From positions 1 to 64,000 of the forward strand of contig CAIRAY010000130.1 in NCBI GenBank assembly GCA_903876665.1: a stretch of DNA of 64,000 nucleotides, in the 5' to 3' direction. Positions 1 through 64,000 of this stretch are shown in pieces (the stretch's first letter is position 1; the number at the start of each line of letters is the position of its first letter). This stretch comes from an uncultured Fibrobacterota bacterium (GTDB lineage: Bacteria > Fibrobacterota > Fibrobacteria > Fibrobacterales > Fibrobacteraceae). The notes under the pieces were generated by a model. The model was not told the DNA's origin and did not search any database. It saw only the letters and a program-made list of their open reading frames with translations. Both the position numbers and the translations under genes were made by a program.

Positions 1-190
1 AGAAGCCCGAGTGCCTCCTATGGCACTTGCAAGTCTACGCGTACTTTCACAATGCCGTCCTTATCAAAGCCTAGGCAAAGGACCAACAGGGTAATAGGCC
101 AGTTTAAAACCCTTAGCTTGATGGCTATGTCCCCTCACCCCTTTCTTGGCGAGACACTTATTGTCACAGATTAATTTCGTGGATATTTTG
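1..190. other. Leading intergenic stretch, no gene seen
   Basis: No convincing reading frame is seen on either strand before the first gene. Positions 10-27 form a small perfect hairpin (AGTGCC, six-base loop, GGCACT) without a T-run, so it is not a typical terminator. The stretch may be the tail of a transcript that starts outside the window; nothing else can be supported. Confidence 0.4.
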
Positions 191-219
191 TTGCTTTTTT
201 GCGAAAGATGTAATATTAT
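191..219 (+). promoter_or_regulatory. Candidate sigma-70 promoter of the three-gene envelope operon
   Basis: TTGCTT (191-196) and TATTAT (214-219) are separated by 17 bases. Transcription would begin at about 226, on the start codon itself, so the mRNA would be leaderless unless the second in-frame ATG at 265 is used. No Shine-Dalgarno sequence precedes 226. Confidence 0.4.
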
Positions 220-225
220 CCATTA

Positions 226-1788
226 ATGACCGTTCGCTTCATCGCCTCAAATTCCCGAATATCCATGATTTTCTGGATGGTCTGCTTTCTATTTCTCCTC
301 TCGGCAAGTCCCTTTGCTGGAACGACAGCAACTCCACAAAAGACGACGTCCTTAGCCAAAAAACTTATCGCCGACCATCAATATCAGGCAGCTCTCAAGA
401 TTCTTTTGGATGAACGATATCAGGATTCCAAGGCCTCCGTCATCAACCAAATGGTTCGGGAATGCCAGATGGCCCTAGGACTTTGGCTGGAACCTCCTTT
501 TCCAGGAAAAAGTTCGACATGGATTCCCCTGGGCGAAAATGGTCAGGTTGCTTCACTCAATATTTCCGCGGATCCTGATACCGCATTTGCCCGGGCCACC
601 CGCTTGATTACCGAGCAATATTTCCATTCGGCAAAAACCATACTAGACGTCCTTGTTCAGCAACGGCAGGCCAAACCGGAGTGGATTGATGCCAGAATCG
701 CCTTGGTTTCTCAAATGGAGAGACTCGCAAGCATGCATGGAGCCATTGCCGACTCCTTAATGGAACTGGGACGATTGCAACAGGCTTCGCTCGAATACCA
801 GCAGGCCCTGGTGTATCGCAAGGACGACTCTACCTTGATCCAACGAAAAAACAGAGCGGATGCCCAAATTTTAAAATCCCTCCAAGTCTTTCGAGCCTCC
901 CTGGACAGCTTGGAGGCAATGAACCTTTTTAGCCAAGCTCTTCGCTTGATTCTCCAGGAAGAAGCCAGCGGAACCCTGGAAAATGGAATGGCTAGCCGGC
1001 GTGCGGCATTGGTTCTCAAGTCCGAAGAAACCAAGGAGAAATGGCGTAAGTTGGTGGCCACAAAAATCTCGTCCAAAGCATTCCGGGAAGCGGACTCCGT
1101 GATCAATCTTGCCTTGCGGGCCTTTCCTGCCGATCCGGACTTTCTTGCGACATTGAAAGCCCGAAATGAAGCCGAAAATGCTTGGCTAACCAAACTTGCG
1201 GCGGATAGCCTGGAGAGAGCCTTCGCTAAAGCCATTCATGCAGGCGATGTGGGCAATGCTTCGTTATTCCAACGGCAGCTTCAAGGGATTTCGGCAAATG
1301 AGGCCTCCTCCACCAGCAGGCAATTGCAGGTCGATTCTCTTTTGGCCCAAGCCCAAATGCGGGAAAAAATGGAAGACATCCTGGGTCGCGCGCGCAAGGC
1401 CATGCGAGAGTCTGATTTTTCGGAAGCCAGCGGATTGCTGAAAACCATTTTAGCCTTCAACCCTTCTAGTCAGATTGCCAAAAGCCTACTCGCCGATTTG
1501 GCGGCTCTCGAATCGCAGCGCAAGCCCAAAAAGAATAAACCCGAGCCCATTGCCATCGAGGCTCCGGACACGTCGGCCTCAGATGAATCCGGAAAAATTT
1601 CGGAAGAGCAGACCACCACTTCGGAAGAAAACAAGACATTAATGCTCGAAGGAATCCGCAAATACCGCGAAGGCTCCTACGACGCGGCGGTGGTCATTTG
1701 GGAACGATTGCTGAAGACCGATCCAGGGAATATCCAGGCTAGGAAATATGTGGCAAATGTCAAACAAAAATTGGAGAGAATGAAATGA
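226..1788 (+). CDS. Secreted or periplasmic TPR-repeat protein, function unknown
   Basis: 520 residues. The N-terminus has a charged start and a hydrophobic stretch (about residues 14-30) typical of a signal peptide, with likely cleavage near Ala-Gly-Thr around residue 32. The rest is alpha-helical, rich in Ala, Leu, Glu and Lys. The last 45 residues are a clear tetratricopeptide repeat (pattern YREGSYDAAVVIWERLLKTD), and several weaker TPR-like helix pairs precede it (for example around residues 185-205 and 385-420). TPR domains bind proteins, so a scaffold or assembly role in the envelope is plausible but not shown. It is the first gene of a three-gene operon: its stop overlaps the next start by ATGA. 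A second in-frame ATG at 265 lies directly before the hydrophobic core and is an alternative start. Family not recognised. Confidence 0.75.
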   Translation: MTVRFIASNSRISMIFWMVCFLFLLSASPFAGTTATPQKTTSLAKKLIADHQYQAALKILLDERYQDSKASVINQMVRECQMALGLWLEPPFPGKSSTWIPLGENGQVASLNISADPDTAFARATRLITEQYFHSAKTILDVLVQQRQAKPEWIDARIALVSQMERLASMHGAIADSLMELGRLQQASLEYQQALVYRKDDSTLIQRKNRADAQILKSLQVFRASLDSLEAMNLFSQALRLILQEEASGTLENGMASRRAALVLKSEETKEKWRKLVATKISSKAFREADSVINLALRAFPADPDFLATLKARNEAENAWLTKLAADSLERAFAKAIHAGDVGNASLFQRQLQGISANEASSTSRQLQVDSLLAQAQMREKMEDILGRARKAMRESDFSEASGLLKTILAFNPSSQIAKSLLADLAALESQRKPKKNKPEPIAIEAPDTSASDESGKISEEQTTTSEENKTLMLEGIRKYREGSYDAAVVIWERLLKTDPGNIQARKYVANVKQKLERMK

Positions 1789-3743
1789 AAATCTCCAAGC
1801 TGATCCTCATGGTAATCTACGCTCTCACCATAGCCCCTTGGGCTCAGTCCATCCAATGGTTCAAATTGGAAGGAGAGAAAAAAGCTCGTCTGACTCAAGT
1901 CGCCGAGGGCCCTACCCGCCTGGCCTTTTTATTCAGCAATGGAAATCTCCGCACCTGTCTCAATCCCTGCGACTCCTTGCAGCTCGTTTCGGCACCTAAA
2001 GGAACCCCCTCCTCCTTGACTTGGATCAATGACACCTTATTCGCCAAAGTTCAGGGGAGTTTAGTTGCAAAGGACATGTCAGCTTCCAATTCATCCTGGG
2101 TCACCATCGAAGCGAAGCTGGAAGGCACCGCCAGTTCGTTCCTTTTGCCAGATGGCAACGATTTTTGGATCGGTGGACAAGAAAAGCTCCAGAAGATCGT
2201 TCGTGGCGCGAAAAGCAAAACGCCATGGAGCATGGCCCTGCCCAAAGGAAGCGGAACAGTCCAGCAAATGATTCGCTTGGGGGGGGAATTATATATTGCG
2301 ACATCCGGAGGTGGGCTATTGATTTTGGATCCAAATACCAAAACCATTCGGCAATTCCGCACCGGCCAAGGACTCCCTGCAAATGAAATCCTGGGGATTT
2401 CCCTCATGGAGAAACAGCTATTTTTGGCCACTGCGGGTGGCATGGCTGTCTATAACCTGGAAACCCGGAAATGCGCCCTGCTTGGCCAATCCTTCCCCAT
2501 TCTTTCCTTTGCGCAGGCCTCGGGCGAAATCATGGTGCAGACCATGGAGGGCCCTGCATGGGTCGATCCCAAATCAGGAATTTCCACGCCTATCAATGCC
2601 GAATTGGAAGGCATTCTGGAGTTCGGTCTGGGACAAATTTGGGGAGCCTCCTTGGATGGAAAAATATTGCGGGGAGCTCGTACCGGGGTTTTCCGAGTAG
2701 CCCGCCCCATCATTTCTGCAGTGGGATCCCTTGATTTTTCTGTCCAGAATATGCCTAAGTCGGCCAATGTAAGCGCAAATCTTTGGTACCCGGAAGCCCC
2801 TGGCACATCGATTCCCTTGAGTCCAAAATTCAATTCCGCTACGGGAATTGTCCAGATCAATCTACCCGAAGATGCGGTGGGCGAATTCATGGTGGACTTG
2901 GCTGTCAAAAGCAATTCAACCACACACACGGCGACATTCCCGGTTTCCCGGGAGCTGACCCAAGGGCAAATTGAACTGGAAAACATTCCCGAATTTACGA
3001 ACAAAACATCCCTGACCATTCAAGGAAAAGTCCTTGGTGCCGTAGCTCCCTCGCTTCATCTTTTACCCACCAACCAATCCATCGCGATCCGTAAAAATGG
3101 CACATTCTCTTCGACTCTTGCACTAAAAGAGGGCTGGAATAATTTCAGTATGGAGTCAGATGCTCCTTCTGGACAAAAGAAATCATTCCCTATCCGGATT
3201 TTGCTGGACCGCACCAAACCCGCCATCACTGGTCCCACGGAATACAACACCAAAGACGAATCCCTTTCCTTGGAATTCGGTGTCCTCGAAGAGTTTCTGA
3301 GCGAAGTCCGAATGGAGCCCAAAGACAAGGCTGAAGCGATCCTCAATGGTTCCACCATCCTGGTTAACGCAAGAGAACTCCCCTTCGGAAAATCGAAATT
3401 ATCCCTCATCGTAGAAGACAAATCGGGAAACTCCACTCGCCACGCAATTGAGGTGTTCCGAGTCAAGGAACAAGCGCAGGAGCCAAGAGTTGAATCCACT
3501 CAACCCGATTGCCCAGGTTCGTCCGGGCGGACCGAGATTGCCTATAAGGTTCGGAAGGGAGAGACGCTCGGAAAGATTGCCAAGCGATTCTACGGACACA
3601 TGGGAATGTGGAAGGAGCTCGCTAAATACAACAATATCAGCACATCACATAGTGGCCGGGTACATCCGCGACAAGTGATTCGAATTCCTTTGTGGCCTGA
3701 AATGCGTTTTGGAAAATTCCAAAAATTTCCACCGGGGCTTTAG
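1785..3743 (+). CDS. Exported beta-propeller-like / LysM protein, function unknown
   Basis: 652 residues with an N-terminal signal peptide (hydrophobic residues about 5-20, probably cut after Ala-Gln-Ser). The first half (roughly residues 40-330) has short repeats of the two-component-regulator-propeller type; the clearest is at about residues 165-235, with the pattern LYIATSGGGLLILD, then GQGLPANEI, then LFLATAGGMAVYN. The middle (about 330-570) looks like beta-rich, Ig-like domains. The C-terminus (about 585-632) is a LysM domain (YKVRKGETLGKIAKRFYG and a second half ending VIRIP), a fold that binds N-acetylglucosamine polymers such as peptidoglycan. The start overlaps the previous stop by ATGA, so translation is coupled. 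Inference: a cell-wall-bound periplasmic protein that works with its TPR neighbour. The complete architecture is not one I recognise. Confidence 0.75.
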   Translation: MKISKLILMVIYALTIAPWAQSIQWFKLEGEKKARLTQVAEGPTRLAFLFSNGNLRTCLNPCDSLQLVSAPKGTPSSLTWINDTLFAKVQGSLVAKDMSASNSSWVTIEAKLEGTASSFLLPDGNDFWIGGQEKLQKIVRGAKSKTPWSMALPKGSGTVQQMIRLGGELYIATSGGGLLILDPNTKTIRQFRTGQGLPANEILGISLMEKQLFLATAGGMAVYNLETRKCALLGQSFPILSFAQASGEIMVQTMEGPAWVDPKSGISTPINAELEGILEFGLGQIWGASLDGKILRGARTGVFRVARPIISAVGSLDFSVQNMPKSANVSANLWYPEAPGTSIPLSPKFNSATGIVQINLPEDAVGEFMVDLAVKSNSTTHTATFPVSRELTQGQIELENIPEFTNKTSLTIQGKVLGAVAPSLHLLPTNQSIAIRKNGTFSSTLALKEGWNNFSMESDAPSGQKKSFPIRILLDRTKPAITGPTEYNTKDESLSLEFGVLEEFLSEVRMEPKDKAEAILNGSTILVNARELPFGKSKLSLIVEDKSGNSTRHAIEVFRVKEQAQEPRVESTQPDCPGSSGRTEIAYKVRKGETLGKIAKRFYGHMGMWKELAKYNNISTSHSGRVHPRQVIRIPLWPEMRFGKFQKFPPGL

Positions 3744-3745
3744 TC

Positions 3746-4321
3746 ATGTACTTGCGGATTGTGATCCTCCATTTTGCCGTATTTCTGCAGCTCGGCCTGG
3801 CGGAACAACTCATTCCTCTGCCCCTGACGGGCGACACCACCGCCTACCTGATCCATTTCGTCAATCGACAACCCAGCTCTTTCCGGGTGGATGAAACTCC
3901 CATGCCCAATGGTGCGCGAATTGTTTCCATTTCTTTTCAGGATATCCGACCCGAAGAAATTACCGAGGAAGTCATCAATGGCTCCAATCCTCCCCTGATT
4001 CGACCAACATCAAACGATGCCATAACCAATGCCGAAATCCAAATCGGGCCATTGGATCTTTACCGCATTTTTTGGACAGACGGGACCTTCCGCATACAAG
4101 TTGCCAATGCAGGGGTATTGCCCTCGAAAACGGCATCCCTATTGTCAAAGCCCCTGCCCAATAATCAGCCTCCGACCCGAACCATTGGGTGGAATTCCCG
4201 TTGGCTCCTCGCTGGGGGCGTGGCCATTTTGGCGGGGTCCAGCGCACTACTTTTTGGACTTCTTCCCGACAACGGCAAAGAAAAACCCATTGATCCGTTG
4301 GTGCTTGACTTCCCCAAGTAG
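3746..4321 (+). CDS. Small exported membrane-anchored protein, unknown
   Basis: 191 residues, starting two bases after the previous stop, so it belongs to the same operon. An N-terminal hydrophobic stretch (residues 3-18) is probably a signal peptide. A second strongly hydrophobic segment near the C-terminus (about residues 155-175, Ala/Gly/Leu rich) can span a membrane and leaves a short charged tail. The region between is beta-rich with no known motif. This topology would put the bulk of the protein in the periplasm, tethered to the inner membrane. The 160-bp gap that follows carries the promoter of the giant gene, so this gene closes the operon. No family is recognised. Confidence 0.65.
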   Translation: MYLRIVILHFAVFLQLGLAEQLIPLPLTGDTTAYLIHFVNRQPSSFRVDETPMPNGARIVSISFQDIRPEEITEEVINGSNPPLIRPTSNDAITNAEIQIGPLDLYRIFWTDGTFRIQVANAGVLPSKTASLLSKPLPNNQPPTRTIGWNSRWLLAGGVAILAGSSALLFGLLPDNGKEKPIDPLVLDFPK

Positions 4322-4366
4322 ACGTCGCTTTTCCGCGGAATTCATAATATTTTTTCGACGTTTTGC

Positions 4367-4389
4367 GTGTACTATAAATTAAAGTACAC
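4367..4389. promoter_or_regulatory. Palindrome upstream of the giant gene
   Basis: GTGTACT (4367-4373) and AGTACAC (4383-4389) are a perfect 7-bp inverted repeat around an AT-rich eight-to-nine-base centre. It lies about 35 bases upstream of the -35 box of the giant gene, the usual place for an activator site, and is not followed by a T-run. It could instead be the weak end-hairpin of the preceding operon. Confidence 0.35.
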
Positions 4390-4424
4390 ACAAATACCGG
4401 TGACCGGATCGAACCAGATATTCC

Positions 4425-4452
4425 TTGCATCGTACCCAATAAAGAATATAAT
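4425..4452 (+). promoter_or_regulatory. Sigma-70 promoter of the giant adhesin gene
   Basis: TTGCAT (4425-4430), a 16-base spacer and a consensus TATAAT (4447-4452). The predicted start at about 4459 gives a leader of about 20 bases. A GGAA ribosome-binding motif (4471-4474) sits 6 bases before the ATG at 4481. The giant gene is therefore likely transcribed independently of the upstream operon. Confidence 0.6.
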
Positions 4453-4480
4453 ACTAATATGGTATCTTTTGGAATGAACC

Positions 4481-7400
4481 ATGGCACATAGCAATCCGCG
4501 CGATAAAGTCCCGTGGATTTATCTTTCCATCCTGGCAAAATGCTTCGGGGTGGTTTTTCTGTTATCCGCCATGGTTCATTCGGCAACCTACACATGGGAT
4601 GCCAATGCAGCTCCTGGGTATCAACCGCCAGCTTCTGGGACTTGGGGAACCAATGCCTATTGGACGACGGATGGTACCAACTTGGTGGCTTGGCCAGGTG
4701 CGGGGAATGTGGCCCAATTTGACGGAGCCGATGGCACTTATGCGATTACGCTAAATGCGGTCACGGCCAATGGCTTGATTTTTAATTTCAATGGATATAC
4801 GCTAAGCGCGTCCACGCTGACTCTGAATGCTCCCGGGACTGTTTCGGTGAGCTCGGGGAAAACGGCAACCATTAGTTCCGTGATTAGCGGTGCGGTTGGC
4901 TTGACGGTAACGGGGCCCGGCACATTGGTGGTGAGTGGCGCGAACACTTACACGGGTGTGACCACCATCAGCGGGGGGGCCTCCCTCCAGATCGCCACCA
5001 TGCCCAATGGCGGTACCAATGGGCCTCTGGGTGCGGCAGCGGTGGCGGTGGATGCGGCCAACCTAGTGATCGACAATGGCACACTCAAACTGCAAAACAC
5101 CATCGCACAAACGAGCAACCGTCTGTTTACCATCGGCGATGGTGGTGCGACATTGAATGCACCAGGAACCACGGCTTGGAACTTGAGTGGCGCGGGTTCA
5201 CTCGGGCATACCGGCGCTGCCGCCCATACTTTGACCTTGACGGGTACCAATTCCGCAGCCAATACCATTTCGATTCCTGTCGTGGGCGACAATGGCGCAC
5301 AACCCACCTCGGTTGTCAAATCAGGAACAGGTTTGTGGACCTTGGGGGCTCTCAATACCTATACGGGAAGCACCACGATTTCAGGGGGTACCTTGAAAAC
5401 GACGGTACTTGCCAACGGTGGCGCGAATTCCAACATCGGTGCGTCAACTACCAATGCTGCGAACCTGCTGATTGATGGTGCAACTTTTCAAATTGCAGGA
5501 ACGGTCGCATCAAGCACCGATAGGCTGTTCACTGTGGGACTCTCGGGTGCCACTCTCGATGCCTCGGGCACTGGGGTGGGAACTGTTCAATGGACGAATA
5601 CCGGAACTGTGGCTTTTTCGGGTTCTGGCTCAAGGACTTTGACCTTGACGGGTACTTTGGCCTCAACAAATGTATTTGCCCCTCTCCTCGCCGATGATGG
5701 AGCCAATGCGACATCCCTGAGCAAAACAGGCACGGGCAAATGGATCCTGACCAACGATCACACCTTTTCGGGAACTGCCAGCGTGACCAGTGGTACTTTG
5801 CAGCTGGGCAATAGTGGCACCACAGGGAGCCTGCCTGGCAATGTGACGGTGACGAATCCAGGTAATCTGACTTTTGGGCGTTCCAATGGTGTGACCTGGA
5901 GCAATGTCATTTCGGGGAACGGAGCTGTGTCGAATGTGGGGACTGATACGGTGACCTTCACGGCCAACCAAACTTACACAGGGACGACCACAGTGGCTGC
6001 AGGGGCCACGCTGCAACTTGGCAATGGAGGCACCACGGGCCAGGTAGCAGGTAACATGAGCAATACTGGAACGTTGATCTTCAACCGCAGCAACGCTCAG
6101 ACCTACAGTGGGGTCATTTCGGGGGCGGGTACGGTCATCAAAAAGAACACCGACACCCTCACCTTAGGTGGAGCCAATACCTTTACGGGGCCTTTGTACA
6201 TCTTGGGTGGTGCAACCAAAGTCAGTGCCATTTCCTATCTGGGTGCCACCACTGCCGCTGCGAACCTGGTGATCGATGGCGGACTCCTTCGTTATTCGGG
6301 TGCTGCCGCATCTTCCGCCCGGCTTTTCACCATGGGCGACAACGGAACAACTATCGAGGCCAATGGCTCGGGAGCCTTGACTTTGTCGGCTGTCACGGCG
6401 ATTGCCCATACGGGGACCGCGGCCCACAACTTGGTGCTTGGTGGTACCCATACAGGCGCGAATGTCATGACCCCCATCATCGGCGATGGCGCACAAGCCA
6501 CCTCACTGACCAAGGTCGGCGCAGGGACCTGGAGCCTTGCCGGATTGAACACCTACACAGGTACCACCACCTTGAATGCAGGTATTCTGCAGTACACGAC
6601 ACTGGCCGATGGTGGCAACGCTTCAAGCCTGGGTGCCTCCACCGGGGCTGCATCCAATTTGTTGCTCAATGCGGGGACGCTCAAGTTTGCGGGCTCTTCA
6701 AACACATCGAGCAACCGTTTGTTTACCGTAGGCACTCCGGGCGCGAGCCTTGATGCCACAGGCACGGGCACCGCAGTGGTCTCTTTCACCAATCCAGGCA
6801 ATGTGGGTTGGTCGGGCGTAGGCACGCACACACTCACTCTCACGGGCACCAACACATACAACAATATTTTTGCACCACTCATTGCAGATGATGGCGCCAA
6901 TGCGACATCCCTCAGCAAAACAGCAACAGGCAAGTGGATTCTTACCAACGACCACACCCTCACGGGTACGGTGAGCGTCACCAGTGGTACCCTGCAGTTG
7001 GGTAATGGTGGCACCACCGGAAGTGTTCCTGGAAGCGTGACGGTGACAAATCCTGGAGTTTTGGCTTTTAATAAGACGGGTGAACGGATCTACACCCAGG
7101 GTATCACGGGCACGGGTGGCGTGGCGATGAATGGTACAGATACCTTGACCTTCCCCAACAATATGGTCTATACGGGAGCAACGACAGTCAACTCAGGCAC
7201 CTTGCGCTTGGGCGTGGGTGGCAAAACAGGAAGTGTTGCAGGAAGCATAACCAATAATGGCACGGTCCTTTTTGATCGTGGCTATGCCACAACCTATGCT
7301 GGAGTCATTTCTGGAACGGGCACGGTGATCAAAAAGGGGCGCGACACGCTCACATTGACTGGAACGAACACGCTTACAGGCACAACCCGTATTTTGGATG

Positions 7401-10400
7401 GCGTCCTTAGGCTGGGTGCAGCTGGAACAACGGGCTCCCTGGTCGGGAATATTGAAAACAATACGGTACTACTGTTCCAGCGCAACAATGCCATGAGCGC
7501 ATACTCCGGTGTGATCTCGGGACCCGGTCGGGTAGAAGTGAACAATGCCTCCATCACCACAATTCTAAGTGGATCCAACACCTATACCGGAAAAACAGAA
7601 GTGGTCAATGGAGTCTTGAACGTCCAGCATGCCAATGCCCTTGGATCATCCAGTGCCCCCACATTGATCTATCCAACAGCACGATTGCAATTGCAAAACA
7701 ATGTGACGGTTGCTGCTGAATCACTCTGGCTCTCCAGTTCCTACAATCCTGGTGCGATCTACAATGTGTCCGGCACCAACGCCTGGAATGGTCCTATCTA
7801 CATTGCGGACTCTGCCACTGTGGCCAATGTCTCGGGTTCTTTGACAATTGGTGGCACTTTATATGGTAACAGCCCATTTGTCATGAATAGCGGGGTAGTG
7901 CGACTATCGGGTTCTGGTCCTTATCAGGGCATGTTCCGAGTGACGTCAGGCGAAGCTCGCATTGACGGCAATTACCCCAATGCTGCTGGAGTCGTGGTTG
8001 CCAGTGCAAAGACTCTTTCGGGCTCAGGGGATGTCGCGGGCACAACAACCTTGTCGAACTATTCCACACTCTCGCCAGGAGCTGGTTCGGGAGCAACAGG
8101 CACATTGACTGTGGATCATCTTGTCCTTGCAGATACGAGCATTCTGGCCTTTGATCTTGGAAGTACCGCCAATCACGACCAGGTTGTTGTCCATGGGAAT
8201 TTATGGTTGAATGGACGTTTGCAGATCAATGCGCTGGGTGGTTTCGGAGAAGGGACATACCCACTGATCGATTGCGACGGTGCCGTGTTGAATAGTGGCT
8301 TAGTATTGGAAAGCTCTTTGCCCGGCTACACCTTGACTATCCAGGTGGCCGGTGGAGTGGTCAATCTGGTGGTCGTTGGAAGTTCGACAGGCTCAATGAC
8401 CTGGGATACCGATGTCACGGCAGGCTATCAGGCTGCAGCTGGAACCTGGGGCAGTGATAACTTCTGGACGAGTAATGGTACGGATCTGGTGGCATGGCCA
8501 GGCGCTGGCAACTCGGCTGTGTTTGCCGGAACAAGCGGCACATATGGAATTGCCGTCAGTGGCACTCAAACAGCAAGTGGACTTGATTTCCAAACCACAG
8601 GATATACTCTCTCGGGCGATACTTTGCTGCTTCAAGATCATACGGGTATTGTGGCTCGGAGTGGCGTGACTGCGATTCTTTCTAGTCCAGTCAAAATGGT
8701 GAGTGGCAACGCAAGGTTGTATGCAAGCAATACCGGTTACACCTCAAGTGGCACGTTACGCTTGTTGGGTGGACTCAATGCAGGGCTTGGCAATATTCAA
8801 TTGTATGGTCAAAATACCAGTGCTATCAAGGCGTATTACGAATGGCTGAGTGGCGAATACTCCGCACGGAATTTGTTCCTGGGCGGTTATACGGGGTCCT
8901 TGGTTTCGGGTGGACAGAATATGCAACTGATTTTAGGTGGCACCTCCCAAACTTCGATCACAGACACGATAATCCTGAATCAGGCGAACCAAAAGTTACT
9001 GCTCCAGGATAATGCCATCTTGGATGCCGGGTATGTCATCAATTCCGGCAATGCTCCTGAACTCCGGATTGGAGGCTTGAGCACCTTGCTTGCAAATCGC
9101 ATTGCCTTCACGCATGCCTCCAATGGATCCTTTTATCTGGATGGTGGACTTCTCAAGGCAAAAGGCGATGAAGCCAGTTTTATTTCTACCGCCGGCGGTA
9201 CGGTCAAGTTGACGTCTAACGGTGGCCGAATTGATGATGGTGGCTTTGCCGTGACGATCCCCTCCATCCTTGCCAGTACCGGTGGGCTTACCAAGACAGG
9301 TTCTGGAACCTTAACCCTGACGGCCGAGAATACCTATTCCGGTGGAACGCTGATCCAGGAAGGAATCTTGAAGCTTGGTAATGGATCCACCACGGGATTT
9401 GTTCAAGGTGACATTGTCAACAATGGACAGCTGGTGATTCATCGCTCCAATGGCGACACCCTCACGGGAGTTGTGTCGGGTACCGGCTCAATGGAATTGA
9501 AATTTGGAACTTCCCCGAACTATCTCGGTTTGATGGGTTCAAATACCTACACAGGTGCAACAGTCATTTCGCAGGGTGAAGTCTATTTGATGAATGCCAA
9601 TGGCTTAGGTTCTACGGTAGCTGGTACTACCATCAAAACAGGATCCAATTTGATTCTTTACGGTTTGACCTACGCTGCAGAATCTTTATGGGTTGATGGC
9701 GGTGGTATTCGAACAACAGCTTTGAATACACCTGGTGATCTTGATGTTCTGACAGGCTCTATCTACATCAGTAAGACACCCACCATTCGGGTAAATGATG
9801 TGGGAGACACCTTGATGCTTCAGGGAAATATTTCTGGTTCTTCCGGTTTCTTCAAGACGGGTTCAGGTATCGTCTGGATTCAAGGCGACTGTGGATTCGA
9901 TGGTCCGATTGTAGATAGTGCAGGAGCGCTGTGGATGGATTGTGAATCCTCAACCCTTGGCGAAATTTCTGTGCTAGGGGGTGCTGAGTTTGGTGGCTCC
10001 GGTAGTGTTGCAGGTGAGGTGAGGCTTGGTGCTCTCTCCATCTTGAATCCGGGTCCTGGCTTTGGTCGTATCAGTAAGCTCACGACAGGCTCCCTGACTC
10101 TTTCCGGCACATCCATTATTAAGATGGATGTAGGGTCACTCACATCTCATGACACCATTGACGTTCAAGGAAATTTACTTCTGAATGGAAGCTTGCAGCT
10201 ATCGACCATTCCTGGTTTTACCGCAGGTACCTACACTCTAATGACCTATTCAGGAACACTGACTGATAGTGGTCTGAGTGTCACATCGGTGCCGGTGGGT
10301 TATCAATGCTCCATTCAGGCTGGATCCGGCAAGGTAGACCTTGTGGTAACTCGCCAGGCGAAACTGTTCTGGGACACAGATGTGGCCTCGGGCTACCAGG

Positions 10401-13400
10401 CAGCTTCGGGCAACTGGGGAACCGACTCTTATTGGACAACCAATGGAACTTCACTGGGCGCATGGGTTGACTCGACCCATGCAGAATTTGCAGGGAGTGG
10501 TATTTCAACGCTTACGATAGTTGGAAACAAGTATTTGACGGGAATGTCTTTTCTGTCGGATGGATACACTCTGACAGGAGACAGTCTGATTTTTATCGGA
10601 GACTCGTCTCGAATCACTGCGGCATCTGGTGCAGAAGGAGTTGTTAATACGTCCCTCGCTTTCCCTAATGGCTCGCTTCTTGAAGTCCTTTGTACCGAAG
10701 CTGGTTACACACAGTCGGGCATTTTGACCTTTACCCAAGGGATCTGGGCTCCGAATGCCAAACTGGCATTGACCGGGAGTGGTGAAGGGAAAATTTCGGG
10801 TTACATCAACTTTTCAGGTGGAACAAGCAAACTGGGTCAAGTAAACCTTGCTTCCACGAGTGCGACTTCCATACGAACTGAATTGACCTTATCGGGCACA
10901 GCAAGCCTAGAACTCGATAGCCTGAACATGTATGGCTCTTACCAAAATGTGCAGTTGCTAGATAATTCCTATATGAAGGTGGGGCGCATCCGCTATAATG
11001 GTGGTTCCAGTTTTTATCTCAGTGGCAACAGTACCCTCGAAGCAAATAAGATCACATTCCTCAACACCAACAACAGGTTCTTCTTTGATGGTGGATTGCT
11101 GAAGGCAAGGTCTTCTGATTCATTGATGACCAGCACGGGTGCCACGGCAGTCATGGCCACAGGAGCGCGCATCGATGATGGTGGCTACACGGTCATTATT
11201 CCTTCGATTCTTGCAGATAAGCTAGGGCAGGTTGGAACGCTTACAAAAACAGGTTCTGGAACTCTGATTCTCACGGGGACGAATACATATACAGGGGCAA
11301 CGACCATTTCCGAGGGAACCCTGAAACTTGGTAATGGTGGTGCAACGGGAATCATCTCGAGCAATGTCTTGAATAATGGGGTATTGGAATTTAGTCAGTC
11401 ATTATCGCCAAATTATACCTTCGCCAAAACAATTTCAGGGACAGGGGATGTCGTAAAATCGGGGTCAAGTCAAGTTAGTTTGACTGTAGCAAACACCTAT
11501 ACGGGTAAAACGCGTATTCTAGCGGGTTCTCTCGGTGTCGCACATGCAACAGGGCTTGGTACCGCTACGGGAGTGACCGAGGTTAGCAAAGGCGCTCAGC
11601 TGGCCATTTGGGGTGGAGTGACAGTGGCTGCAGAGTCTTTGTACATCGCAGGGACTATATTGAATAGCTCTAGCGCTAATGCGTGGAATGGTCCTCTCCT
11701 TTTAACCGACACGGCATCAATCCAGATCCTTCTCGGAGCTTTGACATTGGGTGGGGAACTGATTGGAGCCAAGCCTCTTCAAGTTTCTGGAATACAACTC
11801 ATCATGAGCGGATCGGGAATATTTTCCGATGTGATCACATCAAATGCAAGTGAACTCAGACTCACCGGCAATTACCCCATGGCATCGCTCTTGCTCCAGC
11901 CTACGGGAATGCTCACAGGATCTGGATCTTTGGGCGGCATATTGAATGTTAGCCAACGTGGCATTCTTTCCCCGGGCAATTCCAATGTGGTGGGAACCTT
12001 GGGGACAATGACTGTGGGTGGCCTCACCCTTGCCGATACATCTAAACTCTGGATCGACCTTGCCACACCAGGAAGCAGTGATGTGATTGCTGTCAATGGC
12101 GATTTGGTTCTTGATGGTGAAGTGCTTTTGAACCCCATGACCGGCTTTGCTCCTGGTACCTATAACATTGCAACCTACACAGGAACTCTGACCGATCAAG
12201 GACTTCGAATTCTGTCGGCACCTGGTGGTTATTCCTATTCGGTAGTAGCTGGGGGCGGGATTGTTCAGCTCACTGTGTCCACCGATGCTCCGACACTACG
12301 CTGGGACATCTCAGGAACCGCCGGTTATCAGGATGGAAGTGGCACCTGGGGTGTAGACAACTTCTGGTCGAATGATGGAAGCACATTGGGAGCATGGGTC
12401 GACGGCTCGGAAGCTCTCATCGGTGGTTACGATAGTTCGTATGCAATTACCGTATCTGGAAACAAGAGCATTGCCGGTATCCGCTTTGGCTCCGATGGTT
12501 TCACCTTGACGGGAGACACATTGTTGTTGTCAAGTCCGGCTAGGATTGCGGTGGTGCCTACATCGAGTTACAATGCGGTGAGCGTCATTTCTAATCCCAT
12601 CAAGGCCACTAGCGTCAATCCGCTATTTGTCAGTGCGAACTATGGATATACAAAGTCAGGAACCCTGCGCTTGAAGGGAGGCCTCAATGCCACAGGGCAA
12701 ACCATCAAGCTCTATGGACAGGGCTTGAATGGAACCCAGAAAGGATACTATGAATGGATGGGTGGGACATATGGGGCTAAGACCTTGGAGTTTGGTGGTT
12801 ATGAGCCATTGATTTATGCGACCGCTGGTCAGAATGCTCAACTGACCATCGGGAGCACGTCCCAAGTTTCCATTTCCGATTCGATTGTCCATCGTTATGG
12901 GACCCAGAATCTGATCCTTTCGGATTCAGCCTATGTGTCCACAGGCATCTATTCCACAGCTTTCACCACAACCAACTTGACGGTGAAAGATCAAGCCGTT
13001 CTCGAAGTAAATAAACTCTCCATGGGTACCAATGCAGTCAGCTACTTCAATGGTGGCACCCTGCGCGCCCGTAGGGATGACGCATCCTTTGTCACTGCAG
13101 GTACACTTTTGCTGGGTGGCAATGGATTGCTCCTCGATGATGCGGGCTACCAGGTGGTGGTTACAGGAATCTTGGCAAGCGCAACCAACCAAACGGGCAA
13201 GCTGATCAAGTCCGGGATTGGATCGGTAACTCTCGCCTCAAACAACACCTTCATTGGTTTGACCCGCATTCTCGAAGGCGATTTGGCTATTGGCAATGGT
13301 GGCACAACGGGCTTGCTGGTCGGTGCGATTGAAAACTACGGAAATCTAAAACTCAACCGAAGCAATGTCGTGACCTTGCTGAGCAACATCTCCGGCACTG

Positions 13401-16400
13401 GAAACCTTTATCTGCAAAATGTGAATGACAAGACTCTTTCGGGAACAAACTCATTCACAGGATTGAGTCAAGTGACGGGAGGGCGTGTCCTCGTTGCAAA
13501 TGCCCTTGCATTCGGAAGCGAAACGGGACCTACCCTTGTGGATAGTGGCGCTACGGTTGAATTAATGAACAATGTCAGCGTGGCAGCAGAGACCTTGATG
13601 GTGAAAGGCGTTGGTCTTGCTGATCGGGGTGCACTGAGGATTTCTTCGACCGTATCCTCCGCGGCATGGAATGGTCCCATTCTTCTTCAGGATAGCACCC
13701 TCTTCCGAGCTGCAGGTGCCCGGCTGTCCTTGGGCGGGGTGATTTCTGGAGCATTCCCCTTGGCCATAATGGATTCGCTACCCAACCATACCGTCGTCTT
13801 GAATGGACAAAACACCTATACGGGCAATACGCATTTGCTTAGTGGAACCTTGGAGGTCAATGGTTCCTTGGCATCCACAAGTACTTTGCTCGCAAGTTCA
13901 GGAACCACATTGCAAGGCTCGGGCAATGTTCAAGGAGCTGTGACCTTGACGGGCTCCGTGTTAAGTCCCGGCAGTGGCCAGGGGAGCGTGGGTACCCTTA
14001 CCCTGGGAAGCCTTACCATGGATACCCTCTCGTCCTTGATGATGGATGTGGGCTCCCTTGCAAGCTCTGACCGTATTGTGGTTTCGGGGAACGCTCTGCT
14101 CCAAGGAAAGTTGGTTCTCAATCCATTGGCTGGAATCCAATCGGCTACCTACACCTTGTTGAGCACCGTGGGTACTTTGACCAACAACGGAATTGAATTG
14201 TCATCGCTCCCATCGGGCTGGAGTGGTTCTCTGAGTGTTGTGGGAAAAGAACTGCGCCTGACCCTCTCCAAGGCTACCGTGATGACCTGGGATGCATTCG
14301 GGAGTACTGGGATCCAGGCCGGTTCTGGTTCCTGGGGCAGCGACGCCTTTTGGACTGCAGATTCCCTCTCTCGTGGCACATGGCCTGGCGCTGGAAATTC
14401 CGCATTGCTTGCCGGTTCTCCAGGGTCCTACGCCATTACGATCGCCGGTGCGCAAAATGTCGAAGGCATTCACTTTGCCACTGCGGGCTATGTGGTGGGT
14501 GGCGACTCCATTTTGACTTCAACCAATTCGGTGTTCAAGGCGGGTTCAGGGGTGCATGCCTACTTGAATGCGCCTGTGCGTGCCGAGGCCGATGTGGACT
14601 GGATCGCTTCGGATGGTTTGTACAAGGCACCGGCAATTTTCGAAGCGTCGGGTGGCTTGAATGCACCGAATCACCTCTTGCGGATGTATGGACGCCGGGC
14701 GGGCCGATTCCCCGCAACCTATATCATTTCAGGTGGCTTTACTCGGATTGATGAAGCCTTTGTTGGTGGATATAGCTATGCGGGTACAGGATCAAGTAAT
14801 GGCCCCGCCTACCTTGGTGCAAAACAAGCAAACCTGATGATCAAAGGCTCTGGGACGCAGGTGACTGCAGACACCATTCATTTCACCAGCGACAGCAATT
14901 CTATAGTGGTCAAGGATTCTGCGTTGCTTCAGGTGTCTGTGCTGACGTCCCCCTTTGCCACCACTCGTTTGGAGGCCACTAATGGGGCGATTGTGGAGAC
15001 TTATTCCCTATTTAGCAACGGATTGACCAATACCATCCTTTTCAATGGTGCCACTCTTCGAGCAGCTACCTCTGGACCCACCTCAACATGGAATTATGTC
15101 AGCTACGCGACTTCCCGAATTAATGTGGGTTCCGATGGCATGGTAGTGGACATCCCCTTATCCATTCAGAACAAGGTCATTCGTTCAGGTATTGGGAATG
15201 CCACAGGACAAGTGGGGTGGTTGCGCAAAACAGGTCTTGGTCAACTCAACTTGGTAACCTCGACATGCACCGGTCCTATCTATATCGATGCCGGAACCTT
15301 GCTACTCAATAATCTGACTTCTTCGTTTGTACAGAATAACGGCGTATTTAGTTTGAATGCACAATCGGCATCGACCGTTTCATCGTTGATTTCGGGTATC
15401 GGTACGCTGAATAAGATTGGGAATTCCACAATCACATTAAGCGGCAATAACACTTACACCGGATCGACCGACATTCAATACGGCACCCTGATCTTAGCCC
15501 ATTCGAATGCACTGGGTTCTACTTCAGGGCGCACCATTTTGAATACAGGTGCCACCCTGTCGTTCAGTGGAGGCCAAGTGGTGCCAGCCGAAACACTAAT
15601 GGTTGCGAACAACCAAAACATGCAAGCCTATCTGGATATTTCAGATAAAACGGCGACTTGGGGTGGGCCGATTTTGGTCAATGACTCATTGACCTTTGCC
15701 GGAAACGGCAATTACCATCTCTATGGTGGACTGACGATTTTAGGCAAGCTCTCTGGCGCTTCGCCATTGAAGGTGACTGGCGGAACATTTATTCTATTCA
15801 ACGATTCCAATAGCTATACGGGCGATATTGTAGTCAATGGAGGCCGGTTCCGGGTCAAGGGTGTATTGCCTGCAAGGTCCATGACCGTCAGCACTGGAGC
15901 TTTGCAAGGCGTGGGTTACATCCAAAGTTCAGTGGATATGCAAAATGCAACGCTTTCTCCAGGCATGGGCGAAGCTTCGGCGGGAACATTGACCACGGAT
16001 GCTTTGCAACTGGCATCAACAAGTGTTTTGCGCTATGACCTCGGCGATACCGCCACCAGCGATCGCATTTTGGTCAAGGGCGATGTCATTCTCGATGGTT
16101 CGTTAATTATCAACGAAGCCATGCCAGGACTGCGCACCGCCCGATATCTGATATTGGAGGCACAGGGGCGCTTGGTGGACAATGGTCTCGTTTTGACTCA
16201 GCTACCCTCAGGCATGCAAGCGAATATTGTTGTGATTGAAAGCAAGCTGTACCTCGATGTGGTTGCTCCCAATTACCGGATTTGGGATATCGCCTCCACC
16301 GCAGGAATTCAAGGCGGAACAGGCATCTGGGATGCGAGTTCGACCCTATGGACTGCTGACAGCCTGACGCGGATGACATGGCCTGGTGCAAGTGCTAATG

Positions 16401-19400
16401 CGGTTTTTGCGGGTGATTCGGGTTCCAACTTGGTAACAGTCCAGGGCTCCAAGCAGCTTCAATCCATAGATTTCCTATCGAAGGGGTACACGCTGACCGG
16501 TGACAGTCTTTACATCGATGGCCTTTCGAGCATCGTAGCGAAATCAGGAATTACCGGTGAAATAGATGCGCCCATCAGGGTCTTAAACGACACCCTGAAT
16601 CTTGTTTCTAGTGGACCTAACTATACCCAATCGGGTTCCTTGATTTTCCGTGGGGGTATTAATGATAGCAATGGTCGCATTCGACTTTTCTCCAGCGGTG
16701 GCTCCATTTACTATTCCAACTATTCCTTCCTGGGTGATGCCTCGTATTTGGCGCGGGTCATTGAATTGGGGGGCTACTCAGGAACCGATGCAGCAGGCCT
16801 GTCCATAAATCAGTTAATCAATCTGACCATTGGTGGCAAGGCCCATATGGTTGCCGACAGCTTATGGCATCGTCATGACTGGCACAACGTGTATTTGCAG
16901 GATAGCGCTCATCTCGTGTTGGGGTCTTGGTTTGAGCCCATGAGCACTCCGGGTTTGAAGGTCAGTGGCGCCTCCCTGTTCGAAGTCCGTGATATGCGGG
17001 TGGGCTCGGGAGGCAGTTGGGTGGGCGGGCTCAAATTGGATGGAGGGACAGTCAAGCCTAGGGAATCGACCAGCTCCTGGTTTGTGGGTTCCCATACGTT
17101 AGCCTTTGGACTCACCTCCAATGGTGGAACCATCGATGTGGGCACCTATGATGTCATCATGGGCACAGGCCTCACCAATGCACCCAGTAGCGTCGGCTGG
17201 TTCAGAAAGGCTGGCGCAGGCACACTGGTTCTGAATCTGGATAACAGCGCAACAGGCATCTCCACTGTGGCCGCAGGAACTCTCCGGCTCGGAAATGGTT
17301 CCGCTACAGGTGGCTTTACAGGTTCACTCATCGATAGCAGCGTGGTCGAATTCAAAAGATCGGGAACCGCTAGCCATGCAGGAACCATTTCGGGTCCAGG
17401 CGAAGTCAAACTGACGGGCACGGCGGCAATCACTTTCACAGGAGCCAATACTTATTCTGGAACTACAACCGTCAGTTCGGGTCGCTATGTGGTCGGAAAC
17501 GCAAGCGCATTGGGTAGCGCATTGGGTCGAACCACTGTGGCGTCAGGTGCCGAGATTCAATTGGAACCAAACATGGTCGTTGCCCAGGAATCCTTGTTTG
17601 TCAGCGGTACTGGAGCATCGGGCGTGGGAGCCCTTCGCACCACCAGTGGCGCCAGCGAATGGAACGGTCCGATTCATGTGCAAGATTCCGTCACAGCGTA
17701 TATCTCGGGTTCCCTGAGCTTAGGTGGCAACATCGTTGGATCAGGCTCCCTCAATCTGCTGAGTGGAACTCTGGCCATGTCGGGCGCAGCTAGTTATAGT
17801 GGAGCGACTCAAGCCAAAGCCGCCACCTTGGTCATGCATGGCTCCTTAAGTTCACCCTTGGGTGTTTTCCTGAAACAAAGCGCAGGCCTCGTTGGATCCG
17901 GAAGTATCGTGGGCCCTGTGGTGCTGGATGCGTCGGCCAACACACTGAGCCCAGGCACAGGACTAACCGGCTTAGGCAGTATTTCCACCTTGACAGTTGG
18001 CAGCCTTGTTCTGGGTGATAGTTCGATTCTCGCCTTCGATTTGGCAAGAACTGATAGTTCGGATTTGGTTCAGGTCAATGGCAACCTGGTGCTCAATGGG
18101 CAATTGCAAATCCAGGCCCCTGCAGATCTGCCTGCGGGTACCTATACTCTCTTTACCTACACAGGCACCTTGACCGACAACAACGTTGTGTTGACAAAGC
18201 TTCCCAGTGGATATGGCTGTAACCTCACTGTGGGCGCTGGTGTTGTCAGCTTAGTGGTAACCGCATCCACTCGCATTGCCTGGGATTTGTCCAATACCGC
18301 AGGCTATCAAGCAGGGAGTGGCGTCTGGGGTGCAGTGGCAAATTGGAGCCAGGATGGAGTCAGTCGTCAAACATGGCCTGGAAGCGGCAACCTCGCGCTC
18401 TTGGGTGGAAGCAATGGCAGCCACTCGGTTACGGTTAGTGGTAACCAGAATGTCGATGGGCTGGAATTTTCTGCGCGGGGCTATGTGGTCTCCGGAGACA
18501 CCTTGCTGTTGGGTTCCTATCCTGCACTGACCGTGCTCAACGGCATCTATGCCACCATTTCGGCTCCTCTTTCTAGCCCCAATGCCAATGTATCGCTGAT
18601 CTCGACCGGAAAGGGATATACGAGTAATTCGACATTGACTCTTTCGGGTGGCCTGCATGCAGGAACGGGAAACATTGATTTGTTTGGTCAGGGCTATGGC
18701 ACTCAGAAGGGGTACTACGTGTGGAACGGAGGCGCCTATTCCGCACAAAACATCCGCTTAGGAGGCTACCCGGGTCTGGCGAATACGCTCAATCAAAATA
18801 TCGCATGGACCCTCGGTGGAAACTCCATGGTCACGGTTCAAGATTCACTTCGCTTCTATGGATCTAATCAACAAGTCACCTTGCAAAACAATGCTACGCT
18901 GAGCAGTCCGCAAGTGATGATTGAAGATGGTAGCACTCTTCTCGTACGTGACAGCGCCGTGCTAGAGTCTAAAAAGATTGTTTCCTTGTCGAATAGCACT
19001 TCTTTGACTCTGAATGGCGGAACACTGAGGGCCCTGGATGACGATTCCAATTTTGTGTCTTTAGTGACAGGAAAGGCGATAACGCTTGGATCCTATGGCG
19101 GTGTGATTGATGATGCGGGTCATAGGATCATGATTCCCTATGTGATCCAGGGCAACGGAGCCCTGACCAAGGCTGGAACAGGACGCTTGATTTTTACGAC
19201 CTATCAACCATACACAGGAACAACCACGGTTCAAGCAGGAATCTTGCAATTGGGAAATTATGGCTTGTCCGGTAATGTTGCCGGAGCCATTGTGAACAAC
19301 GGCACCGTGGAGCTCAGACACACTTCGGGTACAGCCATTCTTGCAGGAGTTGTTTCGGGTACGGGAGGGATTCTTCAGCATGGGACAACCACTTGGATTT

Positions 19401-22400
19401 TGCAAGGAAACAATACTTTTTCTGGAGATTATGATTTTCAGCAGGGAACCTTGGTTTTAAGCCATGGGAATGCCCTTGGATCTTCCATGGGTTACACAAA
19501 AGTCGGCACAGGTGCCACCCTGAAATTGGCCACGTCCATGGTGGTAGAAGCAGAATCCCTCTGGATCGAAGGCGTCAAACTCTCGGGAATTCCTGCGCTT
19601 TCCTACCCCGATTCAAGTGTGACCTGGAACGGCCCCATTCACCTGGATGACAGCTGCGTTTTCTCCGGAGATTCTGGTAGCTTGACTTTGGGCGGAAACC
19701 TCAGCGGTTATGGTCCTTTGCTCCTGAATGCGGGTGATGTGGTGCTCTCCGGACATGCAACCTACCTCGGCACAACCTGGTTGACCGCCGGCTCCTTGCG
19801 GGTGGATGGAATTTTGGATTCTCAATTGGTTGTCGAAGATGCAAGTCTTCTCGGTGGTGGTGAAATCAAAGGAAATGTCAGGCTCAAGCGCTCCAATCTT
19901 GCCCCTGGCACCGGGTTGAATGCAAGCTTAGATACGCTGACCGTCGGCTCCCTTGTGCTGGAGAGTTCCGATACGATTTATCTGGATATCAGCGAGCCTG
20001 GAATCCATGACCAAATCGTGGTGGATGGCAGTCTGCAACTCGCTGGAGTGATCAAGATCAATGCATATGGACGTCCGTCAGGCGATTACGAAATCATCAC
20101 CTACCAAGGAACTCTCAAATTGGGCAGTGTCCAGTTGATCGCTCCTGCGCAAATCCAGGCGAGCCTTGTGTATGAGTCGGGTAAAGTGATTCTCCGGTTG
20201 CCTGCTCAGAGCTACCTCACATGGGATCTCGCCAATGCTGCAGGTTATCAGGATGGTGATGGAAACTGGAGTGACGCCAACTGGACCACCAATGGCACCA
20301 CGCGTGGAATCTGGACTTCGGGTGCGGTTGCAGTTCTGGAAGGCTCTCAGACTGGGGATACCATCACGGTGACGAGCCCCACCACGGTTAGCGGCATTCG
20401 CGTCAACCATAGCGATGTTCTGGTGGGGGATACGCTCCTCATGACAGGTACACCCGCCATCTTGAGCGGGTTTAAGGATACCATCCGTATCGACAACCCT
20501 ATTCGCACCCTGGATGCGGACTTGATCATCGGCAGCTCGGGCGAGGGCTACGATACCGCAACGGTTTTCCCAAGTCGAATCCATACCGCCTTCAATGGAT
20601 CCATCGATGCAGGTGACCACGACATCATCCTATATGGTCAAATTCCTTCCCGGCATAACGCGAATTTTTATGGGACAGTAAAAGCTCGTAATTTGCGACT
20701 CGGGGGTTATCGTGGTCAATCCACCCCCCAGAGCCAGAACAGTTCATTTAGCATCGGAGGGACAGCAGTAATCACCGATAGCATCATTCTCGTGGACACC
20801 AACAACACGCTTTCCATTCCCGGCAATGTAAGAGCCAGCGTTGTTTATGTCGATTACCCTAAAGTAAGTTCGACTTATCAAATCATCGTTATTGATACGG
20901 GTCGACTGGATGTGGGGCAACTCGTTTTGGCAAAGCCGAATTCTAGACTTAACTTGGGTGGCACCCTAGGGGCTTTGCAGGATGACACGAATTTTGTAAC
21001 GGGTGCTACAGGTTCCAAATTGATCTTCCAGAGAACAAATAGTGGCGGAGGTGTTATGTCCAATGCCACATTCACCATAGATGATAGTGGCCATACAGTA
21101 CACATCAATCTGCCCATGAGCGATTCAACCAGTCAAGTCGGTACCTTCTACAAAAAAGGCAGCGGAACCTTGGTTCTGGGTGACACCACTTCATTCCTAG
21201 GTGGCATTGTCATCGAGAATGGAACCCTCCAAGTGGGCAAGGGCGGCCTCAAGGGCTCACTGACCGGAACCGTGACAAACAATGGCGTGCTTCGCTACAA
21301 CCGAGCAGATACGACCCTGTTTAGTAACGAAATTTCGGGGACCGGCGACCTGGAGGTGGCTGGTTCTGGGCGTTTGGCGCTCAGCCGTGCAAATCCATTC
21401 ACCGGCGATGTGTATGTTGACTCGGGCGCCTCCTTGAGCCTTCGTCATGTCAAGAGTCTTGGCACAAGCCAAGGCGCCACCCATGTGCGCAAGAGTGGCC
21501 ATCTGGAAATCTATGGTGACCTGGTGATGGCATCGGAAACCTTGTATGTCGCAGGCTCAGGTCCCTACAGCTCCGTGTATGCAAGCTATTTGGGGGCTCT
21601 GGGAGGTTATCGCTGGAATCCGCGTTGGGATGGTCCCATCGTGCTGACCGATTCCACGACTTTCTCGAGTTTTGATGTCAGCTATTTGAATATCTCGGGC
21701 TCCATCAGTGGCTCTTATCCTCTGGGTACCATTGGCTGGGTGACGCGTCCGCTTCGTCTCGGGGGTCAAAACACCTACACAGGAAACACTCATGTGTCTT
21801 CGGAAATGGTGCTCGATGGAAGCCTTGCTTCCCAGAGTACAGTCTATGTTCATAATAATGGAACTCTCTCGGGTGGTGGCGTGGCCTATGGCCATGTGGT
21901 CATTGAAAATGGGGCACGCCTAGATCCCTACACCATTCTCGTGGACCATTCTAGGATTCCTGCCAAGCTGACCTTGGGGTCGCTTGCCATGGATTCTGCC
22001 GCCTACTTCGAGATGACTCTGGGTACCCTCAGCGATACCGTTTCGGTTCTGGGCAACGCTCTAGTGCAGGGCCAATTGCGGATTACCGAGGGCGCTGGTT
22101 TTGCTGCGGGTAGCTATGTGTTGGTTGACTGTGGTGGAACCCTCGATTACCAAGGATTGAGTATCTTATCGGCGCCTAAGGGTTTTGCTGTGGCCTTGTC
22201 GGTGGTGGGCAATAAGTTGATGCTTGATGTGACACCTTTGACCTCATATACTTGGGATGTGGCTGATGCAGCCGGAATCCAATCGGGGAATGGCACCTGG
22301 GGTGTCGATGGCAACTGGTCCGCACAAGGAACGGGAGCCCGCACGGCATGGGCTGGAAGCGGTTCTACCGCGCGCTTTGCAGGCAGCAGTGGCACCTGGA

Positions 22401-25400
22401 ACGTAGCAGTGTCTGGAAGCCAGCAGGTGGATGCAATTCAGTTCGACACCAGTGGCTACACCATTTCGGGTGACACCTTGGTGATGGGCACAAGCCCCTT
22501 GTTGGTTGCTGGAAGTGGCGATAGTGGGACCATATCCGCTTTTATCGATTCCAAGCTGGGTGATCTCGCTTTGTTCTCTGCTGATGTGGGCTATACCAAG
22601 TCTGGCTTGCTACGGCTTGAAGGCGGTTTGGATGCCACAGGGCATCGAATCAACTTCTTTGGTCAGGGAACCGCATCACTGTCGAATGTGAACTATCAAT
22701 GGATGGGCGGAACCTATAAAGCCAAAGAGGTCTCGCTGGGTGGCTATCCCTCCATGATCAATTTTTCGGAAGGTCAAAAAGTCAACCTTGTGATCGGTTC
22801 CAATTCGCAGGTCGGACTTTCGGGCGACATGTGGGCCGAAAGCGAGGGAGAATATGTCACCCTCCAGAATGAAGCATCCATGATTTTGGATCGCTTTAGA
22901 GGCTTCAACTATACCTACTTGACCATCAAGGATTCTGCAGTGCTTGAAGCCAATAGTCTTGAGCTCCATCCAACCATTTCGGGACTCCTGACTTTTAATG
23001 GCGGTACCCTCAAGGCTCGGCAGAGCAGCAGCGATTTCCTCGAAAACAATGTATCCGCAACGGTGACCATCAATGCGGGTGGTGCCAAGATCGATGTCTC
23101 GAGCTATGATGTGACGATCAACGCTGGCTTTATTGGAACCGGTGGGTTGACCAAGCTGGGCACAGGTGCTTTGACCATTGATGCCGACAATACTTATACA
23201 GGAACCACCACCATCGATGCTGGAACTCTGCAATTGGGAACTGGTGATACTACGGGTTCGGTTGTGGGAGCTATTGTGAACAATGGTATTCTTAGCATCA
23301 ACCGTAGGAATTTATGGCTCTTCAATCAAATCATCTCGGGTAATGGCTCCCTGATTCAGCAGGGGATTGGCTATTTGGCCTTGGGTGGCAAAAACACCTT
23401 CAGTGGCCGCTTCGACATTCTGGCAGGTGGTCAGGTCAATGCCCGTAGCGACAGCGCCTTGGGAACAACAGTTGGCCCCACATCCGTGGCATCCGGCGCC
23501 ACCCTGAAACTAGTCAACAACACAACCTTTGCACCCGAATCCTTATACCTTGCGGGCTCTGGCAAGAGTGGCCTGGGCGCCCTACAATTGGGCGAAGGCA
23601 ACACCCACTGGACCGGCCCCATTATCCTGACCGATAGCGCTTTATTCTATTTCTATGTCTACAATAAATATCATCGCATTAGCGGAGTGATTAGTGGCGC
23701 ATATCCACTTGTCATCAATGGACTTGGTGTGGGTAACTATTCCTTGGCCCTGGAGGCGGCAAATACTTATACGGGCAATACCCATTTACAGGCTGGTTCT
23801 TTGCTGGTCAATGGAAGCACCTCGCCTACCAGTACCATTTTTGTAAGCGGCATGGGAGTACTTGGCGGTTCAGGCACAGTGAGCGGGCCAGTGATGGTAT
23901 CTTCTGGCGGCACCCTTGCTCCGGGCGATACGGGTTCTACTGTAGGCACATTGACCTTGGGTAGCTTGCAGATGGATTCGGAATCCATGTTGAACTTTAC
24001 CTTAGGCTCCGTGGCGGGGAGCGACAAGATTGTGGTCAATGGAAATGTGGTGCTGGCCGGGGCATTGGCGGTGGATTCAATTGCTGGGTTCGATGCTGGG
24101 ACTTATACCTTGATGACTTGGACCGGTTCCGCAACGAACAATGGAATCTCGCTGGGCGCCATGCCCACTGGCTTCTCCTATTCTCTGCAGGTTGGTGCAG
24201 ACAAATTGACTCTCGTTGTAAACAAACGGACAACCCAAACCTGGGATCTCGCCACTCTTGCCGGCTTCCAGTCCGGGAGCGGCCATTGGAATATGGCAGG
24301 CGCGAGCTGGTCCATCGACGGAACCACCCTGGGTACATGGAACGATATTTCCCAAGTCGCAACCTTTGCCGGCACCCGGGGCAAATGGAGCGTGGTGCTG
24401 GATTCCAAACAGCAGGCCGCGGGCCTTGATTTTGTGAGCTCCGGATACACGCTCTCGGGCGATTCTCTCGTCCTCCTTGACCAGCCTTCCGTAGTGGCTC
24501 GTTCCGGAGTATCTACCACCATCGCGTCTCCAATACGAATCGCCAATGGACCTCTGCAACTTTATGCATCTAACACCGACTATACCGCCCAATCGAGTCT
24601 CCAATTCAGCGGAGGCATTGATGCCAGTTCCACATCCATTCTATTCTACGGGAAAAATTTAGGTGCACCCACTGCGGCATATAACCTCTCTGGTGGCACG
24701 GTGCGTGCCAAGCAACTGGCGCTCGGGGGCTACTCTGCAACGGCGATGCCCACCAAGGCTGCTGGACTAAGTCTAGTTCTCGGTGGAACCGTTCAGGTTA
24801 ATGCGGATACCATTTCTATTGGAGGTGAGTCTCAAATCTTGACCATTCAAGATACAGCCTTGGTTGAGGCGGGCTTGCTTTCAGGTGGCGTAACAACCTC
24901 TCAAGTATGGATTCAGGACAATGCAGTCCTTAGCTTGGGAAGCCTACGCTGGAGTCGTTCGGCTTCTGCCCTGCAATTGAATGGCGGAACCTTGCGCGCA
25001 TTACGTTCAGGCACTGATTTTATTACTGCAAGTGCGGGAGACTTATTGACGGTTACCTCCTTGGGTGGAACCCTGGACGATGCCGGTTTCGATGTGACTT
25101 TGCGTAGTGGCATGGGTGGTTCGGGAACCCTGATAAAACAGGGTTCAGGCTCCGTCACCCTAGATTCGAGCTGGTCGCATACGGGTGCATTGGCTCTCGC
25201 TGCAGGCCGTCTTATTCTCAACGGAGCCACATTGAATTCAGCCTCCTTAGCCATTTCAAATGGCGCAACTCTTGAGGGACATGGTTCTGTTTTGGGTTCG
25301 GTCACCATGGCGGCGGGTTCGGAGATTGTATTGGACTCTGTCGGGAATGGCCCGTTCCAACTGGGTTCCCTTTCCATGAACTCAACGAGTACGATCACTA

Positions 25401-28400
25401 TTCCTGTCTATGGCAGTGGCCTCGAAGCACAAGTTTTGATTGGCGAAAATCTCATTCTTGACGGTACTCTGCAGTTCAGTATTGGCTCAGGCTTCGGTCA
25501 GTTTACTGACACCTTGATGCAGGTGACAGGAACCATCGACAATCGAGGGCTCCTTTGTGGCGCAGTTCCTTCGGGTTACACCTGTCAGGTCCAGGTCATG
25601 GGCAAGGCCGTGGTCGTCTCTGTGCTGGGACGCCAATTTCACTGGGACGTGGCAGGTACTGCGGGTTACCAAACCGGAAGCGGAATTTGGGGCGTGAATC
25701 CTTATTGGAGCGATAATGGAACGAGCCTGAACGTTTGGCCCGTAGCGAGTGGCACGGCCACATTCCCAGGGCCTGATGGCTCTTACAATATTCAACTCTC
25801 GGGTACCCAGAATGCCGATTCGATCTTCTTTACTGCGAATGGTTACACCTTAAGTGGCGACACGCTGCAGCTCTCTTCAGCAGCTATTATAGATGTCTCA
25901 GCTCTAGATACTACAACTGTTTCTGCCAGTCTCGTTAAGGGGTTTGGCACTGTAAAGACGGGCGCAGGTCACCTTCGCCTGACGGGTAACGCCCAATTTA
26001 CGGGAACAATGCAAGTTCAAGCAGGCTCTCTATCTGTGGATGGCAGCGTGACTGGTTCCGATAGCATTTTTATATCCAATGGGGCAACACTTTCGGGAGC
26101 TGGAACAATCTCGGCTCCAGTGTCCTTGGCATCTGGTGCCCAATTACTTCCGAGCAGCATGATGACCCTGGGTGGTTTACGCATGAATGCGGGTTCGACG
26201 ATTCGTCTGCAAGTTGGAAGTATTGCGAACACCACGCGTATTACCAGCACGGGTGCAATAGGGCTTGCCGGAACACTTTTCATAGATTCTGTTGCAGGCT
26301 TTGGCCAAGCCTTGACCTTGTTGATGACATCGACCCAAACCATATCTGGGTTGCCCACCTTGCAAGGCATTCCCACCGGTTGGACATCATCGCTGATTCT
26401 TCGCAATGATAGTCTTTGGCTTAAGCTAAACCAACCTCAGCCCCCAACAGGCATCGCCTTTTCTGATACCGTGGTGAATGAGAATACGGCAAATCCTTAT
26501 GCCCTGGCGGTTCTGTCTGCAATGGATCCAAATTCTTCTGATTCATTCATTTATAGTCTGGTCGCAGGAAGTGGATCCACGAACAACAACCTTTTCCACA
26601 TTAGTAACGACACGCTTTGGCTTGATTCATCAGTAGATTTCGAAACGATTTCGAATCTATCTGTACGCATCAAGGTGACCGATAGTGATCTCCTTGCTTT
26701 TGAGAAAACTCAAACGATTTCGGTATTGAATCTGAACGACAACGCCCCAGTCATTACTTCTAACGGCGGAGGCGCTACGGCCACCGTCAACATCTCGGAG
26801 AACACCACCGCTGTCACAACAGTCACTGCGACCGATGCCGACGGAACCTCGCCCACATTTGCCTTCAATGGCGGTGCCGATGAAGCGATTTTCGCAATCA
26901 ACGCCACCACGGGCGCACTCACATTCATCACGGCACCGGACTTCGACGCTCCCGCAGATGCCAATGCAGACAACATCTACACCGTGATCGTTCGCGCAAG
27001 TGATGGAATCCTTAACAGCGACCAGACCTTTACCATTACCGTAACCGACCTGAATGAAAGCCCGGTAATTTCCCGGCTTGAAGCCTTTCCGGCCAGTATT
27101 TTAATGACCCTCGGTGATACTGCCGATCTGGAAGCAAGATTCTTCGACACCTTTGGAACTCAGGTGGACACCATTCCTTCCGATCTTCGCTTCACGATGG
27201 AGACATCCCACATAGGCAAGCTCATTCGCAACACTCTCGTCACTTCCGACACCGGTCGCACACAAATTATTGTGACCGCGCTTGGCTTGCGCGACACCAT
27301 TTCAGTAATCGTCAAGCCCGATTCGATCATCGTAGTCCACGATACGATTCAAGTCCCGATTGGCATGGGCGTGGTCCTGATCATTCCTCCTTCCACAAAG
27401 CCATGGAATATTCAATCGGTTGCCGTGGCCAATGCGGGCCAAGATGGCATTCAGGGGGCATTATCCATCCAAATTGGATCGAGTAACGGAGCATTGCCGG
27501 CAACATTAATGGCCACCATTCCTACCGATACTCTCGCCAAACTGGCAGGTTCGGCGCAGGTCTATCTCCTGATGCAAAATGGCTCCCTCCAAAGACTTCC
27601 TTCTACCTCCTCCATCCTGGGCCTTTCCTTCAACACGGCCTCCCAGGGTACCTACCTGGTGGGCTATGACTCCGTTCCCCCGACCGTAACCCTCGAAGGC
27701 GAAAACCAACTCCTCCACCATGGCGGAAACCTTCAGCTCGGCTACCTGCTCGAGGATAACATTTCAAATCCCACACTACTGCTCCATTATCGCCTGCCCG
27801 GCGACACCACCACCCACACCATGCCCGCAAGAATTTCTAGTGATGGATCCCTGGTGGTGGACTCCACATTGCTGGCCTTGGGCGCAACCCTTTGGATCGA
27901 AGGTTCCGATGGAGTGCACCAATCCAAATCCACCCCCATTGATGTCACCGCAATTCTGCCCCCCCAGGATTTGCCAGGAGCCCTCCCTGATGCCCACTAC
28001 GGCATGTTTGCCGTGCCCTACCAAAATGGAGAGGCAACCGTGCTGGATATGCTTTCGGCAAAGCTCGGCAAATACAACCCCTCCAAATGGCGCGCTTACC
28101 TGACCCATGACGAGACCTATTCCGAAATTTCGGATTTCGACTCGCTCCGCTCCAAGCCCGGTCAAGCCTATTGGATCCGCATTCAAGGAATCAACCCATC
28201 CTTCCGTACCGACTCTCTCTCCACCTACCCGCTCAGTAAATCGACTCCAATCATCCTCAATCCCGGCTGGAGCGCCATCTCCAGTCCATTCGATTTCGAT
28301 GTAAGCTGGAAGGACATCCAGACCGCAAGCGGAATCCCCTCCGCTGCCTTGAAAGGCCCATACGCATACGAGGGAACGACGGGTGCATGGAGTCGTCCCG

Positions 28401-29221
28401 ACACCACCAACCGCATCCGGGCATGGCAAGGTTACCTGGTCAAAAATACGACTTCCCAGCCCGTAACCCTGCAGGTGCAGAACCTGAGCTACGATGCCAC
28501 GCGCAGCTTGGCGAGGTCCTCGGTGCAAAACACCCTCTGGACCCTCACTCCAAGCCAGGGAAGTGCAGAAGGCGCCTCGGCTTTTGCCGGAATCCATGCC
28601 CAGGCATCCATGGGCCCGGACTCCCTTGACCAGCCCTTCCCGCCCATACTGGAGCGCAGGCTAGCCGCTTCGTTCCGCACAGGGGATGGAACCTCCCTCT
28701 TGCACGATATGCGCCCCTCCGCGACCCTGAAGGAATGGTCTCTCAGCGTGCAAAACCTACAACCCAACACCCCCCTCACTCTGGCCTTCGCAGGACAAGT
28801 CACGACACCGGACAACCGTAAGCCATGGTTGCTCGAACGGAAGGGCCAAGCCCTCCACAGCCTAAAAAACGGAAGCGTCCGGATTGCTGTGGGTAGCGAA
28901 TCCAAGCGGGAATTTGCTTTGGTATTTTTAACCGACGATGAGGCTCTGCAAATGAATTCCCTCGTGCGGAACACTTTAAAACCGATTGCGAATTACCGAC
29001 AGCAAACGGCGTCCTGGACTCTCCCCGCCTCCATTCAAAATGCCTGGGTCCGCGTATCCATCACGGACGTGCGGGGCAGGATTGTGGCCCAACTCGCCAA
29101 TGAACGTCAGGATGCCGGATCCTATAGCGCCTTGATCCCACCCGGCCTAAACCTGCGGAACCCGGCATACAGGCTTGTACTTCAGGTGAATGGCAAATCC
29201 TATGTTGGAACGGGGGAATGA
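4481..29221 (+). CDS. Giant secreted PATR-repeat adhesin-like protein (8246 residues)
   Basis: One uninterrupted frame of 24.7 kb. Residues 1-35 form a long signal peptide (charged start, hydrophobic core, cut near HSA). Residues 39 to about 7320 are eleven large units, each opening with a W-D...G-(Y/I/F)-Q...G-x-W motif and containing autotransporter-associated beta-strand repeats (TIGR02601/PF12951 type: G-x-G-x-L-x-L, N-T-Y-T-G, G-T-L-x-L-G-N-G). Two cadherin-like modules follow (about 7325-7520, with NDNAPV and DLNESPV linkers), then an Ig-like region, a module with the LNPGW / SSPFDF motif (about 7826-7930), and a C-terminal beta-sandwich (about 8160-8246) with the pattern ITDVRGRIV. The last two resemble domains of type IX secreted proteins. 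There is no beta-barrel translocator, so this is not a classical autotransporter. PATR passengers form beta-helices; attachment to cells or plant fibre is the inferred role. Cysteines are rare. Confidence 0.85.
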   Translation: MAHSNPRDKVPWIYLSILAKCFGVVFLLSAMVHSATYTWDANAAPGYQPPASGTWGTNAYWTTDGTNLVAWPGAGNVAQFDGADGTYAITLNAVTANGLIFNFNGYTLSASTLTLNAPGTVSVSSGKTATISSVISGAVGLTVTGPGTLVVSGANTYTGVTTISGGASLQIATMPNGGTNGPLGAAAVAVDAANLVIDNGTLKLQNTIAQTSNRLFTIGDGGATLNAPGTTAWNLSGAGSLGHTGAAAHTLTLTGTNSAANTISIPVVGDNGAQPTSVVKSGTGLWTLGALNTYTGSTTISGGTLKTTVLANGGANSNIGASTTNAANLLIDGATFQIAGTVASSTDRLFTVGLSGATLDASGTGVGTVQWTNTGTVAFSGSGSRTLTLTGTLASTNVFAPLLADDGANATSLSKTGTGKWILTNDHTFSGTASVTSGTLQLGNSGTTGSLPGNVTVTNPGNLTFGRSNGVTWSNVISGNGAVSNVGTDTVTFTANQTYTGTTTVAAGATLQLGNGGTTGQVAGNMSNTGTLIFNRSNAQTYSGVISGAGTVIKKNTDTLTLGGANTFTGPLYILGGATKVSAISYLGATTAAANLVIDGGLLRYSGAAASSARLFTMGDNGTTIEANGSGALTLSAVTAIAHTGTAAHNLVLGGTHTGANVMTPIIGDGAQATSLTKVGAGTWSLAGLNTYTGTTTLNAGILQYTTLADGGNASSLGASTGAASNLLLNAGTLKFAGSSNTSSNRLFTVGTPGASLDATGTGTAVVSFTNPGNVGWSGVGTHTLTLTGTNTYNNIFAPLIADDGANATSLSKTATGKWILTNDHTLTGTVSVTSGTLQLGNGGTTGSVPGSVTVTNPGVLAFNKTGERIYTQGITGTGGVAMNGTDTLTFPNNMVYTGATTVNSGTLRLGVGGKTGSVAGSITNNGTVLFDRGYATTYAGVISGTGTVIKKGRDTLTLTGTNTLTGTTRILDGVLRLGAAGTTGSLVGNIENNTVLLFQRNNAMSAYSGVISGPGRVEVNNASITTILSGSNTYTGKTEVVNGVLNVQHANALGSSSAPTLIYPTARLQLQNNVTVAAESLWLSSSYNPGAIYNVSGTNAWNGPIYIADSATVANVSGSLTIGGTLYGNSPFVMNSGVVRLSGSGPYQGMFRVTSGEARIDGNYPNAAGVVVASAKTLSGSGDVAGTTTLSNYSTLSPGAGSGATGTLTVDHLVLADTSILAFDLGSTANHDQVVVHGNLWLNGRLQINALGGFGEGTYPLIDCDGAVLNSGLVLESSLPGYTLTIQVAGGVVNLVVVGSSTGSMTWDTDVTAGYQAAAGTWGSDNFWTSNGTDLVAWPGAGNSAVFAGTSGTYGIAVSGTQTASGLDFQTTGYTLSGDTLLLQDHTGIVARSGVTAILSSPVKMVSGNARLYASNTGYTSSGTLRLLGGLNAGLGNIQLYGQNTSAIKAYYEWLSGEYSARNLFLGGYTGSLVSGGQNMQLILGGTSQTSITDTIILNQANQKLLLQDNAILDAGYVINSGNAPELRIGGLSTLLANRIAFTHASNGSFYLDGGLLKAKGDEASFISTAGGTVKLTSNGGRIDDGGFAVTIPSILASTGGLTKTGSGTLTLTAENTYSGGTLIQEGILKLGNGSTTGFVQGDIVNNGQLVIHRSNGDTLTGVVSGTGSMELKFGTSPNYLGLMGSNTYTGATVISQGEVYLMNANGLGSTVAGTTIKTGSNLILYGLTYAAESLWVDGGGIRTTALNTPGDLDVLTGSIYISKTPTIRVNDVGDTLMLQGNISGSSGFFKTGSGIVWIQGDCGFDGPIVDSAGALWMDCESSTLGEISVLGGAEFGGSGSVAGEVRLGALSILNPGPGFGRISKLTTGSLTLSGTSIIKMDVGSLTSHDTIDVQGNLLLNGSLQLSTIPGFTAGTYTLMTYSGTLTDSGLSVTSVPVGYQCSIQAGSGKVDLVVTRQAKLFWDTDVASGYQAASGNWGTDSYWTTNGTSLGAWVDSTHAEFAGSGISTLTIVGNKYLTGMSFLSDGYTLTGDSLIFIGDSSRITAASGAEGVVNTSLAFPNGSLLEVLCTEAGYTQSGILTFTQGIWAPNAKLALTGSGEGKISGYINFSGGTSKLGQVNLASTSATSIRTELTLSGTASLELDSLNMYGSYQNVQLLDNSYMKVGRIRYNGGSSFYLSGNSTLEANKITFLNTNNRFFFDGGLLKARSSDSLMTSTGATAVMATGARIDDGGYTVIIPSILADKLGQVGTLTKTGSGTLILTGTNTYTGATTISEGTLKLGNGGATGIISSNVLNNGVLEFSQSLSPNYTFAKTISGTGDVVKSGSSQVSLTVANTYTGKTRILAGSLGVAHATGLGTATGVTEVSKGAQLAIWGGVTVAAESLYIAGTILNSSSANAWNGPLLLTDTASIQILLGALTLGGELIGAKPLQVSGIQLIMSGSGIFSDVITSNASELRLTGNYPMASLLLQPTGMLTGSGSLGGILNVSQRGILSPGNSNVVGTLGTMTVGGLTLADTSKLWIDLATPGSSDVIAVNGDLVLDGEVLLNPMTGFAPGTYNIATYTGTLTDQGLRILSAPGGYSYSVVAGGGIVQLTVSTDAPTLRWDISGTAGYQDGSGTWGVDNFWSNDGSTLGAWVDGSEALIGGYDSSYAITVSGNKSIAGIRFGSDGFTLTGDTLLLSSPARIAVVPTSSYNAVSVISNPIKATSVNPLFVSANYGYTKSGTLRLKGGLNATGQTIKLYGQGLNGTQKGYYEWMGGTYGAKTLEFGGYEPLIYATAGQNAQLTIGSTSQVSISDSIVHRYGTQNLILSDSAYVSTGIYSTAFTTTNLTVKDQAVLEVNKLSMGTNAVSYFNGGTLRARRDDASFVTAGTLLLGGNGLLLDDAGYQVVVTGILASATNQTGKLIKSGIGSVTLASNNTFIGLTRILEGDLAIGNGGTTGLLVGAIENYGNLKLNRSNVVTLLSNISGTGNLYLQNVNDKTLSGTNSFTGLSQVTGGRVLVANALAFGSETGPTLVDSGATVELMNNVSVAAETLMVKGVGLADRGALRISSTVSSAAWNGPILLQDSTLFRAAGARLSLGGVISGAFPLAIMDSLPNHTVVLNGQNTYTGNTHLLSGTLEVNGSLASTSTLLASSGTTLQGSGNVQGAVTLTGSVLSPGSGQGSVGTLTLGSLTMDTLSSLMMDVGSLASSDRIVVSGNALLQGKLVLNPLAGIQSATYTLLSTVGTLTNNGIELSSLPSGWSGSLSVVGKELRLTLSKATVMTWDAFGSTGIQAGSGSWGSDAFWTADSLSRGTWPGAGNSALLAGSPGSYAITIAGAQNVEGIHFATAGYVVGGDSILTSTNSVFKAGSGVHAYLNAPVRAEADVDWIASDGLYKAPAIFEASGGLNAPNHLLRMYGRRAGRFPATYIISGGFTRIDEAFVGGYSYAGTGSSNGPAYLGAKQANLMIKGSGTQVTADTIHFTSDSNSIVVKDSALLQVSVLTSPFATTRLEATNGAIVETYSLFSNGLTNTILFNGATLRAATSGPTSTWNYVSYATSRINVGSDGMVVDIPLSIQNKVIRSGIGNATGQVGWLRKTGLGQLNLVTSTCTGPIYIDAGTLLLNNLTSSFVQNNGVFSLNAQSASTVSSLISGIGTLNKIGNSTITLSGNNTYTGSTDIQYGTLILAHSNALGSTSGRTILNTGATLSFSGGQVVPAETLMVANNQNMQAYLDISDKTATWGGPILVNDSLTFAGNGNYHLYGGLTILGKLSGASPLKVTGGTFILFNDSNSYTGDIVVNGGRFRVKGVLPARSMTVSTGALQGVGYIQSSVDMQNATLSPGMGEASAGTLTTDALQLASTSVLRYDLGDTATSDRILVKGDVILDGSLIINEAMPGLRTARYLILEAQGRLVDNGLVLTQLPSGMQANIVVIESKLYLDVVAPNYRIWDIASTAGIQGGTGIWDASSTLWTADSLTRMTWPGASANAVFAGDSGSNLVTVQGSKQLQSIDFLSKGYTLTGDSLYIDGLSSIVAKSGITGEIDAPIRVLNDTLNLVSSGPNYTQSGSLIFRGGINDSNGRIRLFSSGGSIYYSNYSFLGDASYLARVIELGGYSGTDAAGLSINQLINLTIGGKAHMVADSLWHRHDWHNVYLQDSAHLVLGSWFEPMSTPGLKVSGASLFEVRDMRVGSGGSWVGGLKLDGGTVKPRESTSSWFVGSHTLAFGLTSNGGTIDVGTYDVIMGTGLTNAPSSVGWFRKAGAGTLVLNLDNSATGISTVAAGTLRLGNGSATGGFTGSLIDSSVVEFKRSGTASHAGTISGPGEVKLTGTAAITFTGANTYSGTTTVSSGRYVVGNASALGSALGRTTVASGAEIQLEPNMVVAQESLFVSGTGASGVGALRTTSGASEWNGPIHVQDSVTAYISGSLSLGGNIVGSGSLNLLSGTLAMSGAASYSGATQAKAATLVMHGSLSSPLGVFLKQSAGLVGSGSIVGPVVLDASANTLSPGTGLTGLGSISTLTVGSLVLGDSSILAFDLARTDSSDLVQVNGNLVLNGQLQIQAPADLPAGTYTLFTYTGTLTDNNVVLTKLPSGYGCNLTVGAGVVSLVVTASTRIAWDLSNTAGYQAGSGVWGAVANWSQDGVSRQTWPGSGNLALLGGSNGSHSVTVSGNQNVDGLEFSARGYVVSGDTLLLGSYPALTVLNGIYATISAPLSSPNANVSLISTGKGYTSNSTLTLSGGLHAGTGNIDLFGQGYGTQKGYYVWNGGAYSAQNIRLGGYPGLANTLNQNIAWTLGGNSMVTVQDSLRFYGSNQQVTLQNNATLSSPQVMIEDGSTLLVRDSAVLESKKIVSLSNSTSLTLNGGTLRALDDDSNFVSLVTGKAITLGSYGGVIDDAGHRIMIPYVIQGNGALTKAGTGRLIFTTYQPYTGTTTVQAGILQLGNYGLSGNVAGAIVNNGTVELRHTSGTAILAGVVSGTGGILQHGTTTWILQGNNTFSGDYDFQQGTLVLSHGNALGSSMGYTKVGTGATLKLATSMVVEAESLWIEGVKLSGIPALSYPDSSVTWNGPIHLDDSCVFSGDSGSLTLGGNLSGYGPLLLNAGDVVLSGHATYLGTTWLTAGSLRVDGILDSQLVVEDASLLGGGEIKGNVRLKRSNLAPGTGLNASLDTLTVGSLVLESSDTIYLDISEPGIHDQIVVDGSLQLAGVIKINAYGRPSGDYEIITYQGTLKLGSVQLIAPAQIQASLVYESGKVILRLPAQSYLTWDLANAAGYQDGDGNWSDANWTTNGTTRGIWTSGAVAVLEGSQTGDTITVTSPTTVSGIRVNHSDVLVGDTLLMTGTPAILSGFKDTIRIDNPIRTLDADLIIGSSGEGYDTATVFPSRIHTAFNGSIDAGDHDIILYGQIPSRHNANFYGTVKARNLRLGGYRGQSTPQSQNSSFSIGGTAVITDSIILVDTNNTLSIPGNVRASVVYVDYPKVSSTYQIIVIDTGRLDVGQLVLAKPNSRLNLGGTLGALQDDTNFVTGATGSKLIFQRTNSGGGVMSNATFTIDDSGHTVHINLPMSDSTSQVGTFYKKGSGTLVLGDTTSFLGGIVIENGTLQVGKGGLKGSLTGTVTNNGVLRYNRADTTLFSNEISGTGDLEVAGSGRLALSRANPFTGDVYVDSGASLSLRHVKSLGTSQGATHVRKSGHLEIYGDLVMASETLYVAGSGPYSSVYASYLGALGGYRWNPRWDGPIVLTDSTTFSSFDVSYLNISGSISGSYPLGTIGWVTRPLRLGGQNTYTGNTHVSSEMVLDGSLASQSTVYVHNNGTLSGGGVAYGHVVIENGARLDPYTILVDHSRIPAKLTLGSLAMDSAAYFEMTLGTLSDTVSVLGNALVQGQLRITEGAGFAAGSYVLVDCGGTLDYQGLSILSAPKGFAVALSVVGNKLMLDVTPLTSYTWDVADAAGIQSGNGTWGVDGNWSAQGTGARTAWAGSGSTARFAGSSGTWNVAVSGSQQVDAIQFDTSGYTISGDTLVMGTSPLLVAGSGDSGTISAFIDSKLGDLALFSADVGYTKSGLLRLEGGLDATGHRINFFGQGTASLSNVNYQWMGGTYKAKEVSLGGYPSMINFSEGQKVNLVIGSNSQVGLSGDMWAESEGEYVTLQNEASMILDRFRGFNYTYLTIKDSAVLEANSLELHPTISGLLTFNGGTLKARQSSSDFLENNVSATVTINAGGAKIDVSSYDVTINAGFIGTGGLTKLGTGALTIDADNTYTGTTTIDAGTLQLGTGDTTGSVVGAIVNNGILSINRRNLWLFNQIISGNGSLIQQGIGYLALGGKNTFSGRFDILAGGQVNARSDSALGTTVGPTSVASGATLKLVNNTTFAPESLYLAGSGKSGLGALQLGEGNTHWTGPIILTDSALFYFYVYNKYHRISGVISGAYPLVINGLGVGNYSLALEAANTYTGNTHLQAGSLLVNGSTSPTSTIFVSGMGVLGGSGTVSGPVMVSSGGTLAPGDTGSTVGTLTLGSLQMDSESMLNFTLGSVAGSDKIVVNGNVVLAGALAVDSIAGFDAGTYTLMTWTGSATNNGISLGAMPTGFSYSLQVGADKLTLVVNKRTTQTWDLATLAGFQSGSGHWNMAGASWSIDGTTLGTWNDISQVATFAGTRGKWSVVLDSKQQAAGLDFVSSGYTLSGDSLVLLDQPSVVARSGVSTTIASPIRIANGPLQLYASNTDYTAQSSLQFSGGIDASSTSILFYGKNLGAPTAAYNLSGGTVRAKQLALGGYSATAMPTKAAGLSLVLGGTVQVNADTISIGGESQILTIQDTALVEAGLLSGGVTTSQVWIQDNAVLSLGSLRWSRSASALQLNGGTLRALRSGTDFITASAGDLLTVTSLGGTLDDAGFDVTLRSGMGGSGTLIKQGSGSVTLDSSWSHTGALALAAGRLILNGATLNSASLAISNGATLEGHGSVLGSVTMAAGSEIVLDSVGNGPFQLGSLSMNSTSTITIPVYGSGLEAQVLIGENLILDGTLQFSIGSGFGQFTDTLMQVTGTIDNRGLLCGAVPSGYTCQVQVMGKAVVVSVLGRQFHWDVAGTAGYQTGSGIWGVNPYWSDNGTSLNVWPVASGTATFPGPDGSYNIQLSGTQNADSIFFTANGYTLSGDTLQLSSAAIIDVSALDTTTVSASLVKGFGTVKTGAGHLRLTGNAQFTGTMQVQAGSLSVDGSVTGSDSIFISNGATLSGAGTISAPVSLASGAQLLPSSMMTLGGLRMNAGSTIRLQVGSIANTTRITSTGAIGLAGTLFIDSVAGFGQALTLLMTSTQTISGLPTLQGIPTGWTSSLILRNDSLWLKLNQPQPPTGIAFSDTVVNENTANPYALAVLSAMDPNSSDSFIYSLVAGSGSTNNNLFHISNDTLWLDSSVDFETISNLSVRIKVTDSDLLAFEKTQTISVLNLNDNAPVITSNGGGATATVNISENTTAVTTVTATDADGTSPTFAFNGGADEAIFAINATTGALTFITAPDFDAPADANADNIYTVIVRASDGILNSDQTFTITVTDLNESPVISRLEAFPASILMTLGDTADLEARFFDTFGTQVDTIPSDLRFTMETSHIGKLIRNTLVTSDTGRTQIIVTALGLRDTISVIVKPDSIIVVHDTIQVPIGMGVVLIIPPSTKPWNIQSVAVANAGQDGIQGALSIQIGSSNGALPATLMATIPTDTLAKLAGSAQVYLLMQNGSLQRLPSTSSILGLSFNTASQGTYLVGYDSVPPTVTLEGENQLLHHGGNLQLGYLLEDNISNPTLLLHYRLPGDTTTHTMPARISSDGSLVVDSTLLALGATLWIEGSDGVHQSKSTPIDVTAILPPQDLPGALPDAHYGMFAVPYQNGEATVLDMLSAKLGKYNPSKWRAYLTHDETYSEISDFDSLRSKPGQAYWIRIQGINPSFRTDSLSTYPLSKSTPIILNPGWSAISSPFDFDVSWKDIQTASGIPSAALKGPYAYEGTTGAWSRPDTTNRIRAWQGYLVKNTTSQPVTLQVQNLSYDATRSLARSSVQNTLWTLTPSQGSAEGASAFAGIHAQASMGPDSLDQPFPPILERRLAASFRTGDGTSLLHDMRPSATLKEWSLSVQNLQPNTPLTLAFAGQVTTPDNRKPWLLERKGQALHSLKNGSVRIAVGSESKREFALVFLTDDEALQMNSLVRNTLKPIANYRQQTASWTLPASIQNAWVRVSITDVRGRIVAQLANERQDAGSYSALIPPGLNLRNPAYRLVLQVNGKSYVGTGE
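4586..26446 (+). repeat. Eleven-unit protein repeat array within the giant gene
   Basis: Unit starts (the Trp of the W-D motif) lie at 4595, 8402, 10370, 12302, 14288, 16283, 18281, 20222, 22253, 24242 and 25643. Units 2-9 are 644-677 residues each; unit 1 is about 1270, unit 10 about 470 and unit 11 about 270. A complete unit has five parts in order: W-D...W header with G-Y-T-L-S-G-D; a GGL...LYGQ segment; a DSI/LQDNA segment; a LNGGTLRA...IDDAGY segment leading into PATR repeats; and a closing TLSPG / D-x-I-x-V-x-G-N / G-T-Y-T-L / LVV segment. The DNA has diverged enough between units that they are old duplications rather than recent copies. Confidence 0.8.
5200..7500 (+). repeat. Internal duplication making unit 1 twice the normal length
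   Basis: Two stretches about 1.2 kb apart match closely: near 5716-5860 and 6910-7055 the protein repeats the pattern SLSKT-x-TGKWILTNDHT followed by TSGTLQLGN and VTVTNPG. The segments ahead of them (near 5215 and 6417) also correspond, with the shared pattern GLNTYTG or ALNTYTG. An internal segment of about 400 residues therefore appears twice in tandem. Confidence 0.65.
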
Positions 29222-29313
29222 CCTTGCTTTCTGACAAAAATTCCATGTACTCTAAAAAAGGCACACCCAATTTTCCCCTTAATCTTGATTTTTTGGGTAA
29301 ATTCATTTATTGA

Positions 29314-30165
29314 ATGACCTCGGCAGATTCAAATATTCAGGGAGAACTCCCCTCCATCTACGGATACATCGATTTCCGTGCCTATTTGTCCGATTATCAA
29401 AAAGCACGCGTAGAGTGGGATCCCGATTTTAGTGGAAGCGGGATTTCCCGTTTGCTCGGAATGCCCAACACCCGGAGCTACTTTTCCGACGTCATCAAAG
29501 GCCGCAAGGTTTCAACGACGTTCGTAGAACGATTCGTGGAGCTTTTTCGCCTCGATGACCACGCCGGCCGGTTTTTCCGTGCCTTGGTCAAATGGAACCA
29601 AGCGGACTACCAGGAGGACAAAGAGGCCTGTTTTGAACAGCTCGTGGCCCTCAACCGAACCCCCCGTCGCGACCTTCTCCTTCAGGAATACCGCTATTAC
29701 AAGGACTGGCACAACAGCGTGATCCGCGCTATCCTCAATTTGCACGACTTCCGCCAAGAAGACTGCAAGGCCCTGGGAGCCACGGTAATTCCCGCTATTT
29801 CTGCGCACACCGCCCAGGAATCCTTGGATTTGCTGCTCGAAATGGGCCTTATCGCGGCCAATCCTGAGGGGTTCCTCAAGCCCACGCAAAACTGTATCAC
29901 CAGTGGTGGCTACGCCAAAGACGAGATCATCCGGCAATACCAGCTCCAGTGCCTGGAGGCTGCGAAGCGGACGATTATCCAAGGAGTTGAAACCCCCCAC
30001 AATGTTTCGACCAATATTATTTCCGTTAGTAAAAAGGGTTACTCCCGCATTGAAAAACGCATGCAAAAATTTAAAGAAGAAGTTCGCTCCATCGTCCACA
30101 AGGACGCAGACCTCACCGATCGCATTTACCAAATCACCTTGACTTTACTACCATTAAGCAAATGA
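29314..30165 (+). CDS. TIGR02147-family (DUF4423-like) putative regulator
   Basis: 283 residues, soluble, no signal peptide. The N-terminus (YGYIDFRAYLSDYQK) and the following segment with GISRLLGM and FSDVIKGRKVS match the TIGR02147 family, whose N-terminal half looks like a degenerate helix-turn-helix for DNA binding. The central block (KWNQADYQEDKEACFEQL, then YYKDWHNSVIRAIL) is also characteristic. The family is expanded in Fibrobacter succinogenes and occurs in a few other phyla; its members are thought to be regulators, but I know of no experimental proof. It lies 92 bp after the giant gene, and its stop overlaps the next start (ATGA), so it is cotranslated with the lipoprotein that follows. 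No strong terminator or promoter is visible in the 92-bp gap, so read-through from the giant gene is possible. Confidence 0.75.
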   Translation: MTSADSNIQGELPSIYGYIDFRAYLSDYQKARVEWDPDFSGSGISRLLGMPNTRSYFSDVIKGRKVSTTFVERFVELFRLDDHAGRFFRALVKWNQADYQEDKEACFEQLVALNRTPRRDLLLQEYRYYKDWHNSVIRAILNLHDFRQEDCKALGATVIPAISAHTAQESLDLLLEMGLIAANPEGFLKPTQNCITSGGYAKDEIIRQYQLQCLEAAKRTIIQGVETPHNVSTNIISVSKKGYSRIEKRMQKFKEEVRSIVHKDADLTDRIYQITLTLLPLSK

Positions 30166-31136
30166 CGACCCGCAACATCTACATGCTGTCCTGGCTGCTC
30201 CTAAGCACCCTCCTTGTGGCATGTGGTTCCCAACATGCAGGCACAACGGACGAGACCGAAACCGGCGAAAAGGTGGCCTTGGACATCCAGCTAACATCCG
30301 CCCAGGCGCATCAAATCCTTGACATCCATGTGGAAATCCGAACCGCCACTTCGGGTCCAAATGACTCCGCGATTTTCTCCCTGACTGTCGACAACCGAGA
30401 TTCAATCCCCTCTTTGCAGCTCCTCCCTGGCAAATATCAAATCAACCTCTCCGGAACCTCCCATGACACCACCTGGATGGCGAGCGAAAAAGTAACCATC
30501 GAAACCGGGAAACCTCTTCAAATCAGCTCCATGGAACTCGCACCCACGGCAAATCTCGCCGTTCTCATCTTAGACGGCTTTGCGCAAATCGCCAAGGGAT
30601 TCCATTGTGGTGTGCAGGGAACATCCTCCTGGGCAATTGTGGATAGCACGGGTATGTTATCCCTGGACAAAATTCCTACGGGGACTAGCTATCTACACTG
30701 CCTTGAAACATTTGCAACCCAGGTTGACCTTGTCACCCCACTCGCCCCAGGCGAGACCCGCACCGGGTCTCCCCTCATTGCCGCCAACTCGGACGAGCCT
30801 TTGACTGGCGTCCAAATTGACACCATGATTACCCTTGTGGATTCTCTGCGGGGGAAGAGCCAGATTTTCCAGACCGACAAGCCCGTGCTGATTCGGGTCC
30901 CCACCTGCGTGGACAATTGTACTGTGGCCACAGGTAAAATAACCGTGACCAAGGAGCCCAACACCGGCATCGACTTGGGCCTGGTTATGGAAGGCTCCAC
31001 CAGTGTCTACCACATCGTGGGTGGCGTGTGGGGTGTAAACGCCATGGCCCTCCCCGACACGGATGGAGACGGCAGACTCCAATTCGTTGCCATCCCAGGC
31101 GGCACATGGTCTGCCGGCTTTGACTGGTTTCCTTGA
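30162..31136 (+). CDS. Lipoprotein of unknown function
   Basis: 324 residues. A type II signal peptide is clear: hydrophobic residues 8-20 end in a lipobox L-V-A-C with the lipidated cysteine at residue 21, followed by Gly-Ser, so outer-membrane sorting is likely. The mature part is beta-rich and Thr/Ser-rich. A short D-T-D-G-D-G-R segment close to the C-terminus resembles a calcium-binding loop. The start overlaps the stop of the TIGR02147 gene by ATGA, so the two are a translationally coupled pair. Its stop codon is directly adjacent to the stop of the convergent GH5 gene, with no base between. The family is not recognised; a surface or sensory role linked to the neighbouring regulator is only an inference. 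Confidence 0.7.
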   Translation: MTTRNIYMLSWLLLSTLLVACGSQHAGTTDETETGEKVALDIQLTSAQAHQILDIHVEIRTATSGPNDSAIFSLTVDNRDSIPSLQLLPGKYQINLSGTSHDTTWMASEKVTIETGKPLQISSMELAPTANLAVLILDGFAQIAKGFHCGVQGTSSWAIVDSTGMLSLDKIPTGTSYLHCLETFATQVDLVTPLAPGETRTGSPLIAANSDEPLTGVQIDTMITLVDSLRGKSQIFQTDKPVLIRVPTCVDNCTVATGKITVTKEPNTGIDLGLVMEGSTSVYHIVGGVWGVNAMALPDTDGDGRLQFVAIPGGTWSAGFDWFP

Positions 31137-32366
31137 TTATCCTTCGATAAGCTTCGCGAGGATCAATCTGTTAGTCTGGCTTGTCCACTGGACTTCGCTC
31201 TGGGTCCTTCCGATTGCTATTTCCGAAAGCAGCCGGCCCTGCAAGGAATAGAACCGAACAGCGCGGTATTTGCCCATCGCGAACTGGAGTGACACAGTTC
31301 CAGAGTTTGTATGTAATATGGTCAAGGTATTGCGAGGTTTCATGGGCTGGACTTGCGTGGGACTCCAACTAGGATTCAACGTGCGCAAGGTGTTTCTGTA
31401 CCATGTTCCCGCACTAGATAAATCGCCAGCACTCCAGTTGCCTGCCGTTGACGCGCTGGTGTTCAAGGAAGATGAGGATTCGCTCTTGTTGCTAATGCTC
31501 CATGCCGCCCAGCTGATTCCATTATCCTTCATCCATTGGAGCCAGCCGGCGATTCTGGTCTGGTCCAAGTCACCTCCGCCCGAGGACAGGGAGACTCCCC
31601 ACTCGCTCACAAAAAGGGCGTAGCCACGACCTAGGGCTGTATTAGCCAGGGCCCGGTAGCCATCGTGAGTCGGGTCCGAGGCGTACATGTGAAAGCTGTA
31701 AGCGATATTAATGTAGGCGGAAGAAATGGGGCTTGCTGTAGCGGCATCCACGGCGGAGGAAAAGTGCGGAGTGCCCACGATGATCAGATTGTCCGGGTCA
31801 ATGGCACGAATTGCCGCCACTACAGCCTCATTGTAGCTCTTGATCTTTGGCCATTGGGAGGCATCAAAGCCCGGCTCATTATAGACCTCATAGATCACAT
31901 TTGATTTGTTGCCATATAATGTCGCCATTTCCTGGAAAAAGGCGATGGCTTTGGTTTGCCGTTGAGGTTGACTTTGGTCCGCGCTCCAGTGGCTGTGCCA
32001 GTCAATAATGACATAGATGCCTTTGGCGATGGCAGCATCCACCACCGTCTTGACCATATTGGAATTGCGAACAGGTTGATATTCGTAGCCTTCCTGACCG
32101 GTGCCCCAGTTGTCTTCGACCGCCATAGGCGCGCGCACCAGATTGCAATACCAGTCATCGGCGAGCCAATTGACCACATTCGCATTGAAGTAGTCCCGTG
32201 CTTCGGGAGCAATATTCCAGAAATAGCTCATCCCATGAAGATTTGCGGGCAGGCCACTTGCCCCCACAACTTTTCCGCTCTGCACGGAGAGCGCGCCAAT
32301 ATCCCCAACTGGCGTGGCCGATAGGATGCCAACCAGGCACAAGAATGAAGCGAGCCAATTTTTCAT
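31137..32366 (-). CDS. Secreted GH5 endoglucanase (cellulase)
   Basis: 409 residues from the ATG at 32366, which has an AGGG motif 6 bases upstream; a TTG two codons earlier is in frame but less likely. A signal peptide covers about residues 1-18. The catalytic domain (about 25-320) is glycoside hydrolase family 5, most like subfamily 2: HGMSYFW near the start, IDWHSHW, the acid/base Glu164 in V-Y-N-E-P, the HMYAS segment, and the nucleophile Glu255 in V-S-E-W-G. It should cut internal beta-1,4 bonds of cellulose or related glucans outside the cell. The C-terminal 70 residues contain a small beta domain with AVRFYSLQGRLL, resembling the C-terminal sorting domain of the giant protein and the PL11 lyase. 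It is transcribed away from the adenylate cyclase gene, 60 bp from it. Confidence 0.9.
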   Translation of the reverse strand: MKNWLASFLCLVGILSATPVGDIGALSVQSGKVVGASGLPANLHGMSYFWNIAPEARDYFNANVVNWLADDWYCNLVRAPMAVEDNWGTGQEGYEYQPVRNSNMVKTVVDAAIAKGIYVIIDWHSHWSADQSQPQRQTKAIAFFQEMATLYGNKSNVIYEVYNEPGFDASQWPKIKSYNEAVVAAIRAIDPDNLIIVGTPHFSSAVDAATASPISSAYINIAYSFHMYASDPTHDGYRALANTALGRGYALFVSEWGVSLSSGGGDLDQTRIAGWLQWMKDNGISWAAWSISNKSESSSSLNTSASTAGNWSAGDLSSAGTWYRNTLRTLNPSWSPTQVQPMKPRNTLTILHTNSGTVSLQFAMGKYRAVRFYSLQGRLLSEIAIGRTQSEVQWTSQTNRLILAKLIEG

Positions 32367-32426
32367 AACCAACCCTAAAAATGAATCTCCTCAAAACAAT
32401 CTACACTCCGAGGTTAGATTTACAGC

Positions 32427-34421
32427 ATGTTCGGGAAGAAAAAGGGTTATCAACGCATTTTTGAAAAGCTGCAGGCCGAGAACCTGCTACGGCGCGATTA
32501 CCACTATTCCCTGCTTACGCCATCCCGCCGAGAAATTGTGGAGCTGATTCCCCTTCTGTTCCACCTGGACGGAAACATCTTTTTCCCGGGCATCGAAACG
32601 GACTCCCTTTTTGGGATAAGCGGGCATTTACCTAGTGAGTCCGACATGGAAAGGGGTGCCAAATTTTTCCCTGCCCTCCGCAACGTCGCTCCTGAAAAAA
32701 AACGGCTTTTTGGAAAAAAGGAATGCATTGAATTCATTTGCCTGATGGGCTCTGCGGGGACACTCGGGTTTTCCTCTGAAAGCGACATGGACTTCTGGAT
32801 TGGAATTGAAAAGCGAAAATTCGATTCCGACCAAATCGAAGTGCTACAGAATAAAATCCGTTTCGTCGAAAGCTGGACTCAACGCATCTACTCCATGGAA
32901 GTTCATTTTTTCATCACCGATGTGCAGGACCTGCGTGACGAAGACTATGGAGAGCTCGGGGGTGAATCCTGCGGGAGCGCGCTGGGGAAATTATTGAAGG
33001 ATGAATTCTACCGCTCCATGATCCATTTAGCCGGCAAGTACCCCAAATATTGGTCCACGCCCATGGACTTGGATGAAGTTGCTTACGATAAACATTCCTT
33101 CAAGCACAGCCTAGCCGAAAAATCCCAAAAGATGCTGGACATAGGTCACGCACATGAATTTGAATCCAACGAAATCTTTGGCGCGGTTCTTTGGCATATT
33201 CTAAAAGGGTTCCACTCCCCCTTCAAGTCCGTCCTTAAAATCGGATTGCTCGAACACTATGCGGCGAAATCCGGAGTGGAACTTCTCTGCAACCACATCA
33301 AACGAAAGATTATCGAATCCGATCCAGTCGCCCGTATTGACCCGTATTTGGAAATGATTGAGGTGGTAAGAAAATCCTTGCCCCAGGATGCCCGTCTTTT
33401 TGAGGCCTGCTTTTTGATCAAGAGCTTCGAGGGCATCGACATGGATCATCAAAAAAGCAAGTTCAATTTCCTTTTGCAGCTGGGCGTGGAATGGGGCCTG
33501 GGCAAGCCCGAAATCCTACACTTCTGGGATTATCGGAATTGGACCTTCGAGGAAAGGGCAAACCTCTCCACCCAAATCTTCAACCACTTTATCCGCACCT
33601 ACAAGAACCTCCGGGAAAAGGCTATGGCCCAGACCGGCATCCTGTCCGAACGGGATCTCACCATTATGGGAAAAACCCTGCGGGCCTACCTGAGCAAGGA
33701 ACCCCATAAAATACCTCAGGAATTTTCTCTAATTGAGCCAAAATCCATAATACTCGTCCGTTTTATCAAGGAAAGGGATTCCACGGACCGCATGATTTGG
33801 GCCCTTGACGCCGATTTCATGGGATCACAAGCCAACCTGAAGAACAAAAGACTCTTCCAACATCCGAATCTTTTATGTGTGTGTGCATGGCTTGTGGTCA
33901 ACGGACATTATCATCCCTCGCAAAAGTTTACCGTAGCGGGCAACAGGGAATTCTCCATTTTGTATGTAACGGAATTCCTGAAGCAATTTGCCACCTTCCT
34001 CCCCAGCGAGGACATCATGTCGCAGGTCCTTCGCCAATGGAACGAAAAGAGCCTGGTAAAAAAGTGTTTTGTCATCCCCAATTGGAGCGAAACAAACGAT
34101 ACAGATAATCTACAATCCATAATGATTTTCACTATGAACTCCTTCGGGGAGGTTCATTTTCATTGCCTGGATGGACCCAAATGCCTGGAACTTTTCGTGG
34201 GTAATTATGTGCTCAAGGAATTCGCCTTAAAAGAACTCGATAACCGGACTTTCGAAGTCCTACGCTATGGAATGCAAGGGGCTCCGGGTTTCCGCCTGGC
34301 GACATCCATAAAACAAAAGCTGGATCAGGTGGTGGAGCATGTGCTGAGCTCCATGAACAGAAAAAAAATGACCGCCAACCCGAAGGTTGACGGCCAGGAA
34401 ATTCACATCAAAATTACTTGA
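32427..34421 (+). CDS. cyaA: Class I adenylate cyclase
   Basis: 664 residues, soluble. The nucleotidyltransferase signature of class I adenylate cyclases is seen at residues 108-124 (G-S-A-G-T, then S-S-E-S-D-M-D-F-W), with the acidic pair expected to bind magnesium. A second family hallmark follows at about 178-210: [18 protein letters not shown] and L-A-G-K-x-P. The enzyme makes cAMP from ATP. Classical CyaA proteins of enterobacteria are about 850 residues and carry a C-terminal regulatory half; this one is shorter and its C-terminal part shows no motif I recognise. No cAMP-receptor gene is in the window. The position between a cellulase gene and glutamine synthetase would fit carbon control, but this is inference. 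The last 8 bases overlap the convergent glnN. Confidence 0.8.
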
Positions 34422-36585
34422 TGAACAGCATTTCCATGTAAGTCGGCAGAGGCCAGATATCGTCAGCCACTTCGCCTTCGAGAGTGTCAGCAGCTGCACG
34501 CACGGATTCCATAAGATCACGGATATCCTTGGCGCAGAACTGCATGTGGTCCTCAATGGTGGCAAAGTCATGCTTGGCAGCGGCCACATCGAGCTTGGCG
34601 ACAGCAACCTGCATGGCCTTGATCTGGGCAGCCACGGTCTTGATGGAGCTGTTGTCCAGCTCGATATTGGAATCAGCCAGGACACTGAAGGATTCGACTT
34701 GCTCGGTCAGATGTGTGATCGCAGCAGGAAGGATCTTGGTCTTGGCCATTTCGACGACGAGCTTTGCTTCCACATCGATGGACTTGACGTACTGCTCGGC
34801 ATAGATCTCAAAACGCGAAGCCAGCTCGGTGGGAGAAAGAACATTGTGCCTCTCGAAGAGGGCGACAATTTCCTTTTCTTTTAGGACGGGGAGTGAATCC
34901 GCAGTGGTGCGCAAATTGCGAAGACCGCGCTTTTCCACGGCTTCCTTGTGCCATTCTGCAGAATAGCCGTTGCCATTGAACACGACAGATCCATGGTCAT
35001 CCATGATCTTCTTGAGGACCTTGGCGATCGCTTTGTTTAGCTCGAGGCCACCCTTGATGGAAGCTTCGAGCTCGTCGGCAACCCAATCCAGGGAGTCAGC
35101 AAGCATGGTATTCATCGCGGCCAGAGGACCACCAACGGATTGGCCGGAGCCCACGGCGCGGAACTCAAAGCGATTGCCTGTGAAGGCAAAGGGCGAGGTA
35201 CGGTTGCGGTCGCCAGCATCCATGGGGAGCTTGGGCAAGGTGTCGACACCAATGTGAAGAACGCCCTGAGCCTTGGAAGACTTGAGATCGCCCGCCTTGA
35301 TCTGTTCGAAAACGTCAGCAAGCTGGGTGCCGAGGTACACGGACATGATGGCAGGAGGGGCTTCGTTCGCACCGAGGCGGTGGTCATTGGATGCCGATGC
35401 AACCACAGCACGGAGAAGTGGGCCGTATTTATGCACGCCACGGATCACGGCGCCACAGAACACCAGGAACTGCATGTTGGAATGTGGGGTATCGCCTGGA
35501 TCCAGAAGATTGCCCTGGGTTGCGCTACCCACGGACCAGTTGACATGCTTGCCGGAGCCGTTGATGCCCTTGAATGGCTTCTCGTGCAATAGACACATCA
35601 TTCCGTGCTTTTTGGCGACGGACTTGAGAATGGTCATGACCATTTGCTGATGATCGGTAGCCACATTGGCGGCTTCGAAAACTGGGGCGATTTCAAACTG
35701 GCCGGGAGCCACTTCGTTGTGGCGGGTTTTGGCTGGAATTCCCAGCTTGTACATGCGGTCTTCAACTTCCTGCATGAACACCTGAACACGCTCTGGGATC
35801 GCACCAAAATAATGATCTTCGAACTGCTGTCCCTTGGCGGCAGGCTTGCCAAACAGGGTGCGCCCGGCAAGGAGAATGTCGGGACGCTGGTTGCCAAAGG
35901 CCGCGTCGATCAGGAAGTATTCCTGCTCGGCGCCACAGGAGGAGTTCACCTGGGCAATGTCGGTATGGCCAAGGAGCTTGAGCACGCGCTGGGCGGCCTT
36001 GTTCATGGCGGCATTGGAGCGCAGAACCGGGGTCTTCTTGTCGAGAGCTTCGCCAGTCCAGGAAACGAACGCAGTTGGGATGCAAAGCGTGGAACCGTTT
36101 GGTGTTTCGAGAATGTAGGCTGGGCTCGTTACATCCCAGGCGGTGTAGCCGCGGGCTTCAAAAGTGGAGCGGATGCCGCCATTGGGGAAGGAAGATGCAT
36201 CAGGCTCGCCCTGAATCAGCAGCTTTCCCGAGAACTCGGAAAGAACGCTACCATCGCCCTGAGGAGAGATAAAGCTGTCATGCTTTTCGGCAGTTGCGCC
36301 GGTCAGCGGATAAAATACATGGGCATAATAGCCGGCACCCTTGGAAATCGCCCAATCCTTCATGGCTGTGGCGACGACGTCGGCGATGCTTGGATCCAGG
36401 GTGGAATTGGTGCGAACGGTCTTTTCCAGGGATTTGTAAATCGCCTTGGGAAGGACTTGCTTCATTTTAGCCAGGTCGAACACATCGGTTGCCCAAATGT
36501 CGGCGAGCTTTCCGGAGGATTTAACATCCATCGGGGGACGGTTGTTGATCAGGTTGACGGCTTCTTTGCGATCAATAGCACTCAT
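34414..36585 (-). CDS. glnN: Type III glutamine synthetase
   Basis: 723 residues from the ATG at 36585, chosen because AAAGGT lies 5 bases upstream and because the preceding in-frame codons fall in the leader. Length and sequence fit the GSIII/GlnN class (about 700-730 residues, dodecameric), quite unlike the 450-470-residue GlnA. Characteristic segments are [11 protein letters not shown] near residue 95, the [11 protein letters not shown] block, [11 protein letters not shown], and [10 protein letters not shown] in the active site. It joins ammonia to glutamate using ATP in the cytoplasm. A candidate sigma-54 promoter at 36630-36645 suggests control by nitrogen supply. The 3' end overlaps the convergent adenylate cyclase gene by 8 bases, leaving no room for a terminator. 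Confidence 0.93.
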
Positions 36586-36629
36586 GGAATACCTTTGGGT
36601 TGTGGATAGAACAATCTGATTCAATAATT

Positions 36630-36645
36630 AGCAAATTCCATACCA
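36630..36645 (-). promoter_or_regulatory. Candidate sigma-54 promoter of glnN
   Basis: Read on the minus strand the site is TGGTATGGAATTTGCT. The GG and GC dinucleotides are exactly 10 bases apart, as needed for -24/-12 promoters, and most of the TGGCACG-N4-TTGCW consensus matches. Transcription would start near 36620, about 35 bases before the ATG. A sigma-70-like pair (TTGCTA, 17 bases, TTCTAT) overlaps it and is an alternative. Confidence 0.5.
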
Positions 36646-36776
36646 AGGTCCTATGGGCGAATCCCTTCCTGTTTAGGCAATAATTTCAGGATGGAAAGAA
36701 AAGACCTACAATTATGTAACATCATCCTTGTCACTCCAACAAATTTGTCGAAAGGTCGAATCCCCCCGTTCTATAG

Positions 36777-36812
36777 AAAACAACAAGACTCCTCCGGCGA
36801 ACCGAAGGAGTC
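36777..36812 (-). terminator. Terminator of the PL11 lyase gene
   Basis: GACTCCT (36787-36793) and AGGAGTC (36806-36812) form a 7-bp stem with a 12-base loop, and read on the minus strand the stem is followed by a T-rich tract (TTGTTGTTTTC). It lies 20 bases past the stop of the lyase gene. Confidence 0.6.
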
Positions 36813-36832
36813 CCTGTTGTTGTATGGGAAAT

Positions 36833-39283
36833 TTAAAAACAGGTGGTGGAAAATTCTCCGAGTAGGGATCCCCGTTTGAGGATTTGCACCAGGTATACAC
36901 CCCGGGTAAGGCCAGTGGTCGAAACGGAACCTCTGTCTACCTGGACATCCATCCGCACCTGGCCAAATAGACTTATTACACGAACCTGGTCATATCCGGA
37001 ATTCAAAATACCCAGGATCACTAGGCGATTCCCCTGAATCGTTCCGGATAATTTGACCTTGCCGCCAGATGTCGGCTCCCAGATGGCCACAGGGGACACG
37101 CTGGAACTCAGCGCAATCACGGAGCTCGACGAAACAGGCTTCGAACTCGAACTCAGCGCAACCACGGAGCTTGACGAAACAGGCTTCGAACTCGAACTCA
37201 GCGCAACCACGGAGCTCGACGAAACGGGCTTCGAACTCGAACTCAGCGCAACCACAGAGCTCGACGAAACAGGCTTCGAACTCGAACTCAGCGCAACCAC
37301 GGAGCTCGACGAAACGGGCTTCGAACTCGAACTCAGCGCAACCACGGAGCTCGACGAAACGGGCTTCGAACTCGAACTCAGCGCAATCACGGAGCTCGAC
37401 GAAACAGGCTTCGAACTCGAGCTCAACAAGACCGGGGACACAACTACTGTTCCCACTAGAGCGATATTGGGCACAGGAGCCTTATCCACACCGTTGCCCA
37501 GGAAAAAGCCCAAGTGGGGAGGCTGATTGTAGGCTGCATTTTGCCAAGAAATCGCATTGCGATATACGGGATCGTGCATTAGAGTATAAAGGCGATATGT
37601 CGTTGCAATGGTCGTGGTATGGATGTAGAGTTTCGATGCACCATCATGCAGAATCACTTCTTCACGCCAGTCCCCCAGAATGTCTGCACTCAAATTCGGC
37701 GTGGACTTTGTCCCGTTGCACGAGCCTCCGGTCAAGGTGATCAATCGGGTTGAGCCCGTCCCATTCCATTTGTCCAGCCGGTTTCCATCGAGCAATTCAT
37801 CCTGCAAATCACCATCCCAATAAACGCGAAAATTTTGCGATGGCTTTGATGCCGATAAAATAGATCCTTTACTAGAATAAATATTTCCATTGGCCGCTGA
37901 CCACATTTCATAACCCGGAGAACTAGCCACAATATCGCCTGCCATTCCACGCCCATTGTCCCCTCCAGTACTATCTCCCCAAAGGATCTTCCCGGTTTTG
38001 GCATCATGCAGCTCGTAGCCGTACTTCGAGCCCTTTTCTTCATGGACTTCCCACACTTCAAGCCCAGGATTATCCAAATCCATGTCACCCATGTGAATGG
38101 CATCTCCGTGCCCATAGCCCGTCCGATACATGCCCTTGCCATCATGGTTGATTGCGGATGCGCCTTGGATGATTTCGTCAAAACCATCGCCATCAATATC
38201 CCCAGAACTCAGGTTGTGGTTGCCTTGGCCTTTGTATGTATTGTTGTCATCAAATGCCCACCGCTGGGAAAAGGTCGTTCCATTCCAATCGTAGGCAGTA
38301 AGGGTCATACGGGTGTAGTAGCCCCGTTGAAAAACCATACTTGGCTTTACACCATCCAGATAGGCATTGGTGGCCATAAAGCGGTCCACACGATTGCCAT
38401 AGCTGTCACCCCATGCCGACACGGTCCCTCGCGCAGGCGTATAATTGAGAGTACCCATCTCCTTTCCGGTTTTTCCGTTGAAGATGCTGACATATTCTGG
38501 ACCAGTCAAAATGTAGCCCGCCGAGTTGCGGTAGTCGGTCGCGTCGTTGTCGGTAGCCGCGGGCCCTTTGCTTAAATAGGCCCCAGAACCATCCTTAGTG
38601 CCCGGTGCCGTTTTAAAGGCAACCTCGGCCTTGCCATCACTGTCGTAGTCACCTACGAGCATTTGTGTGTAATGGGCGCCAGCACGGATATTTACGCCCA
38701 AATCAATGCGCCAAAGTTGGGTGCCATTCATCTCATAGGCATCCACAAATACATTTCCCGTTACCCCCGATTGAGAATTGTCTTTGGAATTGGAGGGATC
38801 CCATTTGAGAACGATCTCATATTGGCCATCCCCGTCCAAATCACCAACCGTCGCATCACAGGGCGAATAGGTGTAGGCCACAGGCGTAGCCTCTTTGGTG
38901 GTCCCGCCGGCGGGGCGGTTCAAATTGACCGTGAGGACTTGCGAGGCCCAAACCGAGGCGTTTCCACCCAAGGTCTGCTCCACTCCCCCAATCACGGACT
39001 TCACGGAGTACTGCGAAGTCGCGACACCGGCGACATCCACCAAATTGGTGGCACCCGTTATGGGGGTTGAATTCACCTTGATCGTCCCCCGGTAGATATT
39101 AAATCCCAAATCCTTGGCGTCAGTGCCCAACACGCGCCAGCTCAAAAACACCCCCGTAGGGACTTTGACGGCCACCAGGCCCCGGTCCAAATTCTCCATT
39201 TTCCGGGGGGCTGCGATCGCCGAAACAGCTAAAATCAACCCGAGGAGAATTGCTTTGGAAGAATCCCGATTCAAAAACATCAT
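36833..39283 (-). CDS. Secreted PL11 rhamnogalacturonan lyase with Ser-rich linker
   Basis: 816 residues from the first of two adjacent ATG codons (39283 or 39280); GAGG stands 5 or 8 bases upstream. Residues 1-25 are a signal peptide. Residues about 28-620 form a polysaccharide lyase family 11 domain: it opens with R-K-M-E-N-L-D-R-G-L-V-A-V, has a fibronectin-like N-terminal part, and carries repeated D-x-D-G-D-G / D-Y-D-S-D-G-K calcium-binding loops of an eight-bladed propeller. The enzyme cleaves the rhamnogalacturonan I backbone of pectin by beta-elimination outside the cell. A linker of seven 15-residue repeats (S-S-S-S-K-P-V-S-S-S-S-V-V-A-L type) follows, then a C-terminal beta domain (about 735-816) with V-R-V-I-S-L-F-G-Q, similar to the end of the giant protein. 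Ser-rich linkers of this kind are common in Fibrobacter hydrolases. Confidence 0.9.
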   Translation of the reverse strand: MMFLNRDSSKAILLGLILAVSAIAAPRKMENLDRGLVAVKVPTGVFLSWRVLGTDAKDLGFNIYRGTIKVNSTPITGATNLVDVAGVATSQYSVKSVIGGVEQTLGGNASVWASQVLTVNLNRPAGGTTKEATPVAYTYSPCDATVGDLDGDGQYEIVLKWDPSNSKDNSQSGVTGNVFVDAYEMNGTQLWRIDLGVNIRAGAHYTQMLVGDYDSDGKAEVAFKTAPGTKDGSGAYLSKGPAATDNDATDYRNSAGYILTGPEYVSIFNGKTGKEMGTLNYTPARGTVSAWGDSYGNRVDRFMATNAYLDGVKPSMVFQRGYYTRMTLTAYDWNGTTFSQRWAFDDNNTYKGQGNHNLSSGDIDGDGFDEIIQGASAINHDGKGMYRTGYGHGDAIHMGDMDLDNPGLEVWEVHEEKGSKYGYELHDAKTGKILWGDSTGGDNGRGMAGDIVASSPGYEMWSAANGNIYSSKGSILSASKPSQNFRVYWDGDLQDELLDGNRLDKWNGTGSTRLITLTGGSCNGTKSTPNLSADILGDWREEVILHDGASKLYIHTTTIATTYRLYTLMHDPVYRNAISWQNAAYNQPPHLGFFLGNGVDKAPVPNIALVGTVVVSPVLLSSSSKPVSSSSVIALSSSSKPVSSSSVVALSSSSKPVSSSSVVALSSSSKPVSSSSVVALSSSSKPVSSSSVVALSSSSKPVSSSSVVALSSSSKPVSSSSVIALSSSVSPVAIWEPTSGGKVKLSGTIQGNRLVILGILNSGYDQVRVISLFGQVRMDVQVDRGSVSTTGLTRGVYLVQILKRGSLLGEFSTTCF
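37111..37425 (-). repeat. Seven tandem 45-bp repeats coding the Ser-rich linker
   Basis: Copies begin at 37111, 37156, 37201, 37246, 37291, 37336 and 37381 and are nearly identical at DNA level; the differences seen are single substitutions such as ACC/ATC and ACA/ACG. Each encodes 15 residues (four Ser, Lys-Pro-Val, four Ser, Val-Val/Ile-Ala-Leu). Such near-identity allows copy-number change by slippage without breaking the frame. Confidence 0.9.
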
Positions 39284-39405
39284 ACCGACCTCATTGAATG
39301 TTGACCGTCTCGCTTAACCCAATCTATTCCCATAAGCATTGCACCCATAAATCAAAAGAACCATTCCGTTGAGCGGAAAGTCAACAGCGAGCTTCCCCGC
39401 CCTTT

Positions 39406-39433
39406 TTGCCAAAGATTTCCGTTTTTCTAAATT
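39406..39433 (+). promoter_or_regulatory. Promoter of hisE
   Basis: TTGCCA (39406-39411), 16 bases, TAAATT (39428-39433). The predicted start at about 39440 leaves a leader of 17 bases that holds AGGA 6 bases before the ATG. Confidence 0.5.
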
Positions 39434-39456
39434 CAGGGCTTCACACAGGAATCCAC

Positions 39457-39717
39457 ATGAATTTTGAAGAAATGGTTGCACTCGCCCAACAGCGAAAAAT
39501 TGAGATGCCGGAAGGTAAATCCACCACGGAATTATTCCGCAAGGGCGCCCACGGCATTGGCAAAAAACTGGTCGAAGAAGCCGCAGAATCCTGGATGGCT
39601 GCCCGTTTTGAAACCAGAGACGACCTCGCCCTGGAGCTGTCCCAAGTCCTCTACTATGTCGCCGTGATGATGGCCGAAAAAGACCTCAGCCTGGAAGAGG
39701 TGTATAAGAAGCTTTAA
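39457..39717 (+). CDS. hisE: Phosphoribosyl-ATP pyrophosphohydrolase
   Basis: 86 residues from the ATG at 39457, which has AGGA 6 bases upstream; longer in-frame starts lie inside the promoter. The sequence is a typical stand-alone HisE: G-K-S-T-T-E-L, then K-K-L-V-E-E-A-A-E and the acidic helix R-D-D-L-A-L-E-L-S-Q-V-L-Y-Y that binds magnesium (MazG-like helical fold). It removes pyrophosphate from phosphoribosyl-ATP, step two of histidine synthesis, in the cytoplasm. It precedes hisG, which makes its substrate, but 211 bp with inverted repeats and a poly-C tract separate the two. HisI, often fused to HisE, is absent here and must be encoded elsewhere. Confidence 0.92.
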   Translation: MNFEEMVALAQQRKIEMPEGKSTTELFRKGAHGIGKKLVEEAAESWMAARFETRDDLALELSQVLYYVAVMMAEKDLSLEEVYKKL

Positions 39718-39719
39718 GC

Positions 39720-39894
39720 AGTGGAGAGTAAACAGCCCGCATCTTGGCACAACGTCCTAGTGGAAAGTGGAAAGTTGCTGGCAAGTTTCCCCAAAAAGAA
39801 AACGCTTCCCCACAACTTTCCACGATAGAACTCTAGAACTCTCCACTTTCCACCAACCACACTATCCCGCAGCCACTGCCTTTTACTCTCCACT
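39720..39894. repeat. Nested inverted-repeat element between hisE and hisG
   Basis: AGTGGAGAGTAAA (39720-39732) pairs perfectly with TTTACTCTCCACT (39882-39894). Inside, GTGGAAAGTTG (39767-39777) pairs with CAACTTTCCAC (39813-39823), and GTGGAAAGTGGA (starting at 39760) pairs with TCCACTTTCCAC (ending near 39853). All arms are variants of one short motif, AGTGGAAAGT. The RNA could fold into alternative hairpins. Whether it is a dispersed intergenic repeat or an attenuator cannot be decided from one copy. Confidence 0.65.
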
Positions 39895-39898
39895 TGTG

Positions 39899-39918
39899 CC
39901 CCCCCCCCCCCTCCCCCC
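39899..39918 (+). repeat. Poly-C tract (C13-T-C6) before hisG
   Basis: Thirteen cytosines (39899-39911), one T, six cytosines (39913-39918), ending 10 bases before the hisG ATG where a ribosome-binding site is expected. Such homopolymers change length easily during replication and sequencing. Confidence 0.9.
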
Positions 39919-39928
39919 GAGACCTCCT

Positions 39929-40771
39929 ATGATCAAAGTCGCCCTGCCCAACAAAGGTATGCTGTTCGAACCCACCATGGACCTATTCCGCGCCTGTGGA
40001 TACAAAGTGTCCAAGACATTGAAGTCCCTTTCGAGCGCCGATCCCGAAAATGGAGTTGAATTCTATTTTTTGCGCCCTGATGACATTCCCATGTATGTGG
40101 GCAAAGGCATCATCGATACCGGGGTGACCGGAATCGATTTCGAAGCCGAAGCGGGCTCCCTCTGCGAAAAAATTCTGGACCTGGGATTCGGCGCCTCCAA
40201 ACATTGCGCCGCCGTCCCCAATGATTCGGCCTACAAGTCCCTGGAAGACCTCCGCAACAAGCGCATTGCGACCAGCTTTCCTGAAATCGTCCGGCAATAT
40301 TTTGGCGCCAAAAGCCCCGAGCTCATCACCTTGACCGGGGCTGTGGAAATCAGCGTGAGCCTCGGAGTCGCCGACGCCGTGGTGGATGTGGTGGAGACCG
40401 GTTCCACCCTGAAACAAGCGGGGTTGCGGATTTTGGGCGAGCCCCTGTTCCGTTCCCAGGCGGCCCTGTTTGCCCACCCAGGCCGGGGCACTCTGCCCGA
40501 AGTTTCTACCCTGCGCAAGCGCCTCGAAGGAAAATTGGTGGCCATGGCCTGGATGATGGTGGAATACGATGTCCCCTCGTCCCTTCTGGAGATCGCCTGC
40601 ACCATTACGCCGGGCCTCTCCTCGCCTACAGTCAGCCCGCTCCATGACAAAAATTGGTTCGCAGTCAAAGCCATGGTGCGCAAATCCGAAGCCAATTTGA
40701 CCATGGACAAACTCGCAGACTTGGGTTGCAAAGGCATTCTGCTCACCTCCATTGAAACAGCCCGCATTTAA
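39929..40771 (+). CDS. hisG: ATP phosphoribosyltransferase, long form
   Basis: 280 residues from the ATG at 39929, where the conserved start I-K-V-A-L-P-N-K-G begins; an in-frame upstream extension to 39767 would run through the repeats and poly-C and is rejected. The catalytic part (1-200) contains the D-T-G-V-T-G-I-D-F segment and the V-D-V-V-E-T-G-S-T-L phosphoribosyl-binding loop. The C-terminal 75 residues match the HisG regulatory domain, so this is the long form that needs no HisZ and is inhibited by histidine. It joins ATP and PRPP in the first step of histidine synthesis. There is no good Shine-Dalgarno sequence: the upstream bases are the C-rich tract and GAGACCTCCT. The next gene starts after its own promoter. 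Confidence 0.95.
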   Translation: MIKVALPNKGMLFEPTMDLFRACGYKVSKTLKSLSSADPENGVEFYFLRPDDIPMYVGKGIIDTGVTGIDFEAEAGSLCEKILDLGFGASKHCAAVPNDSAYKSLEDLRNKRIATSFPEIVRQYFGAKSPELITLTGAVEISVSLGVADAVVDVVETGSTLKQAGLRILGEPLFRSQAALFAHPGRGTLPEVSTLRKRLEGKLVAMAWMMVEYDVPSSLLEIACTITPGLSSPTVSPLHDKNWFAVKAMVRKSEANLTMDKLADLGCKGILLTSIETARI

Positions 40772-40789
40772 ATCACCCAAAAATTCATC

Positions 40790-40818
40790 TTGCGTTTTCC
40801 TGTCGGGAATAGTAATAT
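40790..40818 (+). promoter_or_regulatory. Promoter of the EAL-HDOD gene
   Basis: TTGCGT (40790-40795), 17 bases, TAATAT (40813-40818). The start would be near 40825, leaving about 15 bases before the GTG start codon; AAGGGAG lies in this leader. Confidence 0.5.
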
Positions 40819-40839
40819 GAAAAAATCAAGGGAGATTTG

Positions 40840-42090
40840 GTGGAATTAGAGTCCAGTTCAGATAAGGTTTACGTGGCCCGGCAACCCATTGTGGATTGCG
40901 ATCGCAAGACAGTTGCCTATGAGCTTCTGTTCCGTAGCGGACATACAGGCGGTGCAGTCATCAAAGATGCAACCCAAGCTACGGCGCGGGTGCTGGTCAA
41001 TGCCCTCAACTCCATGGGGGTCAATACGCTTGTGGGCAAGTCCAAGGCATTCATCAATTGCGACCGGCGCATGCTCATGGAACGCACCTTTGAGCCTCTC
41101 GACCCCAAAGTATTCGTGCTCGAAGTTCTGGAAGATGTTACGGGAGACGCTGAGGTGGCCCAGGTGGTTGGCGAACTCAAAAAAGCAGGGTTTACCATCG
41201 CCCTGGACGACTTCCTGATGACCCCGGAGCACCTTGCAAAAATCACTCCCTTCCTACCCTTTGCCTCCATTGTCAAAATTGACCTGCCCTTAAATACCCC
41301 TGCCCAAATCAAAGCCACGGCGGAATATTTCCGCAGCTATCCCCATATCACCTTGCTCGCCGAGAAGGTGGAAACCGAAGCGGAATTCCTGCATTGCAAG
41401 GGTCTCGGCTACAAGATGTTTCAAGGCTACTTTTTTGCCCGTCCCGAAGTCATGGAAGGCCGCAAAATTGACCCACGTACCAGCGGGGTCCTTCAATTGC
41501 TTCAGGTTCTCCGCAAGGACCCAGAAATCAAAGAGTTGGAGAATGCCTTCAAGCGCCAGCCCGAAATCACCCTGAACCTCCTGAAATACATCAATTCAGC
41601 ATCGGTGGGCGTTCGAGGCCACATTGACTCTATCCGCCAGACCCTGACCCTGATCGGTCAGCGTAAGTTGCAGCAATGGCTCATGCTGATGATGTTTGCA
41701 GGTGGTGGCCCCAATACGTCCTCCGCCAGTGCGCTGTTCGACAATGCTGCCCAGCGTGCGAGGCTCATGGAAAACTTGGCCCGCAAAATCGACATCCATG
41801 GCAGCCTGCACGAAAAGGCCTTTCTCGTAGGCATGCTCAGCCGAATGGACGCCCTCTGCAAAGTCAATCTCGAAACAATCTTGCAAGAATTCGACCTCGG
41901 GGTTGACCTCTCCGAGGCACTACGGGGCTACAAAGGAATTTTAGGTGACCTTCTGAAAATCGCGGCGTCCATCGAGCTCGATGAGTTCGAAGTGGCCCTC
42001 GGGCTCTGCAATATGCACAATGTCAAGCCCGATTCGCTTCAATCCAGTCTCACCGAAAGCTGGGCCTGGCTTGAAACAATCAAATCTTAG
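40840..42090 (+). CDS. EAL-HDOD (YuxH-type) signalling protein
   Basis: 416 residues from a GTG at 40840, favoured because AAGGGAG ends 5 bases upstream; a TTG one codon earlier (40837) is too close. Residues 1-205 are an EAL domain: Y-E-L-L-F-R for the ExLxR motif, I-N-C-D, V-L-E-V-L-E, A-L-D-D-F, V-K-I-D, A-E-K-V-E and Q-G-Y-F-F. Most metal-binding positions of cyclic-di-GMP phosphodiesterases are kept, but the conserved loop after D-D-F (normally G-T-G-Y-S-S) is replaced by L-M-T-P-E-H, so activity is uncertain. Residues 210-416 are an HDOD domain (I-N-S-A, I-R-Q-T-L-T-L-I-G), a protein-interaction relative of HD hydrolases. EAL-HDOD proteins link c-di-GMP to motility and attachment in other bacteria; the target here is unknown. 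Confidence 0.85.
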   Translation: MELESSSDKVYVARQPIVDCDRKTVAYELLFRSGHTGGAVIKDATQATARVLVNALNSMGVNTLVGKSKAFINCDRRMLMERTFEPLDPKVFVLEVLEDVTGDAEVAQVVGELKKAGFTIALDDFLMTPEHLAKITPFLPFASIVKIDLPLNTPAQIKATAEYFRSYPHITLLAEKVETEAEFLHCKGLGYKMFQGYFFARPEVMEGRKIDPRTSGVLQLLQVLRKDPEIKELENAFKRQPEITLNLLKYINSASVGVRGHIDSIRQTLTLIGQRKLQQWLMLMMFAGGGPNTSSASALFDNAAQRARLMENLARKIDIHGSLHEKAFLVGMLSRMDALCKVNLETILQEFDLGVDLSEALRGYKGILGDLLKIAASIELDEFEVALGLCNMHNVKPDSLQSSLTESWAWLETIKS

Positions 42091-42132
42091 GTTGTTCCTT
42101 CGAGAAATGAGCGGGTTCTCCTGTCATCTTGA

Positions 42133-42362
42133 AGGATGAAAAACCACATTGCCCACTAGGGCTCCACACAGAGGATATATGCCGATAACCGCTAAAGCGT
42201 AACCGGCACATCAAGATCGTCACACGCAGGGGAGACGACTTGTCTCGATGAGTACTGCTCACCGTCGCATGCGCTGCATGCTCCACTGCGGACTCGGGCT
42301 TGTGGGGTTCGCGATCCTCTGTGTTCAAGGTGGTTCCTCATCTCCGCACCCTCTGGTCGCTC
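42133..42362 (-). repeat. 230-bp dispersed element, copy A
   Basis: Read on the minus strand it aligns without gaps to 55671-55900; I count about 17 mismatches in 230 bases. Within it ACACAGAGGAT (42166-42176) and ATCCTCTGTGT (42314-42324) are inverted repeats that bound a 159-bp core. The centre holds a small hairpin (GAGAC / GTCTC). It lies between the convergent ends of the EAL-HDOD gene and pyrF. No transposase is present. A 46-codon frame (ATG at 42248) crosses the element; see copy B for why coding is doubtful. Confidence 0.85.
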
Positions 42363-42391
42363 CTGCGAAGAAACCAATGGGTGTTTAAGAA

Positions 42392-42425
42392 ACGGCCCGT
42401 AAACCATATGATGGCAACGGGCCGT
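42392..42425 (-). terminator. Probable terminator of pyrF
   Basis: ACGGCCCGT (42392-42400) and ACGGGCCGT (42417-42425) form a 9-bp GC-rich stem with a 16-base loop, 23 bases past the pyrF stop. The T-run after it on the minus strand is short (TTCTT), so efficiency is uncertain. Confidence 0.55.
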
Positions 42426-42448
42426 AGGCTCCTTCAAAAACTATGTTC

Positions 42449-43327
42449 TTAACCCACAGCCTTTCGAATGTCATCCGACAGTCGCTCGAATGCATCCACG
42501 CATGCAGAGGCGTAGGCTTTGGGGTTTCCTCCGGCTTGCCATGCAAAACTGAGGCCGCTGGAGCTATTGAGAAGATGGAACTTGCGGATTCCTCCTCCGG
42601 ACCGAATGGCGGAGATGACTTCGGAGGCCAAGCCACCCTGTTGTCCTGGGACTCCGGGAATGGAAACGCCCGGAATCAGAAAGGGAATCTCGTGCTTGCG
42701 CTGCACAAAAAAGCGCGTAATCGCTTCCAGTTCGGCTGGACTCGTAGCCCCAACCACGGCTCCCAAAGACCCATTGTCCCATTCGATGCATTTGGTCGCC
42801 ACAGACTCAAATACCGGCCCGGCGTCACGAACGGGCAAATCCTGAAAATCCCGGGCTCCCTTGTTGGATGTCCGCAACAAGGCGTAAACACCGTAATTTG
42901 GACCGACTTTTAGGAATGGTTCCACCGAATCCGCGCCCATCCAGGGGCTCACGGTAACCGCATCCGCGCCGTATATGGAGAACGCCGCTTTGGCATAGGC
43001 AGCCGAAGACTTGCCAATATCCCCACGCTTGGCATCGAGAACCACCACGATTCCTTCCCGGGAATATTCGCGGATCAGCTCCTGTAAGACATGCATGGCC
43101 TGAATACTTACGCATTCATAATAGGCGCTGTTTGGCTTGATTGCAGCCGGAGTAATTCCCCGCTTCACGAATTCCCCAAGGATTTCCAGATAGAAGCGAC
43201 GGATTTTTTCTTCGGGAGTGCCCTCCACAGGCATCAGATCTAGGACAGGATCCATCCCAAAACAAATGGGATTTCCGGAAGCCTGAATTCGGGTTTCAAG
43301 ACGATTGGCATAACCTTGGTCGGACAT
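42449..43327 (-). CDS. pyrF: Orotidine 5'-phosphate decarboxylase, class 2
   Basis: 292 residues, the long PyrF form (TIGR02127 type, also seen in actinobacteria and Bacteroidetes) rather than the 230-residue E. coli type. The catalytic motif is V-V-L-D-A-K-R-G-D-I-G with the key lysine at residue 100. Other conserved parts are G-M-D-P near the start, A-I-K-P-N at about 62-66, V-S-P-W-M-G and the phosphate-binding segment I-P-G-V. It converts orotidine monophosphate to UMP, the last step of pyrimidine synthesis, in the cytoplasm. It stands alone, transcribed away from the metallopeptidase lipoprotein gene, with 60 bp between the two starts, and followed by a probable terminator. Confidence 0.93.
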   Translation of the reverse strand: MSDQGYANRLETRIQASGNPICFGMDPVLDLMPVEGTPEEKIRRFYLEILGEFVKRGITPAAIKPNSAYYECVSIQAMHVLQELIREYSREGIVVVLDAKRGDIGKSSAAYAKAAFSIYGADAVTVSPWMGADSVEPFLKVGPNYGVYALLRTSNKGARDFQDLPVRDAGPVFESVATKCIEWDNGSLGAVVGATSPAELEAITRFFVQRKHEIPFLIPGVSIPGVPGQQGGLASEVISAIRSGGGIRKFHLLNSSSGLSFAWQAGGNPKAYASACVDAFERLSDDIRKAVG

Positions 43328-43387
43328 TGTTGATTCTCCGTAATATTATGAGGCAAATATACCACCTGAAATGGTACATTGTCTTAT

Positions 43388-44443
43388 ATGGCTTCCATGT
43401 TGCGCATCTTCTGTGGTTGGGCTCTGCTCACAGCCCTCGCCGGATGCTCGGGCGCCCGGCCAATCCTTGGAGACTTGACCCAGAAACCGATCCGGGGTGA
43501 ATCCTTCTGGAACGCGCATTTTCAAACCAACGACTGGCGCACCATCCCCCTTGCACTTCGAATTTCCGAGTCACCTTCGAGCCTCCTTGAATATGTCGGC
43601 CAGCTCAATTCCTTGGAGGGCTTCCCCTCCGACACCCGTCCTGCACAAATGGATTCCGAAATGGCAGGCGCCATTGAAGCAACGCTCCGCATGCTACCGG
43701 TCCCCATCCAAAAACGGTTACAGAAAAAATTGCTCGGGATTTTTGTTGTCAATAATTTGGGGAGTTCTGGACTCACGGAATCCGTATTCAATTCACAGCA
43801 AGGACTCGTGGGAGGATTCATCATCCTGGATTCAGCCGTTCTGGCTCAAGGGGCCAACCGCTGGTGTTCCTGGCGGGAAAACACCCCCTTCACGCCTTCC
43901 CCCGGGATTTTGCTCCAATGTCAAGTGGCCGACTCTACCCACGATTCCCGAGCCTTGGCTATTCAAATGATTTTAATTCATGAATTTGGACATGTACTGT
44001 CAATCGGAGAAAACTACCACCCCGACTGGGATCAGAATCCCACCCAGGAATTGTCCCTCACCCACTATCCCTTTATGCAGCTGGGATGGAGGCAAGAGAA
44101 CCAAAAGACCATCACCCGCTGGGAAAACGCCTACCCCAGTCGCAGGGATATTCATTTTTATAGCAAAAAACCCGCATTGCCATTGGATAAATCCGCGAGC
44201 ATTTACCAAGAGCTGGAGAGCACGGGACTTATTTCCCTTTATGGATCCCAGACCGTTTTTGAAGACTTTGCCGAGTCTTTTCTCTACTTCATTCATTGCG
44301 AATTGAACAATAATCCTTATCGCATATCCATATTAAAGGATGGAAAGTTGCTTTACCAATACCAGCTGGACTGGAGCAGTCCACGCCTACAGGCAAAGCG
44401 AGACTGGTTTCGGGAAAATTTTCTTATAGAATCCGCGGAGTAA
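43388..44443 (+). CDS. Zinc-metallopeptidase-like lipoprotein
   Basis: 351 residues from the ATG at 43388 (a TTG three codons earlier is in frame; a further ATG at 43397 is also possible). A lipobox L-A-G-C puts the lipidated cysteine at residue 20, followed by Ser-Gly, so an outer-membrane lipoprotein is likely. The zinc motif H-E-F-G-H is at residues 198-202 in a helix (Q-M-I-L-I-H-E-F-G-H), and F-E-D-F-A-E-S at 291-297 provides a likely third, glutamate ligand. This is the layout of gluzincin peptidases. The full sequence is not from a family I recognise, and the substrate is unknown. The final 20 bases overlap the convergent secretin gene. It is not part of the pilus operon, being on the other strand. 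Confidence 0.7.
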   Translation: MASMLRIFCGWALLTALAGCSGARPILGDLTQKPIRGESFWNAHFQTNDWRTIPLALRISESPSSLLEYVGQLNSLEGFPSDTRPAQMDSEMAGAIEATLRMLPVPIQKRLQKKLLGIFVVNNLGSSGLTESVFNSQQGLVGGFIILDSAVLAQGANRWCSWRENTPFTPSPGILLQCQVADSTHDSRALAIQMILIHEFGHVLSIGENYHPDWDQNPTQELSLTHYPFMQLGWRQENQKTITRWENAYPSRRDIHFYSKKPALPLDKSASIYQELESTGLISLYGSQTVFEDFAESFLYFIHCELNNNPYRISILKDGKLLYQYQLDWSSPRLQAKRDWFRENFLIESAE

Positions 44444-45860
44444 TGAAAATCACCAGTTCCTTGTGAAGCTTTTCGGTGTAGGACCAGCGGAACAAGGCTC
44501 CCAGCCAGGGAATGTCTCCCAGCAGAGGAATTTTCCTTTGCACATCCTTGTCCTTGTCCTGCAGAAGGCCCGAAATCCGTACGGTCTCGCGGTCCCGGAG
44601 CCGGACCAGGGTAAAGGATTGCTTGACATCAATGACCGGCGCGGAAGACCCGTGGCTCGAAACTTTGGTCTCCACCAAATCGGTGATGACGGGCTGAACA
44701 CCCAGAGTCACCCACCCATCTCCGGAGATTTGAGGAGTCACGGAAAGAATAATCCCCACGGTGACCAGACGTACGCTTTCCAGGATTTGCGCCAGCTCGT
44801 TGTTTTGCGGAACCGTTTGGGTTACGGTAAAATACGGAAAGTCCGTTCCCACCTTGACCATCGCAGGTTGATTGTTCATGGTCACCACCCGGGGTTGGCT
44901 CACGGCCCGCACATCTCCCTGTTCCTTCATCGCTGTGAGCATGGTTACCAGACTTCCACCATCCCGCGAAAAGTCAAGATTGAAGGTGCTCGCCTTGAGC
45001 CCCTGGCTTTGAATGGTTTGGGATCCCATGGTAGCCCGGAAGCCCATGCCATCCAAATCAAATGACTTTCCAACCTGGCTCCAATCGACCCCTAAGGAGC
45101 GGTCATCGCTCAAGGTCACTTCATAAATTCTTGCGGTGATTTCTACTTGACGGGTGGCAGCAGGAACCACCGCATCCAAAAACTTTTCTGCGGCATCCAA
45201 AAAGGAGGGAACCCCCTTCATGTACAAAACCCCCGAAAGTCGATTGGAAACAAGCATGGCGCTATCTCCCAGGATTTGCCGAATTTGCACCTCAATTTCA
45301 TCCCAGAAAACAATGTCGTCCTGACTGCTCATCTGGACTTTTCCCGCATCGTCCCCGGACGCCCCGCTTAGCCCCACCGTGCTTGTCCCAATATTGGTGC
45401 GCCGCAAGCGCGGATAGTCGATGCGAAACAAACGTTCCGTATCGGAGGACTCCTTGATCTTTTCCAAAACGCCAGCAGACGGAGTTGAATCCTGGACAGA
45501 TCTTTGACTGCCACGGATCACCAACAAATCATTTTCCTGGTACCATTGACACCCACCACAGGTAGCCAAAAGCTGGGCCATGGCCTGGGGCATGGTTGCA
45601 TCCTTGAAATTGACGGAAAGCTTTCCCTCAAGCAGCGTGTCCAGGCGAAAACGCATGCGCACCGTTTCGGCAAAAAGACCCAGTGCGGTTTCTACATCCA
45701 CCCGCTCCGCCCGGAAGGTAAAAAGGGGAGATCCCTTCCCGCCCGGGTCTCCCAGCAAGGTGTCCCTAGGGACGGAATCCATTGGCACCGCAAGGGTTTT
45801 CTGCCCAAAGCAAAAGGAAGGCACAAAAAACATTAGCAATATTATTCGGATACCATTCAT
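44424..45860 (-). CDS. Secretin of type IV pilus / type II secretion-like system
   Basis: 478 residues with a signal peptide (about 1-19). Residues about 50-110 look like the small secretin N-terminal (STN) domain, and about 150-250 hold N-domain modules. The C-terminal half is the secretin barrel region: S-Q-P-R-V-V-T-M-N-N-Q-P-A, V-G-I-I-L-S-V-T-P-Q-I, and the signature V-Q-R-K-I-P-L-L-G-D-I-P-W-L-G-A-L-F. It should form a multimeric gated channel in the outer membrane for a pilus or secreted substrate. Compact size and gene order recall MshL/PilQ more than GspD. It is the last gene of the seven-gene operon, 3 bases after the previous stop. Its 3' end overlaps the metallopeptidase gene by 20 bases. 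Confidence 0.88.
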   Translation of the reverse strand: MNGIRIILLMFFVPSFCFGQKTLAVPMDSVPRDTLLGDPGGKGSPLFTFRAERVDVETALGLFAETVRMRFRLDTLLEGKLSVNFKDATMPQAMAQLLATCGGCQWYQENDLLVIRGSQRSVQDSTPSAGVLEKIKESSDTERLFRIDYPRLRRTNIGTSTVGLSGASGDDAGKVQMSSQDDIVFWDEIEVQIRQILGDSAMLVSNRLSGVLYMKGVPSFLDAAEKFLDAVVPAATRQVEITARIYEVTLSDDRSLGVDWSQVGKSFDLDGMGFRATMGSQTIQSQGLKASTFNLDFSRDGGSLVTMLTAMKEQGDVRAVSQPRVVTMNNQPAMVKVGTDFPYFTVTQTVPQNNELAQILESVRLVTVGIILSVTPQISGDGWVTLGVQPVITDLVETKVSSHGSSAPVIDVKQSFTLVRLRDRETVRISGLLQDKDKDVQRKIPLLGDIPWLGALFRWSYTEKLHKELVIFITPRIL

Positions 45861-45863
45861 ACT

Positions 45864-46379
45864 TTAATGTCCATTTTGAAAGGTTAAACCTGCGCGAATT
45901 TTCCCGGTCCGCAACCACACCGTATCGGGAGTAATCCCTTCAATCCGCGAGGCTCCAAGCAATGCACCCGGTTTCAGCCAGCGACCATCGATCAGGGCAA
46001 GTTGTCCACCCGGACCCAGCGCGACAGCCTGCAAAATGGGTCGCGGAGAATGCTTTTTGCCTTTGGCGACCTTTTTCAGAATCACCTTTTCCCGGGGTAA
46101 ATCCTCCTTGCCCAATATCCAGTTGGGAATCTCCCCTTGGCGAGCTTCGGCAAAAAAGGGATTGCGGTTGGCTTTGCGCTTCCACATGATGGAATCGATG
46201 ATTCCTCGCGAAGCAGTATCCAATTCCCGCACCGCAGAATCCGGTGAAACGGGGGTAACAGCCAAGGGCGATTCCTGGAAAATTTGCCTTTGCGCAGGCC
46301 AAAAAGACCACAACAAATTGGCTACGGCAACCACCGTAATCACCACAACAACCTTGGGATTTCGCAATAGCCCCCTCAT
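45864..46379 (-). CDS. PilP/GspC-like inner-membrane protein
   Basis: 171 residues from the ATG at 46379, which overlaps the previous stop as ATGA; another in-frame ATG at 46391 would add four residues. One N-terminal membrane segment (about residues 8-24, Val/Ala rich) is followed by a linker with two short basic clusters. A C-terminal beta domain of about 60 residues (I-L-Q-A-V-A-L-G, then L-I-D-G-R-W-L-K-P-G, then I-T-P-D-T-V-W-L) has the pattern of the homology region of GspC and PilP, which docks on the secretin N-domains. It should bridge the inner-membrane platform to the secretin encoded next. Similarity is structural in pattern and weak in sequence. Confidence 0.7.
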   Translation of the reverse strand: MRGLLRNPKVVVVITVVAVANLLWSFWPAQRQIFQESPLAVTPVSPDSAVRELDTASRGIIDSIMWKRKANRNPFFAEARQGEIPNWILGKEDLPREKVILKKVAKGKKHSPRPILQAVALGPGGQLALIDGRWLKPGALLGASRIEGITPDTVWLRTGKIRAGLTFQNGH

Positions 46380-46936
46380 TGACGGATCCACCCATTAAAA
46401 ACCAGTTGGGCATTGCTGACACCTTCGCTGGAGCCTTCCACAATCACTTCGGACAGGCTCCAGGCTACGGAAGAGTCGGTGGCAATTTTTTGCATGTAGG
46501 ACATCACTTCTTCAAAGGAACGTGACCAGGGGACAATTTTCATGGTTACCGGAAAACGCGAGGCCTTTATATCCAAATTTGCCAGGGGAACCAGATCACC
46601 CACGCTCCAATCCATGTCGATTTCCGCTCTGGAAGCCAACCGTAGGGACCGTTCAGACCACTGGGCAAATTCCGGCCAACCCTGCAACATTCTTCGACCC
46701 ACGGAATCCCGGGAGGCTTGCAGGATCGAATCCGTCGTAAGGACTTCCAACCGCAATATTTCGTCCTGGAGCTTCCACATTTGCGCTTGCTCCTGCATAC
46801 GCGCGTCAAAATCCTGACTCAGGTCCGCCACGGAACTATACAGCCAGGAGAAGGTCCCCAATAACAGGACGACAACCATCCTAAATACCCACCGCGAACG
46901 CGAATTGCACACAAGGTGATCTAAGATTAGTCTCAT
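46376..46936 (-). CDS. PilO/GspM-like inner-membrane protein
   Basis: 186 residues, with one N-terminal membrane helix (about 18-34, V-V-V-L-L-L-G) then a coiled-coil-like helical stretch (about 40-90), and a C-terminal alpha/beta region with the pattern F-E-E-V-M-S-Y-M-Q-K-I-A followed by a strand. This is the layout of PilO and GspM, which pair with PilN/GspL to form the alignment complex of the inner membrane. Its start overlaps the PilMN stop by ATGA, and its stop overlaps the next start in the same way, so translation is coupled on both sides. The call depends on topology and position, not on strong sequence motifs. Confidence 0.7.
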   Translation of the reverse strand: MRLILDHLVCNSRSRWVFRMVVVLLLGTFSWLYSSVADLSQDFDARMQEQAQMWKLQDEILRLEVLTTDSILQASRDSVGRRMLQGWPEFAQWSERSLRLASRAEIDMDWSVGDLVPLANLDIKASRFPVTMKIVPWSRSFEEVMSYMQKIATDSSVAWSLSEVIVEGSSEGVSNAQLVFNGWIRQ

Positions 46937-48339
46937 TGTGCTACCCCATGGATTTGAAAAGGTTTTCGCATTTCATCGCCTTCCCAGGTGGATCCGTGCT
47001 GCAAATTGGAAATCCAGGTCAACTCCCAGGAGGCCTCAACCTGAAAACGGGCAGGAATAGATACCAATCTTGTCTGTAATTCCTTCAGCACCTGACTAGA
47101 GACTACTGGATTACGGGGGACGCTTCCATGGATATCCACAATCCATTGTCCCTGGGTATCCGACCGGATCCAAAGCCGGGAAAGAACCATTTCATCGGGA
47201 ATCATGTCGGCGATGGCACCGCTCAGCCAACCGGCAAACGGGCGATGGGATTCCAAATAGATTTGCTGACCCATTTTTTGGTTGCGCCCAATTTCCGCAC
47301 GAATTGAGGATAGTTTGTCGCGATGATCTTGAAAGCGAATAATTTCTTGCTGAACTCCAATTTTTTTAAGATCCTGTTCCATGCGGTTCAATGCGCTTCG
47401 AACCTGGACCAGGGAAAAAAGCATTCCCCCCAGCATCACCATCATGACCAAAGCCACCAAAACCGCTCGGCGCCGTTCCGAATTCACCAGGAGTTCCCGG
47501 GCATCCAAAAGATTGGCGGTATTCGCACGATCCCGATTCTGCAAGGGTAGTGCCCATACTACAGGATCCTCATTAAAACCAACGTCTAACCCTACAACAT
47601 CCCTCGTCACGGACGCCAACAACTCGGAGCCATTTCCACGAATATGAATCCGGTCAACAGGCATCCCCAATTGCTGTTTGGCAAAAAGCAACGTGCGTTG
47701 GATTTCCTGCGCCACATGCAGGGGGCCGTCCAAACTCTTTTGCCATGCCCCGGAAAGTTCCCGCAAAAGCACCGGCGCATCTGAAAATTTGCGCACAACC
47801 AAGACCGTTGAAGTCCCTGTATCCAATGCGTAGAGCGGCATTCCCGGTTCAACTTGACCAACATGCAGGCACGCCACGGCACTGGCTGTCATAAAATGCA
47901 AAGGTTGCAACCCATGGTGATGACAAGATTCGACAAACACCCTCACCCAGGAATCGGGGATCACCTGCAACAACACGGCAGCCCCCTCCCTGGCTTTTAG
48001 GGTGGTCCAGCCAAACCGCAGGGCTTCCTTTCCCCGGGATTCCTGAAGGGATTTGCGCTGCAAATACATCCGCAGGTCTGTTGGCTTCATTGGAGGCGTA
48101 GGAACCATTTGATATCCAATGGCCTCATCCGAAATGACGGTCGAAACATATTCCCCCCGGAAATTCAACTGCTGGATCAAAGCTCCAAAGATTTGAGGAA
48201 GTAAATCCGGTTGCCCGCAAAGCGCATCCGCGTGGGCCGCGCGAAGCACCCTTCCTCCCATCACCACAAAGGCGGAAACCTGGCCATGCAGTATTTGCAG
48301 ACACAGCCGCTCCTTGGAGAATACACCCAACCTCCGCAT
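46933..48339 (-). CDS. Fused PilM-PilN (GspL-like) protein
   Basis: 468 residues. Residues about 1-280 look like the actin-like cytoplasmic domain of PilM/GspL: a D-T-G-T-S-T-V phosphate-binding loop at about 193-199 and a later R-G-N-G-S-E-L segment. A single membrane helix lies at about 290-310 (A-L-V-M-M-V-M-L-G-G-M-L-F). The rest is periplasmic, with a coiled coil (about 310-355) and a PilN-like ferredoxin-like fold. Most type IV pilus loci encode PilM and PilN separately; here they are one chain, as in GspL of type II secretion. It should couple the ATPase to the inner-membrane platform. Its start overlaps the pilin stop by one base (TGATG). Confidence 0.78.
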   Translation of the reverse strand: MRRLGVFSKERLCLQILHGQVSAFVVMGGRVLRAAHADALCGQPDLLPQIFGALIQQLNFRGEYVSTVISDEAIGYQMVPTPPMKPTDLRMYLQRKSLQESRGKEALRFGWTTLKAREGAAVLLQVIPDSWVRVFVESCHHHGLQPLHFMTASAVACLHVGQVEPGMPLYALDTGTSTVLVVRKFSDAPVLLRELSGAWQKSLDGPLHVAQEIQRTLLFAKQQLGMPVDRIHIRGNGSELLASVTRDVVGLDVGFNEDPVVWALPLQNRDRANTANLLDARELLVNSERRRAVLVALVMMVMLGGMLFSLVQVRSALNRMEQDLKKIGVQQEIIRFQDHRDKLSSIRAEIGRNQKMGQQIYLESHRPFAGWLSGAIADMIPDEMVLSRLWIRSDTQGQWIVDIHGSVPRNPVVSSQVLKELQTRLVSIPARFQVEASWELTWISNLQHGSTWEGDEMRKPFQIHGVAQ

Positions 48340-49241
48340 CAGAAACTCCAGCCATCGGAACCATGAAAGACAAAGCCACGGGATCCGGAAATAATAAAGG
48401 ATGCAGAAAGGGAATTATTCATTCCCAAATCAATTTGCGTGCCGGTCATGATCCATAGTGAATAGTTTCCATCGGGCAAATATTTCTGAATACCCCCATC
48501 TACGGCCCAGGACGGACAGGCATTGGTAATGCCAGCGCCATGCGAAGCTGGCGAACAGGCGGAATAGTCCGTGGCCGCGCTGTTTTGAACCGATAGTAAA
48601 ACCTTTTGAAAACAGGAGCTAAGTCCCCCACGATATATTCGAAGGGATTCTCCTTGTTTGAATCCATTGGGAATGGAGCCGGCCTGGTTCCATACGGCTT
48701 CAAAGTCGGCCACAGAAAATGCGGTCTGGGGGACGCCCAATTTGAAATCCGAAACCAAAAGAAACTGACCATTCAAAACCGTACTGGTCCAAGGGAGAAC
48801 TCCGGTGGCACTCTCCTCAGAGGCACTAGCCCCCTTATCCTTCCCTTGGGACTTGGAAGGCTTGCCGTTGGGAAGGACGGCTCCCGAGAAATATGCAGCC
48901 TGTTGCCAGTAGCCCCCCTCCGCCCCGGTAAAAAGGCCTGGGTGGAATATTAGGCGTCGACCCAATCCGGCTCGATTATTCCTGATTTCACTTATCGGCA
49001 ATTCCAAATATGGAGAAATGTCCGATTCCCATCCAGCGGTGTCAGCAATGACCTGTTCCGATACCGCTAACTGGCGCAGAGCGTTGCCAATACTTTCCAG
49101 GGAGGCATCCTCCCGATCCGCCAAGGCGCGCGTAATCTGGCTGGAAAGGCTGGGGACGATTGCCGTAGCGAGGATCGAGATGATCATCAATACCCCAATG
49201 ATTTCAATCAAGGTAAACCCTGAGTTTCTGAATTTCCTCAT
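48339..49241 (-). CDS. Type IV pilin-like / pseudopilin protein, unusually large
   Basis: 300 residues from the ATG at 49241, which has a full AGGAGG 6 bases upstream; an 18-residue longer frame is rejected. The prepilin signal is classic: M-R-K-F-R-N-S-G then cleavage before F-T-L-I-E-I, with the conserved Glu at mature position 5 and a hydrophobic helix to about residue 30. The remaining 260 residues are a large C-terminal head with three cysteines in the last third and no motif I know; major pilins and GspG are only about 140-170 residues. It is the only pilin gene in the operon. It may be the main subunit, or a minor or tip subunit with the major pilin elsewhere. Start and stop overlap both neighbours. 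Confidence 0.85.
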   Translation of the reverse strand: MRKFRNSGFTLIEIIGVLMIISILATAIVPSLSSQITRALADREDASLESIGNALRQLAVSEQVIADTAGWESDISPYLELPISEIRNNRAGLGRRLIFHPGLFTGAEGGYWQQAAYFSGAVLPNGKPSKSQGKDKGASASEESATGVLPWTSTVLNGQFLLVSDFKLGVPQTAFSVADFEAVWNQAGSIPNGFKQGESLRIYRGGLSSCFQKVLLSVQNSAATDYSACSPASHGAGITNACPSWAVDGGIQKYLPDGNYSLWIMTGTQIDLGMNNSLSASFIISGSRGFVFHGSDGWSF

Positions 49242-50473
49242 CGGATTCCTCCTGAGATGGAAATGATGGGCAGAAAAATGGCAAGGGCGACACAACCCAC
49301 AATGAGGACCAGAGATAGGATCATCAGTGGCTCAAAAATGGAAAACACGACTTTAAGGGCCCGAGGCACCTCTTTGTCATAGTAATCCGCAGCATACTGC
49401 AAAGACTTTTCCAGAATCCCCGCAGATTCCCCCACATATAGCATTTGAACCACCAGCCCAGAGAATACACCGCTTGCGCGCAAGGATTCGGTGAGACGAT
49501 TCCCTTCCCGCACACTTTTCCGGGCATCCAGTATGGCTTTGCGAAAGACCCGGTTTCCCATTAATTCGGCACTCAATTCCAGGTTTTCCAGAATGGAGAT
49601 CCCCGCCCGGTGCATCACCGAGAAGTTGTGTGTAAACCGGGACTGCAAAATTAGGGACAACAAATGTCCTACAAAAGGAACGGCAATTTTTTGTTTATCC
49701 AGCCAATAGGAAAATTTTTCCGACCGCCTAACCCAGATCCGAACGACAATCGGAAGAATCAGGAACAAGCCGATCCAAATGAACCAGGAATGGGCCACGA
49801 ATGACCCAATGCCAAACACCACTCGAGTAATCACGGGAAGATCCAGATGCATATCGGAAAGGACTCTGGAAATCTTCGGAATCACAAATGCAAATAAATA
49901 GAGGACAAAAAGAAACAAGGCCGAACCCACCACCAGCGGGTAGGTCGTAGCCTGCCGCACATTTCCCATCAAGTCGTCCACCCACTCCAGGTGCACGCGT
50001 AGATCATGGAAGGCCCGCGCCAAGGTTCCTGTCCGCTCTCCGGCACGGATCAACTGATGAAACTCCGTATTGAAAACCTGAGGAAATAATCTCATCCCAT
50101 CCGAAAGCGATGCGCCACCTTCCACCCGGTGCACAATTTCCTGGACCACGAATTTAAACCACGGATGGTGGATCTCCTCTGCAAATCCGATCAGGGAAGA
50201 ATGCAAAGACACACCAGCCTCAAGCTGGGTTCCAATGAAAATGCAAAACTCCACCAAGTCACGACGACTGACCTTTGAAGGCCTAGGCCCCCCGGGCCCC
50301 GAAGAAACAACGGAGTGCGAAGCCTCCCCCAGGCGCCCTCCTTCACGGACATCCAATACCGCCATGCCTTGGGAGACTAGGCTCTGCTCCAAATCCAACA
50401 GGGAGGATGCAGAAGCCACAGCCTTGATGCGATGGCCCATGGAGGTGATTGCGATATAGGTAAAAACAGACAT
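49238..50473 (-). CDS. pilC: Pilus/secretion inner-membrane platform protein
   Basis: 411 residues with the duplicated GspF/PilC architecture: two cytoplasmic helical domains (about 70-190 and 275-390) and three membrane segments (about 180-200, 228-250 and 378-405). Conserved patterns include F-I-G-T-Q-L-E-A-G-V-S-L, L-I-R-A-G-E-R-T-G-T-L in the first half and M-L-Y-V-G-E-S-A-G-I-L-E in the second. It forms the membrane base that the ATPase turns to add or extract pilin subunits. It starts on the last base of the ATPase stop (TAATG), and its own stop overlaps the pilin start by ATGA. Confidence 0.93.
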   Translation of the reverse strand: MSVFTYIAITSMGHRIKAVASASSLLDLEQSLVSQGMAVLDVREGGRLGEASHSVVSSGPGGPRPSKVSRRDLVEFCIFIGTQLEAGVSLHSSLIGFAEEIHHPWFKFVVQEIVHRVEGGASLSDGMRLFPQVFNTEFHQLIRAGERTGTLARAFHDLRVHLEWVDDLMGNVRQATTYPLVVGSALFLFVLYLFAFVIPKISRVLSDMHLDLPVITRVVFGIGSFVAHSWFIWIGLFLILPIVVRIWVRRSEKFSYWLDKQKIAVPFVGHLLSLILQSRFTHNFSVMHRAGISILENLELSAELMGNRVFRKAILDARKSVREGNRLTESLRASGVFSGLVVQMLYVGESAGILEKSLQYAADYYDKEVPRALKVVFSIFEPLMILSLVLIVGCVALAIFLPIISISGGIR

Positions 50474-52146
50474 TATCCCGCCACCCGGATGACTTCTTCA
50501 AATGTCGTCAGACCACGGAAGGCTTTGGACATTCCGTCATCCATCATGGTTCGGAACCCGTTCATTTTCGCCGTTCGTGAAATTTCACCTTCGGAAATTC
50601 CGGGACGGAAAAGGGATCCGAGTTCTTCGTTCACAGATAGGACTTCAAAGATCCCCAATCGCCCCTCAAACCCAGTACCTCGACAACGTTTGCACCCATT
50701 GCCACGCATCATTTGGGCATCGCAGGGAATATCCCAACCACTCTTCTGGGCGAGGGTTCGGCCTTCCACATCCTCAACGGCACACTCCGGGCAAATCTTC
50801 CGGACTAGGCGTTGCGCCAGAACCCCCACCAGTGCGGAAGCCAGGAGATATGGCTCCACACCCATATTGATCAAGCGTGGAACCGCACCAAGAGCACTGT
50901 TGGTATGCAAAGTGGATAGCACCAAATGTCCCGTCAAAGCGGCTCGGGTAGCCAGCTGGGCTGTTTCCTCATCACGAATTTCCCCCACCAGAATGACATC
51001 GGGATCCTGACGCAACAAAGCCCGCAAGCCATTGGAAAATCCCATGCCGATTTCTGCATTCACCTGGGTCTGCCGAACCTGAGGCAGGCGGTATTCAACG
51101 GGGTCCTCGAGCGTGAAAATACTTCTCTGATGGGCATCCATCTGGGCCATGGAGGCATAGATGGTTGTGGTTTTTCCGCTCCCGGTTGGCCCGGTTACCA
51201 GAATGATTCCGTGGGACCTGTGCACCAGGCCCACCAAACGATCCAAGTCCGCCTGGAAAAATCCGAGCGATTCCAAATGGGAGATCGACGACCTGCGATC
51301 CAGAACGCGCAACACCAGGGATTCCCCAAATTGGGTTGGAAGGCTTGAAACCCGCAGGTCAATATCCTTGTGCCCGAATTTGAACGCAATTCGCCCATCC
51401 TGAGGCAAACGACGCTCGGTCACATCCAGGCCAGCCATGACTTTGATGCGGGCTTCAATGGCCGATTGCAAAGCCTTGGGAAGCAATGCCGCTTGTTGCA
51501 AGAGCCCATCTATTCGATAGCGCACGCGAACCATGGCCTCATCGGGTTCAATATGAATATCCGTTGCGCGGTCTCGGAATCCCTGAATGATCAGGTGATC
51601 CACCAACCGGATCATCGGTGCAATGTTGGATGCATTTTCTGCAATATTCGTGGCACTTGCAAATAATGTCGATTCGACCAACTGATCCAAAGTGACCGTT
51701 TGTGCGTACATGGTATCCACCGCGTCCAGGATGGCTTGGGCCGAAGCGGCCACAACCTTCACCCGGAGTCCGGTCATCTTTTCCAAATGGTCCACGGAAA
51801 GCACATCAAAGGTATCGGCCATGGCCACCAGAAGAGAACCATGATCACGCACCAGGGGAAGCAACTTATTTTTCCGGGCGAATTCCGCTGGAACCAACCT
51901 CAGGATTTCCGGTTCCACGGTTCTGTGCTCCAAATCCACAAATTCCGAAAGGGAGTCCAAAGCGAAAACATGGGAAAGGGTCTCTTGCCCCACAAAGCCC
52001 AGGCGTTCCAAAATGTCGCCCAGCATTCCACCCGACTGCCTTTGCTCTGCTAGAGCCAGCTTGAGTTGCGTCGGAGTGAGGACCCCACTTTCAAGCAACC
52101 GCTCCCCTAACATTTTGGGTTTACCCTGTGCAACATCAATGATCAT
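50473..52146 (-). CDS. pilB: Pilus/secretion assembly ATPase
   Basis: 557 residues. The N-terminus (about 10-145) is an MshEN-type domain, a fold that binds c-di-GMP in some homologues (L-L-E-S-G-V-L-T-P-T-Q-L and L-G-D-I-L-E-R-L-G-F). The ATPase core has Walker A G-P-T-G-S-G-K-T at 319-326, the Asp box near 348, Walker B around 384-393 (V-I-L-V-G-E-I-R-D) and the His box near 410-415. Two CxxC pairs at 452-455 and 485-488 form the zinc site of extension ATPases. It powers subunit polymerisation. No PilT retraction ATPase is in the operon. It is the first gene, with a promoter at 52164-52192. An EAL-domain protein is encoded 8 kb away, but a link is speculative. Confidence 0.93.
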   Translation of the reverse strand: MIIDVAQGKPKMLGERLLESGVLTPTQLKLALAEQRQSGGMLGDILERLGFVGQETLSHVFALDSLSEFVDLEHRTVEPEILRLVPAEFARKNKLLPLVRDHGSLLVAMADTFDVLSVDHLEKMTGLRVKVVAASAQAILDAVDTMYAQTVTLDQLVESTLFASATNIAENASNIAPMIRLVDHLIIQGFRDRATDIHIEPDEAMVRVRYRIDGLLQQAALLPKALQSAIEARIKVMAGLDVTERRLPQDGRIAFKFGHKDIDLRVSSLPTQFGESLVLRVLDRRSSISHLESLGFFQADLDRLVGLVHRSHGIILVTGPTGSGKTTTIYASMAQMDAHQRSIFTLEDPVEYRLPQVRQTQVNAEIGMGFSNGLRALLRQDPDVILVGEIRDEETAQLATRAALTGHLVLSTLHTNSALGAVPRLINMGVEPYLLASALVGVLAQRLVRKICPECAVEDVEGRTLAQKSGWDIPCDAQMMRGNGCKRCRGTGFEGRLGIFEVLSVNEELGSLFRPGISEGEISRTAKMNGFRTMMDDGMSKAFRGLTTFEEVIRVAG

Positions 52147-52163
52147 CGTTCCCCCGTTTGATG

Positions 52164-52192
52164 ATTATACATTGCAGACGCAACCGGTTCAA
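52164..52192 (-). promoter_or_regulatory. Promoter of the seven-gene pilus/secretion operon
   Basis: On the minus strand TTGAAC (52192-52187), 17 bases, TATAAT (52169-52164). The start would be near 52157, so the leader before the ATG at 52146 is only about 10 bases and contains GGGGGAA as a possible ribosome-binding site. Confidence 0.6.
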
Positions 52193-52269
52193 TCAAAATT
52201 CCACAGATATTCTATCTTTAGCCCCTATTTTCCCAAACGGGTTCCACCTTCACCGAAACAGGTCAAGCG

Positions 52270-54168
52270 ATGAGGAAATGGCGGATCGAAGACAGCCGAG
52301 AACTATACAACATCAATGGATGGGGTATCGGGTATTTTGATATCAACGAAAAGGGTCACGGGATCGTCCGTCCGCACAAGGAAAAAGGTCCGTCCATCGA
52401 TCTCGTCGATGTCATGATCGACTTGCAGTTACGCGATTTGGCCACGCCGGTTCTTTTGCGCTTTCCCGATATTCTGGATCATCGCATCGAACAGATTTCC
52501 CAATGTTTTGAAGCTGCCGCCAAAGAATACGACTACCAGGGGAAATACTACAATGTCTACCCCATCAAGGTAAACCAGCAGCGCCCGGTCCTTGAAGAAG
52601 TGGTGCGTCACGGCAAAAAATTCAACATCGGCCTGGAGGCGGGCTCCAAACCCGAATTGCATGCAGTGCTCGCCGTTCAGGACAATCCCGAATCGCTGAT
52701 CATCTGCAATGGCTACAAGGACGAAGACTACATTGAGCTCGCTCTGCTCGCCCAAAAAATGGGCAAGAAGATTTTCTTAGTGGTAGAAAAACTACCTGAA
52801 CTCGCTTTGATCGCAAGGCTTGCACGGCAATTCAATGTGCGCCCCAATATTGGCATGCGTATTAAACTGGCAAGCTTCGGTTCGGGCAAATGGGAAGAAT
52901 CCGGTGGCTACCAAAGCAAATTTGGACTTAATTCATCTGATTTGATCGACGCCATCAATCTGGTCCGCGCCGAGGGACTGGAGGACTGCGTCAAGTTGAT
53001 TCATTTTCACCTTGGCTCCCAAATCACCAACATCCGCAAGATCAAGGCCGGTCTGCGTGAGGCGGCACAGTTCTATTGCCAATTGAATAAAATGGGCTTT
53101 GGTCTGGAATTCGTCGATGTAGGTGGCGGACTCGGAGTCGACTACGATGGAACTCGCAGCACAGGCTCCTCTAGCGTCAATTACTCGATCCAGGAATACG
53201 CCAACGACGTTCTTTATAGCATCGTAGAAGCGGCGACCAAGCACAACCTTCCCCACCCCAATGTGATTGCGGAATCAGGCCGTGCACTGACTGCCCACCA
53301 CTCGGTCCTGGTGTTCAACGTCCTAGAAACAGCCGGCCAGGCATTCTGGAACGAGAACAAAGACACCGTAGGAAAAGATGACCCCAGCGAGCTCAAGGAC
53401 TTGCACGCGATATACAAAAACTTGACCAATTCCAACATGCTGGAAAATTGGCATGACGCCCTTCAGCTTCACGAAGACGTGCTGGACAAGTTCAATTTTG
53501 GCGATGTGGATCTTCCTACTCGCGCCAGTGCGGAACGGCTGTTCTGGGGCATTGCGCAAAAGGTGGATCGCCAAGCTTCTCAAATGAAGCACCCGCCATA
53601 CGAACTCCACAGCTTGGGCAAAATGCTTGCCGACAAGTACTTCTGCAACTTTTCCCTTTTCCAATCCCTACCCGATTCCTGGGCCATCGACCAAATTTTC
53701 CCCATCATGCCCATCCAGCGCTTAGAAGAAGAGCCCATTAAAAACGTCACTCTGCAAGACATTACCTGCGACTCCGACGGAAAAATCGACTTCTTCGTTC
53801 GCCAAACCGAAATCTCCCGTAGCCTTCCTTTACACGAACCGAAAGCCGGCGAGCCCTATTTTGTAGCCGTTTACCTTGTAGGGGCGTACCAGGAAATCCT
53901 GGGTGACATGCACAACCTTTTTGGCGATACCAATGCCGTGCATATTGTATGCAAGCCCGAAGGCAAATGGGAAATCGAAAAGGTCATCGATGGCGAATCC
54001 GTTGCCGATGTCCTTGAATATGTCCAGTTCGACGACAAAAAACTGGTCAAGGACATGGAAGCCTGGGTCACGACCTCCGTCAAGGAAGGTCGCATCAGCG
54101 CCCAGGAAGGCCGTGAGTTCCTCAACATTTACCGTTCGGGCCTTTACGGCTACACCTATCTCGAGTAA
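52270..54168 (+). CDS. speA: Biosynthetic arginine decarboxylase
   Basis: 632 residues, matching the SpeA type (PLP-dependent, alanine-racemase fold) in length and sequence. The PLP lysine is residue 100 in Y-P-I-K-V-N-Q. Other conserved segments are G-L-E-A-G-S-K-P-E-L, K-L-I-H-F-H-L-G-S-Q, V-D-V-G-G-G-L-G-V-D-Y-D-G, E-S-G-R-A-L-T-A-H-H and, near the end, G-A-Y-Q-E-I-L-G-D-x-H-N-L-F-G-D. It turns arginine into agmatine, the entry to putrescine and spermidine. The next gene, for a DedA protein, starts 5 bases after the stop, so both are probably on one transcript ended at 54844-54869. Spermidine synthesis yields methylthioadenosine, which the deaminase and phosphorylase encoded 2-4 kb downstream could recycle. 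Confidence 0.95.
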   Translation: MRKWRIEDSRELYNINGWGIGYFDINEKGHGIVRPHKEKGPSIDLVDVMIDLQLRDLATPVLLRFPDILDHRIEQISQCFEAAAKEYDYQGKYYNVYPIKVNQQRPVLEEVVRHGKKFNIGLEAGSKPELHAVLAVQDNPESLIICNGYKDEDYIELALLAQKMGKKIFLVVEKLPELALIARLARQFNVRPNIGMRIKLASFGSGKWEESGGYQSKFGLNSSDLIDAINLVRAEGLEDCVKLIHFHLGSQITNIRKIKAGLREAAQFYCQLNKMGFGLEFVDVGGGLGVDYDGTRSTGSSSVNYSIQEYANDVLYSIVEAATKHNLPHPNVIAESGRALTAHHSVLVFNVLETAGQAFWNENKDTVGKDDPSELKDLHAIYKNLTNSNMLENWHDALQLHEDVLDKFNFGDVDLPTRASAERLFWGIAQKVDRQASQMKHPPYELHSLGKMLADKYFCNFSLFQSLPDSWAIDQIFPIMPIQRLEEEPIKNVTLQDITCDSDGKIDFFVRQTEISRSLPLHEPKAGEPYFVAVYLVGAYQEILGDMHNLFGDTNAVHIVCKPEGKWEIEKVIDGESVADVLEYVQFDDKKLVKDMEAWVTTSVKEGRISAQEGREFLNIYRSGLYGYTYLE

Positions 54169-54173
54169 TCATT

Positions 54174-54818
54174 ATGGAAATCATCCAAACCGCGCTCCAA
54201 TATATCCTTCATATCAACCAGAATCTGACCATTCTGGTAGCAAATTATGGATCTCTGGTATACGGAATCATCGCTCTGATTATTTTCTGCGAAGTGGGAC
54301 TGGTCGTCGCACCTTTTCTTCCCGGGGATTCTATGCTCTTCGCCATCGGGGCGCTCTGCGCCACAGGCGCGATGGATCTCACCATTGTGCTCACCTTGTT
54401 CCCCGTTGCTGCAGTCGCGGGCGACAACTTCAACCGAATGATGGGGATCTGGTTTGGCCACAAAGCATTCAGCGGAAAAGATGGCCGTTTTTTCAACCAA
54501 AAGAACTTGAAGAAGGCACATGATTTTTATGAGAAGTATGGCCCCAAGGCCGTAACACTCTGTCGCTTCATGCCCTTCTTCCGGACCTTTGTTCCCTTTG
54601 TTGCCGGCATGGCCGAAATGCGTTGGAGGACCTTCTTCCCATACAGCGTAATTGGCGGGACAGCCTGGGTTGTCGTCTGCGTGATGGCCGGGTATTTCTT
54701 CGGTAACTTTGAGTTTATCAAAAAGCACTTCGAAATCGTAATCCTGACCATCGTCACCATTTCCGCAACACCCATCGTAATTGAGTACATTCGAGGCCGG
54801 CGCGCCAAGGCGACCTGA
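54174..54818 (+). CDS. DedA-family membrane protein
   Basis: 214 residues with the DedA/VTT (SNARE-associated) pattern: E-V-G-L-V-V-A-P-F-L-P-G-D near residue 45, then a basic region with K-Y-G-P-K-A-V-T-L-C-R-F-M-P-F-F-R-T-F-V-P-F-V-A-G split by the membrane re-entrant helices, and C-terminal hydrophobic helices (about 160-205). The Glu and Arg positions needed in YqjA/YghB are present. DedA proteins act in the inner membrane, are needed for normal envelope and proton-motive-force balance, and relatives move lipid carriers or phospholipids across the bilayer; the substrate here is not known. It is the second gene of the speA transcript and is followed by a strong terminator. Confidence 0.88.
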   Translation: MEIIQTALQYILHINQNLTILVANYGSLVYGIIALIIFCEVGLVVAPFLPGDSMLFAIGALCATGAMDLTIVLTLFPVAAVAGDNFNRMMGIWFGHKAFSGKDGRFFNQKNLKKAHDFYEKYGPKAVTLCRFMPFFRTFVPFVAGMAEMRWRTFFPYSVIGGTAWVVVCVMAGYFFGNFEFIKKHFEIVILTIVTISATPIVIEYIRGRRAKAT

Positions 54819-54843
54819 TCCTCGGATCGATCCTGTATACATC

Positions 54844-54869
54844 AGCAACCCCTTCGGGTTGCTTTTTTT
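54844..54869 (+). terminator. Rho-independent terminator after speA-dedA
   Basis: AGCAACCC (54844-54851), loop CTTC, GGGTTGCT (54856-54863) and a T-run to 54869. This is a textbook intrinsic terminator. Confidence 0.9.
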
Positions 54870-54926
54870 GTTCCGGTCCGGTTCAAATCAATTATGTTTC
54901 CAGCATCACTTTTTTAGGAGTTCAAC

Positions 54927-55667
54927 ATGGCGCAGTTACAGGGAAAATGGGCTTTGGTTACCGGTTCAAGTCGCGGAGTCGGGCGACACATCAGTCTCTC
55001 CCTCGCAAAGCTCGGGTGCAATCTGGTGCTACACAGCCGCGATTTGGGCCACACGGACTCTCTTCTCGCAGAAGTCAAGTCCTTAGGGGTTCAGGCCTTC
55101 CAGGTCGCCGGTGAGCTCTCGGATCAATCTCAGGTTGACCTGTTTTTGGATGCCACCTTGAAGGGCGCACCACAGATCGACATCGTATACAATAATGCCG
55201 CCATCATGGCTCCATATTGCCAAAACCCTTGGACTGGCTCGGCAGAAGACTTCCGCAGAAGTTTCGAGATCAACGTGATCAGTCTAGTCCGAATTTGTCA
55301 TCGGCTCGTTCCCCCAATGCTAAAGCGCAAATGGGGTCGCGTGGTCAATGTGTCCTCTGGAATCAAGGACCAGCCGGAGCTCACGGCCTATGCGATTTCC
55401 AAGGCCGCAGTCGATAAGTTTGTCCGTGATTTTGCTCCCAGCCTCAAAGGAACCGGAGTGCAAATGGACCTCCTCGATCCGGGCTGGCTACGCACCGACC
55501 TGGGTGGCCCCAATGCCCCGAACGACCCCTCCACCGTTATCCCCGGCGCCCTTGTCCCCGCCCTCCTCAACGACGGGAAGAGTGGCCGATTTTTCCACGC
55601 CCAGGACTTCGCCGGATTAACACTGGAAAAAGCCTTGGAAAAGGGCCTGCTTCAAGGAATGGATTAA
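54927..55667 (+). CDS. Short-chain dehydrogenase/reductase
   Basis: 246 residues, classical SDR. The cofactor loop is T-G-S-S-R-G-V-G (12-19), N-N-A-A is at 89-92, and the catalytic residues are Ser143/144, Tyr155 and Lys159 in Y-A-I-S-K. The lack of an acidic residue after the second strand (L-H-S-R-D) suggests NADP(H). The start has AGGAG 6 bases upstream. After the active site the loop P-G-W-L-R-T-D-L resembles 3-oxoacyl-ACP-reductase-like SDRs, but the substrate cannot be told from sequence. It lies alone between the speA-dedA terminator and repeat element copy B, which begins 4 bases after its stop. Confidence 0.88.
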   Translation: MAQLQGKWALVTGSSRGVGRHISLSLAKLGCNLVLHSRDLGHTDSLLAEVKSLGVQAFQVAGELSDQSQVDLFLDATLKGAPQIDIVYNNAAIMAPYCQNPWTGSAEDFRRSFEINVISLVRICHRLVPPMLKRKWGRVVNVSSGIKDQPELTAYAISKAAVDKFVRDFAPSLKGTGVQMDLLDPGWLRTDLGGPNAPNDPSTVIPGALVPALLNDGKSGRFFHAQDFAGLTLEKALEKGLLQGMD

Positions 55668-55670
55668 TCA

Positions 55671-55900
55671 GAGCGACCAAAGGACGCGGGGATGGGGAAG
55701 CACCTTGAACACAGAGGATCGCGAACCCCACAAGCCCGGGTCCGCAGTGGAGCATGCAACGCATGCGACGGTGAGCAGTACTCAAGGAGACTAGAAGTCT
55801 CCCTTGTGTGTGACGATCTTGATGTGCCGGTTACGCTTTAGCGGTTATCGGCATATATCCTCTGTGTGGAGCCCTAGTGGGCAATGTGGTTTCCCATCCT
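55671..55900 (+). repeat. 230-bp dispersed element, copy B
   Basis: Matches copy A at 42133-42362 in inverted orientation, ungapped, with about 17 mismatches. The inverted ends ACACAGAGGAT (55709-55719) and ATCCTCTGTGT (55857-55867) enclose the same 159-bp core. The central hairpin differs in sequence between copies but its GAGAC / GTCTC stem is kept. The mini-frame of copy A begins here with TTG instead of ATG, and about five of eight codon changes alter the amino acid, so protein coding is not supported. The element fills most of the 299-bp gap between the SDR gene and the phosphorylase gene; 55901-55966 shows nothing certain beyond a TTGTACAA palindrome at 55959-55966. Confidence 0.85.
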
Positions 55901-55966
55901 ACGAGCCAAAAAATGATCGCCTTCATTTTGCGTAGAAACCATTAAAAAAGCAATTACATTGTACAA

Positions 55967-56812
55967 ATGGAAACTCCCTCTCAGGTCATGAAACAACTCC
56001 ACGAGGCGGCCGATTTTATCAAGGCCTCGCTGGGCGATTATCCTGTTCCCGCCTTTGGACTCATCCTGGGAACAGGGCTTGGGGGACTTGTCGAACAAAT
56101 GAAAGTCCACCTGACCATTCCATTTTCCGACATTCCCCATTTTCCGCAAAGCTCCATAAAGGGCCATGCGGGACAACTGGTAATGGGCTCCTTCGCGGGC
56201 AAGTCCGTCCTGGTCATGCGAGGGCGAGTCCATGTATATGAAGGCATTCCACTCGAGCAGATCGTATTTCCCGTACGCCTGATGCGCATCCTGGGTGTGG
56301 GAATTCTGGTGATCACCAATGCAGCCGGGGGCCTTGACCCTTCCTTCGCTCCAGGTGACATTATGGCCATCACCGATCATATTAATTTGATGGGGCGCAA
56401 CCCGCTCATTGGTCCCAATCTCGATGAACTTGGAATTCGCTTCCCCGACATGACCCAGGTATACGACCGGGAGCTGCTTGCCTTAGCTGAGCAATCCGCC
56501 CTGGAGTCCCAAATTCGTATGCACAAAGGGGTCTACATCGGCGTCACCGGCCCCTCCATGGAGACCCCTGCCGAAACCCGCATGCTACGGATTCTTGGCG
56601 CAGACGCGGTGGGAATGTCTACCATCCCCGAAGTCATTACCGCCGTGCATTGTGGCTTACGGGTCCTTGTGATGTCTGCCATCACCAATGTAAATCGTCC
56701 GGACTGCATGGAGCCTGCCCCCCTGGATACCATTCTGGCAAACGCATCCGTGTCCGGAATCAAAATATTCCGTGTCCTTGAAGGCGTTCTGCGCCAACTG
56801 CCCCAGGACTGA
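55967..56812 (+). CDS. Purine nucleoside phosphorylase (trimeric PNP family)
   Basis: 281 residues. Conserved features are G-L-I-L-G-T-G-L-G-G-L near residue 27, K-G-H-A-G, R-G-R-V-H-V-Y-E-G, N-A-A-G-G-L and the base-binding G-P-S-M-E-T-P-A-E with I-T-N-V-N-R. The Glu in S-M-E-T and the Asn after I-T are typical of enzymes for 6-oxopurines (inosine, guanosine) and differ from methylthioadenosine phosphorylase. It splits the nucleoside with phosphate into base and ribose-1-phosphate. The next gene, three bases downstream, encodes an MTA/SAH/adenosine deaminase whose products (inosine-type nucleosides) are natural substrates, so methylthioinosine use is also possible. The start is not well fixed: an in-frame ATG at 55988 is an alternative, and neither has a clear ribosome-binding site. 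Confidence 0.9.
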   Translation: METPSQVMKQLHEAADFIKASLGDYPVPAFGLILGTGLGGLVEQMKVHLTIPFSDIPHFPQSSIKGHAGQLVMGSFAGKSVLVMRGRVHVYEGIPLEQIVFPVRLMRILGVGILVITNAAGGLDPSFAPGDIMAITDHINLMGRNPLIGPNLDELGIRFPDMTQVYDRELLALAEQSALESQIRMHKGVYIGVTGPSMETPAETRMLRILGADAVGMSTIPEVITAVHCGLRVLVMSAITNVNRPDCMEPAPLDTILANASVSGIKIFRVLEGVLRQLPQD

Positions 56813-56815
56813 ACC

Positions 56816-58141
56816 ATGAAAACTCGCGTTGACCTTCTGATAAAAAACGGCCTCTTGTTGGCGCACCCCTGCCGGGAAGCCCATCCACAATGGACAATTG
56901 CAGTCAAAAATGGCATCGTTCTGGATTTTGGGCCTGCGGAAAATTTGGCGCAACAGTACGAAGCTCCGACCGAGATCGATGCGCAAAATTGCCTGGTCAT
57001 GCCAGGCCTAGTGAACACCCATACCCACATTGCCATGAGTTGTTATCGTGGCCTTGCGGACGACCAACCGCTGATGGAGTGGCTGAACCAAAGCATCTTT
57101 CCGGCGGAATCCAAAACCAACCCGGACCAGGTGTACTGGAGCTCCATGCTCTCCTGCGCCGAGATGATCCGCTCCGGTACCACAACCTTCTGCGACATGT
57201 ATCTTTTTGAGCAGGAAGTGGCCAAGGCCACGGACCATGCAGGACTCCGGGCTCTTTTGGGAGAAGGCATTTTTGGCTTCCCTTCCACCAATTACGGTCC
57301 CATCGACAAGGGCTTCGAATATATCCGTCAAATGATCAAAGACTGGAAAGGGCATCCCCGGATTTCTATTGGAGTCATGCCCCATGCGCCATACACTTGT
57401 CCCCCCGCCCTTTTGGGACTCGCGGCCAAATTTGCCCGGGAACAAAAGCTTCCGCTGGTGATTCACCTTGCCGAGACCCAAACCGAAGATGCCGATATCC
57501 GTCGCGAACATGGAATGAGTCCGGTGGAACTCCTGGAACGGATCGGATTTCTAGGCCCCGATGTCCTAGCCGCCCACTGCGTCTGGCTTTCGGACAATGA
57601 CATGGACATCCTTGCCCGGCACGGGGTCCGAGTTTCCTACAACCCCGAGTCCAACATGAAGCTCGGGTCCGGAACCGCTCCCATTCCGGAGCTCCTTGCC
57701 CGCGGAATCTGTGTGGGAATTGGCACCGATGGCAGCGCCAGCAATAACGATATGGACATGTTCACCGAAATGGACTTCGCAGCCAAGCTCCAAAAAGTGC
57801 ATCGGCTCGATCCCACCGCCCTCCCGGCTCCCCAGGTCCTTCGCATGGCTACTCTGGGAGGCGCACAGGCTCTCGGAATGGAATCCCTGATCGGCTCCCT
57901 GGAACCCGGAAAAGCCGCTGACATCATCATCCTTGAATTAGATAAACCTCATCTACAACCATTGTACCACCTGGATTCCCAGCTAGTTTACGCAGCCAAA
58001 GGCCCCGATGTCCGCGACACCATTGTCCAAGGAAAAATCCTAATGCGGGACCGAAAGATCTTGGCCTTCGACGAATCCGAAGTCTTCGCCCAAATTCGAC
58101 GCATTCACAAAAAAGTGCTTTCGGATGTCGGGAAAGAATAA
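56816..58141 (+). CDS. mtaD: 5'-methylthioadenosine/S-adenosylhomocysteine deaminase-like amidohydrolase
   Basis: 441 residues of the amidohydrolase superfamily (TIM barrel with a small beta-sandwich made of both ends). Metal ligands are His69 and His71 in N-T-H-T-H, a His in V-I-H-L-A-E-T near residue 220, a His in A-A-H-C, and the catalytic Asp in G-I-G-T-D-G-S-A-S-N-N-D. The segments M-S-C-Y-R-G-L-A-D-D and M-E-W-L match the MtaD / SAH-deaminase group rather than guanine or cytosine deaminases. It would deaminate MTA, SAH or adenosine to the inosine forms. It forms an operon with the phosphorylase gene three bases upstream. No terminator is evident before the motA promoter, which starts five bases after the stop. 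Confidence 0.88.
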   Translation: MKTRVDLLIKNGLLLAHPCREAHPQWTIAVKNGIVLDFGPAENLAQQYEAPTEIDAQNCLVMPGLVNTHTHIAMSCYRGLADDQPLMEWLNQSIFPAESKTNPDQVYWSSMLSCAEMIRSGTTTFCDMYLFEQEVAKATDHAGLRALLGEGIFGFPSTNYGPIDKGFEYIRQMIKDWKGHPRISIGVMPHAPYTCPPALLGLAAKFAREQKLPLVIHLAETQTEDADIRREHGMSPVELLERIGFLGPDVLAAHCVWLSDNDMDILARHGVRVSYNPESNMKLGSGTAPIPELLARGICVGIGTDGSASNNDMDMFTEMDFAAKLQKVHRLDPTALPAPQVLRMATLGGAQALGMESLIGSLEPGKAADIIILELDKPHLQPLYHLDSQLVYAAKGPDVRDTIVQGKILMRDRKILAFDESEVFAQIRRIHKKVLSDVGKE

Positions 58142-58145
58142 AATC

Positions 58146-58173
58146 TGGACATATTTGATTAATTTGATATAAT
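58146..58173 (+). promoter_or_regulatory. Promoter of motAB
   Basis: TGGACA (58146-58151), 16 bases, TATAAT (58168-58173) with an extended -10 TG at 58165-58166. The start near 58180 gives a 40-base leader, with GGAG 6 bases before the ATG. Confidence 0.65.
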
Positions 58174-58220
58174 CGTCCTATCGTGTTCGACCTAAAATAG
58201 AGCAAATTTCGGAGTTCTCT

Positions 58221-59069
58221 ATGAATGTGCTTCTTGGTTATATCATTGTGCTTGGCTCGGTTCTTGGTGGTTATGCCATCGCCAAGGGAAACTTCAGCAT
58301 GCTCATCCAGCCTGCAGAGTACATCGTGATCATCGGTGCTGCGGTAGGGTCTCTGGTGATCGGAAACCCTCCCAAGGTCATTTCCGGTTTAGTCAAAGGC
58401 ATGCTGGCGGCCTTTGCCGGCAAGGGCTACGTCCGCAAGGACTACATCGACCTGCTCCTTCTTTTCAATGACCTCTCCGTCATGGTCCGGCGCGAAGGCC
58501 TTCTCGCCATTGAAAATGACGTAGAACATCCACATGAAAGTAAAATTTTTAAGAAGTACCCCAAGATCCTCGGCAATCACGAAGTGGAACACATGATTAC
58601 CGACAACCTCCGCAATATTATCAGTGGAGGTATCGACGCCACTCAGCTCGACAACCTTTTGGATGCCCAGATTGAAGGCGCAGTCGAAGAGGCCACCGAA
58701 CCAGCTCACGCCTTGCAGAATATGTCCGATGGTATTCCAGGCCTCGGTATCGTGGCCGCAGTGCAGGGTGTGATTATCACCATGAACTACCTGGCTGAGC
58801 CCCCGGAAATTATTGGACACCATGTGGCTGCAGCGCTGGTGGGAACCTTTCTGGGTGTGCTTCTTTGTTACGGATTTGTGGGCCCCATGGCCAGAGCCCT
58901 CGAAGGCAAAGCCAAAGATTTTAAAATCTATCTGGTTGTGCTCAAGGCGCTGATTATGGCTGTGGCTCAAGGCTGTTCGCCCCAGATCGTGCGCGAGTTT
59001 GGCCGTGCCATGGTTCCTGGAGATATTCGCCCCACCGTTCAGGAAATGGAAAAGCTGAGTGGTAAATAG
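58221..59069 (+). CDS. motA: Flagellar/gliding motor stator protein A
   Basis: 282 residues of the MotA family. Four membrane segments are visible: residues about 3-21, 33-50, 170-192 and 202-222. The large cytoplasmic loop contains R-R-E-G-L-L-A-I-E, which touches the rotor in E. coli. The conserved proline segment I-P-G-L-G-I-V-A-A-V-Q-G-V-I and the V-A-A-A-L-V-G-T-F-L-G-V-L-L helix line the ion channel. MotA5-MotB2 units drive a rotor with proton flow across the inner membrane. It is followed by motB after two bases. No flagellar rotor or filament gene is in the window, so which machine it drives is open. Confidence 0.95.
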   Translation: MNVLLGYIIVLGSVLGGYAIAKGNFSMLIQPAEYIVIIGAAVGSLVIGNPPKVISGLVKGMLAAFAGKGYVRKDYIDLLLLFNDLSVMVRREGLLAIENDVEHPHESKIFKKYPKILGNHEVEHMITDNLRNIISGGIDATQLDNLLDAQIEGAVEEATEPAHALQNMSDGIPGLGIVAAVQGVIITMNYLAEPPEIIGHHVAAALVGTFLGVLLCYGFVGPMARALEGKAKDFKIYLVVLKALIMAVAQGCSPQIVREFGRAMVPGDIRPTVQEMEKLSGK

Positions 59070-59071
59070 CG

Positions 59072-59926
59072 ATGGCAGACAATAGCGAACGCCCCATCAT
59101 CATCAAGAAAATCAAGAAGATGGCCGCTGGACACCACGGCGGTTCTTGGAAGGTTGCCTATGCAGATTTTGTGACCGCCATGATGGCCTTCTTCCTCCTG
59201 ATGTGGCTACTCGCAACGGCTTCTGCATCCACCCGTGCCGCAATCGAATATTATTTCAAAAACCACAGCGTTTTTAGTGCAGGCTCAGGAGTCATGAATG
59301 TGACCTCTGCTCCCCGCAAAACCAATGCGGACACGGAATCCAAGGACAAGAGCTCTCCCATGGGCAATAAGAACAAGTCCGACAAGGGTCCCGAAAAATC
59401 CAAGTCCGATGCAAACAAGGAAGCCACGCAAAAAGAAATCCGCAAAATGATCGATTTGAAACTGTCCCAATATGCGGACCAGATGCAAGTCGACATTACT
59501 CCGGAAGGCGTGCGCATCAACATTATGGACAAAGACGGTCAACCGATGTTCCTTTCGGGGGCAGCCCAATTTCAAGGTTGGTCCGCGCAAGTCCTGAAGG
59601 TCCTCGCCGAAGAAATCAACCGACTCCCCAATCCAGTGGTCATCGAGGGCCACACCGATGCCGTGCCTTTTGCCGGGAATGGCCAACTCACCAATTGGGA
59701 GCTCTCCACTCAACGCTCCATGGCCGCGCGCCGGGCCCTTGAATTCTACGGTGTAGACCGCGCCCGCTTCTCCAAAATTATTGGCTACGCAGACAAACAA
59801 CTCCTGATGCCCGACAAACCCACCGATCCTCGCAACCGCCGCATCAGTGTCATCCTGCAATTCGAAGACGCAGAACAAAGCAACATGAAGGCCATCGACT
59901 TGCTCTCCACCGATGATTCGCTGTAA
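59072..59926 (+). CDS. motB: Flagellar/gliding motor stator protein B
   Basis: 284 residues. The single membrane helix (about 29-50) starts A-Y-A-D-F-V-T-A-M-M-A-F-F, with the proton-binding aspartate at residue 32, the same position as in E. coli MotB. A plug-like segment follows, then a Lys/Ser-rich linker (about 85-125). The C-terminal OmpA-like domain (about 150-275) has V-I-E-G-H-T-D and N-R-R-I-S-V for peptidoglycan binding. It anchors the stator in the wall and carries the protons. The Asp and the lack of polar-residue substitutions suggest a proton rather than sodium motor. A bidirectional terminator lies 105 bases after the stop. Confidence 0.95.
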   Translation: MADNSERPIIIKKIKKMAAGHHGGSWKVAYADFVTAMMAFFLLMWLLATASASTRAAIEYYFKNHSVFSAGSGVMNVTSAPRKTNADTESKDKSSPMGNKNKSDKGPEKSKSDANKEATQKEIRKMIDLKLSQYADQMQVDITPEGVRINIMDKDGQPMFLSGAAQFQGWSAQVLKVLAEEINRLPNPVVIEGHTDAVPFAGNGQLTNWELSTQRSMAARRALEFYGVDRARFSKIIGYADKQLLMPDKPTDPRNRRISVILQFEDAEQSNMKAIDLLSTDDSL

Positions 59927-60031
59927 CGTTTACATCCGTGCCGTCCAAAACCCTACAGACCAATAATACCAATGGTCTAACGAGTTTCGATTATTTTATT
60001 TTGGATAGTAGCATTTTTACATACAAATTCA

Positions 60032-60074
60032 AAACAAAAGCGCACAGCTAACCAGCCGTGCGCTTTTGTTTTAC
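60032..60074. terminator. Bidirectional terminator between motB and the DUF349 gene
   Basis: AAACAAAAGCGCAC (60032-60045) pairs perfectly with GTGCGCTTTTGTTT (60058-60071), loop of 12 bases, flanked by A- and T-runs, so it can end both convergent transcripts. Upstream, AGACCA / TGGTCT (59957-59978) makes a smaller hairpin. Confidence 0.85.
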
Positions 60075-60083
60075 TGAGTTACC

Positions 60084-62981
60084 TTACCGGTTGGGACGCC
60101 GGTCACCCTGGGGCTGTTCTCCGCGCACGGCATTGAACACTCCGTCACAGGCCGCGTTGAAGCGATTCCAGACCTTGTCCGAATGCTCACGAGGTACCGC
60201 ACCGACTTCCTTCCACAGGCGACGCAGGTGCTTGACTTCTTCGAGGGCTTCTTCTCCGAGGTTTTCGGAACTGATCAAGCGCTCCGCCTGTTCGATCAGC
60301 AGGTACTTGCGTTGCAAATTATTTTTGCGGGCTTGTTCCTGGATATCGAGCTGGTCACGGCGCAATTCGAAAAAGTCGTCACAGACCTTGCGGAACTGGT
60401 GGTAAAGCTCCTGTTCCTGCGCCCCGGAACGCCCCATTTGCTTCCATTCATCCTGAATGTCGCGGACGATTTCGGAGGCCTGATTGGAGCCCGCCTCGTT
60501 GCATAATTCACGGACCTTGTCGATCATGGTCTGCTTTTCGGCAAGACGCTTGTCCAGCTCGGCACGAATGCTTGGATCGGCAGAGGCGCGCTTTTCCAGG
60601 TACTGGTCAGTGATTTTGCAGTAGCGGTCCCAGAGAGCGTCCACTTCTTCCTTAGGCACCATTCCGATGGAGCGCCATTCAGCTTCGATGGAATCGACGG
60701 TCTCGTTTACATTGGGACTTGTTGGATCCAGATTGAGAGCTTCTAGGCGCGCACAAAGAGCAACCTTGCGCTCAAAATTAGCGTTCTTTTCTTGATCGAG
60801 CGCATCAAAATGCTCCCGCTTCCGGTTGAAGAAGGCGTCGCACGCAGTGCGGAAGCGCGCCCAAATTTCATCGGACTGAGCCTTGGGAACTGACCCTACG
60901 GATTTCCATTCATCCTGAAGATTCCTCAAACGGTTGGTGGCTCCGTTCCAGTCATTCGAAGCGCTGAGCGCCTCGGCCTTTTCACACAGGACCACTTTTT
61001 TCTCGTAGTTGATATGGCGCTCGCCATCTTCGCGGGCCAAGTATTCCTTGTGGTGGGAATAGAAAATATCGCAAGCGGCGCGGAAGCGGTCCCAGATCGG
61101 CTGGTTCTGCTCACGCGGAACAGGACCCGCCTGTTTCCACTCATCTTGGAGCTGCTGAACCCTGCGGCCCTTGTCCTTCCATTGATCGGAGGTATCCGCA
61201 TTGATGCGGTCCACTTCTTCGCAGAACGCAATTTTTGCTTCCAGGTTCTTCTGCTTTTGTTGATTCTGTTCGTCAATATAGCCCTGGAACTTGGACATGA
61301 TTTGTTCGGTGGACGCCTTGTAGCGATCCCAAAGTTCCTGCAAGCGTGGATGAGGGACGAACCCGGCATCCTTCCAGGCCTGTTGCAGGTGACGCAGCTT
61401 GCCCATGGCTTCAGGTGCATCCTCCAAAACAAGCAACGCATCGACTTCCTTGATGATGTGCTCACGTTCCTGTTCATTGCGCCAGGATTCCCACTCCTTC
61501 ATTTCCTCGAAGCGGGCCGTGGCTGCGCGGTATTCCTTCCAGATATCGTGGAACTGATATTTGTCTTCGCCTACGATATCCTTCCACTCCAGATAGGTGG
61601 AGCGAAGAATTCTTGAAATTTCCTTGAAATCCTGATTTTCATCGAGCTCGGTAACCCGGGTGATGAGCCCACGCAGTTGATTCATCTTTTCTTCGAAAGA
61701 GGCCTGCATGGCATCGGAGCGGTCGTTTAGGCGTTGTCCCAGCTGGGAACGGAGGGAATTGTAGGCTTGCATGGAAGGGTCTTCGCCCTCCAGCAAGGGA
61801 AGGCGCTCCCAATCCCGCACCAAGCCCCGAAGTTGCCGTTCGACGGATTCGAGGTCCTCTTGCGTCAGAAGGAGCTTCAGCTGGTCCAGGATTTCGCCAC
61901 GGATGGACTTTTGGCGATCTTCGGACGCCTTTTCGTCCTGAATGTGTTGTACCTGTTCGGCCATGCGCTGGTAGCGCAGCAAAGCAGCCTGGTAACGCTT
62001 GGATGCATCGACCGGGGCCTCACTCGCGACAGAATTCCACTGGTTCCGGATTCCGGGAAGCTCCGAGGCGAGAGAATCCGCGTTGCCTTCGTTGACCAGA
62101 ATTTCAAGACGGCCCACCAGATCCAAAGCCTGCTGTTGCTTGACAAGACGCTCGGAGGCGGCCTGGGCTTGAAGGGCAATTTCGGCGCGCTGGGCTTGGC
62201 ATTTGGCAAAGAAGTCGCTTACCAACTGGTCAAAATCCCCCTGCAATGTATCCATTCCGAGGGATTTGGCTTCAGCAACCACCAGATTGAATTCACCTTC
62301 GTTCTCAATATGATTTCGGGTATCCAATAAGCGGACGGCATGGGCCATGACTGCGGCGCGCTTAGGACGGAGGGTCGGATCTTCCTGAACCACTGCCGAG
62401 GGGGCCGGTGCGGACTTGGCGGCATTGCTGCGCAGACGGTCCGAAGCTTTTACCCGAACAGAAGGATGACGGGAATGGTCGGCCACATCTTGAAGAAGAG
62501 CTTCGCTATCCAAATTTTCAAGCGCGGCCAGAGACACTTTTTCGTCCGCATCGCGCAGAGCAACCTGGGCGAGCATTGCAGCCTTGTTGCACTTGGAGAC
62601 AAGGCCAAGGCGAACATCGGCGGAACGGGCGTTGCGAATCACTTCATCAGAAAGATTGCTGGGACGGAGTTCACGAATCATGTCCCCAATTTCGGCAGTG
62701 AGGGCGCCATCGAAAATCCGCAAAATGCGGGCGAGTTCTTCCTGTACTTTTTGAATGGCTATTTGGCGAATTTCGGGATCGGAGTCCTGTTGCAGGTCGC
62801 GAAGGACGGAGAGAAGGCTGAGCTTGCGGGCGGCTATTTGACGAATTTTGGGGTTGCGATCCGTTTGGATAATCGTGACAAGGACATCTTGTTGATCCGC
62901 GCTGAGCGCTTGAACTGCAGCAGTGCGGACGTCGGGGTTCGAATGTTTCCACTGTGGGCGAATGAGGTCTAGAAGGGACAT
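60084..62981 (-). CDS. HEAT-repeat and multi-DUF349 protein, unknown function
   Basis: 965 residues from the ATG at 62981, chosen because GGAG lies 7 bases upstream; a 22-residue longer frame is rejected. No signal peptide or membrane helix. Residues about 1-190 contain HEAT-like helical repeats (N-P-K-I-R-Q-I-A-A-R-K-L, D-P-E-I-R-Q-I-A-I-Q-K-V). From about residue 310 to the end, about nine DUF349 repeats follow, each with the pattern L-x-x-L-x-x-E-W-K-x-x-G-x-V-P-K ... W-x-R-F-x-x-A-C-D-x-F at spacings of 70-80 residues; the first two are divergent. DUF349 proteins are long helical bundles found mainly in Bacteroidetes relatives and actinobacteria, role unclear. The C-terminal tail is short and basic. 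It is single, with its own leader and a terminator. Confidence 0.85.
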   Translation of the reverse strand: MSLLDLIRPQWKHSNPDVRTAAVQALSADQQDVLVTIIQTDRNPKIRQIAARKLSLLSVLRDLQQDSDPEIRQIAIQKVQEELARILRIFDGALTAEIGDMIRELRPSNLSDEVIRNARSADVRLGLVSKCNKAAMLAQVALRDADEKVSLAALENLDSEALLQDVADHSRHPSVRVKASDRLRSNAAKSAPAPSAVVQEDPTLRPKRAAVMAHAVRLLDTRNHIENEGEFNLVVAEAKSLGMDTLQGDFDQLVSDFFAKCQAQRAEIALQAQAASERLVKQQQALDLVGRLEILVNEGNADSLASELPGIRNQWNSVASEAPVDASKRYQAALLRYQRMAEQVQHIQDEKASEDRQKSIRGEILDQLKLLLTQEDLESVERQLRGLVRDWERLPLLEGEDPSMQAYNSLRSQLGQRLNDRSDAMQASFEEKMNQLRGLITRVTELDENQDFKEISRILRSTYLEWKDIVGEDKYQFHDIWKEYRAATARFEEMKEWESWRNEQEREHIIKEVDALLVLEDAPEAMGKLRHLQQAWKDAGFVPHPRLQELWDRYKASTEQIMSKFQGYIDEQNQQKQKNLEAKIAFCEEVDRINADTSDQWKDKGRRVQQLQDEWKQAGPVPREQNQPIWDRFRAACDIFYSHHKEYLAREDGERHINYEKKVVLCEKAEALSASNDWNGATNRLRNLQDEWKSVGSVPKAQSDEIWARFRTACDAFFNRKREHFDALDQEKNANFERKVALCARLEALNLDPTSPNVNETVDSIEAEWRSIGMVPKEEVDALWDRYCKITDQYLEKRASADPSIRAELDKRLAEKQTMIDKVRELCNEAGSNQASEIVRDIQDEWKQMGRSGAQEQELYHQFRKVCDDFFELRRDQLDIQEQARKNNLQRKYLLIEQAERLISSENLGEEALEEVKHLRRLWKEVGAVPREHSDKVWNRFNAACDGVFNAVRGEQPQGDRRPNR

Positions 62982-63009
62982 ATAAATCTCCAGGGTTTGA
63001 CAAAAAGAC

Positions 63010-63033
63010 TCCCGGTAATGGTTTATACCGGGA
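63010..63033. promoter_or_regulatory. Palindrome between the DUF349 gene and priA
   Basis: TCCCGGTA (63010-63017) and TACCGGGA (63026-63033) form a perfect 8-bp inverted repeat with an 8-base centre. On the minus strand it contains TATAAA (63027-63022), a possible -10 box of the DUF349 gene with TTGATA upstream at a short 14-base spacing. It could be an operator or a leader hairpin. Confidence 0.4.
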
Positions 63034-63094
63034 ATCCAGTTTATCAATCTAATAAAACATTGGATTGGTTGGCAGAATTCTATCCTTGATCCCG

Positions 63095-64000
63095 ATGAAT
63101 TTCCTTCCTCAATTCCAATCCTTTGCCGAGGTCGCTTTGCCTGGGGGCACTCCAGAACCCTTGACCTTTGGAATTCCCCAGGGAATGGAAATCTTGAGAG
63201 GGAGTCTGGTCATCGTCCACTTGCGCAACCGGAAGGAACCCTCCCTCGGCCTAGCCGTACGCACCCACGACCAGCTCCCGTCCTTCCCGGTCAAGCCTTT
63301 GGAAAAGCACCCATCCGGGATGATTTTTGACGAATCCTATGTGGAGTTGGTAGAATGGTGCGCCCGTTTCTATTGCACGTCCTTGGGGCGTAGCCTGGAT
63401 GTGTTCTGGCCTGCCGACCTGGGCAAGTGGCTTTCTCCCCCCAAAACTAAAACCCTGAAGACTCCTCGTAGCCGCATCCCCGCAACTCCGGAAACCGCCG
63501 AATCCCTGACTTTGGAGCAGACCCAAGCCATGGAGCGCCTTGCTCCCATGCTCGACGGGACGGGCTTTCGCGGGGCTCTGCTTCATGGAGTCACCGGCTC
63601 CGGAAAAACCCGGGTCTATCTGGAGCTTGTGCAAAGGTGTATCGCCCAAGGCGGGAGGGCTCTTATCCTTGTCCCCGAAATTGCCCTGACCCCCCAGACC
63701 CGGGACCGCTTCCAACGCTACTTGGGCGTGGAGGTCATTGTCCTCCATTCCAACCTGTCCGCCCCCGAGCGCCGCCACTCCTGGGCCCAGCTTCTGGGCG
63801 GATCCGCGCAAGTGGTCATGGGGACCCGCAGCGCCATCTTGGCCCCGGGACTCAAGCCCACCCTGATCATTATCGACGAGGAACATGATTCCTCCTACAA
63901 ACAACAGGATCCTGCGCCACGCTACCACTGCCGGGAACTGGCCTTCCATATTGCCCACCGGCAGGGGGCCCTGGTGGTTCTTGGCTCCGCCACGCCTGCC
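63095..64000 (+). CDS. priA: Primosomal replication helicase PriA, N-terminal part (cut by window end)
   Basis: 302 codons from the ATG at 63095 stay open to the last base; full PriA is about 700-800 residues. The N-terminal part (about 1-130) is the DNA-binding domain, more divergent and shorter than in E. coli. The helicase domain begins near 150 with L-T-L-E-Q-T-Q-A-M, Walker A G-V-T-G-S-G-K-T at about 172-179, V-P-E-I-A-L-T-P-Q, the G-T-R-S-A-I motif and the DEEH box I-I-I-D-E-E-H-D-S-S-Y-K-Q-Q-D, then P-R-Y-H and L-G-S-A-T-P. It restarts stalled replication forks by loading the primosome. No clear ribosome-binding site precedes the ATG. It is divergent from the DUF349 gene, 113 bp away. 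Confidence 0.93.
   Translation, partial: MNFLPQFQSFAEVALPGGTPEPLTFGIPQGMEILRGSLVIVHLRNRKEPSLGLAVRTHDQLPSFPVKPLEKHPSGMIFDESYVELVEWCARFYCTSLGRSLDVFWPADLGKWLSPPKTKTLKTPRSRIPATPETAESLTLEQTQAMERLAPMLDGTGFRGALLHGVTGSGKTRVYLELVQRCIAQGGRALILVPEIALTPQTRDRFQRYLGVEVIVLHSNLSAPERRHSWAQLLGGSAQVVMGTRSAILAPGLKPTLIIIDEEHDSSYKQQDPAPRYHCRELAFHIAHRQGALVVLGSATPA

Follow-up and report, generated by a model that had tools for sequence, protein, structure and literature searches.

How does a very large surface protein leave the cell when it is built from PATR repeats and lacks a translocator barrel of its own? The question is raised by a 64,000-nt stretch of DNA (hereafter the window) from an uncultured Fibrobacterota bacterium of the family Fibrobacteraceae, whose assembled genome comprises 4.32 Mb in 192 contigs and is 92.9% complete. 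PATR repeats (PF12951/TIGR02601) are the hallmark of a subtype of type Va autotransporters, and a first-pass annotation of the window had described the protein as a giant β-helix adhesin exported by another route, an uncommon combination. We examined the architecture of the protein, the translocators encoded in its genome, and the C-terminal ends of its relatives.

A modular protein of 8,246 residues

The open frame at positions 4481–29221 (+) runs for 8,246 codons without an in-frame stop, and a stop codon lies immediately upstream of its ATG; the product had been annotated as intact, and it is. The computed mass is 843 kDa and the pI of the whole chain is 5.1. At this size the protein is large, yet PMC12057145 cites proteins that are far longer, at ~85,800 aa. 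DNA-level repeats inside the gene have diverged (the longest is 207 nt at 79%), so its length is probably real and an assembly artefact through repeat collapse or expansion is unlikely. GC and AT skews flip sign within the gene (window positions 8000–26000) relative to the remaining window, probably owing to G/T-rich PATR codons.

The N-terminus (4481–4585, +), which holds the most hydrophobic 15-mer of the protein, is predicted to resemble a signal peptide, with a basic n-region, the core ILAKCFGVVFLLSAM, and a plausible cleavage site at VHS-A, judged by inspection only. A LAKC/LAKF motif opens the signal-peptide core here and in PATR and cadherin proteins at three other loci (L031, L167, and L172), giving SILAKCFGVV, SILAKCVGMA, PLLAKCVLIF, and SLLAKFLIGF in this genome; the motif could possibly mark an extended signal-peptide type.

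Scanning the protein in thirds, we found 15, 9, and 4 stretches of PF12951 (28 in all; whole-chunk E-values 1.3e-61, 2.2e-34, and 2.4e-15) and 15, 11, and 5 stretches of TIGR02601 (31 in all; best E 1.2e-68 with NCBIfam). Both profiles thus recover the repeats, and the earlier estimate of about thirty was right. The passenger divides into eleven modules, a feature absent from the first-pass annotation, each of which begins with WDxxxxxG(Y/I/F)QxxxGxW (starts at residues 39, 1308, 1964, 2608, 3270, 3935, 4601, 5248, 5925, 6588, and 7055). Module 1 (aa 39–1307; 4595–8401, +) is long and, by repeat and Pfam scans, the most PATR-rich. Modules 2–9 (aa 1308–6587; 8402–24241, +) are eight full-length units of 644–677 aa each with WD..YQ..W starts, and modules 10 and 11 (aa 6588–7316; 24242–26428, +) are shortened. 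Mean column identity is 43% in an alignment of 10 of the 11 modules.

An AlphaFold2 model of module 2, for which the other modules served as the alignment, is all-β with a mean pLDDT of 86. Its best Foldseek matches are a metagenomic β-helix and autotransporter passengers (IgA1 protease, Ag43, pertactin, and Ssp). With a best E-value of 4.5e-5, which is modest, and an overlap that is only partial, these matches support a β-helix and no closer kinship. The β-helical passenger proposed at the outset is therefore supported at the level of the model. When a complete module was used to search GTDB genomes, no relative emerged; a 49-aa PATR core did give matches.

Two cadherin-like domains follow the modules (aa ~7321–7521; 26441–27043, +), in line with the cadherin-like end described initially: PF00028 matches two stretches (E 3e-10), and both PDB profiles and fold comparison return cadherins. 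After them come a region of ~600 aa and a terminal β-sandwich. The region (aa ~7538–8156; 27092–28948, +) is common to Fibrobacterota proteins with type IX secretion system (T9SS) tails. The last ~500 aa of the giant protein align over their full length with 17 proteins from its own genome and relatives; G, W, and P columns are invariant across these 18 sequences, and TIGR04183 is carried by 12 of them, with canonical ends of the form NPFNP..DxxGR..KKMxLxK. Foldseek with a model of the C-terminal part was dominated by the cadherins and uninformative about the tail.

PATR repeats, barrels, and other export signals

No barrel family matched any third of the protein in Pfam or NCBIfam. At E≤0.1, the 92.9% complete genome contains neither the autotransporter barrel PF03797 nor the two-partner translocator TpsB (PF03865), the latter being absent also from the neighbours scanned in the window, and the first 3,000 aa of the protein have no Pfam match to the N-terminal TPS domain (haemagglutination activity domain) at the same threshold. 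The statement that the protein lacks a β-barrel thus holds for protein and genome alike. As the protein carries no barrel and the genome was found to encode no TpsB partner, another export route is indicated, as had been suggested; that route is most likely the T9SS.

To ask how common PATR repeats without a barrel are, we took a single genome from each species, searched it with the 49-aa PATR core, and obtained 80 named loci, a sample that is biased to close core matches, counts loci rather than independent origins, and is grouped into phyla by record titles. Among proteobacterial proteins with the C-terminus in hand, 39 of 44 end in a PF03797 barrel. The barrel is found in 5/24 of the other proteins, which come from Verrucomicrobiota, Planctomycetota, one Flavobacteriales, and one Fibrobacter sp.; nine of these 24 carry a PEP-CTERM signal and two a Por_Secre_tail. 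As 19 of the 24 lack PF03797, PATR without a barrel is ordinary outside Proteobacteria, and the combination can no longer be called uncommon.

The same holds within the phylum. Strong PATR matches occur in 8 of 60 other Fibrobacterota genomes, in frames of up to 5,997 aa. Four PATR proteins with complete C-termini there (L185, L187, L190, and L193) have T9SS-type tails, as does L123 from the scan of named loci; the frames of the five measure ~1,950–3,820 aa. TIGR04183 scores two of these tails above its cut-off of 23 bits (L193, 31.5; L123, from Fibrobacter sp., 27.8) and three below it at E≤0.0014 (L190, 22.0; L187, 19.5; L185, 18.6). These proteins resemble the giant protein in joining PATR repeats to a T9SS-type tail, but they are shorter and their tails lie nearer the canonical form. 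The pairing recurs in Fibrobacterota, which explains the missing barrel, as such proteins in this phylum end in type IX secretion tails; the giant protein is a very large, tail-divergent example of a recognisable kind.

Comparison with other PATR proteins is consistent with this placement. Like the type Va autotransporters IcsA and ShdA, the giant protein has many PATR repeats and a β-helix passenger, but it is much longer, and where they have a C-terminal β-barrel it has cadherin domains followed by a sorting tail. Like the Verrucomicrobiota and Planctomycetota proteins, it combines the absence of a barrel with a C-terminal sorting signal, but theirs is PEP-CTERM (exosortase) and its own is T9SS-type; neither PF07589 nor TIGR02595 matches the giant protein, and it has no hydrophobic C-terminal helix. 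PATR is thus a component of β-helices that occurs together with three or more kinds of export signal (barrel, PEP-CTERM, and T9SS tail), and for this reason an "autotransporter" annotation from PATR alone is unsafe outside Proteobacteria. Here the repeats are β-helix building blocks, uninformative about a type V route. A literature search on TIGR02601 and TIGR04183 returned no TIGR02601 paper among the matches listed.

A divergent tail and the type IX components of the genome

The terminal β-sandwich (aa ~8170–8246; 28988–29218, +) is best described as a divergent T9SS-type sorting tail, with a pI of ~10 and without the canonical K-rich last β-strand. Tested directly, the TIGR04183 profile gives no match on it at E≤1 and PF18962 gives none either, and the label "sorting-domain-like" therefore required indirect evidence. 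In hhalign, the tail group of the window protein matches canonical type-A tails with a probability of 92.5% (E 5e-7); the match spans 41 columns centred on the region of the DxxGR core. An HMM built from the other tails of the same genome gives a marginal match to the last 150 aa (14.5 bits, E 0.003; best shuffle, 10.9 bits). The tail-family profile also matches the PorU CTD (6za2; E 0.007); FlgD Ig domains match the family better than PorU does, which means that fold by itself cannot be taken as diagnostic. The original proposal of a sorting-domain-like sandwich accordingly stands as far as homology to T9SS tails goes (the hhalign match and the 12/18 members with TIGR04183) and fails in the TIGR04183 search itself.

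The tail is strongly basic, at pI 10.3 against 5.1 for the whole protein. In cellulases of F. succinogenes S85, a basic C-terminal domain (the "basic terminal domain") has been proposed as the T9SS signal (PMC6851124), and the basic tail of the giant protein matches that description. Its end departs from the canonical form: the protein finishes in ..LQVNGKSYVGTGE, and the usual last strand is missing. Where canonical tails end in ..KKMxLxK, the giant protein ends in …YRLVLQVNGKSYVGTGE, and the alignment sets ..GKSYVGTGE against that motif. Secretion in P. gingivalis depends on the C-terminal motif, and RgpB lacking two residues stays periplasmic (PMC11285876).

The divergence appears to be shared. 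Together with its five closest relatives, of which two lie in its own genome (L008 and L009) and three in the class (L035, L036, and L048), the window protein seems to form the part of the family with diverged tails; as NCBIfam output consists of counts only, the alignment and the negative scan of the window protein are the basis for this assignment. The tails of PATR paralogues on four other contigs of the genome (C179, C29, C43, and C111) also miss TIGR04183. Within the subfamily formed by the window protein and those of C126, C13, G040, and G042, the tails are diverged yet complete, a pattern that suggests a drifting signal and not a lost one. Separately, several secreted-looking proteins of the genome stop at (F/Y)(D/N)LLGR plus at most ~7 residues, as if keeping only the first strand of a tail (L168:1–1515, +; L169:8606–10615, +; L169:12817–14808, −; L169:14812–15999, −).

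The genome encodes an intact SprA translocon (a 2,299-aa frame; 809 bits, scored with its neighbours) and a PorU relative of 1,387 aa (E 1.8e-103), which lies under the model's curated cut-off, as in most relatives; PorU matches occur in 60 of the 61 genomes of the phylum. The GldM profile TIGR03517, which may be Bacteroidota-specific, has no match in the 92.9% complete genome. The coexistence of SprA and a PorU relative without a GldM match would fit a motor of another kind, or one that has diverged too far. TIGR04183-like places number 39 at E≤1, ten of them above the cut-off; this threshold is permissive, since matches also arise in 13 of 14 control genomes, one of them above the cut-off, so only the strong places count.

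A weak TIGR04183-like tail lies within the window, 8 kb from the giant gene, on an RGL11 rhamnogalacturonan lyase (36836–39283). Between the two genes, a member of the Fibrobacter-type paralogous family TIGR02147 (DUF4423; 29314–30165, +) starts 93 bp past the stop of the giant gene, followed by a GH5 cellulase (31140–32372) and a class I adenylate cyclase (32427–34421, +; PF12633 E 2.3e-39, PF01295 E 4.8e-34). The TIGR02147 gene, the pattern seen in relatives, and the Fibrobacter sp. locus L123 point to Fibrobacteraceae as the family of the genome. The cellulase and the lyase fit a fibre-degrading organism and are no proof of the function of the giant gene. Class I adenylate cyclases are associated mainly with Gammaproteobacteria; this one sits in a Fibrobacteraceae-like genome. 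Further along, profile scans place secretin, T2SSF, and T2SSE/MshEN genes with unnamed frames between them at 44427–52146 (−), which we read as a putative locus for type II secretion or for a type IV pilus. At 60087–63047 (−) they place a protein of 987 aa that carries six DUF349 stretches along with HEAT-like repeats.

Export of the giant protein and its alternatives

The presence of SprA and PorU, the C-terminal homology to T9SS-tailed proteins, the profile match of the tail, and its basic pI make T9SS export the best explanation: the giant protein is probably a surface-anchored β-helical fibre and T9SS cargo, not an autotransporter. It resembles T9SS type A cargo (TIGR04183/PF18962; the basic-terminal-domain enzymes of F. 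succinogenes S85) in its signal-peptide-like N-terminus and its basic β-sandwich tail with a DxxGR core, in the SprA and PorU of its genome, and in having homologues with canonical tails. It differs in that its tail fails TIGR04183 and lacks the terminal strand, and in that the passenger is a PATR β-helix, not an enzyme. The weak points of assigning the protein to the T9SS are the TIGR04183 miss, the absent last strand, the lack of a GldM match, and a genome that is 93% complete.

In the main rival explanation the tail has decayed: the protein would be made and exported by Sec, but T9SS secretion would no longer be efficient because the terminal strand is lost, leading to build-up in the periplasm or to a lineage that is losing the protein. 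The early stop before the final strand motif, the TIGR04183 miss, and the block of T9SS secretion by C-terminal truncations in P. gingivalis (PMC11285876) all point this way. A frame kept intact over 24.7 kb is, however, hard to reconcile with a lack of selection, the tails of the whole subfamily are diverged but complete, which suggests drift, and the basic charge has been retained; we consider decay unlikely.

A dedicated partner other than TpsB could instead export or anchor the protein. A pair of genes for a barrel-like protein of ~510–550 aa and a lipoprotein of ~290 aa adjoins PATR proteins at C43 (L168, L031) and C111 (L167); in another genus (G006, L180) the pair comes right after a tail-bearing protein that is truncated at the edge of its contig, and a fourth copy in the genome, at C189 (L179), has no PATR neighbour. 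This lone pair could serve the giant protein, and such a role gains from the conservation of the trio at three loci of the genome and one in another genus and from the lack of a significant Pfam match in the barrel-like protein. Yet BLAST of the frames in the window found no member of the pair, the barrel is putative, judged by eye from the C-terminal strand, and its gene is confined to 2 of 61 genomes, in contrast to the widespread C-terminal family and T9SS, which leaves this partner slightly less probable than decay. Least probable by far, and already largely refuted, is the reading that the protein is a genuine passenger of an autotransporter or two-partner system, its translocator having been overlooked or having fallen into a gap of the assembly. 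The PATR repeats themselves and the likeness of the module fold to autotransporter passengers speak for it, but the genome yielded neither PF03797 nor PF03865 at E≤0.1, the protein already ends in a different conserved domain, and PATR proteins of relatives have T9SS-type tails.

If T9SS export applies, the protein would cross the inner membrane by the Sec pathway through its N-terminal signal peptide, and the SprA-type translocon, whose components are present, would then recognise the folded basic β-sandwich of the tail. PorU would remove the tail and attach the C-terminal end, placing the cadherin domains near the membrane with ~7,100 residues of PATR β-helix pointing outward as a long stalk, which might adhere to insoluble substrate or to neighbouring cells. 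An adhesin function is plausible from the predicted cadherin domains and β-helix.

A broader and more tentative possibility, which we rate well below T9SS export as such, is that some surface proteins of Fibrobacterota, forming a sub-branch, share a C-terminal signal that has diverged: it is basic and keeps a DxxGR core but lacks the canonical last strand. The T9SS reading it would have SprA and PorU and no recognisable GldM motor, the 843-kDa β-helix being among its largest cargoes. If so, the giant protein would allow the requirements of the translocon to be examined. If displayed, the protein would be a candidate for a long adhesive stalk in a family of plant-fibre degraders, and through its worn tail the minimum T9SS signal could be probed in a phylum other than Bacteroidota.
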